This document shows positions 1 through 64,000 of a stretch of DNA of 64,000 nucleotides, in pieces. The translations under genes were made by a program, and so were the position numbers. Each line of letters opens with the position of its first letter. Position 1 is the stretch's first letter. The DNA comes from Thuidium tamariscinum (Eukaryota > Streptophyta > Bryopsida > Hypnales > Thuidiaceae): NCBI GenBank assembly GCA_947034885.2, contig OX344749.2, positions 29,651,501-29,715,500 on the forward strand. Reading direction: 5' to 3'. Below the pieces are notes generated by a model. The model had not been told where the DNA came from, ran no database searches, and was given only the letters and a program-made list of their open reading frames with translations.

Positions 1-1
1 C

Positions 2-2441
2 ATGTTCTGGAACGCGGTGATTTTCGGGTACTTGTCTGTCTTTGTCACCTAATTGTGTCGGTACGTCATTTTAGCGGAATTTGCGGCGCGCAGAGTGGAA
101 GGTTGATCTCTTCTTTGTTTTTTGTTTGGTTTTAGTGATTTCGCGCGATTTAGTTACAGTAGAAATCGGGTTTGTGTTCGTTCTTGTTTTCGAGTTTTTG
201 AGTTCTTTCAGTGTTTGGACATGTTTGTGTGCCTTTGGACGTGTAATTGAATGTTCTTGCGCTCGATAATGATGTAGAGTGGTGAGATTTTCCGGTTTGT
301 TCCATGTTTGGACGGTTGTAATGTCGTGATGTTTAAAACAGCTAGGGCTCTTGAGTTTTGGGGTTTGAAGGATTGTGGCGCGTCAGGCTGGACTGTGGAC
401 TGTAGGGTTCGATTTTGGTTGCGACTTGATTTTTTTATTTGTGTGGTTTTTTGGTATAGTAGCACGGCAGCGGCAGGACGTTCTTGTTTTTGAATTTTTG
501 ATTGTTTGAACCTTCTGTGTCGCTGAACATGTAATTTGATGGGTTCCAGGGCTGACAATGGTGCAGCGAGGTCAGATTTATTGCTTTGTTTGATTTTCGG
601 AAGGACGTAATTGCGTGCCATCAGAACACCTAGGGTTTCTTAAGTTTAGAGAGGTGGACCTAGTTTTTGTGATTACGTAGGTGCCTGATGCCATTTTGTA
701 CGTTGTCATATCTGAATTGTCCTATGAGTGACCTTATGCTGATCCTTTGCAACTGCTTCTTCCGCACTGGAGTCTTTTACGGTTCTGATGAAGTGGTGAA
801 CTGTCTTTGAGCTCAACTGTTAAGTTCTATGTTATTTTGCAAGGCATGGTAGTTCGAAATTTGTGCTTCTGGTTGAGTTATGGAAGTGTCAGAAGCTCCA
901 CTATTACGAATGACATCTTCTTTCCTGTTGAGCCTTTATTATGGAAATAGTTTGATTTGTTGGGCGTGAAAAACGATGTTCCTGGAGAAGTGAACCTTGT
1001 CTATGGTGCGGACTTTTCATGCCGCTCTGTTTGCCGTTGTGTTTGCATTGTTTGCTGCAATACAATGTTTGACAACTAATTTCTGTTTTTGTCTTTGTTC
1101 AGCCCTGACGACACGCCATGGGACGGAGGTACGTCGGCACTAATTATCTCTAATTGAATTTTTTATTTGTATTTCCCCGAATTGTTTCCAGTGGATCCTT
1201 CATGATGTTGCAACTGGTTTTATACTCGATCTGGCGAGGTGAATATGTGTTTCCGAGTTGCTGTCCGCATGCCCTTGCTGCGGGCACACTCTTCTCGTGT
1301 CATCTGGGCTTGTGCTATCATGGGAAGGAGTAACAGCTCGTCGCATTTCAGCAGCTGTAGAAGTAGTTATTTCACCATCTGACCCAGCTGTATATTTAGG
1401 GCTGGGCTCTTCGAAGTATCTGAGTTGTTTCACCTTGCTAATGCCAGGGACGTTCAAGTTGACGTTGCAATTTACCGAAGATTACCCGAACAAGCCACCA
1501 ACAGTGCGCTTTGTCTCGAAGATGTTTCATCCCAACAGTAAGCATTCACAGAAATAGTAGGTTTTATGTCTAGGTTTTGAGTGTTTCTGGGAATGCTTTC
1601 TGGATTGAGGTGAAAGTGTGCAGGATATCGAGGGTGTCGATGTGCAGTACAGCGCTTGTGGTTCGGGCTTCCATATGTGCAGTTGATCGCGCTGCTTGCT
1701 TTTAGGGTTTTTCTTGGGAGTGCTTTCCTGTGCTTGTTTTTCTTGTTGATGAGAGAGTGCCTCGCTGGATTCCTGTCCCCGATCAGTTTTGCTAAAGGTT
1801 TGTGAGTTCTTGGAACATGCGATTTCGTGAGCCCTTGTATTGCGTAGTTTTGTTCTCATACCTTTCTGGTTTTGGCCAATCAGTATATGCGGATGGCAGC
1901 ATTTGCTTAGACATTCTTCAGAATCAGTGGAGTCCCATTTACGATGTGGCAGCGATCCTCACTTCGATTCAGGTGAGCTGAGGTCGCGGCTTGAGCGACC
2001 GTCAGTCCATTCCGAACCTGGGTCGTGTATTTCTTATGTGGTTCGGAATCGTCGTTTAGGAGCAGCATTGGATAAGTGTTGCTATGTATCGTGAGTTCGA
2101 TCTGGACTGTGGAGTTCATAGCTGATTCCGATTTGTTTTGTTTTGTTTCTATGGAGTCGTTATGAATGTTGCAATCGGATGATGGTGCTTACCAGTCCTG
2201 TCGGTTGAGACTTCTTGTGTCTGAGAAATGTTTTTGTCTGTTCTAGTTATGATTTGAGGACGCCGACTGCGATGCGTAGAAGTTCCTTCGCTGACGCAGT
2301 TGTGTGCTGCAGTCGTTGCTGTGTGATCCAAACCCAAACTCGCCAGCCAATTCCGAGGCCGCTCGGATGTACAGCGAGAACCGTCGTGAGTACAACCGCC
2401 GTGTCCGTGAGATTGTGGAGCAAAGCTGGACCGCCGAGTGA
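2..2441 (+). CDS. UBC2: RAD6/UBC2-type ubiquitin-conjugating enzyme E2 (3' part)
   Basis: E2 enzyme that takes ubiquitin from E1 as a thioester and passes it on with RING E3 ligases. RAD6/UBC2 proteins act in histone H2B ubiquitination and DNA damage tolerance (family knowledge). Five exons are visible: 2-27, 1103-1128, 1448-1537, 1884-1972 and 2313-2441, joined in frame by GT-AG introns. The first opens with MFWNAVIFG, so the N-terminal part of the protein lies upstream of the window. The HPN motif ends exon 3 and the catalytic Cys (SICLDIL) is codon 1904-1906. The plant-like stretch [14 protein letters not shown] follows, and the protein ends SWTAE with no acidic tail, as plant UBC1/2 proteins do. 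The first intron is about 1.1 kb. The frame is intact in all visible exons and nothing suggests a pseudogene. The family is certain; which UBC1/2/3 paralogue it is cannot be decided. Confidence 0.95.
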
Positions 2442-5400
2442 CATGTTGGATTTTCTCAAGCACAGGTCGTTTCGTGTTGCCCACCTGAAGAGAGAAGTTA
2501 CTCTTCAATTACCTGGGAAGTTTCGAAGGTTTGAGCTTGGATGGAGCCGAGTTACGATATTGCAAGCGGGAACTCGTGGACTTCACTACTTATGACGGTA
2601 TTACTGGTTCTTGTTTGGGAGGATTATCGAAGGTGTATTGTTGAGCTTTTCTAGGCGTCGGTATTTCTTATCCCTGGTGTGGCTTCAACAATAATGGCTC
2701 GCCGTGGTTATTGTCTGTTCCCTGGGAGTTAACTGGGAGTGGAGATGTTAAGCTGTCGTTGTGGGTGTGGTTGGCAGCCATCTGTGTAAGCTTAACTTTC
2801 GAATGTTGATTATCCTGTTGATGGCGCCTTTTTATGAGCATTCGTTGGCTTTTCACTCCACTTTAGGATATCACTTGTGTGAACAGCTTTGAATCTGGGT
2901 CCAAGATGAGCTGTATACGTCTCTATTTGCTTTAGTTTTAGCGTCTGCACTTGGTCTGAGCTTCCCTGCGTTGTCATGGAGATGATGAGTAGTGCTCCTG
3001 TTGTTATCCTTGTTGATAATTATTTGGGGCAATGTGGTCAGTGTGATGGTGGCCTTTGTCGTCTCTCTGGACTATCGTGTTTAAATGTTACGCAACTGAA
3101 CTTGTGCTTCATGATCCTTCGTGATTGCTGGTGTTTCTCAGGGTGGGGAAGTGTGATTTTCAGTTGATGTTTAGTGGCCTCAGATTTATCAGTACTTGTA
3201 AGATCGCAATTGTTATGTTGGACCGTTCATGCATGCTATGTGCATTGATGGAGAGTAGGTAGTTGGGAAACTCTTGTTGTATTGAATGAAATATGATTAC
3301 TAGTCTACTTTCTTTAGTGCTCACGTTAAAAAGCGATACTGATATTTAAGGTAGAGGATTTTCTTTGCATCTCCTGGAACATTTTCAGCATATGAAGGGA
3401 GTGATTTATTCTTGGAATTTTAGTATGGAGCTGTGGTGGGATCTCTTGGCATAGAGCGTAGATACAAATGTTAGTATGAATGCATGAAACCAAATTTGCT
3501 GTATCAAAGTGGGCGATTATAGACCACTGTTAGTCCAATTCTCGTATGCAATTCATTAACCAAGTCGTACTTCTGCCATTGGCAAAGAATTCCAACTAGT
3601 ATGGAGATGAGTTTTTGATGGTTGAAGGGTAAACTTTAGGGGAATGTCTTGATGGTTTTTGTGAACTCTGGAGCTTGATGTACATGTATGCTTGCATTTC
3701 ATTACAGAAGTGTTTGTGGAGGTGCTAATTTTGGTCGACAGATTGTGATCCGGCCTCATCAATTACCTTTGTAGAATATCTTGCACACTAAGCTTATAAG
3801 GTAGCTGTGATCACCCCCCATTTCTAATCGGCTGCTCTGCTTCTGGCACAATTCCAGAAACACTATGATTGGTTGCCAGGCTCTCAACATTGCAGCTAGC
3901 CCTTTGTTGATTTTGCAGTTAAAGTAGAACCACCCATTCTTGACTGACGGATGCCTTGTAGATTCATGTATTTCCAACCGAGGCTAGAATGTGTTTTTTC
4001 CTCCTTTTTAAAGTTGGGACCAAAAGTACTCAACAGATGTCCCAATGTAGTGTGCAAGAAAGTAGGAAGCAATGAGTAGGAAAGTAATTTTTAAAATGAT
4101 TGGAATTAGAAGAGTTTAAAGATTGGCTAAGACTTCTTGCCTTTCAAAATTCATATTGATTTCAATTCATGTATTAAATTTACCAAACTTTTTGTAGTCC
4201 TCATCTCATTGCACTTTTGAAAATAATTGCTTTGCTTTGTACAACACTAGATCATGTCTAGAATACCTTAAATGATTGGTTGTCAGTGGTTCTACTTTAC
4301 GCTATTGTCACAGATAGATCACCATTGTAGGTCAAAGAGAATCTTCATTTAGAAAATTCATAAAAATTATATTCTATTAACAAAATTTTGGAAAAATATG
4401 AAATTCTTCCATACAATTAGAAAATTCATAACAATTATATTATGTTAACAAAATTTTGGAAAAATATGCAATCTTTCCAAATTCTGTTTTTGTAAGTGGA
4501 AAAAAGTCTATATTTAAAAAATCTACATTTGAAATATGAATAATTGTTTAAATGGTTGGAAATGAGTCACTTACGGGGTCACTTACCTTACTTGAATGTG
4601 ACTTTTGTCCATAGGTGAAACAATGATATGCAAATTAATCAAATGTCTACTACAAAGTCATAGTATAAAATAAAATTATTGTGTTAGTCTTAAAGTAAAA
4701 AATTAAGAAACCGTAGTTATAGGTCCAAAGCTCGTAGTGCTTTTAGATATTGAAATTTATGAATTTTTCAAAAATTTTGATTAGAGCAAACATATTATTG
4801 AAGGAAGCTTTTAAGGAAGCTATAGATTAGAAGGGATTTGAAGGCAAAAGAAGCCCATTCCTTACACTATTAGAAAACCTTGAACTAGTTCTATTGCTAG
4901 AATTTTTGGAATTTTTGGAAAAAAAATCCAAAAATTCTAAAGAGTGTTAAAACCCCTAAAATTGAATAAAAATTTAATTTCAAAATTAATTTTTTTAAAT
5001 AATTAATTAATTTTTTAATGTAGTAGTCCCTTGACAACATCAAACTATTGATGTAGTACGTTCCTATAGTTCTAGAATTCAAAGAAATTCACTATCTCCC
5101 ATTGCCCTAAGATAGTCTTGAGTGTGGTCATTCATTAGATATTTGTTGCAGAATCAAAAAATGCACCTATTAGTCCAATAATTGGAATATTTTGGTGGCT
5201 ATCTTTTTCACAAACATTCTATTCTTCCAGAATTAATCCATTTGAAAGATGTTGCACATCCTAAAAGTTTGATGGATGACTTCACTATTAACTATAGAAT
5301 TAACAAAAGAATCTATTGGTGACTACCTTGTTCATAGAGGTCGTGTTCTTTTCAGGATTAATGTGACTTTCTTCAATATATTCTTCAAACCAATCATTTA

Positions 5401-6162
5401 AAGGAATAAGAGAACTATTTTCAATTATATCAATGGATCAATTTAATCCTAGGTTTACCTTTATTCAATTCATATTCTTTTATGATAGGAACTGCTTCAT
5501 TGGCTACTTGTTTTCAACATCCCTCTCTTGTACCTCTCAATGTTGAAGGCCATTTTTGAGATCCTTAGATTGTTTTCTAAGCAAAGTCAAATGCTTTATA
5601 ACTTTCCAAAGAGACTCTTCATTCAATTGTAATAATAGGATCTTAAGTTAGACATTAGAAATCCTAAAAATTTTAGTCACATCAAAATATACTAAACATG
5701 TGAATTTCTATGATAAAACTTTTTAGAGAATTTGCAATGTGAATATTTGCAATGATCCAATGTGTTAGGGATTCATCTTGGAGAATTCTTTATTACATTA
5801 TTAAGCATAAAGGCTCTATTGTTCCTTCTACGCTAGCAACGTAGATAGTACAATTTCATCTACAATGAAGTTAGATTTAAAGGAAAGCATCAATCCAAGA
5901 CTTTCAGAAAATTCAATAGTTTTCATTAGTAAAAAAACAATCCAAATGCATGGTGGGCAAATATTCCTAGTCTTCAAGTTTCACATATTAAGATTAGAAA
6001 ATCACATTTCACAATGAATGTTTCATAAAAAAATAAGGAATCATGCAAATTTCATTTATTTTACTTTAAAGTTTTGTCAATATTAAATGTAATGCATTTG
6101 GCATGCACAAGTAAAGTAAATTTAGAATGGATTTGATAGCTACACAAACTAAATTTTCCACC
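2442..6162. other. Gene-free stretch downstream of UBC2
   Basis: The first several hundred bases keep the GT-rich, moderate-GC look of transcribed sequence and probably include the UBC2 3' UTR. From about 4.0 kb it becomes strongly AT-rich. No reading frame has exon-like composition or a recognisable motif. About 3810-4640 resembles 28400-28730 in the same orientation, so it holds an old dispersed repeat. Confidence 0.5.
4351..4483. repeat. Two-copy 68-bp tandem repeat
   Basis: Two imperfect copies begin at 4351 and 4419, each starting AGAAAATTCATA and running through ACAAAATTTTGGAAAAATAT. A related single unit lies near 28548, so it is part of a dispersed AT-rich repeat. Confidence 0.75.
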
Positions 6163-6495
6163 TAAGGTAGAAGGCTCTTAAATGGAGTGGGTTCTAAAAT
6201 AGTGCCCTACCTGAAATATACGATATTTATACATGTTGCTTTTTCATAGCCTTCAGCAGTGTATTGATAGTGTACATTTTAGCTAAGGCACCATTTTAGA
6301 GCCCTAAACTCTTTCGACTTCAAAATTTGATAACTAATTCCACATAGCTCCCAAAAAATATGAAACAACTTGACTTAGATGTCAATTCTACTTGTCTTTT
6401 AAGGAAAATCAATAGTGAAAAATATTTCAAGGTGTTTCACCTCCCCAAAATCAAGTTTCAACCCTTAGGTGGGTGATTACTCAGCCTTTACCTTA
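6163..6495. mobile_element. MITE-like element, family A, copy 1 (about 333 bp)
   Basis: Starts TAAGGTAGAAGGCTCTTAAA and ends TTTACCTTA, giving short inverted ends. The inside is shared with 17183-17514 and 31717-32047, including ATGTCAATTCTACTTG and a TACATTTTAG block. It has no coding capacity, so it is non-autonomous. No clear target-site duplication was found. Confidence 0.7.
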
Positions 6496-6726
6496 ACCCT
6501 TGAACAACGCCGCGAACATGTGGCGTCTGTTGAATGACAAAGAATCTTTCCTCCTAGGACTAAAATGCAACTTTCCATCCTCCGTATTAGGGGTGGAAAG
6601 GGAAGATCTTCTACAGTACTTTGACTTCCAATACATATATTTGGCTTTTTCAAAGTGGGTGATGTCGCACGGTATCAAAATGCATGGTTTCCGCGGCCAC
6701 CGGTCCATCCTTCAAGGGTTAAGGTA
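6489..6726. mobile_element. TIR module, family B (about 238 bp)
   Basis: Bounded by a perfect 16-bp inverted repeat: TACCTTAACCCTTGAA at 6489-6504 and its reverse complement at 6711-6726. The left end overlaps the right end of the family A element, and the right end overlaps the next module. A degenerate relative lies at 47258-47415 and, mirrored, at about 53080-53236. No coding function is seen. Confidence 0.7.
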
Positions 6727-6996
6727 GGTACACCCAAAATGGCACCTGACCTTAAAGCGCCCTGTACAACGTGCATACATTTCCAAAATCAGTCATGTAC
6801 CCAAACTGTACATGGCGCTTTTAGAAACAGACTTTGACCGTCAATAACTTTTGTATACGGTATCCAAATCCACTGTTCTTTGGTGCGTTGGAACATGCTT
6901 TCACTCACCAACAAGACTATAAAAAATTCTGAACAACATAATAACAGGAACTAGGCACAGTATGAAAAACTGGCGCTTTTAGGTGTACCTACCTTA
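6720..6996. mobile_element. TIR element, family C (277 bp)
   Basis: Perfect 15-bp terminal inverted repeats, TAAGGTAGGTACACC at 6720-6734 and its reverse complement at 6982-6996. A GGCGCTTTTAG-type subterminal motif recurs inside. The element ends four bases before the esterase stop codon, so it probably forms that gene's 3' UTR. It is non-coding. Confidence 0.8.
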
Positions 6997-7000
6997 CTTA

Positions 7001-9306
7001 TCACTTGAATGCATTCCTCAAACATTCACAAGCTTGAGCAATGGCAGCTTTAGCAGCAGGGGTTTGAGAGAGAGCATTGAGCATGACGAAGTCATGGATG
7101 GTGCCCAAGTACCGAGTCGCGGTGACAGTCACCCCTGCCTCCATGAGCTTCTTGGCAAATTGCTCCCCTTCATCACGGAGCACATCGAACTCATCGGTGA
7201 TGATGAGTGCGGGTGGCATGCCTCGGAACAACTCCGTTGGGGCTCGGAGCGGAGAAGCTATGGGCTCACCCCAAACCGAATGGTTTGGGGCATATTGGTC
7301 CCAGAACCACTTCATAGCTGGGAGTGTGAGCCATGGTCCATTTTGAAATTGTTTATAGGACTCATTGTCGAATGCCGCATCCGTTACTGGGTAGAACAAG
7401 CATTGAAAACAAAGTTTGGGGCCACCTGCAACAAGAGCCATTTGGAGGACATGTATAGGTAAAACACTACAAGAGAAAGGGGTGTTTTAAGTGAGTTTTT
7501 AAGTGTAGTCCTCGAGATAAGATTTTAAGTAATGATCTGTAAGGCAATTTTTAGCAAAATTTTACTAGAAATACATGTATTATCCTTTCTCTTATAGTGA
7601 AATCATAAACTAAGTGCCATAGAAATAAGTTTAATATCTATATCCATACTAATGATGATGTTGTAAGGTGACACAATTACTAAGTCCAGTGGTTTTGCAT
7701 GCATTTACACATACATATCCATTCTAGATGTCTACATCTATCATTGAATATAGTTTTTATTGACTACCAAATTGGTGCTATAAAAACCTAGTAAGCCAAG
7801 GTTTAGTGTCTCATCTACTACAAATTACCTATCCTAGATCTCTACATCTACTATTAAAAATATTTTTTTATTAACCATCAAACTAGTCTTAGAAAGTTAG
7901 GAAGTCTATCTGATAGCTACCACTAATTATCCATCTTGGATGTCTACATCTACTATTGAAAATGGCTTATATTAGCCATGAAGTAGGTGCTAGACAATTG
8001 CTAAGTGCAAGATCACCTATCAATAATTAACCCATAAAATTGTCTACAACTACTATTGAAAATGGCTTTTATTAGCCATTAGATAGATGCTAGACAATTG
8101 ATATGTGGAGGTTCACTTATGAATAATTTTCTAGTCTAGGTGTCTACATCTACTATTAAAAATGGCTTTCATTAGCCATCCAATAGGTGCTAGATAGTTG
8201 GTAAATGCAAGATCACCAACCAATAATTATCTTGCACAAATGTCTACACCTACTATTGAAAATGGCTTTATCAATGGCCAGACTGGTACTAGAGAGGTGT
8301 CAAGTCAAGGTTCACCCATTGATAATAATTCATCCTAGATGTCTACTATATTATAGGTCAATTTTCCTACCAAATCTAAAATTTCAACATTCCACTATTT
8401 CTAATCATTCTTTATAAGTCTATAATTCCTTCCATAGTCATGTATCTAAGCAAGCTTTCTTTACAAATATCTAGTGTAAATGGGCCACTAGATTTGAGAC
8501 AATTTATTTGGACAATCAAAGTGTCTATGAAGTGTATTTTAAGTAAATATTTTCTTAAAAGGTATTTAAATAATATGGTTCATAACTTCTAATTAAGTGA
8601 AAATCTCAAAGGCAACTAAATGTGGTGGGGCATATATTGAAACTATAAAAAGACTATTCGAATTGTATGTCAAAAAATATTAATTCATATGAAAGATAGA
8701 TACCTTACAGATGATGTCCTAATTAGAAAATTCATTCCAATTATATTTACATGAATTTCTGAGAAGAAGGTTACAACATTGACCTCGTTCTTTGCACATG
8801 ATGGTCACTGCAATGGACATATTGCCACCTACACTATCTCCTGTTACTGCAAGTTTAGAAGCATTCACATTGATTTGATTCGCATTCTCAGCCACCCACT
8901 TTGTAGCTGCATAGGCTTCTTCAATGGGAATGGGATATTGTGCTTCGGGTGAAGGTGAAAAGGTCACAAAAACTACAACACATTGGGCTCCATTTACAAT
9001 GTCGCGGACCAAGCGGTCATGAGTATCCTTATCACCCAATACCCACCCTCCACCATGGAAATACATTGTTACAGGGAGTTTGTTTTTGTTTCCGCTTGGT
9101 CTCACAATTCGAATGGGTATTTCATGTTTGAAAGGGATTGTTCTATCTTCTATATCTACTGGCAATTTTTGCACATTACTTGCTTGAGCTCCGCTTAAGA
9201 CAGCTCGAGCATCTTTAGGTGCTAATGTATAGATTGGTGGTCCACCTCCTTTTGCAAGCATATCCAAAAATGCTTGAGTGTCCTTTTCAATGACATTTTT
9301 GCCCAT
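7001..9306 (-). CDS. HSL-type alpha/beta-hydrolase (carboxylesterase/lipase, GDXG family)
   Basis: Serine hydrolase of the hormone-sensitive-lipase family, expected to cut small carboxylic esters; the natural substrate is unknown. Two exons, 9306-8784 and 7425-7001, join in frame (KERG/GPKL) to give 315 aa. The oxyanion motif HGGGW is at residues 84-88 and the nucleophile motif GDSVG at 156-160 (Ser158). Likely Asp255 (FDVLRDEG) and His285 (TIHDF) complete the triad. The ATG at 9306 is chosen because an in-frame stop lies upstream, the 16 intervening codons contain no ATG, and MGKNVIEKDTQAFLD looks like the usual start of the family. No signal peptide is seen, so it is probably cytosolic. The 1.36-kb intron holds tandem repeats. 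Its overall look is closer to bacterial GDXG esterases than to plant GID1/CXE proteins, which hints at old transfer; this is inference. Confidence 0.87.
7731..8350. repeat. Intronic minisatellite, about 100-bp unit, six copies
   Basis: The motif TCTACATCTACTATTGAAAA recurs at 7731, 7841, 7943, 8043, 8143 and 8243, with a partial start at 8342. The spacing is 110, 102, 100, 100, 100 and 99 bp. Each unit continues with ATTAGCCAT and a GTGCTAGA block. The array lies wholly inside the esterase intron. Confidence 0.85.
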
Positions 9307-10919
9307 CTTTGTTGGCAATACAACTCCAAAGGATTGAGCAACAAGCCACTTCAACTTACTTTGGTTGGTCCTGAAGGGTCAAATATTGTGTGATTCTACA
9401 CTTAAAATTATTCTTTCTTAACTATTAAAATTTGAAAATTTGAGATTTGGTCCCTTAACTGAAACCTAACACTAGATTGTACATGAATTTTTTTTTTCTA
9501 ATTCTTTTTACTATTGCATAAGCAAAAGTGAAATCTTAATATATGTCTACAAATGAAATTTTAGTACATAACAATTTTCATTGAGGTTGTTATAAAGATA
9601 GTGTACATTCATGATTAAGATTGCAAGTTATATAAGATGCAATTTATACCCTAAAGCACCATATTCATTTTGAAGAAGATTTGTTTTACATTAAAATAGT
9701 TGTTGCGTCAATTTATCTCCAATGTCAATACAATATTTGATCTTTAAGTGATATCATATACAATGAAAATTCAACCAAGCTCGCATACATAATAATTGTC
9801 AATATTTTTTCTTGGTATCACTTTAGACTCAATATCTTTTAGTAGATTATTATCTAGTAAAAATAAAATAATTATTCATAATATTAACATTGAAAGATTT
9901 GAATTCTTAATTGATATTTTCAAATACAGTTTGTACTTCAATTTTATTACAATTATTAACCATGCAATGTTCTACAAAAATATTACACGAAAACTTTGAA
10001 TAGATATGTTGCATAGCTTTAATCAGATATTTTCTTCCATCTTTTAATATAAATTTTAATAATAAAAATAAAATAAAAATAAGTATTTTGATTTATATTA
10101 TTAAACAAATTTATTTGAGAGTTGAGGTAGTTACAAAGTTGAATGTTTTAGAGTTGAAACAAATCATATAACATGGAACATGTAATATTTGAAAAAAGAT
10201 AAAAATCTAGGATATTTAAGATGTTAAAATATATTAAGTCCTTTTACAATATGTAAAAATCAATAACTTATAATATTTAATTATGATATGATTCCCTATT
10301 TTTCTTACATTATAAAATATCATTTGAATTAATTGAATATTATATTTGAAGGATCATACATTTCAATTCAAATATATCGATCAATAAAATGTAGGATATA
10401 AAGAAAAGTCTTCATACTTTAATCAATGGATGTTTATTACCAAGAGTTATGGCTTTTGAGTAGGAGTTTGCCTTTCTGAAACATTCGATAATCATTATAG
10501 AAAATCAAATTAATTACAATATCTAAATCTATCATCTAAAACATGCATTATTTTAATATTCATTTTCAATAGAAATTTGATGTTTTACTTATGAAATGAA
10601 AATTCGTATCAGAACAATGAAAAACCAATTGATGATAACATTTGGAATAAAATAATTTTTTTAATGACTTTTTGGTATTTAAAAATTAAATTACTAGAAA
10701 ATTTCAGTGAATTAATAATTTAAGAAAATTAAATTAAAGAAATGATTTGTACACATATTAAAAAAAATCACATTATATTATATTAAAATAACATATTTAA
10801 ATCTCCAAATTTAAGTTTATTTTTTGATGAGATCAATTTTTCTACTTAAACAAAAACTTTTTAAAAAAAATTAGATTTTTGAGAACATTTTGGAATATAT
10901 TTTGCTTAACTACTAAATG

Positions 10920-11830
10920 ACTAAGGCCTTTTTCACAACCAAAAAAACAATAAAAACTGCCATTTCTATAGCAAAGAGTTGAAAATTTTAAATATTGTTT
11001 TTCATATATAAATGTAGTATATTACACCTAATTAGTATGAGAATGTGTAGAAAAAATTTCAAAAATTATGAATGCACAAATTGTAAGATGCCGAGATGTC
11101 TGTGTTTAAAGTAAAAAAAACAAGTTTTTCAACACATTGCAAGATTAGATTATTTGTCTTTGAAAGTTCTTAGTTTTAATTGATTTCACTATTGATTTTT
11201 GAGCTATAAATATTTATGGTGGAAAATTGAGTTGAGAGTCTAGGAGGAAAAACACAAAAGACTTAATCTTTCAATATTTGTTGTATAGAAGTAGGTACAA
11301 GATTGAAAGAAAAGTTTAATAATTAATAACTCTAAGATGGAATTAAAATGCACTAATCCTAATCGTGAGATTGATCTAGTAAGAAAAATAAACCATATGG
11401 AATTTTTTTAATTTGAAAAATGATAAGAAATAGTATTTAGAAATATATTGTATAAGTTTTTTTTTCTACAAGATGATCAAACTACCTAAAAAACAAGATT
11501 GTCCATAACTTTCTTATAACAAATCCAAATGGCATAAATCAAAGCTTTCCATATAGAAAATAATATAATCTATGAGATTTTTTTTTGTTTATTTTTAAAT
11601 CACATTGATTAATTTAATTTGGTTTGCCCCTTCTTCCATATTTTGAGCTTATTTGGGCAAAACTTTTGTTTCCAAGATTTGATTGAAAAAAAAATTAGAT
11701 TCTCATGAGGCTAATCAATTTTTTTATCTTCAAATTTAAAAGAAAAAAGGACAAAAAATGAGCTTGTAGGCACTTGCCTAAAATTCCATTTGTTCTCCAA
11801 AGGAACAATGGTCTTTTAGGGGTTTATAAA
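10920..11830. repeat. Diverged direct repeat, copy 1 (about 0.9 kb)
   Basis: Aligns by eye along its length with 15080-15960. Shared landmarks are ATTTCTATAGCAAAGAG near the start, AGTAGGTACAAG and ATCCTAAT in the middle, and a GGTCTTTAGGGG-like end. It is AT-rich without coding potential and is probably an old non-autonomous element. Confidence 0.6.
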
Positions 11831-13216
11831 CTATCCAAATTTGGATTTGTTTATGAGAGGGTTAAGAATTTTAAAAACAATGGAAATAATACCAAAAATT
11901 TAGGCAAGCCAAATATCAATAATTTATTTTTGTAAATCCTTTATAGCCAAATTGTACATGAAAGTAAAGCTTAATTCCTTTTTAGAGGTTTATACAAGTA
12001 AATTACTACCATTGCAAGTACTATTTTAATAATGATCCCAATATTTTTATAAATGTGATGGAAATTTATTGTCCATTAGTGGCCTTAATATAATTTTTAT
12101 GTAAAATCTCTTCAAAATTGTCTTTTATAAACATATCTAAAAATGATTGTAGAATCATGAATATGACTTTTTTTGGCACCTTTGTCTATAGTTTTATCAA
12201 AATTTAACAATACAATCTCAAAATCAAATGATGTTGAAAGTTAACAAAGATTTGTAATTAAATAGAAAGTATTAGTAGTCTTCAAATCCAAAAATTGTCT
12301 AAAATTGTGTTTCATCATTTTCTTATAATTCAATCAAAAAGTTTTAGTTTTAAATGTGATCAAACACTATAAGGTAAGTGTATCTTTACCAATTTTTTAA
12401 CCTTTGAAGGTCGAACAACTTTTTGACAATGAAATTTTTCAATGAATTGTGCTACTTTGATATTCTTTTGCACATAGATGTATTTGAAAATTTTAATTTA
12501 AACCATAGAAAAGTGAAGACTAATTTATCTTGTACATATGAAATAATTTTGAATTTTTTTTAATATTGAAATTTTAGCTTATAACAATTATGGGTGATCA
12601 ACTTCATAGGCAAAAACATAGATTTTGGTGAAAAATCTTTATAAGAAGATGAATAATACTTTTCTACCTCCCTCCCAAGAAATTGCTTTAAAATCTAAGT
12701 CAAATGTAGTATTTTTTCATTTAAAAGTTTGAAAAATAAACAAACTCCCTCAAATTTGTACATATTTTCAAACAAAAAGAATAGAAAGCCAAAATTGACC
12801 AAATTGGATTAAAATTTTTTTTAAAGAAATTAGGTATGTATAAATTTTTGAAATTTAACAATTGCTATTATTATAATATTGTTTGGAACATCTTGAAAAA
12901 AAATTGGAATTATTCTAATTATTTTGTATTCTTAATCACACTAGATTGAACCTCTAATTTTTTAAATGGTGAAAAATAAAGTGTGAAAAAAAATTCTTCA
13001 AATATTATTTGTTTGTAAAGAATAAAGACTAAAAATCAATGTAGAAAATACTTTTTTCCATCTCTACTACTCTTTTTTCTACAAGAATAGATTTCATAAA
13101 TAATTTTTTTAAATACTTTTTACATTCAGAATTTGAAAATATAAAAGTACATCAAATATGTAAATTTGTTACTCTACAAGGTCCTAGTTTACAAAATACT
13201 AAAATTTGTTTCACCC

Positions 13217-13394
13217 CATAAGACGTTTTTCAGCTTGTGTAGAAGACTACGAGTTCTCGGACTGTGAGAACTCGCTGCCACAGAGGCAATCTAATGTGGT
13301 CAAGAGATTGCCACATCAGATATTAATATTTAATTAATATTTAAATATTATTTTAAAAATATATATTATTTTAAAAATAATTTTTTGATAATAA

Positions 13395-13426
<32 letters not shown>

Positions 13427-13515
13427 TATTTTTAATTATTATTTAATCTGACAGGTTCATAGACTGGTGAACAGGGTTGAAACGGTCTCTCAGAGCCCTA
13501 AAAAAACCTCTTATG
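13217..13515. mobile_element. CATAAGA-family TIR element, short form (299 bp)
   Basis: Ends CATAAGACGTTTTT and, inverted, CATAAGAGGTTTTT, one mismatch in 14. Inside are GTGGTCAAGAGATTGCCACAT, which can form a small hairpin, and an AT/poly-T core. The same ends and the hairpin motif appear in the 1.1-kb element at 50048-51143. Confidence 0.65.
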
Positions 13516-15079
13516 TTTTGAGAATTTGCCATTGAAAATTTGATGAAGACTCATTATGTTCACTTGGTCTTTGAAGGGTGAATCCCTAAAGGACCAACAG
13601 GTTTATAGTTCCAAAACTACTACAAAATACTCACCTCCAAAGCAAGATTAAAATCTTTGTCAATATTTATTTTTTAGCGATTTCAATTGTAGTGTTCTTT
13701 GATTAACTTGTTGAATTACATTGATTAGAAGTTTTTGAATGAACATCTTTACCAATTGCAAGTTCAATGTGAATAAACTTCAAATTATAGGCTTTTCTAG
13801 CTATTTGAAAAGGTAAAGTTTTGTCTTTCAACATTTTTTAAGAAAAACATGTATGTCCTATAACTTGTGCATTTTAGTCAATATGTTGGAAAATGGGTTG
13901 AAAATGTATTTGAAAAATTTCCCTAAAAAAAAATTTCATATTCAATTTTAAAAATATTGTAAAGTGAAAGGTCTTCTTGAATGAAAGATAAAACTATTAT
14001 GCTAATAACTTTTGGATAATTTTGAGGATTATTAATTCCAATAGTAAAAATATTCCAATAAACAACTAGTATCCTTTGTATTTTTGTTAATATGAAAAAT
14101 TTCAAAATTAAGAGGAAAAATTGACTTTATATGTTTTTTCTACTTTCATTGTTGGCAAACAAAGACTCTTCATAAATTTTACTTCATTATTCAGAATTGA
14201 ATGGTTCAATTTTTTAGAAGTAGGTATCAATCTATGTAATTTCAATAAAATAATTTTTACATTAAAAAAAATAAAATTTAGTGCTTGGTTTGGCATTTAA
14301 ATTGAAAAAAGTGTTCTAATTCTTTTGCAATGTTTGTTGGAACAACATGAAACAAAGCTTGACATATAGATTCTGATCAATGGCATTCATCTTACAAAAT
14401 TCATGCAAAAATTCTAAATTATGAAGTCAATAGAACCTGCTCAAGTTTTTTAAAAGTCCAAAGTGAGTTCCTTGGTCTTATAGGGCTTAAGAGATTTTAT
14501 AGTAGATCATGAAGAGTATAAGGCAATGCAAATTTTTCCCATGTAGAAAGATAGGAAATATGAAGATTGCAAATTTTTGATAATTTTATCTTAGAAATTG
14601 AAATTGCTATGAATTTTAGGAGCTTGAAAGTGCTTGGAGCCATTGCCAATGTCTAGTCTATTCTAATTTCAATCATTAAAGTACTACTTCCCATTAATTA
14701 CCTCCTACTTTCTTGTTCATTATTTTAGGACAAGTGTCACAACCTTATTGGTTCCAAACTTTGAAAAAGAGAAAAAAAATCACATTGCAAGCTTTGGTTG
14801 GAAATTTGATCTAGCCTTGTTTGAAAACATTGCCCCCCTATAGTTTGGGTATGGGTTGTGGTTGGCAATGAATACACTTATCTTACACCACACCTATTTT
14901 TTTTAATCAAGATTAGATGGTGCAAATTTTAAGATTTTAATAAAAGAAATTGACAATCATTGTCAAAATGAGTTGTTCCAAGGGAATAATAGTCTCTAAA
15001 TTCAAATTTTTTGTCACTAAGTATTTGAAAATTTTAAATTTGTGAGGTTACAAAAGAATCTTAATCCCTAGGGGACGAA

Positions 15080-15960
15080 GGCCTTCTTTTTATGAGAAAA
15101 CACTTAAAATTGCTATTTCTATAGCAAAGAGAAAAAAAATCTGAAGAATATTTTTATTTGCACATCTAACCATAAAATCTTACACCTTTAGTTACTAGTA
15201 TGAAAGTGTCTAGAATTTTTTTCAAAAATATTGATCTTTGCGTTTAAAATAAAAACACAAGTTTTCAATACATTGAGGGATTGGATTATTTGACTTTGAA
15301 CCTTCTTAACTTAATTTTCTTGCTCTACAAAGTTTTGAGACTTAAATCTATGTGGTGTGTAATTGAATTGAGATTTTAGGAAAAAAAGAAAATTACAAAA
15401 ATACTTAGCTTTAACTCTTTTAAAAATGATTAAAGAAAGTAGGTACAAGGAAAATCTTAATTATTAATATCTCTTGGATGAAATTAAAATGTACTAATCC
15501 TAATAGTCAAATCATTTTAGCAAGGAAAATAAATCATGTAGAATTTTATTTTTTTGAAATTGTAAAAATTGCATTCAAAATTGAATCCTACAAATTATTT
15601 TTTCAAGAAGGTACTGGTCAATTTGCCCCCAAAACAATATAGTCCATAACTTTCTCATAACAAATCCAAATGGACTGAATAAAAAAATTTCACAAAGACA
15701 AAAATATAATCTATGAGAAGAAATTTTTATTTTTCTTAAAAATCAAATTATTATTTTTTAATTGCCCAATCTCCCTTGTTTTGAGCTTATTTGGGCACAA
15801 CTTTTGTTTTAGGGCACCAATTGAAAAACAATTATATTCTCATCAAGGTGATTAATTTTTCATTCTTCAAAAAAGTTTCAAAAAAGAAGTATAAAAGTTA
15901 GGTCTATAGGTACTTTCCATTTGTCTCCGAAAGGGACAGTGGTCTTTAGGGGTTAAAATC
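15080..15960. repeat. Diverged direct repeat, copy 2 (about 0.9 kb)
   Basis: Second copy of the repeat at 10920-11830, same orientation, with many substitutions and small indels. It ends GACAGTGGTCTTTAGGGG. Confidence 0.6.
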
Positions 15961-17182
15961 AAAACAAATACAATATATTTCAACAAATTTGGCGCTTTAA
16001 TATATTGTATGAAAATTGCACCTTTGTTTTGAAATAATTTAAGAAATAGATGTTGTTTTCTCGAGAGGATTTACAATTTAAAAAATATTTTATTGTAAAT
16101 TTTTTTTACAAAATATTCATATTTTTTAATATTTCTAGAACCTTATTTTTTACTAATAAATATATATTTCGGGTAGAAGTACTCCAATTGTGTTTCTACA
16201 ATATAGTGGATATTGGTCTTATAAATGAGAAGGGTATTAAATTAGGCTCTTAAGTACATCTACAAGTTGCTATATTGATTTGTAGTTGAAATTCTTCAAG
16301 AATCTACATAGAAACATTTATACCTTTTTTAGTTAGAAGAATTGAAAACAAAATATTTAAGAGTGGAATCAATATTTTTGAAACAAGCATTGAATTTATT
16401 ATGGATTTATAAATATCATAAATATCATAAATAGAGGTATTAAAATATAATATTTTAGGTAGGTGGGGCTATAAGCCTATCTTTTGAAACAAAAGAATGT
16501 TGTATAAATGCTTGGACCCAGCTAGAAGTCACATCATAAATATACCCGACAAATAGAATCTACCTATATCTCCAAATGTCTTTTAAATCATTGTCATGTC
16601 CTTACTTGTGAAAGGACAAGAAGAAAACAAATATAGATGAACCTTATAGACAACAATATTAAATGTTGAATAAATTTGAATAACTTGTAGTCTTATGAGT
16701 CTTTTGAATAATCATTATATGTTGCTGTTGAAAAGATAGCAAAGTGCTATCATTATAGGCAAAAATTTTAGATGGTGAACAAAATAAAACCAAACTATGT
16801 ACCTCAAGCTAATTTGTTTAAGGAACAACTTTTAGACAAATTCATGAATTTTGCCAATTTTGGAGGTTACATGTGTGACATGCAAGTCATTGATTGTCTT
16901 TGACAAATGCAAAAAGACCAAAAAATTACTTGCTTTATTTTAAATATTCAAAAAAATCAAATTATTTTTATTGAAGCAATTATGAAAATTATACTTCATC
17001 ATCCGCTTATAATTCAATGAAGAAGTTTTTAAAAGTCTTTTTATATATCAATGGAAAGAAAAAAGAAATTTCCACATGAATCAATAATGTAAATATATTT
17101 AAGGATATCAATTACTTATTATAAACTTTCAAAAACAATCTTACTATCTTTTGGTGAAGCACTTATTTAGGGGTTAAAAGTA

Positions 17183-17514
17183 TCAAGGTAGGAGGTCCTT
17201 AAATGGAGTGGGCATTAAAATGGAGCACCTCCTTAAATGTACACAATTTGTACATGTTTCTTTTTCATAGGCTTCATTAACATAAAAATTGTGTACATTT
17301 TAGGTGGTACCCCATTTTAGAACCCTTTGCCACTTCAACTTCAAAATTTTATAATTAATTTCTCAAAGCTCAAAAAAATATGAAACAACTTGGGTTAGAT
17401 GTCAATTCTACTTGCCTTGCAAGAAAAATTTACTGAAAAATATTTCTAAAAATTTTACCTCCCTGAAATTCAGTTTCAGCCCTTAGATGGCCCATTATAG
17501 GACCTCTCACCTTA
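17183..17514. mobile_element. MITE-like element, family A, copy 2
   Basis: Aligns over its whole length with 6163-6495 and 31717-32047. It begins CAAGGTAGGAGGTCC and ends GGACCTCTCACCTTA, so its ends are inverted over about 15 bp with a mismatch. It lies about 300 bp upstream of the neurochondrin start codon and could affect that promoter. Confidence 0.7.
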
Positions 17515-17810
17515 AACAACCGACTCATCCTACAAAGACGAACCGACTCCCCAAATCTCATGTGTAACGCAACCCTGAAATATTCGTCGGACTGGACCCC
17601 GTACTAAATACAGACCATATACAAAAGTTTCGCATACGAATACAGTACGAATACGAATACGTCGTCTCTCTCAACCCCCTGCTGGAGGTGTGTCTACGAA
17701 GCTCTTCAATATAAAGCTCCCGCAGCCAGCCAGCCAGCCAGCTCGCTCTTGCTGTGACAAAGCCACTTGGAAACATTGAGACCTATTCGTGATTATTACC
17801 AGTCCATGCT

Positions 17811-20800
17811 ATGGAAGAGTGTGTGGAGCTCCTCCAGGGCGCCAACGACGAGCAGCGTCTCGTCGGCCTGCTCCTCGCTACCAGAATCGTCCAAGGCAAC
17901 GACCTGCAAGCCGTGCGCCGTGTCTTCGATGCTATCGGATTTCCCTTCCTTAATCGCTTGCTCCGCACTGGTGAGTTAGTTTTGACTCACCCTTTCATTT
18001 CAGGTCTTTGCCGACGTTTTGCGAAGTATTTTTATTTTGCAATTGATTGTGCGGAGCGCGGAGTTTGTTGATTTCGAGCTTGGATCTAATGATGAAAATG
18101 GAGGTATCAGTGGTCGCAATTGTGTGAAGCTTTGTCGGGAATTGGCGGTATTTTGGCGGCCTGTCGTCGGTGTGGCTGTGAGAACAACAGAAATTGTTCA
18201 TGAGACGTTTTGAGATAATTCTCACTCGGAGAAGCTCCTTTTTGTTATTCGTTTCTGCAATTGTGTCCCGTTTTCAGTCTTGTTGATCACTTAGGGTGGA
18301 GCCTCCTTGCGTTGGTTTCGTGTTAGGGAGCTTGAGCAATGTGATCGTTAGGGTTTCGAGGTGATTTTAGTAATTTTTTCTATCAATTGAGCTGCAGCAT
18401 TGTCCCCTATTCCTGTCTGTTTCGTGATCTGTCCGGTAATTCTTAGTAATGTGATTGAAGCTTGTGGCCTGTTGAATTAGCAGCATTGCCTTCAATGTAG
18501 CTCCGTGTGAGGGTTACTGTATCGTAAAACCTTTCTGTTGTCCCATGCAATTCTTCTACCTGTTTAAACAATGAGTTCTCCTGGTAATTACGGATCGGTA
18601 GTGACTTCTATTCGGTCTTTGTATTATAGTTACAGGAGGCATGCATCGATGACAGAAGCTCGCAGAGTCTGCATGCATTTCTAATCATTTGTTATTTCGA
18701 AGCTGTTCCGGTAAGTTTTTGCTATTACTGGCTATATAAAGTATCTGTGTGCATGCACTTGTCTCCTCCTATAACTTTTATTTCTGCCCCGCCCTTGTCT
18801 CCAAATATGAAAGTTTGTACTGAACTCTGAGTTGATCATCGAGGATCTACGACTATCTGACCTGAGGTCCATTTTTTACATGAAATCATTTCAGTGGCCC
18901 CCTGGTCGTTGGAAGTATGCGAGTTTCTAGTTTTGGTTCTTTCTCGCCGACAAGATGTCGGACACTCTCGCATCGTGACAACCATAGCTTATCTGCCCAC
19001 TCGAGTCGTGATTGCGCCCAATTGCTGTTGATGTTTTACATTCCTTTGACTGGATATCAGCTTCGTGGAGTGACAGATTTTGTGAAAGAGTGACGTTTGG
19101 TCGCTTGTGTGCGAACTGAGAAAGATTATGTTATATTCTTTAATGTGAAGGATAAAGCTAACTGCAAGCTTGTGCAGCAAATTGTTTCTCCTTCCGGGTG
19201 TTTCTGTGTGCGATTTCCTCATGCTTTTGATTATTTTAATCTACTCTCCGGATGCTGAACGGAGTATGGACCTGATACTTTTGTGATGCAGGGACAGGGC
19301 AAGCCAGAGGAATCAGTGGAGAAACTGTTGGGCAGTATGACAAAGAGCAGCAGCAGGCGTACTTGCACTTGGCTCTTTCTATTATTTCCGCATTTTGTCG
19401 GCTCCCAGAACTTGCAGCGATGGATGAGAGCATCAGTAAAGTTTCCATACTTGTTGAAACTTTATCAAGCAAGTATAATTTACCTCCCTCTTTTTGTCAT
19501 CTCGGCCTTTTGCTACGCTTTTCTGGAGAATATCTTGGAGAAGATTATTTGCTGACTCTAGTGAAAGAAATTTGGAAGCCGTTTCTACACTGGGCCTAAG
19601 GAGTGATTAGAACGTGTCTTGCTACAGTTCTGCTCTGGGGCGGAACGTCCAAGTGACTTGACAAGTGGTTTTCTGACGGTTTTCCGTATTATCTACGTGC
19701 TGCCATGCCCTCCTTCTCTTGCTCGACAGTCCTTTCATTTTCTCCTACAACTTTTTTAATATATTATTCATTTGCTTGAAGGTCTACCGGCAGAAGTTTC
19801 TGGTTTCCGTGCTAACAATTTTTGTGTACTCTTTGCTCAGGGAAGATGAAGTGGCCTTTGGAGACTGTCTGGAGTGCTTGCTTGCTATAGGCTCAGCATC
19901 AGAGAACGGGCGAGAGGCTCTACTGCAGAAAAAAGTGTTGACGACAGTTGTACGTCGCTTGAGCGAAGCTTCACCAGGTACTCTATCTTAATCTTGGATA
20001 TTGTCACTCATAGATATTCGTGATTTCTTTGTGATTGTTGCAATTTTTCATCTTGGTTCACTGGAATCTTATCCTTTCACATCCTTGGTTCGTTTGCTGT
20101 GTAGTCGCTAATTTTTCTGGGTTTTCTTTTCATTCTCTATGTATATTTCAACGTGTCAGATTATATATGCTATTGTGCTCCATCAGTGTCGTGACACGCT
20201 TAATTGAAGCAGTGTCTCACTTGCCTTTATTTCACGGTTAAAATGTAAAATCATATTTTCTGTTGTTTTGCACGTTCAGATGCGAATTGGACACCTCTAG
20301 CTGTCAGGTTGATATTATTCATAATTTCTACCACGAGTGCTATACAGGAGATCATCGAATGTTCGAAAGAACTGGCTACTACGGTAACGCCCATGCTTCT
20401 GGATCTGTCGTAGTTTGTCTGATAGTATGGGCTAGGTTGCCATTATTATCACCGAATATGGAAATGCTCTATTAGAAATACGATCAGGAGTTTCAAACTA
20501 GATGTGCGAGTCTCTTTGTTGTATTTCTTGGTTTCAATGCTTAGAGTGGATTCTTCTCAGGTTCCCATTGTAGCGAGGCAATTGGCTGTTCAGCAGGATT
20601 TCTTCAAGTTCGAAGCTTTATCTCTTCTACACTATCTTCTGGCATCAACTTACTCGGTAATTGTTGTGCTTGGCCTTTCATGTGTCTTCACATGCCTGTT
20701 ATTCGACCATATTCTGTTTGTTGGCAAATTTTAGTAGAGTGAGATCGTAGTAATTCTTATACATGTTCTGAGGGTCATGTTGACTTCTTTTGATTTTGTC

Positions 20801-23526
20801 CTTATCGCTTTACGTAAGTGCGTTGCAGACGCATATTCGGCTTGCCATACGGAATGCCACTCTAGGTTCAGATTGGCATACCGACATACGTTCAGGTCTT
20901 GGAGTTATTTTTAACAACCGCGTGGGTATGCTAAGTCTCCTCAGCCTCTCCGTTGCTCTTTCAGAATATGTTACTTACGATGACATTATTACAAAATATT
21001 CACAACTAAGAAAGATATAGATACATTACTATGACATGTAGGATATACAATAGCCTTCATAGCATGATCTTCCCAATGATTTAAAACCATCTGACATATA
21101 GTTCTACACTGTTATACAGTGGCAGAAAAGAAGCAGCTGACTCTGGAAGTCACAGAGGCTATTGTAGATATTATTGGAGAAGCTTGGCTGTTGGGGCCTA
21201 TGATTGTTCCAGAAGATCAGAAGCCTGTTCCATTAGACAGGTATTTTGAGTTTGTCTTTTCACGTACTCCGTATGCATAATAGACGTGGAAACTACAACT
21301 GAAAATTCAATTCTTTTGTTATGCCAAATAAATTCGTAGTCATTTTCTTATCTGGTATGGATAGCAGATCATCTCGTGGTTTTCCTTTCAAGCTTTTAAT
21401 TACGGCGTATCTTGCGCTCTACATTTTTGCTAAGAGGGACTAGTTTGCAAAAGCAGGTTCTTCATGCTGGTGGTTGAGACCGTGAGAATTGAGACTGCAG
21501 TCCTCTTGAATGAGGTTGCTAGGACAACATTTGATTCTGGAGGAGGTGAAACTGCTCCAGTTGCTGAATCTGCTGGCAAGCAGCAAGGATTGGCGACTTA
21601 TTTTGCCCTCTTGGAACATGTCATTAATGTTGTAGTTGATCAGCAAGGTACATCTGGTTACTAGGTGATGTCTGTATGGTCATATACACCTTGCTGAATG
21701 TTGGTGTATCAGAGGATACCTTTATCTGCATTTTTAACGAATGCAGAAGTATTTGCACATATGACCTATCGAACCATATTTTCTACCTCCTTTGCACCGG
21801 GCGTCTTCATGATATTTACTGGAGTAAATCGATATGATTGTTCAGATGCATCGGGAAAGCTGAAGGAGTCAACAATGAAAAAAGCGTTCGCTGCCTTGTC
21901 TGAGGTTGTGGGTTTGGTTCTTGAGTTTCTCGAGGATGCTCAGGTTGGTTCTTCATAATCCGAGCTTTATCTATAGCTGTCTTTGTTTGGCAGAAGTGGT
22001 CACGAGAATTCAAATATGTTACTCCTATAAACCAAGTTGCGAAGGAAGTTGGTAGACATACTATAGTTTAAAGGCACGCACATTTAATTTGCGCCGTCTT
22101 CATGTTATATTGTATTTATGTTATTTCAAATTGAAACCGCATCTTCTTATATGTATGCTTTTTGTTGTGCAGGAAAATAATATCACTTGTGGAGATTTGC
22201 TTCTGGGTACTGTTCGGTTGGTGGGAAGGTCAGTGACACGTCCCTTCAATATCTTATAGGTTGTGTAGCCCGCCGAGAGGTTATCTTCGTATTGGTTTAA
22301 GTTCACACTCCTTGAAACCTTTGCCTTCTGCGATGTTCCTCTTGCTGGCATTAGTGCAATGAATCACTGTTATCGACTTGCGTCGTCTCAGGTACTTGGC
22401 GGAAACTCCTCTTGCCCACCGAAATCGAGTGTATAAGTTGCTTGGCTTCTTGCTCTCTGTTACTAGAGAGGGACAAGATGGGTACGTTCACAACCTTCCA
22501 TGATCGCCAATTGGTTTGATGTCACCAATCTATGAGTCGGCTATCAGAAACAAAGTACTTTTGGAATTTTTTGAGAATTCATTTCCCCGCAAATTCTTTT
22601 GAGTCTATTAGATTAAGTGTGCTACATCCAAACAGTTGAATTTAGTCATTTATGGTCAAGCATGCATGTCTTTTTCTGAAAGACATAGAATACTTCTTTT
22701 TTGCTGTGACTTATTGCCTGAGGACTGATAGCGCACTTACATTTAAGTGCACGAGGACTCCAATTGCGAAAGTTTCCACGGGAAAATACTCTGCCGTTAG
22801 TTTTTAATGGCACGATCCGCTGTCATTAATGTGGGATGCATGTCACAACTGGAAAGATTACTCTAATATCCCTACTGTTCATGTGACTGGATTGTTGATG
22901 AGAAACTTATTTTTATTGAGCTTGAATTATCCGTTTCGATTGCAGGACTTCGGAAGCAGTCTGCTTCATGTTACCAGCTTTACTACAGATTACCACAGAG
23001 CTTGATGGTTGCAAGGCTCTTGTTTACAGCGGAGGTCATAAGCAGGTCAGTTTCATATTTGCAATCATTTGCTTTATGTAATGAGGTCATGTTTCCTTTT
23101 GAAATGCTCATTTCCTGGGGTGTGGGCCACATTTTTGCGCTCATAAGCGTAGGGGGTGAACTTTATTTTTAACTTTGGGTAAATTCGCCAGAGATGTTTT
23201 CGTGTTTTTCGGTCTTCCATTCCCTCATTGGCATCTATATCGTCCTGTAATGAATTTACTCCAGTTAACATTGTAGTTGTTTCGAAGTCTGGATTTCTCT
23301 GAATTGTACTGAACCTTTGCCGCAGATTGTTCACTTCGTACGCGTAGCAACAGAAACAGGAGGACCGGAAGTGCGTGCCTCAATAGTTGATGCCTGTGAT
23401 ACGCTTCTGAACCTCCTTATCAAGGTACCACCTTTTATCGCTCCATTTTTGGGGTATTTAGCTGCGTCACTGTTCACCAAATTACCATTTGGGGGTATTT
23501 AGCTGCGTCGTTTTGCCTATAAGTTC

Positions 23527-23559
<33 letters not shown>

Positions 23560-24804
23560 CTGAAAACAAATCGAAATTCAACTTTCTCGATTACTTATGG
23601 ATGATTTCATTTTCCATTTTCGTGACAAAATTCATATTCCCATGTATGGGTTGGTCTGCAGCAGAAGGATGGTTTAGGTGGTGCTATCAACGTCGCAGAC
23701 TTCGTCGGTGCGTTGCCATATTTAGCCAATTGGGCAGGTTTGCACCTTTTTTACCATCGACTTACCATTTTCACCATGGATGGTACTGCTTCTTTCTTGT
23801 AGTTTGATTTTATTTTGATTCTCGAGAAGGTATTTGAAACGGGTTTTACCCAACTTCGTCGACCAAAGCTTGCATGAATGGTAATTAGAATGATGAGTGG
23901 TAATTGAGCTGTATTATTTTCATATGTTGTTTTGCCTATCTTATTTTACTGAAAGTTTTGGCTGCGCTGGAGTAGTGCAAGGAAAGCAGGTGATGGAGTG
24001 TGCATTGGCGGCAAGTCTGTGCACTATGGTTCTTGGCTTGACCAACGAAATTGCCCTTGCACAGTACCCAGGGTTTGGGCCTGCGGGTCTGCATGCTGTT
24101 TTTGCATTGGTATTGATGAACCTAGAGCGATGCCAAAGGGTGAGTATTCAATGTAATGTCTTTAGTATTTATTAATTGCAGATCGATGACTTTTTTGCCA
24201 AATTGCAAGTTTTGCAGTCTGGAGCAACCGAAGTTCATCTAGAGAAACTACAGCTCTTTCTAAACTGTCGCATCCTTGGGACTGAAGATTTGTTGAACTC
24301 TAATCTGGTGCAGGCTGAGAGGTTAGAGGAACCTGCTGAAGAGGAAGATTTGTGGGACATCACTGTTTCAGGTGCTTTTTCCACGAAAATATAGGATTCA
24401 ATCTATATGCAACAAGATGATTCTTCTGCTAGATACTCTTAAATTTCTTTTTACTTAATTGGTTCATATGCATATGTATGCAGGATGGGCACAATGTATG
24501 CCTCGTTACCCTTCGTTTAAAAACATTATCAAGGGTTCAGCGTGGCTGCAACGTTTCTTGGGAAAGCGGTAAGACCTCTGATTTTGCATGCATCATACTT
24601 GGTTTTTCCCCTTGGTTGAAGCGATTGAAGTTATTTCTTGGGAGTTTCATGCAGTGAATGTAACTGTCTGATGTACAGCGTTAGGAAACATCCCATAATC
24701 TCGGAGTTGTGGTGAATTTTTGCAGACCTATGACGGCAACAATGGAAGAAGTGACAAAAAACCCATCACTTCAGATGTTGCTGGCAAGCATATTCGCGAC
24801 ATGA
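17811..24804 (+). CDS. Neurochondrin-family protein
   Basis: Member of the neurochondrin family, conserved leucine-rich helical-repeat cytosolic proteins with little known about them in plants. I read 18 exons: 17811-17970, 19292-19472, 19841-19977, 20280-20383, 20561-20656, 20829-20925, 21120-21240, 21457-21647, 21846-21943, 22173-22228, 22392-22481, 22946-23045, 23326-23424, 23662-23737, 23982-24139, 24218-24371, 24484-24568 and 24726-24804. Together they give 2082 nt, 693 aa, with every phase consistent. The N-terminus shows the family hallmark (NDEQRLVGLLLATRI, then AVRRVFDAIGFPFLNRLL). An in-frame stop precedes the ATG. The acceptor of exon 16 is ambiguous: 24182 is also in frame but would leave a 42-nt intron. 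The first intron is 1.3 kb. The 5' flank from about 17540 is GC-richer than the spacer and is the likely promoter and 5' UTR. No frame damage is seen. Confidence 0.9.
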
Positions 24805-25883
24805 GCTGCATCGTCCCTGGTGGAGTATTTGACAGTGTAATGAAGAAATCAAATTTACAGTTCCTACTCACTACATTTTGTCTACAATTTAACTAGACAC
24901 TAGAGTTTGTGTTACACACTACACATAACCTTTCAAACACTTGCTCCTTATAGAGTTGTAAAGAAAGCAGTAGCAGTGCTGGAGTCCTGAGTAACCGTCA
25001 CGTTACAGGCTCATATGTTCGAACCAGGTGATTATAGATTATACATTTCAGGGAGTATCTGGATCGTATACTGTGCTTCTGTGGAGCGATGGACGCATGT
25101 TGGAGCTATGAACGTCATTGGATGTAAATATTCATTGGTCTATCAAAATTCTTCTATGGACCTAGTTTAGTCCTTGCCATCAAGTTGCCACTGTTGAATT
25201 CAGTATTTATTTTTAAGATACATGTAAAATCATCGGGTTATGCTGTCACTTGCTGCATTAGATTTCTAAACGTTCCCTACTGAAATCTATTACAGGACAG
25301 AGCAAAGAAGCCAAGCTGTGCCAACATGCCTGGTCAAGCCTGGACTTCTAAACTTTGAAGGATACAATGATGTTGTCCCAAAGGTAGTAACTTACTACCA
25401 TTCTGATTATTCAGGAGCTCCAAATCCAATCATTTACTAGTGAAAAAATATCCACGATGTTACAATGAGGTTATGTCCACAGATGACAACTGGTAGGATA
25501 TCTGGGACTGAATCCTCGGACTGTAAGAGTTTTTTGTGAATTGTCTGTAACAAGTCGATGAAGTGCCAAGCACGGTAGAGCATGCGCCTGGTCTCTTTAC
25601 TTGTACACTGCAAAGGACATGAGGCGGCACCTGCATCTAAAACTGAGTGACCCTATAAGTATCGGAGCATGATTCCTACGGTATTATAAACGTTGAACTT
25701 TCAAATGTCTATATTTCCGTGGAACAGTCACCTGTGCTTGCTAATATGAACGGAGATAACATAATTTGGAGCAAACGGACCCCCCTCTGTGCTCGTTTTT
25801 GGAGTCTTCCTTTTCGTGTTATCCTTATTTTTTCCAGCTCACTCCCTTCATTAGGGGTTGTCATAGCACTTCCAAAGTCCTCA

Positions 25884-26018
25884 GAATTCCGTGAGAAAGA
25901 GTACGAGGTGCACCAGGAGCAAAAGGTGGACGTGAAATTCTTAGAGAAATCAGAGTGCCGTTTCTTCTCCTTTGTGGGTGAAGAAACGGCGTTTTTGAAA
26001 AATTTCTCACGGAATTTC
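25884..26018. repeat. Nested inverted repeat (foldback)
   Basis: The outer arms GAATTCCGTGAGAAA (25884-25898) and TTTCTCACGGAATTTC (26003-26018) pair with one extra T. Inside them a perfect 11-bp palindrome, GCCGTTTCTTC at 25958-25968 and its complement at 25980-25990, closes an 11-nt loop. Confidence 0.7.
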
Positions 26019-29000
26019 TTGAAGCCCTTGACTTGGCACAAGTATTGGAACTCCCAATCCAATTGTGCGAGCCAAAAATTCTTGCGGAATCGTTGCAAAC
26101 AACAGAAAGGGGTGTCACGACTTTTTCACGCAAAACGGCTCATGATTGGTTGCACTTTTGCTTCACTGACAACAAAATTTATTGATGTACTGGTTGATAA
26201 TGTTGTTTAGATGAATTGTTAATATTTAGTAAATTTTCTTAGCTTTGAAAGAAGTAATTGTTATTCACCACTAGCTAGAAATGATCATAAATAATGAAAT
26301 TAGGTGATATGCCAAAAAACTTAACGGCACTTTGCCTTCATTTTTCTCTTTTTACTAAAAAGAAAAATGTTATAGAGGCTTTGACACTTTACACATAGAC
26401 TTGAAACTATAAAAGTGAATGTAATTTTCATTTAAGATTCATCCATCTCCTATACTAATGTTTGGGAAGAACCATTGATTAGGTCAATTGGTCGGAGTGT
26501 GAAAATGGAAGACCCAAAAAGAGGTAAAAAATTGGTAGGACCAAAAACCAACTAGTGTGGAAAAATAAAAGGTGTCTAGATAGTTGTTGGTACTATAAAA
26601 TAATCAAATTTTAGTTGTTTGCTATTTTAAATTCATAGCTAGTACCAAGGTTGATTGATGATGAAATTGGAGTGTTTGGATAATTTGGAGGTGGGAATTG
26701 CTTTAGGATTAATTATGGTAGCAAAAAAACTTGTGTAAGCCCCTTAATTGTCACTTTAGACTCAAAGGATTTCTTCCCCGGGTTTTGCACTTCATTATTA
26801 GGTCTCATAAACAAAAAAATTTAAAAAGAGTGTTAGATTGTAAGAGGTAGAATGTATTCATTAATGCATTGTTTAATCCTTAGATCCCTAAAGATCCCTA
26901 GATCATCTTTCAATTCAAATGAACTAGTTGTTTTAAAGAATGCATAGGTTTACTATGTGGGATTGATTGTAAAATAACCATCTTAGATAACAACCTAGAT
27001 TAAACCTATAGCGCATGTGTCAAGCAATGTATCTAAAATAGAAGTTTGAATATTTTATATGTTCTTAGCAAACCAATTGCATTGTTGGACTCCTAGCATA
27101 TTTTGATTATTAAAAGATTCATAATCCACCTAAGATAGTAGATAATAACTACAAAGAAACCTTTTTTTCTAAATTGAAAAGAAAAAGCATAAATGTTTAT
27201 TGAAATCAATGTGTCTATTCTTCTAAAGGTCATAGATGAAATTTTTAACTGTTTTGGTCCTTTTTGGAAGGTCAACTACTATAATTGACTTTGATTAATT
27301 TCTAAAAATTATTTTGGTTGTGGTAAAATTACACTAAAACTTAGAATATATTTTTAGTGTTATTGAAGTTTAAAAAAAAAATTCAAGGCATTCTTATACT
27401 AGCAAGGATTCAAATGAACAAGCATAAAAATTCTTGACAAATATTAAACAAATTTGAGGCTTTGATTGGAATTATATGAGTATATGACATTCAAATGAAG
27501 TCAAAAAAGAGAATTTTCTTATTTCAATAGCACCTTTGAATTCCCTAAGGGAAGTCAAACTTCATGAAAAAAATATAAATTTTTTTCATCAAAAAATTTA
27601 TGATATTTTATTTTGACAATATAAGCCCAAATGACTTTTATGAGTTCAAATGATCTTGAAAAAGGGGTATAAGAAGAAACAATAGGCTAAATTAGGCTTC
27701 CTAAAGACAATCATCCAATTAACTAATTTTGGTATTTTGAGCTTTTTTCCGAAGTTAAAGATTAGCTCAAAAGTAAACTTGATTTTTCCTGTAGTTTAAC
27801 ACAAAAAACTTGGGATCAAATAAGGGGCACAATGTAAAAGGCCTTTTTTTTCTTTCTCTTTCCAAACCACTTGTATTCTAATATTGCATCCTATCTTTTA
27901 GTTCATTTAGTGTTTTTTTTGCCAATTTGGCCAATTTGTATTAGCTTGGTGTTTTGTGAGCACTTTTGTTGATTTTGTAGTAATTTTGAACCCACTCTTC
28001 AAAAAATAAAGGGGGCTTTTCAATCATTGCCATTGTCTTGTAGTTTAAAGTTTCATAGTTTATTAATATTCTTGTTCTTTTGGAATTTTTTAATTTACAA
28101 TTAGAGTCAACCACTACTTCTAAATTATGTAGGTTGACTCTCAATAATGAGTAGCTATTATTCTTTAAAGTGTCACATTATCTTGTGCTTGTTATTTTTG
28201 TATGATTGAGCTCCATGAGTAGGAATCCCAATTCTTTGGTAATTCCCTTTAAAGCCTTGACATACAAAATTATCAAATTTTTCTACATCCTTCACATATT
28301 TTTTTGTCCCTTTTCTAAACTAAAGTAGCAAATAAAGTAGCCAACCCATTTCCAATCACCTCCCTATTTCCAATTTGTAGTTTGTTTCCTTTCCGTGAAG
28401 TTGTGGTACTGCTCCTGGAGCAATTGTGGCACATTAGGATTGGTTGTAAGTCTCTCATAAATGTAATCAGCCCTTGGTTGATTTTGCAATTAGCCTATGG
28501 TCAGAAATAATAAGGTCTATATTACATTATAGGTAAAAAAAAATCTTCTACTAAGAAATTCATAGTAATTACACTTTGTGTAATAAAATTTTAGAAAAAT
28601 ATGCTATCCATCCAAACTCTATTTCTATACATGGAAAAAAATTTGCAATAAAAAAATTGCACTCTAACTATGTGTTATTGCTTAAGTAATTGGAAATAGG
28701 TTGACTACCTTAACACTAAAGCTTTGACTTTGTGTGTTAGTGATATTTGAATTGTTCTAAAATTTTCATTTTTTTTATAGTCCACCTAGTTGGAACCTCA
28801 AAAACAAAGAAACTTTGGCTTTATATGTACTACTTTAGGTATTACTACACTCATTTTTGTCATTTTTTGGGGTGAAATTGCCATGATAGCAAAGCTTTGA
28901 CTTTAAACCCTAAATGCCCGAGGCACCAAAATCTCGTGTTTGCAAAACTTTGGAGTTAAATAAAACCTAATCAAGTTGCTATTTTCATTGGTAGTTTATA

Positions 29001-30018
29001 TTTTTGGAAAGTTCTTTTTGAAGTCTAGTTTTAGTGTCAAAAATCCGACTTGGAAAATGAATGCTAGTAATTTTTCTATTCAAGATTTTGTGCAAGGGTA
29101 CCCATTGCAATCTTGACTTTTTATAGTATTGAGAGCTCTTGAAATGAACCTCAAATACACTAGATCTTGAAGAAAAAATGACATTCAAAATTCATTTACA
29201 AAAACTGTAGAGTAGATTTTGAGAAGCCATAAATTGTTGGAGTTATGCATGTTATGCCCTTTAACCTCATATTTTTTTGGTCACCAACTTTTCAGATTTG
29301 ATTTGCAAAAAGTAGATAGAAAGACTTCACATGACTTTTGCGATTTTAACACCCTTACGATCAAATATTCTAATCTTTCACTCCATAAGTGATATTGTTG
29401 TATTTACTTTTTCTATGCAATTTCTATCATGTCTAGTTTCAATTTGTACAATTACAATTAAAAAAAATTTGATACAACTTATCAAAATGTTGGCATTTTG
29501 TTCAACTTAGAGCAAATTCCAAGAAGCTCAAAACATGCCTTGGGCATTTAGGGGTTAATCACTTAAAATTCAAAAAATCTCCCTCCCTTTCTCTGTGTAA
29601 TTTCTACCTACCTCCCTTATAGTTTATTACATAAGAGCAATCTAAATATACTTCTTGCAAAAACTCATCAAAATAAATATAACAATGATATTAGAAAGAA
29701 ATCAAATCAATGCACTTAAAGCCATAGCTTTTAACTAGAGACTTTCATTTGAAACCAAAGCCTTCTCTTTCAACCAAGTCCATATCAAATCATTATATAT
29801 TAAATCTATATAGAAAACCATTTACCATCTAAATCACATAAGTCACAACACCAAATCAATATATCAATTCTATATAACATATTAGTGACCATGTGGATCA
29901 CCAAACCTCCATCAATAAGTCATGTTGTCCACCTCATCCATGTGATAAAACTCTCACCATCCATCTCTATCATTGTAGTTGGTTGGAGTTCATTAAAGTG
30001 CAATCTATTTCATAGCCC

Positions 30019-30310
30019 GGGGAGGACACTTCTTGTGTATTTGGGGGACCCACGTGCGGCGGTGGGGTATTTTTAGGGGGGCTATCAATTACTTGTTATC
30101 ATTACTTGGCAACATTAAAAGAGCCCCTATTTTACCATAAAGTGGAAAAATCAGCCATATTATCATCCCTATTTTATTTTTAAAATACTTTGCCTTTTTA
30201 ATGTCCCCTATTTTATATATAAATTTCTTATAAATTTTACCCAAGATTATTTAAATGTACCCTATCTTCCCCCCCATGTAGGTTATTAAAAAACAGGAAG
30301 TGTCCTCCCC
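30019..30310. mobile_element. TIR element (about 292 bp)
   Basis: Begins GGGGAGGACACTTCTTGT and ends ACAGGAAGTGTCCTCCCC, an almost perfect 18-bp inverted pair. It lies inside the dispersed repeat copy, so it is a younger insertion. It is non-coding, with an internal AT-rich core. Confidence 0.75.
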
Positions 30311-30738
30311 TAGTTTCATAAGTATTTCTACTCCAATATGCAAGACCTACATGAGATTGGTATTGAAATTCAAAAGGGTATTCAAATTCAAGTCCTAAGT
30401 ATTGAAATTGATGTGAAAGTCTTGGAAGTCAAATGAGAGCTCTAGATGTTTATTGAAGATAGAACAGAGCAAAGATCAATATGAATTGAAGTCTTTCATT
30501 AAGCTAAGTTTTTAAAATAATAGTTAGGTGAATGTAGGGATAGACTATACAAGTCAACATGAGAATCAATGAGGAAATTGTTTTCCAAAACCATGCAATA
30601 CAAAAGTCCACCATCTAAGTTTCTTAAGTCAATTAGATATCAAAATTGCATGTTTTTGCTTCTCTTGAGATTAGTGGTTTTTAGAATGAAAAGTCAACTT
30701 TCTCCTTTTAGAAGAGTAAAATAGGTTGAGAAATTAAA

Positions 30739-30781
30739 TATATATATATATATATATATAGTGAGAGAGAGAGAGAGAGAT
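30739..30781. repeat. Compound (TA)n(GA)n microsatellite
   Basis: An uninterrupted TA run is followed directly by GTGA and a GA run. Confidence 0.95.
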
Positions 30782-31716
30782 TGGATTTACACTTTACATT
30801 GTAGAAGTTGCTATTTATGCAATATACAAAGAAAAAAAGAAAAAAAAAAGGATTACAACAAGGTATATAATGCAATCATTATATGGGTGTTTCAATGTGG
30901 AGATAGATTCTCAAGTACATTTTAACTCCAACATTCTGTTCTCTCTCTTTTTGTATAAATCACTCAATTCCAAAAAAAATAATTTTTCAAAGTAAATTCT
31001 TAGAAAATATATAAAAGCAAAACAAGAAAATAATATAGGATGAAGTTTGGTTGTGAAAAGGTCTATTTTTAGGTAGAAAATAATCAAAATTCATTATGAT
31101 TAGAATAAAAAAGAACTTCAAAATCTAAATATAATTTGGAACCCAATCCCTAACGTAAAAGTCAATTTAGGGTTGTACGTTAGTTGAAAACAATAGATGA
31201 GGTTTTATAAGATGAATTATAGATAGCATTTTATCCACCTATACTTTTTGCTAAAAAAGTCTAAATGCATAGTCATACTAGTTGTAAAGGGAAATTTAAT
31301 AATTTACAACTTAGGTTGACTAAAAGTTTTAGGGGAACAACTTTGCTTTGGAGGATTCAAGTTTTGGCCTTGATTAATCCAAAAACTCCTAAATTCTAAA
31401 TTCTAAAGTTTTTATCTATCTTTGTAAAAGTTTGGAATACTCAGAGTTTATTGTTAAAGAATGCTTATCCATTGTTTGGAAGGGCAAATTGGATGAGGTT
31501 TAGACACCCAAACCTTATTAACAATATAAAACCCAATTTTGCTTCTTTTATTTCAAAAGGGGAAATTAAACATCTACACCCTTGCTCCGTAATTTGTGTC
31601 TACCTCATGTAATGAAATTCAAAGTGTAGTTTTAAACCAACATGTCTTGAAAAGAGGAGGATTATAGGCTTTGCAACTTTGCAATTGAAAGAAACATAAA
31701 TGTGAGAATTTGACAC

Positions 31717-32047
31717 TAAGGTAGAAGGCTCTTAAATGGAGTAGGTTCGAAAATGGTGCCCTATCTCAAATGTACAGCACTTGTACAAGTTGCTTTTTCA
31801 TAGCCTTCAGCAGTGTACTGACAGTGTACATTTTAGCTAGGGCACCATTTTAGAGCCCTATGTCCTTTCAACTTCAAAATTTGAGAACTAAATCAAAAAA
31901 GCTCATAAAAATATGAAACGACTTGGATTAAATGTCAATTCTACTTGTCTTTCAAAGAAAATTTACTGAGAAATATTTCTAGAAGTTTTACCTCCCTGAA
32001 ATTCTGTTTCAGCCCTTAGATGGTCCACTACAGGACCTCTTACCTTA
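31717..32047. mobile_element. MITE-like element, family A, copy 3
   Basis: Third full-length member: starts TAAGGTAGAAGGCTC, ends GGACCTCTTACCTTA. It is closest to copy 1 in its first half (CTTTTTCATAGCCTTCAGCA) and to copy 2 in its last 60 bp. It lies about 560 bp upstream of the ADH start codon. Confidence 0.75.
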
Positions 32048-32610
32048 GAGAAAATGATCCAACCAAGAGATTTTGACAAGGAGAGGATGCAACCAATGCC
32101 CTTTGAACCCCGCTCTCCTACAAAGAGCGCGCAAATTAACGATGCCTCCCTCCCTCGTTGTGTGTGAAAAACACTGTGGCATTCCTGATCAGACCATTGC
32201 ATTGACTTGACTCCATCAGTCGCCAGGAATTTCAGGGTACGACGTAACGACGATGCAATTTCACAACTGGAATTTGCCAATTCCAAGTTTCTAATCTCAA
32301 GCTTCGGAATACAAGAATCCATCAACTGCAATTCTAGTCAACAAAAAGTTCACTCTACTGTCAAAAGCGAGTCAAACTACCCGTCCTGGCGACATTCAAC
32401 ACATTCAAAGCTCACGACGACCGCAGGTGAAGAATTGCGTTAGAGCCATTTGGGTTGCTTCGTTTCTTATGCTCATGTCGAGAGAGTCGATCGAGGTGGC
32501 GCTGTTGATTCTGCGCCACTTAGTTTGTTTGGCATTGTGTCGTGAGAGAGGATTTTAGTTCTGCATCTACATCAAGAGCTTCTCGATTGGTTGTAGCTAG
32601 AGTTTGCGGT

Positions 32611-36821
<4,211 letters not shown>

Positions 36822-37031
36822 TAGTTCCGGCTTCTCTGTAGTGCATTCCTCTCGATTAATTAAAATCATACTGTATATCGAGATGGTTCCACAGCTGCGA
36901 ACCAGTAGATTAATAATGGGTCCGCCCACCGATTAAGTGGGAGCCTGACCTAAACACTTCCAGTCCAATAACTTCATGGAGTTACGTATGTATATATGAG
37001 CGCGAGACTCACAACGTTCCTGGCCGGAGTT

Positions 37032-37080
37032 GTCCCACAAGGTTTGCGATACTGGATGCCCACGCCGGAGGGGTATATAG
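37032..37080 (+). promoter_or_regulatory. snRNA promoter: USE plus TATA box
   Basis: GTCCCACAAGG at 37032 matches the plant snRNA upstream sequence element (consensus RTCCCACATCG). TATATAG at 37074 lies about 31 bp before the RNA start. The roughly 31-bp gap between USE and TATA is the Pol II type, not the shorter Pol III (U6) type. Confidence 0.8.
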
Positions 37081-37104
37081 TCCTCGGGGTTTGAGTGATG
37101 AAGC

Positions 37105-37295
37105 ATACCTTTCTCGGCCTTTTGGCTAAGATCAAGTGTAGTATCTGTCCTCATCAGTTTAGTATCTGATACGGGGGTCATCGACTCCCATGATATTAAC
37201 CTAATTTTTCCAGGGTGCGGGGCCACCCGGCAGCTTGCTGCTCGGTCCCGCGCGCGTCGCCTCGGTATTGCACTACCTCCTTGGCTGGCGCAACC
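37105..37295 (+). ncRNA. U2: U2 spliceosomal snRNA, copy 1
   Basis: U2 pairs with the intron branch point in the spliceosome. The 5' end ATACCTTTCTCGGCCTTTTG, the branch-point recognition sequence GTAGTA, an Sm-like site (TAATTTTTCC) and a GC-rich 3' stem-loop ending GGTATTGCACTACCTCC are all present. The length of about 191 nt is normal. It lies 283 bp downstream of the ADH stop on the same strand, with its own USE and TATA box. Compared with the second copy in this window it has four transitions (37149, 37152, 37162, 37200). Three fall in the normally invariant stretch after GTAGTA, including loop IIa. It may be a variant or weakly functional gene. Confidence 0.95.
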
Positions 37296-37613
37296 CTCCC
37301 CCCCTCCTCTCCGGAGGGACCCAATCAAAGTTCAAATAGGATTATAGATTACAAAACTTGTTAATTGATAACAGTTGCAAATTCCACTCGCCATACGAAC
37401 CAGGCATTCGGACGCTGATCGAGAGTTAACGAAGTGGAGAAGTAGAAAAGTAAGGATTGCAGATTGTACGTAGTTTTGCAACGACTAATTCGTGACTGAC
37501 TGACGTACCGGTATCAGATGTTTCCTGCGGTGTTGGACCATTTGTTGCTGTTTTTCCAGCGTCAGGATTATAGAGGGATTTGCTCTGCAGAATCAGATTG
37601 TTGCAGAAGGGGT

Positions 37614-39135
37614 GAGTTTGACTGAGGTTTCATTTTAGGGTTATGGTTTGGGGGTTTGGGATTATGTTTTAGGATTTCGGGTTATGGCATTGTTAAATTT
37701 GGTGTTCAAGGACAAAGAAGGAAATTGGTTCACGGCTTTAACTATGAACGAGCTATCCATGCTGAGGACGATGCTCCAGCTGCTATTGGGTCATCTTTGA
37801 GATCCTCATGTCCTTGGAGAATCTTGGCCGTGAAAGAGGAGCTTTATTCTAAGAGTAGCAAGTCGCAGGCATGTTGAGATTCGGGGCTTATTAGTTAGTG
37901 CGTGCAAGCAGTGGTAATCGCCACACAAGCTGCTTTGTATTCCAGAAGCGAAATCTGGGACTTCGGTGCGGCGCTCGAATAGACGAGCTCTTGATTGATG
38001 CTGGTGCTAAGTTCTTCCCCTTTGAGAACTGGAGAAAAAAAAGAATTACAAATCATAACGCTTCTGAACCAAAGTCTGAACTTGACTTCCGTTTTGAACG
38101 GGATGGAGTGGAGGCTTATTGCCAGACCACCACCTACTACTGCGTCTTGTGGCTTAGCTTACTCTTTTGGATGCATTCTGGATTGCTCTTTGAGTATGTG
38201 CCCCCACTCTAGCTCCAAGTTTGGTCACACTGTCACCAAGTCTAGCTATGTTGTTTCCCCATGATAGACACGCACCTGGTCTGACTTACAGCATTCAGAT
38301 CGCCAATTAGAAATGTCAGTTAGCAATATCATTATCACTGGACTGAAATGCCTCCAGGCAGGACTTCGACTCATCCGCAATCGCGGAGCAGTCCCTCCTC
38401 GGGCCAAAATAGGAAATCAGCATTGACGAAGAGAGGATGAAACGTGGAGTTGAAGTTATGATGACGATACTCCGTGGAAATTCTAGTTCTTCCAGCTTAC
38501 CAATAACACAGAGAAATTCAATCTATAGAAAGGCCTTACCATCCCGCAGGCGTGATGGAGAGTTGTTTCTGACCTCGCTTCCTGAACATAACCAGACGAA
38601 GAACATGAACTAAACAAACGTGCACATCTGCAGATTGAAATTGCAACCACAGTATAGCAGATACCTTCCTCTCGTCGGCATCATCGTCGTCGTCGTCGTC
38701 GGTCTCACGAGGACTAAGGCCTCCACTGCATGCTATCCCAGGATTGTTTTCAATATCCTCTCGCGAGTAGTACTTCAATCCGGGTGCTTCGTTCTGCATG
38801 TACAAACGGATTGCTGAAAATTCAGAGCTACTTTGAATTGCAGGTACTCTCAAATAGGAAATCGAAAAAATTTACAAACCCAATTCTCTAGGCTTGAGGG
38901 TGCGCACGAGCTTGTCCGTTTCAGCTTGCTTGCCTACTTTGGGAGTGAATGCTTCATCCGGTCCTCTATCCTGTTCATTAACACCACACCTTTAGCTGTA
39001 TCAGCCCGAACGTCCATGAACAAGCTTTGTGAGCAGCAATCTTCACAATCTGGAGCTTCCACGGGTACTCTTCGTCGGAAATGGCTTCAAGGAAGAATTC
39101 CTGAAAATGAAAATTTGAATCCGTAGTTTGAATCC
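37614..39135. repeat. Palindrome, outer left arm
   Basis: Reverse complement of about 62465-64000. The homology reaches the window end, so the outer limit is not seen. Differences include scattered substitutions and a 13-bp segment present only on the right (near 63490). In the three best exons compared there are about 11 differences in about 290 nt. Confidence 0.9.
37700..37985 (+). pseudogene. Unidentified coding relic, left copy
   Basis: Sequence reading VFKDKEGNWFTALTMNELS, then MLRTMLQLLLGHL, runs into a stop at about 37799. The next frame continues as EILMSLENLGRERGALF and a third as VVIATQAALYSRSEIWDF, so the stretch looks like an old frameshifted coding region. The protein is not recognised. 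A nearly identical copy lies at about 63629-63914 on the other strand. Confidence 0.35.
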
Positions 39136-39151
39136 GTTTGGAGTAACTTAC

Positions 39152-39202
39152 CTTGAGCCTCCGTGCTCTGTTCTTGAGTACGGAGGTATATACATAAGCC
39201 AT
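39152..39202 (-). other. Possible new first exon created by the insertion
   Basis: An ATG at 39202 opens MAYVYTSVLKNRARRLK, ending exactly at CTCAAG followed by GTAAGT. That donor lies in the duplicated 23-bp flank and is in phase with the next exon (EFFLEAIS, 39100). A transcript starting here would skip the TAG at 42924. This is inference; no promoter was identified. Confidence 0.3.
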
Positions 39203-39478
39203 ATTTCTTTTTAAATTTAAAAATTAATTTTTTAATTTTAAAGTACTCCCCAAAAAATCATGAAAACGCAACAAATAGTACAAGTGTTTCTTGCAATCAC
39301 TTGAATGCCTAATTAATATGACCATGATTGACTTAAGTTACAAATCCATGACCATAACAATGCAAAAATTACTTCATTTGATATAATAAAACAAAAAATA
39401 CTATTTGCATTACAATTACAACTACGAGCTTTACTATTCAATCATCATTAAAATTAGATTATTCTAGATTCATACATC

Positions 39479-39756
39479 ATTAGGAGGGATTGGAGGCCTC
39501 TACGGGGCTGTTTTAGGGTTTGTTTCTGAAATAGTGCAGGGAACTGCTGGTTGTTGTCAGCGAACAATTACCCCAAAAAATAAATTGGGGGGTGTCCTAA
39601 AATATGAAAAAAGTTCAATTTTGTTTTTGTTTTTGGGTTGACCTGGCATGGGCTTGGCCACGCTGGAATCCTGCATTTTGGGATTCCCACAGCAGTTTCG
39701 GCATTCTCAAACTATAGTAATCCACAGTCTTGTAGAAGCCTCTAATCCCTCCTAAT
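39479..39756. mobile_element. ATTAGGAGGGATT-type TIR element, copy 1 (278 bp)
   Basis: Ends ATTAGGAGGGATTGGAGGCC and its inverted partner pair over 25 bp with two mismatches. It is non-coding. A relative lies at 51517-51799, sharing CCTAAAATATGAAAAAAGT inside. Confidence 0.75.
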
Positions 39757-40083
39757 GTGTATCAAGAAAGTAAGTGTTGGTCAAAGTAAACAAATACTAG
39801 TCTAGTCAAAGCATTATTTTCTTTGAAGAAAATGTCATATTGTATTCATTGTATATAATTAATACATCAAAATTAAACTGGTACAAATTGAATACCAAAC
39901 TTGTGAAATTTAAGTGCACATTAATCTATATATTCTATTGGACTAGAAATAAATTTTTGTTTCAATCTAGGATCCCTTGCCTTGTTAGATTGTCAATGTA
40001 GAGATTATATGAGTATATGACGTCTTTTACATTTTAGCAATCAATTTTAGACTTGAAATCTAACAAACCGATTTGTTCACTAG

Positions 40084-40266
40084 GATTCACATAAACACAT
40101 GATATCATCAATCTCATTAAATTGGCATGACCATGTGTCAAAAAGATTCACATAAACACATGATATCATCAATCTCATTAAATTGGCATGACCATGTGTC
40201 AAAAAGATTCACATAAACACATGATATCATCAATCTCATTAAATCGGCATGACCATGTGTCAAAAA
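40084..40266. repeat. Tandem repeat, 3 x 61 bp
   Basis: Three nearly identical units start GATTCACATAAACACATGAT at 40084, 40145 and 40206. The only difference spotted is one T/C change in unit 3. The near-identity means recent amplification. Confidence 0.93.
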
Positions 40267-40615
40267 TTGTGACATGAATCTACATAAAGCTTTCAAAACT
40301 TGGACAAGTGTTGGTTTACCAGATTTACTCGGTCTACATTTTGAGCTAAAAGCTACAACAAGAGAACCTAAAAGTGTCAAAGCTGTGGAAACCCACCGAC
40401 TTGACAAACTTCACATTGCTTGTGTCTCTCACAAATCAAAGTCGATTTCATTATATCGTTGGAATTAAACAATTTTAATTTGTTATTATTCAGACCCCAA
40501 AAGTAAATCTACATCGGCCCTAATTTTTAGAGCTTTGTGACAATTCTAGAACTGGCACCCAACCAATCGCACCAATTGTATTAACGACTAGTGTGGTATT
40601 GGACACCGCCACACA

Positions 40616-40645
40616 GTTTGTTTGTTTGTTTGTTTGTTTGTTTTG
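40616..40645. repeat. (GTTT)n microsatellite
   Basis: An uninterrupted GTTT run of about six units, followed by T-rich sequence. Confidence 0.9.
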
Positions 40646-41251
40646 TTTTTTGTTTTTTTTCTTTCGGCTTTCAATAACTATTTGGCTAAAAACTGGCAAC
40701 GAATTGTGAAGTTTTTTGTTTGTAAAATTTGAATAAAAAAAAAATCTTGAATGAAATTGCTAGATTGTGGATGAAAACAAAATTATGGACATGTGCTATA
40801 TACAATGTGATATATTCTATCCAATATGGAGATGAATGTTGAAATTTGGAGCACCACTATAACATATTACATACCCACTAATCAAGAGGAATGCAACTTG
40901 TTTTATCTCACATGATTCCATCTTCACACAATCTATGAGTTCATCAATGCATCACCTAGTTAATCCTAAATTAATGTATTACTCAAGTTAAGTATCTTCT
41001 GGTATTTGCACATGGAAGCAAATACCGGGGCAACTTGAAGTTGGTGTGCCAACAAGATAATGATATACTGAGTTATGCATACAGCATACGTGCATGGGCC
41101 GAATGGGCCGACTGATCGATCAGAAGTACCCTAACTTCGAAAATGAATGGAGAGGCCCTCCAAGTTAAGGTAACGAGGCTTTTATCTGCCGAATCAAAAG
41201 CAAGCACAATGCGTCGTGCTTTTCATGATTCTGAGACGTTTAATTCATTCG

Positions 41252-42142
41252 TCACACGCACATCATCACGCCATTCCTTATTCCAGTCGATCTTCCGCAG
41301 CACACCGTGAACTTCCTCCTTCCATGTATGAGCTTCAGAGCTCGAACAATGCTCGACCCAGCCGGAATCACCTCACCCGGATCCGGAGAACTTCCAGTAC
41401 TTTCACAATCCTCATCACGGACGGTGATCGACGTGGGTGGTGAGAAACCGAACTGCGGATAATTGAGGTTCAGGATGTCGCCCGTGGCCGGAGTTGCAAT
41501 TGACAAGGACCTCGATTTTCTGCTTGGCCCGAGCCCTGCCGCATATCGGGAATCCACAATGTATGAAAACATCGTGTCTGTAGGAGAAGTCACTCCGGAG
41601 TACCAAGCTAGGAATTCGTCGATGTCCGGAGATGATGGAGACCTGAATCTACTACTTGGCCCTGTCGCATATGGGGAATATGCAGATGAAGGTTGAGTCG
41701 CTCCATCGTATCGAGCTATTGAAATATCATCATCTTCTTCCTCCTCAGATGAAGTTGCCGAAACCGAAATCACAGTATATGAATCAACACTCTTCATCGC
41801 AATTGAAGCGGCTGGAAGTGAATTAGTATGCATTGCTGCGATTGAATAATGTGGTGGTGGCGTCGAGGGTTCCCTCCTTGCAGGGGTTAAACGGAGAGGG
41901 ATTGTAAGTTTCATATCGACGAGTTTTCGTGGCGGACCATGCAATCGCTCCGGTGAAAATTTACGCAGCCAACGTTTCGCTGGTGGCTTCTGCTGTACCA
42001 CTCGGAATTTTCCACTGCGCTTGAATTGTGTAAACTGACGCCAGCATCCAATGCAGTGGTACTTGGCTCCTGACTTCGCAATGTGAAGAGTAGGATTGGG
42101 GCAGTCTGGTCGAGGGCACGTCATCACCTCCGTGCTTGTCAT
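41252..42142 (-). CDS. Zinc-ribbon protein of unknown function (296 aa)
   Basis: Single-exon gene inside the 3.74-kb left-arm insertion. The ATG at 42142 opens MTSTEVMTC. Cysteines 9, 14, 30 and 33 form a C-x4-C-x15-C-x2-C zinc ribbon (CPRPDC, then YHCIGCWRQF). The YxCxxCxRxF end resembles the DNA-binding zinc ribbon found at the start of some transposases and transcription factors. The rest is low-complexity: a basic stretch (KRWLRKF), a Pro/Ser-rich middle and an acidic EEEEDDD tract. No catalytic domain is seen. The frame stays open upstream of this ATG to about 42238, but without another ATG. GC and codon use are higher than in the AT-rich flanks, so the frame is likely real. It is absent from the otherwise matching right arm. 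The role is unknown; it could be a nuclear DNA-binding protein or a domesticated element remnant. Confidence 0.6.
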   Translation of the reverse strand: MTSTEVMTCPRPDCPNPTLHIAKSGAKYHCIGCWRQFTQFKRSGKFRVVQQKPPAKRWLRKFSPERLHGPPRKLVDMKLTIPLRLTPARREPSTPPPHYSIAAMHTNSLPAASIAMKSVDSYTVISVSATSSEEEEDDDISIARYDGATQPSSAYSPYATGPSSRFRSPSSPDIDEFLAWYSGVTSPTDTMFSYIVDSRYAAGLGPSRKSRSLSIATPATGDILNLNYPQFGFSPPTSITVRDEDCESTGSSPDPGEVIPAGSSIVRALKLIHGRRKFTVCCGRSTGIRNGVMMCV

Positions 42143-42579
42143 GGTAGTTGCTTTGGGCTCACGCTTCGTTGTGGCCGGCCACAGAAATGCAACCAGATGG
42201 GAAACTAGAAACGTGGCCAAGTTAAAGTTTCTTAGCAAACCCTTGTCGATGTCTAGCCTAACAAATAACTTGATGCAAATCTCCTTGACTGATTACTACC
42301 AATGTTTAAATGGGTACTGTACGTTACAGCAAAACGGCCTTGAGATGGGTCAAGTGCGCGCAAGCAACCCTGCATTCTAACAACGCAGGAACTATGGGCT
42401 ACGAGGGACCCTGCTCTGTGAAATGGCCTGGCCGGGGAGAGAGCAAGACCGAAGTGAACTCAATCGCTGGATCGAAGTGAAATCAATTCTGTGCTTCTTC
42501 TTCATTTATAGGTTCCAACTTCCATTCTGCAGAGGCATGATCAACTGCCTTGAGACCCACTCTACACATTTGGTTAATT

Positions 42580-42899
42580 ACTCCAACACACAAGTGCATT
42601 CGGCGAACACGCTCTCCCTCCGTCTCGAGCGCGTGCGCCTCATCCCGAGCGGCGCCCCTGCAGCAGCTCGCAAACACACGACCGACTCGTCGCCACCGCC
42701 GCGCAAGCGCTCCATCTCCAAAATCCTGCATGCGCCCGTCCCGCAAGTCCTGCCCTGCCGGAAACGGTCTCGAACAACGCGCCCGCACCCCCACCATCGC
42801 CATCAGCATCAGAATCATTCGCAGTAGGAACATCAAGACCTTCAGCTTTTCAAGCCCTTGAATCCCGACCCTCCAAGAAGCGCCCCAAAACAGAGCACG
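42580..42899 (+). other. GC-rich coding-like segment at the insertion edge
   Basis: A sharply GC-rich block with Pro/Ser/Ala-rich open frames. One frame ends SRPSKKRPKTEHGLE just at the insertion border, and an overlapping frame reads SSPPPRKRSISKILHAPV. Which frame, if any, was coding cannot be decided. It looks like an exon fragment captured from elsewhere. Confidence 0.35.
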
Positions 42900-43880
42900 G
42901 TTTGGAGTAACTTACCTTGAGCTAACGAGTTGGTTGGCCCACGCAGGCCTGACTCAAATCTTTGCAAAGAAGCTTCAGCGATCCACCTCGATTAGCCCCA
43001 GCCTTGAAGAAATACTCCGCAACATCAGGGTCATACTCGCCCATGACCTGAGTCCATGAGTCACATGTTGGATTGCAAATAAATTTAGGGCCACTTCATT
43101 GATGGCATTCCTATAAAAACATGTACAAGCGGTCACTACCACATTCTTCAAGTCTAGTTGCATTCTATACGTTCCGCGCGGATCTGTACGAAACGAAACA
43201 AAGCACGTTAGAAGTCATTAGGAGTGTCAAGGTGTGAGGACGAATGCAAGTACTGTCCCTCTCAACAAGCTCGATCAATAGTTTGACAGCCCTCCGTCGG
43301 TTGTTCTACAAGCTTTAGCTTGAAGCCAGCCACAACCAACTTAAGTGGAAAACAAACCAAGCTACTGTCAATGCAAGCATTTGATAACATAAATCTTCCT
43401 TTCGCATCTGAGAATATCTGGAGTTCTGAACCTTCTAAGGCGAAAATCTCATAGCAATCTGTAATATATATTCTATACCACATCGATCCCGCAACCTCCC
43501 TCTTGGCTTTCAGATAATGAAATCTTTATTTGCAATCAGTTCAAATTACAGGTCATTCAATTCCTGTGGCAGATTTGCCACCACTTCAATGATACAGGTA
43601 CTTCCTGAGCTGAATCCTCAAACCGTATCCCAAACCCTAACTCTCCGATGGAATGAATTATCGAAGTGTCTCCCTCCTGTAGTTGCTGCGCACATTCTAT
43701 GGAAGAAAATGCAATCAACATCACCTCTCCACAGTCACCTGTAAAACCATCATACAGTAACACCCCATATATATGCAAATTGCTCGAGTTAATCTTTGCT
43801 ACGCCATCTCCAAGTGAACTCCAGGACCCAATTGGATGTGCTTGCCACTGCTAGTCCTCGTCCGTAAACAAACATGTCTA

Positions 43881-45140
43881 CTACGGTACGACATCGAACT
43901 TGACCTCCACCAAGAAAGGTCCTGCATAGTCCTTCCTGATCGACACCCCCCAGTTTTGAACCACGTAATCCTTTTCAGGAAAGCTGTGCCAGGACTTGGT
44001 CAGCATGTGGAAAACCTTCAGAATAGTCCCCACGTCAATACCCAGGCCTCCAGAATTCAGCTGAGCATCCGGTTTGCGGAGGTAAGGTAACTTGAAAATG
44101 AGAACGACCACATCGTTCATGACACGAAGGCAAGTCCATGTTTCCTCCAGCTTCGGACATTCGCAGACGAGCTCCCACGTTTCGGCAGCCAACAACCTCT
44201 TCCAAACTCCATGCTGCCGACCTCGCGCACAAAGCTTGTACAAGTCCCCGGAGACGAAATCTACCGAATGCGCGATGTACTCGTCATCGCAAAAATCTCC
44301 ATGGGATTCGTAGAGATTAAAGATCTTGACACATCTGGCCTTTGTGTAGATAGCGGCAACGTTCTCGTGAAAGGAGGGTGAAGACATGTAGTGCATGGTG
44401 AATGCTTCCCTGTCATTCAAAAGAGCCATGTTGTCTTCCTCGTTTCTGCTCCATCGGTTCTCCACCGAATCGTAAACCTCCCAAAGCATCGAACCTGCCA
44501 CGGCATATTGGAATGTGATCGTATATCCACCTTGAGCTTCTGGCATAGAATCCATTCGTACGAAAGAGGGCAATGTGGACATTTTGCTGGGGTGGGGGAG
44601 TGCACGGCGAAAGCCAGTCACCACATTCATCACAAAAACTCGGAGCTCAAGCATGTCCCCGGGGTAAGTTCTCACTCTGTTTTCATGCTCAATGACACAC
44701 ACCAGGCCATTGACCGTTGCTGCGACGTTGGTATTCCAATCGACCTCCGGGCAACGCGCAATGCCAGGCCGGAAACACTCCTGCCCCTCGTCCTGGGTCA
44801 GGAACATGGTCCCATCCACCTTGTCGTGCACCATGAGAGCGATTCTCACCAAGGAAGCTCCTTCAAATGCAGCTTGGAAATGCGAAGATGTGATGCCCGA
44901 CCTCCAGGTTTTGTTCAAGGACCGCAACCGGAGGATGTCCTTTACTGGCAGTCGTGCAAAGACTCGTAGTAAGACCTCCTCGGGAAGTCTGCCCCATAGC
45001 TCGGAATCCAAAGTAGGAGCTGCATCTTCCTCAACTGCCACAAACTCCTTCCTCACGCGATTCTTCCCCAGAAATGCATCTTCAACGATGAGATGCTTGA
45101 GAGTCACCGAGCTGGTCTTCTCCGATGCACTTGCCGCCAT
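43881..45140 (-). CDS. F-box protein, left copy (419 aa)
   Basis: Substrate-recognition subunit expected to join SKP1 and cullin 1 in an SCF ubiquitin ligase. The F-box covers about residues 47-88 (LWGRLPEEVLLRVFARLP, then LRLRSLNKTWRS). The remaining 330 residues look like the beta-rich F-box-associated/kelch-like half common in plant families, without clear repeats. It is a single exon starting MAASASEKTSS. A TTTATT (AATAAA on the coding strand) lies about 350 bp downstream at 43527-43532. The protein is identical to that at 60223-61482. Target unknown. Confidence 0.9.
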   Translation of the reverse strand: MAASASEKTSSVTLKHLIVEDAFLGKNRVRKEFVAVEEDAAPTLDSELWGRLPEEVLLRVFARLPVKDILRLRSLNKTWRSGITSSHFQAAFEGASLVRIALMVHDKVDGTMFLTQDEGQECFRPGIARCPEVDWNTNVAATVNGLVCVIEHENRVRTYPGDMLELRVFVMNVVTGFRRALPHPSKMSTLPSFVRMDSMPEAQGGYTITFQYAVAGSMLWEVYDSVENRWSRNEEDNMALLNDREAFTMHYMSSPSFHENVAAIYTKARCVKIFNLYESHGDFCDDEYIAHSVDFVSGDLYKLCARGRQHGVWKRLLAAETWELVCECPKLEETWTCLRVMNDVVVLIFKLPYLRKPDAQLNSGGLGIDVGTILKVFHMLTKSWHSFPEKDYVVQNWGVSIRKDYAGPFLVEVKFDVVP

Positions 45141-47257
45141 GATGATAATTGCCTATATGAGCTGCCATAGCCGAACAATTTGGGATCAGTGCAACAAGTT
45201 TAAGAAGAAATTCCCACCTCTTGTTAACAACCTCAATTGATGTATTCTTTTAGCCTATGAACTACAATTGTTGGAAAATGTGGGAGCAAACCACTGTAGT
45301 CCAAATTTGCTGTCAATAGTTGAAAAAAAGAAAATAAATATAAAACAGTCTATCATTTACTTCACAAATTGTTTTAGGTAGCTTGTGTTGTGAGTTTTTG
45401 CCTTTAAACTATAAAAAATAACCTTTGAAATAACCTTTGAAAGATTCTATGGAAGAACACTCTAAGCACCCTTTTGATCACGTGACCGACTACATTTCTC
45501 TTCGTAGCACTATTGATTGACTACTCTAATAGGAACGCAATTTCCTTCTTACTATTAGTTTGCTAAGTTAGATTGATAAAACAAAAAACAATAGAAGATG
45601 AGTGCTAATGCCTACAACAGAGTGATTTGCAACAATAGCAAGGAAACAAACATAGAATATATTGATTATGAGTACATAAGTGCTCACAACTCTTAAATCT
45701 CTTTAAAACAGAAACTAGCAACGCAAGCTTGATCTTGCGATAGTTGGACGCAAAAGAAGGCTAATCGTGCTACTTTGGAGATGAAGAAGGTAGAGAAGGA
45801 CATTCTACAGTCACATCCCTCCAAATGTGGACCGAGACGCAACACGAAGAAAACCCTAAGGAAGAAAACCCTAAGGCTACCACTATGACGTATTCTTTTC
45901 ACAACATTGTCTATCGTAGGCACCGGTACATAATGTTGTTTGGTACCTTTGTTTGACCAAAGTCTTGAAAGATTTCAAGAAAATACTTCTATTAAATAGC
46001 TCCTTTTATAAATAGCATGTTGTCCATTCTTTAGATAGTTGGAAATTTATTTATCACCTTTCAATGAAGATATATAGTATTTAAAACTTTTCAAAAACCT
46101 TAAGTTTTAATTGTCTTTACATCAAATAAATCAACTTGTAAAAGTCTTTGGTCATACATATATATATGCACAATGAATTTTAATAATAATTGTGCCAAAT
46201 ATATAGATTTAAAATATTATAACTAGTAATTATTCATGCAATAAAAATAGGGATTTGCAAATTACAATAAATGCCCATGCTAATGTATATTGAAATCAAA
46301 AAGTATTAAGAGATTGGACCTATTTAATCTAATTAAATGATCTTCCTTCAAAAAGAATGAAAATCTCTAAGGGCTCAAAATTGATAAATATGCATCCAAA
46401 AAGTTTTTTGGCAAATTGCATTGTGCATATTAAATTTAGATGTTTCATTGATAGCATTTGAAATATGATTTTTCACTTTTAAATATAGTTTTTTGAAATC
46501 AATAGAAGTATATTTTAATTTTTTATTATTTAAAAAAAATTCCAATTTCAATTTTTTCGATGTTCAACAATTCAAAATAATCTCTCAATAGTTAAAGACT
46601 AAATCACTTAAATTGTGAATACTAGTTATTAAATACAACTTTAAGAAATAATTTATTAACAACTCTCAAATGCTAGTAGTAAACTATGATCCATGATAGA
46701 TCAATCATATCCATTAAGTTACATCAACTAGTTTACAAATTGATATTTTTCAATAGAATTTGGAGCCCCAATTGATATAGGAAGTGTTTTCCATTGTAAA
46801 TATTTGTGATTTCCATTAAAAAAAAGTTCATCCATTGCACTTTTAAGACAATTGTCATTGGTGAATTTGGTATTGTAGAAATGATGATAGTAATTTTTCA
46901 TCCATCATATTTTTGGATTGTCATTATATTGCATACAAGAATATTCACCTTCTTTGCAACAACTAATTCATAACTTTCAAAGAAGTTAGCCTTACAATTT
47001 GTTTAAGCATATCATTAAAAAGTCAAAAGTAGAGATTATGGAATTGAAGGCCTTTAACCCCTAATGATCCCAAATGACCATTTTTGGTTGATGCCTTTCT
47101 TTTTTGAGTTGCCCTTCCTCAAATTTTGAATCAAAAAACAAACAAGTGTTATATCTAAAAATTGAATTGCATCATAAATCCAATAGCAATAGTTTTATTA
47201 GATTCCAAGATAACTTTGCCTTGTAAAATTCTTTAAAATTGAGCAACGTGGGAATCA

Positions 47258-47415
47258 TTGGTAATCAAGTATTCAAAGAACTATAGAAGATTTCCACTTT
47301 CCACTCCTAAAACCGAGGATGAATGCTTGTATTTCCATGCTATATGGGACTATGGGAGAATCCCTTGTCATTCATCGGACCTTTCTGGTCTGTGGCGTCC
47401 TTACAAGGTTAAATG
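47258..47415. mobile_element. Degenerate relative of TIR module family B (left arm)
   Basis: Resembles the reverse complement of 6489-6726: TATAGAAGATTTCC, then CTTTCCACTCCTAAAACCGAGG, and a CTTACAAGGTTAAATGG end. The terminal repeats are worn. The mirrored copy in the right arm is at about 53080-53236, within 10 bp of the right-arm insertion point. Confidence 0.45.
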
Positions 47416-50047
47416 GTTTTGGCAAACTACAAGTTCTAGATTAATAATATCTATTCATTCAATTAGTTAGTTTGTTTTGTTTTTTGTGGTGAGATTTCTA
47501 AAACCATGCATCATTTGGTCACGATTGAAGTAATCGCATTTCAACTCATGACAAAAAATATTGAACTTTGAAGTTCTTATGAATTTTAAAAAATTACTTT
47601 TGCTTTCATTTTATTACATTGTGGAATTAGTGGATTAACTCCATTGCGGAGACCACTTCCATAAAAACCACTAGGTCACTTTTTTTTGTAGTTATTGCAA
47701 TTGTGCCAAGGTGTATGTAGACAAGTTTAAGCCCCAAAGTCCCAAGGCCAATTTTTTCCATCATAAATTCACTTATACAATTGCAAAGTCTATTAAAACT
47801 TTTAGAATAAAATTTGTTAGGATCCACTTTGAGTTGAATTGAATTTTTTTTTGTAGTTTCATTGATCTTTTTAATTTGGTATTTGTTTTGAAATCTCCTA
47901 CTTTTACTTCATTTTTAGAATTTAAAAGAAATTGCAATATAAAATTAAGTGTATTTCCTTGAAATGAATACGCACAATTTGTGAAGAATAATCATCAATG
48001 TCAACATGAAACTAAACTAAGAACACTCGAATATAAATCACAATAATACTTATGTTTACACTTCTTAAAGAATTGAATTCAAAAGTATTGTGATTTTGAT
48101 GACCTCAATTACTTTTCTTGCCACAATTGAAAATTTGAAATCAACACAAAGTGTCTTAGGTGACAATTAATCAACACAAGATTAGATTTTAGATTGTATA
48201 AGTTTCCATAGTTATTATGTAATCATTGTTTAAGAATCAAGGGCATTGAAAGTGAGATTTTGTTGAGATTGGATTTACTTATAGTGCTTCTTTAGCCCAT
48301 TGGCTATAAATTGACAATAATATCCTCAACCAGAGATTGCTTTTTCATCCATTTTGTTAGATGACAAGAGCGTTGCCATCTACACTAATGACATCCTTAA
48401 TGCAACATTTAAATCTTTGGAAATCATTTGCCAATCTTACATCATCTTTTATAGCTAGCTACCTCTTCACTAAAAAAGGAGGATAAATATGATTGAAATT
48501 GCCAAAAACATCACTAGGAAATTAGAAATATTCCAAATGATTGTTGATTTTAGTTTACAAATGTCAGATAACATTATAGGAAAAAGTATCTATGTGGTGG
48601 ATGAATGTCCCCAAAATGGGTGATTTTCTCATCCACTAGCATTTTACAATGCATGTCTTGTGACCAATAAGAAAACCAAGTTAAGCTTTGATTAGTATTT
48701 AAAGAAGACTTGTAGATATGATAGGAGTCCTAGAGCATTTAAGACATTCAAATAAGGTTCAAGTTCTTTTTTTTCATTACTTTAAGAGATAAATTGTGTT
48801 TTTTTTATTTTCACAATAAAGAATTAAGGATTGTATAATTCTTATATAGAAGTACATAGAAATGGAGATGATTGCATTTGGAAAAAAAATCCAAGATACC
48901 AAAAGGAAGATTGAAACTAAAGTATTACAGAACGCAATTCACTCATATCAATAATTCTTGTAAAGATTATGATATTTTGTGTTTGAAGCTATTTATAAGT
49001 ATTTTTAATTGACCATACAATTAGAATAGAAGTCAAATTGAATTTTAATCTTGTTTTTTTTGTTTCTTTTTGTTTATGAGCATTGCATAAGTTGCTATTT
49101 GCACAATGACAAGTTTAAATCCAATGTCGATTTTTTGTATGTCTTAACCTGTTTTGTTCTTTTTTTTTTTTTATTACTGTTTGACAATTTTTTTTACTTT
49201 TACTTTTACTTTTTTTTCTCTTAGTTTTTGATTTTAGAAAGAGAAAGTTGACTTTTCATTCAAGAACTACTAAATTTAAAGATAAACAGTTTTGATATTT
49301 AGTTGACTTAAGAAACTTAAATGATTGACTTTTGTATTGCTTGGCCATCGAAGGACAATTTCTTTCTGATTTTCGTAGCCTTCATCTAGCTTTTACTTTA
49401 GGGAATTTAGCTTCATGAAAACTTTCAACCAACATCAATCCTTGTTCTGATTTAACTTCAACACACATCTAGAGGTTTCACTTGAATCCTAAAACTTTTA
49501 TATCAATTTTATTACCTAACGCTTGTTTGATTGAGTACCCATTTCAATTTCAATACAAATCTTTTGTAAATGTTGCTTGTAATATAGTGGAAACACCCAA
49601 AATCGTCCAAATAAGGAATTCAACATAGTTGGAGGCAACGTTTTCTAAAAATGATATTTTTCTAGTATTAGCGAGTGAAAATCATGAATATTAAAGAAAA
49701 ATAGATTTTTCGGATACAATATGTAATTTCTACAAATTTTCAAAGTATTGGCTCCGTAGACCTATGGAACTATCTTTTAGGTGCCCTTAAAACTAAACCC
49801 TGCGAAAATCAGCATTCAGCCAACCAAATTTCCTTGTGTGTCCTTCAGTTGTATCAACAAAATTATAATAATACATGTGGCGAACACATTAAGGGAAGTC
49901 TACTGATGCATTTGGGTGAATCTACAATCCACTGCAAGGAACAGGTGCGGGAATGGGTGTTTTGCCCTTAGTAGAAATATCCATGGAATAGATTATACAT
50001 TAACAACATTCCACCTATTTACTTTCACCTAATAATAGCCTATGCTA

Positions 50048-51143
50048 CATAAGAGGATTTCTGGCCCCTAAGAAGTCTGTTTCAAGGGTGTTCCCAAAAA
50101 CTGTTCCCACTGCTGCAAACCAGCCCCTTGTTATTCTGAATTTTTGAATTTTGAAAAAAAAAATTAAAATTTTTTTTTCAAAAAATTTCAGAATTTTGAA
50201 AAAAGAAACAAAATTATTTAAAATTATTTTTTTTCAAGAAAATATTTTTAAAATATTAAAATATAAATTAAAATAAGTAATTAATTAGTATTTTCTGATG
50301 TGGTAGTTGCTCGACCACATCAGCACTGCATTCCTGGGCAATTGCAAGAAACACTTGTCCTATTTTCCGTCACACCTCATGTAATGATTTATTTTTTGGC
50401 TATAACTTCTATGTTTTGGCTTCAAATGACTCAAGATTTATAGAGAAGATACTCATAGATACCATACACATTCTCTAATTTTTTCATAATTTTCAAAAAT
50501 AGTTTGATTTTAAAATAGTACTAGTGATTGAATGTCACACTTGGCAGTTTAGGGGTTTTTAGTCACTAAGGAGTACCTTTTTTTTAATGATTTTGAGATG
50601 AAATTTAGATGAGATGGTCTCTTAATAGACTTATAGCTCTCCACATGAGGGATTTTGAGAAAAGTTATTTTTATGACATGTAGAAGTCTACAAAGTGATC
50701 TTCCTTCTGGTTGCATTTTGAAACATATAAAGTATTATTTTAGTGATTTTTTTGATGAATGACCATCTCCATAAAGTTGTTGCAAATGACCACTTTTTAT
50801 TTTTTGTATTTACTTATTTTTACTAATTTTCCCAAATTAAAACATGAAGGTATGTATTTTCTTGAGATTTGGCACTTTTTAAGTTCTACTTAGAGAATTT
50901 TTCTATCAATTTCCTTCTGTGAAAACCTTCATTTTAGAGGTGTATACATTATTCATGTTTTTCAAAAAAAATTCAAATTACTAATTTTCTAATTTTAAAG
51001 TACTCCAGAAAAAGTCATGAGTATTGTAGTAAAACGCAACAAATAGGACAAGTGTTTCTTGCAATCACCCTCCTAGCATTCCCAATGTGTTCCTAGCGTT
51101 TGGGAACTCGCAGTCTTGTAAACCAGCGGAAAATCTTCTTATG
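50048..51143. mobile_element. CATAAGA-family TIR element, long form (about 1.1 kb)
   Basis: Ends CATAAGAGGATTT and, inverted, CATAAGAAGATTT. It shares the GATGTGGTAGTTGCTCGACC hairpin motif and the GTTTCAAGGGTGTTC-like start with 13217-13515. It is non-coding. A piece (AAACGCAACAAATAGGACAA, near 51030) also occurs near 39265. Confidence 0.6.
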
Positions 51144-51516
51144 ACCACAATAATAAAGATGGATGATGAAAGCTTTATCATATGGATGAGGTGCATGACA
51201 TGACTTATTGATTGCAGTTTGGTGATCCGCATGGTTACTAATTTGTTAAATAGAATTGAGATATTGATTTCATATTGTTACTTATGTGATTTAAGTGGTT
51301 ACCAATATTTTATATAGATTTAATATATAATGATTTGATATAGGTTTGGTTAGAAGAGAAGGCTTTAGTTTCAAATGGAAAGTCTCTAATTTAAAGGAAT
51401 GGCTTTCAGTGCATTGATTTGGTTTCTTTCTAACATGATTGCTATATTTGTTTTGATGAGCTTTTGCAAGAAATGTATTTGGATTACTTTGATGTAATAA
51501 ACTATAAGGTAGTTAT

Positions 51517-51799
51517 ATTAGGGGGAATTTGAAGCAAGGGAGGGCTATTTTAGACTTGTTCCCTTCGCTGTCTTGAAACATATAAAAATCGTTGGGCTAC
51601 TGTCAAGGAATAAGTACCCAAATAAATAAATTTGGGAGGGGGGGTCCTAAAATATGAAAAAAAGTCCAACATTTAAAAAAAAAAAAAAAAAATGACATGG
51701 CCAAGTCTCGGCTACGTTGGATTCCTGCCACTACATAGTTCCTTCATTCCCTACACTTCCAGAACTCGTAGTCTTGTTTTGGCCTCAATCTCTCCTAAT
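51517..51799. mobile_element. ATTAGGAGGGATT-type TIR element, copy 2
   Basis: Begins ATTAGGGGGAATTTGAAG and ends TCAATCTCTCCTAAT. The core (GGGGTCCTAAAATATGAAAA, then a poly-A run, then GACATGGCCAAG) matches 39479-39756 with substitutions. Confidence 0.65.
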
Positions 51800-52253
51800 G
51801 GCTAGAAACTAAAAAGGAGGGGGAATTGGGGATTTTAAGTGATTAAAATCAAAGCTTTGCTATCATGATAATTTTATACTAAAAAATAAAGAAAATGAGT
51901 GTATTAATATCTAAAGTAACACATACAAAGCCAAAGTTTCTTCGTTTTGGACGTTTCAATTAGGTGGACCAAAGAAAAGAAAGGGGAGTTTTAAAATAAT
52001 TGAAATATCACCAACACGCAAAGTCAAAGATTCATTGTAAGTTTAGAAATGGCATTAAAAAAATGTGAAAAATGTAGAAATACTCACTCATCAAGCTCAT
52101 ACAAAAATAACAAATACAAAGTAATGTGACATTCTATACAATTTTGACTAGTCACATTGTTGAGATTCATCTTAAATAATTTTGAAGTATCAATGGCCTC
52201 TAAACTATAATTATAAATTCCATAAGAATTAGAATATTATTAAACTATAAAAC

Positions 52254-53246
52254 ATGATTCTTAAACAATGATTACATAATAACTATGGAAACTTATACAA
52301 TCTAAAATCTAATCTTGTGTTGATTAATTGTCACCTAAGACACTTTGTGTTGATTTCAAATTTTCAATTGTGGCAAGAAAAGTAATTGAGGTCATCAAAA
52401 TCACAATACTTTTGAATTCAATTCTTTAAGAAGTGTAAACATAAGTATTATTGTGATTTATATTCGAGTGTTCTTAGTTTAGTTTCATGTTGACATTGAT
52501 GATTATTCTTCACAAATTGTGCGTATTCATTTCAAGGAAATACACTTAATTTTATATTGCAATTTCTTTTAAATTCTAAAAATGAAGTAAAAGTAGGAGA
52601 TTTCAAAACAAATACCAAATTAAAAAGATCAATGAAACTACAAAAAAAAATTCAATTCAACTCAAAGTGGATCCTAACAAATTTTATTCTAAAAGTTTTA
52701 ATAGACTTTGCAATTGTATAAGTGAATTTATGATGGAAAAAATTGGCCTTGGGACTTTGGGGCTTAAACTTGTCTACATACACCTTGGCACAATTGCAAT
52801 AACTACAAAAAAAAGTGACCTAGTGGTTTTTATGGAAGTGGTCTCCGCAATGGAGTTAATCCACTAATTCCACAATGTAATAAAATGAAAGCAAAAGTAA
52901 TTTTTTAAAATTCATAAGAACTTCAAAGTTCAATATTTTTTGTCATGAGTTGAAATGCGATTACTTCAATCGTGACCAAATGATGCATGGTTTTAGAAAT
53001 CTCACCACAAAAAACAAAACAAACTAACTAATTGAATGAATAGATATTATTAATCTAGAACTTGTAGTTTGCCAAAACCATTTAACCTTGTAAGGACGCC
53101 ACAGACCAGAAAGGTCCGATGAATGACAAGGGATTCTCCCATAGTCCCATATAGCATGGAAATACAAGCATTCATCCTCGGTTTTAGGAGTGGAAAGTGG
53201 AAATCTTCTATAGTTCTTTGAATACTTGATTACCAATGATTCCCAC
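52254..53246. repeat. Palindrome, inner right arm, proximal part
   Basis: Exact reverse complement of about 47247-48239 in the parts compared, from TGATTCTTA to CCAATGATTCCCAC, where the right-arm insertion begins. Confidence 0.95.
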
Positions 53247-53658
53247 GGTTTTAGAAATGTTGAATTCCAAAGGGACCTCCCGCATCCTTACAGGATTAAC
53301 TCCAAGAAGATTGAGGGTGTTTGAGCATAGTTCTTGCCTTTTTCTTCAAGTGACAACCTACTTAGAGCACCTTCTCTATCTTGGAGACATTCACCTACAA
53401 TTGCATGCTTGCTCATTTCTCAATTGGATTGCACGGACGTATTCGACGGGAATAGAAAAGCATCTTAGGTCTCTTTGTTTCAATAAGTATGTAATATTCA
53501 CATTTCAAATTTTCAAAATTGCAGTTGCAAAAACCAATTAGCCCTAAGCCACCCAAGCAACCAGGCAGCCTTGAGTTTCAAGAAGGGCTCCCTTCATTGG
53601 GGCCCTTCAAGGCATTGACGGACCAGATGGAAGGGCAAGTTGCTTGGGCCAACATGGT

Positions 53659-53910
53659 AAATCTCATTTTACTAGGGGTTGACAAGGGTTTGGGGTTTAT
53701 ATTTGTGTTGGGTTTTTTGGTATGTTTAAGGTTTTTCTTGCTAACTTAGGGTCTCTGATTTTGAATCTAAATTTTGAATTTGAAAAATCTCATTTTACTA
53801 GGGGTTGATAAGGGTTTGGGGTTTATATTTGTGTTGGATTTTTTTGGTATGTTTACGGTTCCCCTTGCTAATTTGGGGTCTTTGATTCTGAATCTGAATT
53901 CAGAATTTTT
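53659..53910. repeat. Two-copy 126-bp tandem repeat
   Basis: Units start AAATCTCATTTTACTAGGGG at 53659 and 53785 and differ by scattered substitutions. Confidence 0.88.
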
Positions 53911-54318
53911 TTTTCTTGAAATTAAAATTTTTCTTAGCGTTTTCCTTGAGGGTTTTGATGGTATTATTTAACGCGGTCCCCAAAATAGTATCATGTCACA
54001 CCCTTGCATCTGGTCCATCAATGTAGTGAAGAGCCCCGATGAAGGGAGCCCTTCCTGAAACTCGAGGTTGGCTGGAGACGAGGCTAAGCCACTGTTAACC
54101 CTGAAACGTCTCAATCCTTTTTTGAATTTTTGCACATTTTTGCTTATAGTTTTGTACAGATATATCTTTTACCAAAATTTAATGAATTTGGTCATGAAGG
54201 AAGGTTGTCTTCTCTAGATTCAAGTGTTACATTTGATAAATTAGAAGTTAATTGGATGAAACAGTGCCTTGAAGGCCTCTGTTCATCATCCAGAATATGG
54301 ACATCGGAGCGCTTCAGG

Positions 54319-54432
54319 GTTAATCCTGTTTGGTAATGAGTTGGGTCCCTCCGGACGGGGGGAGGGTTGCGCCTTTGTTAATCCGGTTTGGTATTGAGTT
54401 GGGTCCCTCCGGAGAGGGGGGAGGGCTGCGCC
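54319..54432. repeat. Duplicated U2 3' tail (2 x 58 bp)
   Basis: Units begin GTTAATCC at 54319 and 54377 and both run through GAGTTGGGTCCCTCCGGA to GCGCC. The second unit contains the real U2 3' end on the minus strand, so the U2 terminus and its downstream flank were tandemly copied. Confidence 0.75.
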
Positions 54433-54614
54433 AGCCAAGGAGGAAGTGCAATACCGAGGCGACGTGCGCGGGGCCGGGCAGCAAGCTGCCGGGTGGCCCC
54501 GCACCCTGGAAAAATTAGATTAATATCATGGGAGTCGATGACCCCCGTATCAGATATTAAACTGATAAGAACAGATACTACACTTGATCTTAGCCAAAAG
54601 GCCGAGAAAGGTAT
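54423..54614 (-). ncRNA. U2: U2 spliceosomal snRNA, copy 2
   Basis: Same RNA as 37105-37295 on the opposite strand, about 192 nt. The 5' half agrees with the conserved U2 sequence, including GTAGTATCTGTTCTTATCAG and TTTAATATCTGATA, where copy 1 has changes. The Sm-like site and 3' stem-loop are intact. A TATA box (GGTATATAG) lies about 30 bp upstream. The expected USE position reads GCCCCGTAAGG, a poor match, so expression may be weak. It sits next to an ADH relic just as copy 1 sits next to ADH. Confidence 0.93.
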
Positions 54615-55434
54615 GCTTCAACCTTCAAACCCCGAGGGCTATATACCCGCAGACTCCCCTCCACCGTCGCAAACCTTACGGGGCAACGTACTCCATGAAA
54701 CCTTTTGTCTCGCGCTCCCACTTCCCACCCTCCGCCTTTAGTTGTTCGATCAACAAGCACAATGAAGTGTTCCAAAGCCAAGCATGCAACCAGAGGACGT
54801 ACTGTACGTCGTAGGAATCATTCGACCAAAGCACCTCCGACACAAGTTGAGCAATTCCTGCCATTACAAACGGTGAACGCTAGTTCCTAGCGTCATGGAT
54901 CGACAAATTAATTAAGCCGTTCAGCTGAGTACGGCATGGTACAAAGGGAGTCGCAATTCCCGACTCGTGCAAACGAAGGGAACCCACGGCAACGCAAAAG
55001 TGCGCGCACAGAGGCCGGCAGTACTCGCTTTGATTTAATTTAATTAATTTGGGCTCATGGAATTCCAGAGCCATGCTTGTGCTTCCGATCTTTACGGCAT
55101 GCTTCGGCACCCGTTCGATAGTATTTGATCGTGAGTCATCCGCCAACAACCAATTCGGCGGGTCAAGTCTGGAATAATCATGGACACTCTGTGCCCGGAC
55201 CGGCATTTTCACACAGTTTCCACATTATGTTGCACCGGCCTATTTTTTAATTCAAAGTTTCGGAAAGCCATCAACGTACAATAAGGACAGCCATCGACAT
55301 ATCCACGAAGTTGTTGGAGTGGAAGTACGTGTTTAGGTCAGGCTCCTAGCTGATCGGTGGGCGGACTCATTAGTAATGGCTACTGGTTCGCAGCTGCATG
55401 TGGAATCCTCTCGACATACATTAGGATTGGAACG

Positions 55435-56965
55435 TATGTCCTTATAGTGCAACCCAGTGCACACGCACTCTCCGGCTTGCAAGAGCTCGAACGCTTTGTT
55501 GATCTCGGAGAACGGCAATGAAGCTAAGTTATGGGTGATGGACTGGTCCACATCGAGGTCCTGCACGCACAAGCGCATCGTGCACCCAACGCCCGCCCGC
55601 CCGCCCGCCATCGGGGATCGAATCAAGGTCAGCCTGCATCCCTCTCATGAAGAAAGTTGCATATCAATTGATTTCAGTTCTCACAAATTCATAAAGATGA
55701 CAGTGGTTGAATAGCGACTAACGTGGCAATATTGATGGCTCGTTATGAGTTTCATTATTTTCACATACGATACATTCAAGCGGACGGTGTTTTTGTACAC
55801 GGGTTTTTTTTTCCCGAAACAAAGTGTGGCGATACTAACGCAAATTAAGTGGGTCGTCAGATTCCACTGCCAAACTACAGTAGTAAAGAACCTGCACTAG
55901 ACTCGTCACGACCATTCCAAGCGCTACACTAAAATTGGTAAATAGTGTTGACAACACTAATTTGCTGAGAGAACACTAAATGTGATTAGCAAGGTTAGTG
56001 TTAAAAGATTATTTACCCATTCTAAAATTATTTTAGCTCTATAGTAAATTACGGTTTTCTAGGAAAGGGATAGATTTTCACAAGGGGAGGCAAAAATTAT
56101 AGTTTTGTAGAGAAGGGACAGATTTTCATAGCGGGGGCAAAAATTACAGTTTTCTTAAAAAGGGACATATTTTCACGGTGCAAGGCAAAAATTACAATTT
56201 TGCAAGGAAATAATAGATTTTTACAACGGGGGGCAAAAATTAGAGTTTTGCAGGGAAGGACAGATTTTTATTGCAAAAATTAATTGCCCCAACACTATTT
56301 ACACATAAGTTAAAAAATAGTGTTGGAGGTAAAAAATAGGGAACAACACTAATTATCACCCAACACTAATTATCACGCAACACTATTTACCAATTTTAGT
56401 GTACCAGGACTGGCCTAGGGTGCAATAGACAAGTCCCGTTGGGACACGTGAAGAGTTGAGTTGAGGAGAAGACTGTACCTACACTAAGTTCCTGTTGGAA
56501 GCCCACATCAACAGGGGGACCAATAGAGGACAAGACAATAAAATAGATAAATAAATATAACAAATACTTCATTCAATTTGTGGTACTCCTAGGCCATTTT
56601 TCCATTGATTTTTTAAGATTGGTATAGACTCTAGACCTTAGGATCTTGGCATCTAGGAGCAGTTTACATTTTAGACCACACAGTCTAAACCTGCAAATGC
56701 TAAGTTTGTAAAATATCGCTATTTTGATGAAATATCCATTATATAAGCTAACTGAATAATATGATCTAGTGAGTTTCACAATTTTGTGGATTGATGATCA
56801 ATATTTGAAGCACTCCACGTGGTCAACCAGATCAAACTCTTGACAAAAATAATGTTGCCATGAAATCTTGGAAGGTAGTCTTAATTCATTTATAAGGAAG
56901 GCCATGATTCATACCCTTACACAAATATTGCTCTACAAGCTTGGGCAAATCAGATTTGGACCATA
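55435..56965 (-). pseudogene. ADH relic (3' end of exon 9 to exon 10)
   Basis: Decayed inverted copy of about 36010-36821. The exon 10 counterpart, 55560-55435, reads DLDVDQSITHNL, then an extra ASL, then PFSEINKAFELLQAGEC. It then loses the normal end and stop. The exon 9 tail is recognisable near 56920-56965 (LVEQYLC). The introns still match (for example the CACGACCATTCCA region, 55900). Earlier exons are absent. A 475-bp TIR element splits the intron. Confidence 0.85.
55927..56401. mobile_element. 475-bp TIR element with TA target duplication
   Basis: Perfect 24-bp terminal inverted repeats, starting CACTAAAATTGGTAAATAG at 55927 and mirrored at 56378-56401. The parental ADH intron keeps the empty site GGTAGCGC (reverse GCGCTACC, near 36350). 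Here it reads GCGCTA, element, TACC, so the target duplication is TA. That fits Tc1/mariner-type non-autonomous elements, although CACTA-like ends might suggest otherwise. Inside are CAACACTAA subterminal repeats and about five degenerate 50-60-bp units with GGGACAGATTTTCA and GGCAAAAATTA (56050-56290). It has no coding capacity. Confidence 0.92.
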
Positions 56966-58107
56966 CTTAGACATGGATTTGTATAGCTAGAATTATTTGA
57001 GAGCTACCATTAGAGAAAATATGGACTCTGTGGAGGGCCATCAGACTTTGACAAACCAGTCTATTACTGCACCTATACTGCACCTCTACTAAGCTACTGA
57101 AAGGACAAAATTACTGACAGAAATGCCTTTCAGCTTGTGTGAATATCTTAAGCATCTTCCTTTTTTAATTCTATATCTGTCAGGGAGAGATGACAGGTTC
57201 CCTCTTTCGCAGTCCACCTGGAAGCTGGAAGCTGCAACTTGAATTTTTTTTGTATTTCCTTTACGATTAAATGCTCTGACAACACAAAAACTGACACGAA
57301 CGTCAATAGGGGAAAAAAACTATAGAAATGAAAATAAATCTTTATGATGGGTCTCTCTGGCAGCGCGTAGCGGCCCTCCGGAGAGCCCATATTTTCTCTA
57401 ATGAAAAAATCTCCCCAAAAAATATGTAGATTTACTACATTGTATAGGTTTTATCATTCACTTAAAAAAAATTGTTCACATCTAAGTATATTCATCATAC
57501 TACAAAAAATTTGTATGGACCAATTTTGTAAAGGCGAATTTATTAATAAGAATTCCTATTAAATGATGTTATTGCATAGCCTAATTTATATATAATAAAA
57601 TATGTAGAATTTCAAGTATCCTATAGTAGACCTATATATTTTATAAAATTTATTTTCCCCCAAAATGGAGAGTGATCTCTCTAGGTAGATTATTTGATAT
57701 CTCAATTTATTAGACATTTATTTTTTGGGGTCTTATTTGAGTCTATGAAAAATTAGGGCACTTTACTTTGAAGGACCTTACCTTCGAAAAATGAATTTGA
57801 AAAATTGACCTCTTGAATTTGATAAAAGACAAGAGGGTTGAAAACGTTTATCAAAATTTTTACAATATCTTCAGCCTTCTTAAATTCATGTTGGAGCTTG
57901 CTATGCATAGTAGTTATTGAATTAAGAGTAGTTTCTGTCTTTAAGAAAATAAGAATGGGATACTTATCTTTTTGATTTGCCCCTTGAATTTTCTCCTTTT
58001 GAGAGTAAAATAATCATTTTGAGGAGAGAAACAATAGAATTCATTTGGTTGGTTGATTTTCAATCCTTGCCTAAATCAAATCCAAAGAAATGAGTTGTAA
58101 ACTACAC

Positions 58108-61100
58108 CACACCACACTGCTCAATTTTAAAGAATTTTACAAGGCAAAGTTATCTTGGAATCTAATGAAACTATTGCTATTGGATTTATGATGCAATTCA
58201 ATTTTTAGATATAACACTTGTTTGTTTTTTGATTCAAAATTTGAGGATGGGCAACTCAAAAAAGAAAGGCATCAACCAAAAATGGTCATTTGGGATCATT
58301 AGGGGTTAAAGGCCTTCAATTCCATAATCTCTACTTTTGACTTTTTAATGATATGCTTAAACAAATTGTAAGGCTAACTTCTTTGAAAGTTATGAATTAG
58401 TTGTTGCAAAGAAGGTGAATATTCTTGTATGCAATATAATGACAATCCAAAAATATGATGGATGAAAAATTACTATCATCATTTCTACAATACCAAATTC
58501 ACCAATGACAATTGTCTTAAAAGTGCAATGGATGAACTTTTTTTTAATGGAAATCACAAATATTTACAATGGAAAACACTTCCTATATCAATTGGGGCTC
58601 CAAATTCTATTGAAAAATATCAATTTGTAAACTAGTTGATGTAACTTAATGGATATGATTGATCTATCATGGATCATAGTTTACTACTAGCATTTGAGAG
58701 TTGTTAATAAATTATTTCTTAAAGTTGTATTTAATAACTAGTATTCACAATTTAAGTGATTTAGTCTTTAACTATTGAGAGATTATTTTGAATTGTTGAA
58801 CATCGAAAAAATTGAAATTGGAATTTTTTTTAAATAATAAAAAATTAAAATATACTTCTATTGATTTCAAAAAACTATATTTAAAAGTGAAAAATCATAT
58901 TTCAAATGCTATCAATGAAACATCTAAATTTAATATGCACAATGCAATTTGCCAAAAAACTTTTTGGATGCATATTTATCAATTTTGAGCCCTTAGAGAT
59001 TTTCATTCTTTTTGAAGGAAGATCATTTAATTAGATTAAATAGGTCCAATCTCTTAATACTTTTTGATTTCAATATACATTAGCATGGGCATTTATTGTA
59101 ATTTGCAAATCCCTATTTTTATTGCATGAATAATTACTAGTTATAATATTTTAAATCTATATATTTGGCACAATTATTATTAAAATTCATTGTGCATATA
59201 TATATGTATGACCAAAGACTTTTACAAGTTGATTTATTTGATGTAAAGACAATTAAAACTTAAGGTTTTTGAAAAGTTTTAAATACTATATATCTTCATT
59301 GAAAGGTGATAAATAAATTTCCAACTATCTAAAGAATGGACAACATGCTATTTATAAAAGGAGCTATTTAATAGAAGTATTTTCTTGAAATCTTTCAAGA
59401 CTTTGGTCAAACAAAGGTACCAAACAACATTATGTACCGGTGCCTACGATAGACAATGTTGTGAAAAGAATACGTCATAGTGGTAGCCTTAGGGTTTTCT
59501 TCCTTAGGGTTTTCTTCGTGTTGCGTCTCGGTCCACATTTGGAGGGATGTGACTGTAGAATGTCCTTCTCTACCTTCTTCATCTCCAAAGTAGCACGATT
59601 AGCCTTCTTTTGCGTCCAACTATCGCAAGATCAAGCTTGCGTTGCTAGTTTCTGTTTTAAAGAGATTTAAGAGTTGTGAGCACTTATGTACTCATAATCA
59701 ATATATTCTATGTTTGTTTCCTTGCTATTGTTGCAAATCACTCTGTTGTAGGCATTAGCACTCATCTTCTATTGTTTTTTGTTTTATCAATCTAACTTAG
59801 CAAACTAATAGTAAGAAGGAAATTGCGTTCCTATTAGAGTAGTCAATCAATAGTGCTACGAAGAGAAATGTAGTCGGTCACGTGATCAAAAGGGTGCTTA
59901 GAGTGTTCTTCCATAGAATCTTTCAAAGGTTATTTCAAAGGTTATTTTTTATAGTTTAAAGGCAAAAACTCACAACACAAGCTACCTAAAACAATTTGTG
60001 AAGTAAATGATAGACTGTTTTATATTTATTTTCTTTTTTTCAACTATTGACAGCAAATTTGGACTACAGTGGTTTGCTCCCACATTTTCCAACAATTGTA
60101 GTTCATAGGCTAAAAGAATACATCAATTGAGGTTGTTAACAAGAGGTGGGAATTTCTTCTTAAACTTGTTGCACTGATCCCAAATTGTTCGGCTATGGCA
60201 GCTCATATAGGCAATTATCATCATGGCGGCAAGTGCATCGGAGAAGACCAGCTCGGTGACTCTCAAGCATCTCATCGTTGAAGATGCATTTCTGGGGAAG
60301 AATCGCGTGAGGAAGGAGTTTGTGGCAGTTGAGGAAGATGCAGCTCCTACTTTGGATTCCGAGCTATGGGGCAGACTTCCCGAGGAGGTCTTACTACGAG
60401 TCTTTGCACGACTGCCAGTAAAGGACATCCTCCGGTTGCGGTCCTTGAACAAAACCTGGAGGTCGGGCATCACATCTTCGCATTTCCAAGCTGCATTTGA
60501 AGGAGCTTCCTTGGTGAGAATCGCTCTCATGGTGCACGACAAGGTGGATGGGACCATGTTCCTGACCCAGGACGAGGGGCAGGAGTGTTTCCGGCCTGGC
60601 ATTGCGCGTTGCCCGGAGGTCGATTGGAATACCAACGTCGCAGCAACGGTCAATGGCCTGGTGTGTGTCATTGAGCATGAAAACAGAGTGAGAACTTACC
60701 CCGGGGACATGCTTGAGCTCCGAGTTTTTGTGATGAATGTGGTGACTGGCTTTCGCCGTGCACTCCCCCACCCCAGCAAAATGTCCACATTGCCCTCTTT
60801 CGTACGAATGGATTCTATGCCAGAAGCTCAAGGTGGATATACGATCACATTCCAATATGCCGTGGCAGGTTCGATGCTTTGGGAGGTTTACGATTCGGTG
60901 GAGAACCGATGGAGCAGAAACGAGGAAGACAACATGGCTCTTTTGAATGACAGGGAAGCATTCACCATGCACTACATGTCTTCACCCTCCTTTCACGAGA
61001 ACGTTGCCGCTATCTACACAAAGGCCAGATGTGTCAAGATCTTTAATCTCTACGAATCCCATGGAGATTTTTGCGATGACGAGTACATCGCGCATTCGGT

Positions 61101-62456
61101 AGATTTCGTCTCCGGGGACTTGTACAAGCTTTGTGCGCGAGGTCGGCAGCATGGAGTTTGGAAGAGGTTGTTGGCTGCCGAAACGTGGGAGCTCGTCTGC
61201 GAATGTCCGAAGCTGGAGGAAACATGGACTTGCCTTCGTGTCATGAACGATGTGGTCGTTCTCATTTTCAAGTTACCTTACCTCCGCAAACCGGATGCTC
61301 AGCTGAATTCTGGAGGCCTGGGTATTGACGTGGGGACTATTCTGAAGGTTTTCCACATGCTGACCAAGTCCTGGCACAGCTTTCCTGAAAAGGATTACGT
61401 GGTTCAAAACTGGGGGGTGTCGATCAGGAAGGACTATGCAGGACCTTTCTTGGTGGAGGTCAAGTTCGATGTCGTACCGTAGTAGACATGTTTGTTTACG
61501 GACGAGGACTAGCAGTGGCAAGCACATCCAATTGGGTCCTGGAGTTCACTTGGAGATGGCGTAGCAAAGATTAACTCGAGCAATTTGCATATATATGGGG
61601 TGTTACTGTATGATGGTTTTACAGGTGACTGTGGAGAGGTGATGTTGATTGCATTTTCTTCCATAGAATGTGCGCAGCAACTACAGGAGGGAGACACTTC
61701 GATAATTCATTCCATCGGAGAGTTAGGGTTTGGGATACGGTTTGAGGATTCAGCTCAGGAAGTACCTGTATCATTGAAGTGGTGGCAAATCTGCCACAGG
61801 AATTGAATGACCTGTAATTTGAACTGATTGCAAATAAAGATTTCATTATCTGAAAGCCAAGAGGGAGGTTGCGGGATCGATGTGGTATAGAATATATATT
61901 ACAGATTGCTATGAGATTTTCGCCTTAGAAGGTTCAGAACTCCAGATATTCTCAGATGCGAAAGGAAGATTTATGTTATCAAATGCTTGCATTGACAGTA
62001 GCTTGGTTTGTTTTCCACTTAAGTTGGTTGTGGCTGGCTTCAAGCTAAAGCTTGTAGAGCAACCGACGGAGGGCTGTCAAACTATTGATCGAGCTTGTTG
62101 AGAGGGACAGTACTTGCATTCGTCCTCACACCTTGACACTCCTAATGACTTCTAACGTGCTTTGTTTCGTTTCGTACAGATCCGCGCGGAACGTATAGAA
62201 TGCAACTGGACTTGAAGAATGTGGTAGTGACCGCTTGTACATGTTTTTATAGGAATGCCATCAATGAAGTGGCCCTAAATTTATTTGCAATCCAACATGT
62301 GACTCATGGACTCAGGTCATGGGCGAGTATGACCCTGATGTTGCGGAGTATTTCTTCAAGGCTGGGGCTAATCGAGGTGGATCGCTGAAGCTTCTTTGCA
62401 AAGATTTGAGTCAGGCCTGCGTGGGCCAACCAACTCGTTGGCTCAAGGTAATATAA
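58108..62456. repeat. Palindrome, inner right arm, distal part
   Basis: Reverse complement of about 42923-47246. Identity is complete in the parts compared except for isolated changes close to the outer edge (for example at 62209 and 62440). Confidence 0.95.
60223..61482 (+). CDS. F-box protein, right copy (419 aa)
   Basis: Same 419-residue protein as 43881-45140 with no amino-acid difference. The F-box is at residues 47-88 and the C-terminus reads FLVEVKFDVVP. It is a single exon, with AATAAA at 61833. The shared flanks mean both copies should have the same promoter. Identity at this level implies either a very recent duplication or ongoing gene conversion. Like its twin it is expected to act in an SCF ubiquitin ligase; the target is unknown. 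Confidence 0.9.
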   Translation: MAASASEKTSSVTLKHLIVEDAFLGKNRVRKEFVAVEEDAAPTLDSELWGRLPEEVLLRVFARLPVKDILRLRSLNKTWRSGITSSHFQAAFEGASLVRIALMVHDKVDGTMFLTQDEGQECFRPGIARCPEVDWNTNVAATVNGLVCVIEHENRVRTYPGDMLELRVFVMNVVTGFRRALPHPSKMSTLPSFVRMDSMPEAQGGYTITFQYAVAGSMLWEVYDSVENRWSRNEEDNMALLNDREAFTMHYMSSPSFHENVAAIYTKARCVKIFNLYESHGDFCDDEYIAHSVDFVSGDLYKLCARGRQHGVWKRLLAAETWELVCECPKLEETWTCLRVMNDVVVLIFKLPYLRKPDAQLNSGGLGIDVGTILKVFHMLTKSWHSFPEKDYVVQNWGVSIRKDYAGPFLVEVKFDVVP

Positions 62457-63060
62457 GTTACTCCAAACGGATTCAAACTACGGATTCAAATTTTCATTTT
62501 CAGGAATTCTTCCTTGAAGCCATTTCCGACGAAGGATACCCGTGGAAGCTCCAGATTGCGAAGATCGCTGCTCACAAAGCTTGTTTATGGACGTTAGGGC
62601 TGATACAGCTAAAGGTGTGGTGTTAATGAACAGGATAGAGGACCGGATGAAGCATTCACTCCCAAAGTAGGCAAGCAAGCTGAAATGGACAAGCTCGTGC
62701 GCACCCTCAAGCCTAGAGAATTGGGTTTGTAAATTTTTTCGATTTCCAATTTGTGAGTACGTGCAATTCCAAGTAGCTGTGAATTTTCAGCAACCCGTTT
62801 GTACATGCAGAACGAAGCACCCGGATTGAAGTACCACTCGTGAGAGGATATTGAAAACAATCCTGAGATAGCATGCAGTGGAGGCCTTAGTCCTCGTGAG
62901 ACCGACGACGACGACGAGGATGCCGACGATAGGAAGGTATCTGCTATACTGTGGTTGCAATTTCAATCTGCAGATGTGCACTTTTGTTTAGTTCATGTTC
63001 TTGATTTCGTTATGTTCAGGAAGCGAGGTCAGAAACAACTCTGAATCACGCCTGCGGGAT
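62180..63060 (+). pseudogene. Canopy/DUF3456-like gene, right copy with internal stop
   Basis: Exons 62180-62220, 62316-62447, 62504-62614, 62634-62724 and 62791 onward join in one frame and mirror the left copy without the large insertion. Exon 2 is intact (RWLK, TGG at 62439-62441), but the donor after it is GTAATA instead of GTAAGT. In exon 5 a CGA codon has become TGA (62841-62843), cutting the protein before its acidic tail. The 5' part of the gene is missing here too, with the F-box gene lying upstream. The family call is tentative. Confidence 0.6.
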
Positions 63061-64000
63061 GGTAAGGCCTTTCTATAGATTGAATTTCTCTGTGTTCGTG
63101 GTAAGCTGGAAGAACTAGAATTTCCCCCGAGTATCGTCATCATAACTTCAACTCCACGTTTTCATCCTCTCTTCGTCAATGCTGATTTCCTATTTTGGCC
63201 CGAGGAGGGACTGCTCCGTCATTGCGGAGGAGTCGAAGTCTTGCCTGGAGGCATTTCAGTCCAGTGATAATGATATTGCTAACTGACATTTCTAATTGGC
63301 GATCTAAATGCTGTAAGTCAGACCAGGTGCGTGTCTGTCATGGGGAAACAACATAGCTAGACTTGGTGACAGTGTGACCAAACTTGGAGCTAGAGTGGGG
63401 GCACATACTCAAAGAACAATCCAGAATGCATCCAAAAGAGTAAGCTAAGCCACAAGACGCAGTAGTAGGTGGTGGTCTGGCAATAAGCTAGGCGCAAAAT
63501 CCTCCACTCCATCCCGTTCTAAACGGAAGTCAAGTTCAGACTTTGGTTCAGAAGCGTTATCATTTGTAATTCTTTCTTTTCTCCAGTTCTCAAAGGGGAA
63601 GAACTTAGCACCAGCATCAATCAAGAGCTCGTCTATTCGAGCGCCGCACCGAAGTCCCAGATTTCGCTTCTGGAATACAAAGCAGCTTGTGTGGCGATTA
63701 CCACTGCTTGCACGCACTAACTAATAAGCCCCGAATCTCAACATGCCTGCGACTTGCTACTCTTAGAATAAAGCTCCTCTTTCACGGCCAAGATTCTCCA
63801 AGGACATGAGGATCTCAAAGATGACCCAATAGCAGCTGGAGCATCGTCCTCAGCATGGATAGCTCGTTCATAGTTAAAGCCGTGAACCAATTTCCTTCTT
63901 TGTCCTTGAACACCAAATTTAACAATGCCATAACCCGAAATCCTAAAACATAATCCCAAACCCCCAAACCATAACTCTAAAATGAAACCTCAGTCAAACT
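62457..64000. repeat. Palindrome, outer right arm
   Basis: Reverse complement of about 37614-39144, running off the window end. It is visibly more diverged than the inner arms, with substitutions, short indels and a shorter Asp-codon tract. Confidence 0.9.
63629..63914 (-). pseudogene. Unidentified coding relic, right copy
   Basis: Mirror of 37700-37985 with the same frameshifts, so the damage predates the duplication. The protein is not recognised. Confidence 0.35.

Follow-up and report, generated by a model that had tools for sequence, protein, structure and literature searches.

How can the two arms of a palindrome be identical along one part of their length and clearly diverged along another? 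The initial annotation of the locus described here offered two answers, gene conversion between the arms or two stacked events of different age. The window, that is, the whole stretch of 64,000 nucleotides of Thuidium tamariscinum DNA that was analysed, was aligned to itself. A large interrupted palindrome is present, made of three inverted blocks around a single spacer:

37615-39159 (left) and 64000-62440 (right), inverted: outer block, 96.0% identity
42900-47251 (left) and 62468-58112 (right), inverted: inner arm 1, 99.7% identity
47247-48239 (left) and 53247-52255 (right), inverted: inner arm 2, 100% identity
48240-52254: spacer, 4015 bp

The palindrome that had been annotated is thus real and its spacer of about 4.0 kb was recovered, but the arm bounds were wrong. 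The right arm is truncated by the window end at 64000, and position 37614 therefore marks no arm end but the left-arm point that faces this cut. The parent genome (C1:29.65-29.72 Mb) shows the left arm to cover 35010-48239 and the right arm to start at 52255 and reach 2.6 kb beyond the window, which gives an arm length of 13-14 kb. The additional part of the match pairs 35010-37614, inside the window, with 66612-64001 beyond it (window numbering continued), at 93.3% identity, gaps included. The inner arms are essentially identical, as had been claimed, but the arms are also separated by two large indels which had not been listed as such, 3.74 kb present only on the left (39159-42899) and 4.87 kb present only on the right (53248-58115). 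The right part of the spacer is related, in inverted and diverged form, to 28.0-30.9 kb. Of the 11 chromosome-size contigs C1 is the largest, and the locus sits half-way along it, a position that is uninformative on sex linkage.

The arms carry genes. The two identical F-box open reading frames that had been predicted are present:

43881-45140, minus strand: F-box gene of the left arm, 419 aa; PF00646, 4.1e-10 (Pfam)
60223-61482, plus strand: F-box gene of the right arm, 419 aa, identical to the left-arm protein

The outer flank of the left arm carries the 3' part of an alcohol dehydrogenase (ADH) gene and a U2 snRNA gene. The ADH 3' part was named by eye, because the 53-aa ADH-like peptide, like the joined exon-like peptide, gave no Pfam match up to E 10. 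An ADH_N match (Pfam) lies upstream of the flank at 33803-34258, and in the PDB the ADH piece is best related to class-P and class-3 alcohol dehydrogenases, class P being a plant class.

Alignment of the two arms revealed that divergence is not uniform along them. Rather than the single step at the 39.1/42.9-kb junction that had been proposed, a mosaic was observed, in which the near-identical inner arm is followed outward by three segments:

38039-39069 (left) and 62535-63576 (right): divergent island, 1.03 kb, 3.8% difference between left and right
37640-38038 (left) and 63577-63975 (right): tract A, putatively homogenised, 0/399 differences between left and right
35010-37639 (left), with its partner at 63976-64000 and in about 2.6 kb beyond the window: outer flank, 4.9% divergent from the right arm

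The island holds 39 substitutions in 1028 aligned bases, and its inner edge at 39069 lies about 90 bp outside the left-only insert. Tract A sits outward of the island and is a second identical stretch, separate from the inner arm. In the outer flank, counted up to 37639, 127 of 2604 sites are substituted. Over about 5.4 kb of aligned inner arm, the left and right copies differ by only 5 substitutions and one 5-bp deletion, with 0/3797 differences in the core (43305-47114) and none in the 990-993 bp of inner arm 2 when left is compared with right. All of these residual changes lie at most about 405 bp from a left-arm breakpoint, and the right arm has none of them (0, versus 5 substitutions and 1 indel on the left). 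Two extra left-only letters, 47246-47247, are part of the deletion junction. Segmentation on the window alone favoured three segments over two only modestly (BIC 497.4 versus 499.7); the contrast between tract A and the island became firmer when a third copy was added (Fisher 9e-5).

This third copy (C3) is situated some 90 kb beyond the right arm, and the outer and inner parts are contiguous, colinear and in the same order in all three copies. In the island (1016 sites compared three ways) the copies are about equally distant, with 3.8% between left and right, 3.9% between left and C3 and 4.2% between right and C3, and private changes are spread over all of them (16 on the left, 19 on the right, 20 in C3). 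In the core, the arms share 177 differences against C3 over 3797 sites, and in tract A they share 10 over 399, with 0 differences between left and right in both. Across the four segments heterogeneity is strong (chi2 171.6, 3 df). Between the outer flank and the island the balance does not differ (Fisher 0.43). Judged by C3, the arms are thus more alike than their age, the island and flank keeping the older divergence. A fourth copy (C4) was used as an outgroup to polarise the sites. In the core, 46 sites grouped left with right and 0 supported each of the other two groupings. In the island, the same grouping was favoured mildly, by 6 sites versus 2 and 0. Because of this mild signal, left and right may be somewhat nearer to each other than either is to C3, even in stretches that conversion would have spared.

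The third copy also gives a polarity to the right-only segment, which contains the following:

53248-58115: right-only segment, 4.87 kb; copy of 36.0-37.3 kb, older and diverged
54421-54614: U2
55302-56959: ADH 3' part, named by eye

C3 possesses both the outer 0.7 kb of this segment (57404-58112) and the 58.11-kb junction. The 4.9 kb is therefore, on this comparison, sequence deleted from the left arm; an insertion into the right arm was rejected, the third copy having the identical junction.

The left-only insert is a 3.7-kb mosaic (39159-42899), composed and flanked as follows:

39136-39158, plus strand: 23-bp direct repeat, copy 1, flanking the insert
39159-39172, inverted: 14 bp of the end of a B-box gene
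39478-39757: dispersed MITE-like repeat
40673-42565: related to C2:19.616-19.618 Mb
42586-42899: related to the B-box gene at C2:19.657 Mb
42900-42922, plus strand: 23-bp direct repeat, copy 2, flanking the insert

The 23-bp direct repeat is perfect, and the insert was considered as a transposon with a 12-bp terminal inverted repeat and a 23-bp target site duplication. This reading was rejected because both 12-bp inverted ends match one stretch of the B-box gene (C2:19.657 Mb), in opposite orientations, and there are no terminal inverted repeats owned by an element. Repair of a staggered break can also produce a flanking direct repeat. The closest relatives of the insert pieces are two C2 loci, 39 kb apart and in opposite orientation. 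At the left end of the insert the inverted B-box match extends to 16 bp, 2 bp of it common to the flank, and a weak candidate, a 15-nt inverted copy of the target with 87% identity, lies at 42572-42586 among 12 inverted pairs listed. Several source loci and micro-templates at the junctions, by which templated filler of double-strand-break repair is recognised, were thus found. The insert looks like a scar of template-switching repair whose pieces are related to two C2 loci, although its AT-rich part may be of transposon origin. With 3.7 kb it is long for plant double-strand-break filler.

We consider it very probable that an old inverted duplication was followed by gene conversion between the arms. 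The duplication would have included a block of genes (the ADH 3' part, the U2 snRNA, an exon-like fragment and the F-box gene) and would be roughly as old as the third copy. Afterwards, ectopic gene conversion, a non-reciprocal copying from arm to arm, would have homogenised the inner arm at 42.9-48.2 kb and, likewise, a separate outer tract of 0.4 kb, while the 1.03-kb island and the outer flank would have escaped and retained the older divergence. The left-arm mismatches, the 3.7-kb repair filler and the 4.9-kb deletion, probably limit the reach of the conversion tracts, since the island adjoins the filler and the remaining inner differences lie near two breakpoints. The mosaic, the third-copy comparison, the deletion polarity and the filler's relatives elsewhere are read directly from the letters; from them we infer conversion as the process, mismatch as the block and the succession of events. 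Conversion is usually proved with orthologous arms from several individuals or species, whereas here a third copy from the same assembly serves. That the residual inner changes are confined to the left arm is not expected from a simple conversion model. Error-prone repair near the breakpoints was not adopted as their cause, the changes being few. It is improbable, if conceivable, that a single event both homogenised the inner arm and left the filler: repair of a left-arm break would have copied the inverted partner arm from one side and, from the other, switched templates through loci on another chromosome, leaving a natural scar of one-sided invasion.

The large contrast in identity between inner and outer parts could also be produced by stacked duplications, an old one giving the outer parts and a young one the inner arms. 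However, both parts stand contiguously and in one order in C3, which in each of them is at about the same distance from the two arms, and this removes the need for stacked duplications; outside the island there is a further identical tract (37640-38038), and a young duplication that lands exactly in place in an old arm would be conversion under another name. We give this alternative, which had been left open, little credence. Equally, 0 differences over 3.8 kb and 1 kb would be expected if a single sequence had been placed or polished into both inner arms of a mis-resolved repeat, and all arm comparisons come from a single assembly seen without reads. Such an artefact is nevertheless very unlikely: the arms differ by the 3.7-kb insert, the 4.9-kb deletion, the 3.8% island and the 4.9% flank, there is no N in the window or in the following 119.9 kb, and the mosaic is unlike the pattern of fold-back reads.

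Finally, the palindrome might be young, one arm having either been converted by another copy, which brought in the island, or accumulated a cluster of mutations. The island is short and sharp-edged, and contains 5 adjacent substitution pairs versus 1.5 expected (P 0.02), but a comparable excess (P below 0.05) was found in 3 of 7 older repeat pairs of the window. An import or mutation shower is disfavoured by the split of the changes between the arms, neither of which is clearly nearer to C3, and by a transition/transversion ratio indistinguishable from that of these 7 older pairs (Fisher 0.125); the outer flank, moreover, has the same balance as the island. We regard this origin as extremely unlikely. 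Conversion between old arms is thus the preferred reading.

Conversion in a plant palindrome has already been described for W.P1/W.P2 of the willow (Salix purpurea) W chromosome, where arms are on average >99% alike in one part and 96-99% in another (PMC7023750). The willow palindromes resemble the present locus in their gene-bearing arms, indels between arms and evidence of conversion, but involve a 20-kb stretch common to four arms on a sex chromosome, whereas the arms here are 13-14 kb; conversion was tested there with a second species and here with a third copy in the same genome (PMC7023750). Mammalian sex-chromosome palindromes likewise have inverted arms kept alike by arm-to-arm conversion (PMC8981503, PMC3403216), although those described are large and, in PMC8981503, conserved between species, whereas the present locus is known from one genome. 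Filler and templated insertions described at plant double-strand breaks (PMC8395108, PMC3289645) share with the left insert the multi-locus pieces, a short inverted micro-copy at one junction and a short target duplication.

The locus looks like a clear, though not unprecedented, case of gene conversion in a palindrome. It is a compact one: the genome's own third copy allows conversion to be told apart from stacked duplication, and no second species is required. As the boundaries of conversion adjoin large arm mismatches, the locus may lend itself to studying how such mismatches restrict conversion tracts in palindromes, and also whether likeness of arms requires sex linkage.

Self-comparison of the window (G000:C1:29651501-29715500, in a 363-Mb parent genome with 19 contigs, of which 11 are chromosome-size) revealed three inverted blocks around a spacer of 4015 bp.

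Inverted blocks, left arm (L) with right arm (R)
37615-39159 with 64000-62440, 96.0% identity
42900-47251 with 62468-58112, 99.7% identity
47247-48239 with 53247-52255, 100% identity

The initial annotation had recognized a large inverted repeat with a spacer of about 4.0 kb, as found here, but its arm ends at 37614 and 64000 have to be moved outward: with flanks from the parent genome, the match runs on beyond the window end (35010-37614 with 66612-64001, window numbering continued). The left arm measures 13,230 bp and the right arm 14,358 bp; subtracting the insert found only on the left and adding the segment found only on the right gives 14,357 bp for the left (our arithmetic, which leaves small indels out). 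Over its right part (49043-52253), the spacer forms a diverged, inverted match (65-82%) to 28050-30858, about 20 kb upstream; this match ends within ~16 bp of the arm end, the exact distance depending on the alignment. Elsewhere in the window, an Abhydrolase_3 gene lies in pieces on the minus strand (6983-9378; 7004-7486 and 8722-9378), separated by repeats at 7721-8269. The best PDB relatives listed for the second piece are alpha/beta hydrolases and lipases.

Both arms carry the same 419-aa F-box ORF, bearing out the two identical proteins noticed initially, and the gene has matches at 11 listed places in the parent genome.

F-box gene matches
both palindrome arms, 100%
C1:29812227-29813498, third copy (C3), 98%
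C1:29385101-29386361, fourth copy (C4), 85%
C9:14403603-14404872, 76%
six further listed places, partial

The ORF is intact in C3 (404/419 residues identical, dN 0.016, dS 0.032), has 444 aa with a different end at C4, and 267 aa at C9. A dN/dS of ~0.5 implies moderate constraint at most. In an exon-like fragment beside the gene, each arm has a stop at a different place (42923/62440 and 38763/62841), the right-arm letter at 38763/62841 being common to C3; its reading as coding sequence is doubtful. In an Rfam scan of the window and five fetched loci, copies of the duplicated block bring U2 snRNA genes with them.

U2 snRNA genes
37105-37298, 162.8 bits
54421-54614, older copy inside the right arm, 173.8 bits, best score of the five
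locus L009, 417-610, 156.1 bits
locus L018 (includes C3), 3812-4004, 158 bits
locus L021, 7536-7654, 60.9 bits

Differences between the arms were counted by piecewise alignment. The outer block contained 40 substitutions, 39 of them in 38039-39069 (the island) and one at 37639, and the outer flank, taken to 37639, had 127 in 2604 aligned bases. Inner arm 1 (42900-47251/62468-58112) showed five substitutions and a 5-bp indel, and at the deletion junction two letters more. No difference was seen in inner arm 2 (47252-48239/53247-52255). The divergence previously read as a step thus takes the form of an island, a model only modestly favored by BIC on the window alone (497.4 vs 499.7).

C3 lies at ~156.3-164.8 kb (window numbering continued), in the same order as the arms (92.6-93.9% identity with gaps, outer and inner parts). 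In a three-way alignment, sites gapped in any copy were left out, which in the outer flank removes 910 sites with a base in both L and R, at 41 of which these two differ.

Three-way divergence
outer flank 35010-37639: L-R 5.1%, L-C3 6.6%, R-C3 5.7%, 1694 sites
tract A 37640-38038: L-R 0, L-C3 2.5%, R-C3 2.5%, 399 sites
island 38039-39069: L-R 3.8%, L-C3 3.9%, R-C3 4.2%, 1016 sites
core 43305-47114: L-R 0, L-C3 4.7%, R-C3 4.7%, 3797 sites

Ratios of L-R differences to differences shared by L and R against C3 were 86:59 (outer), 0:10 (tract A), 39:20 (island) and 5:201 (inner, 42923-47245), and were heterogeneous (chi2 171.6, 3 df; Fisher 9e-5 for tract A, 2e-26 for inner and 0.43 for outer, each against the island). 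With C4 as outgroup, 46 core sites grouped L with R and none supported the other two groupings; the island gave six sites for L+R, two for L+C3 and none for R+C3, and the short outer part within C4 coverage four, two and six. Together, these comparisons indicate that inner-arm identity arose later than the divergence of the three copies, and that island and flank retain most of the older divergence. Directly before C3, fragments at L018 1813-2423 resemble portions of the F-box region (85-90%), which hints at another broken unit there.

The arms also differ in structure. Since C3 continues like the right arm at the right-only segment (57404-58112; junction letters agree up to a small indel), the left arm has lost these 4.87 kb (53248-58115). 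They contain a copy of the 36.0-37.3 kb stretch, U2 included, that is older and more diverged. The left-only insert (filler, 39159-42899), lacking in C3, is a mosaic. Its 42586-42900 piece is 97% identical to a B-box gene at C2:19656634 (10 differences/315; PF00643, E 2.2e-6), and 40875-42565 matches C2:19.616-19.618 Mb at 92.9% with gaps (64 mismatches and 58 gap columns in 1729), with weaker matches of neighboring pieces (40673-40867, 85%; 40514-40606, 70%). Because relatives also occur at C4, in two places ~23 kb apart (41255-42146, 91%; 42253-42576, 93%), the C2 loci are the closest relatives found rather than proven donors. Of the 48 matches listed for the insert, 32 (plus four short ones) fall to a dispersed repeat at ~39465-39761, with 40 of 4473 candidates scored, and three 61-bp tandem repeats (99% matches) lie at 40084-40266. 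The left end is an inverted 14-bp piece of the B-box gene end, with 2 bp common to the flank; an inverted match of 11 letters linking the insert's first 40 letters to its last 60 was reached in 5/20000 shuffles. Both copies of a perfect flanking 23-bp direct repeat lack 5 bp present in the right arm and C3. The insert resembles a product of template-switching break repair more than a single transposon; a transposon origin is conceivable for its AT-rich part.

Ectopic gene conversion between the arms, homogenizing the inner arm and tract A, is the best reading of this one assembly, and of the two options offered initially for the like inner arms it is the one that the C3 and C4 comparisons favor. 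Of the five remaining inner substitutions, three sit at most 405 bp from the filler edge (42923, 43155, 43304) and two at most 137 bp from the deletion junction (47115, 47196), leaving the 3810 bp between 43304 and 47115 free of any. All are changes on the left arm, a one-sidedness that a simple model of conversion would not produce. The best-matching filler pieces differ from their C2 relatives by 3.2% and 3.8% (our arithmetic, gap columns left out), so the filler is probably older than the last homogenization of the core, a dating that fails if the C2 loci are not direct donors. Because these substitutions cluster at the filler edge and deletion junction, and the island lies next to the filler's outer edge, the data fit a process in which structural mismatches such as filler and deletion would limit the reach of conversion tracts.
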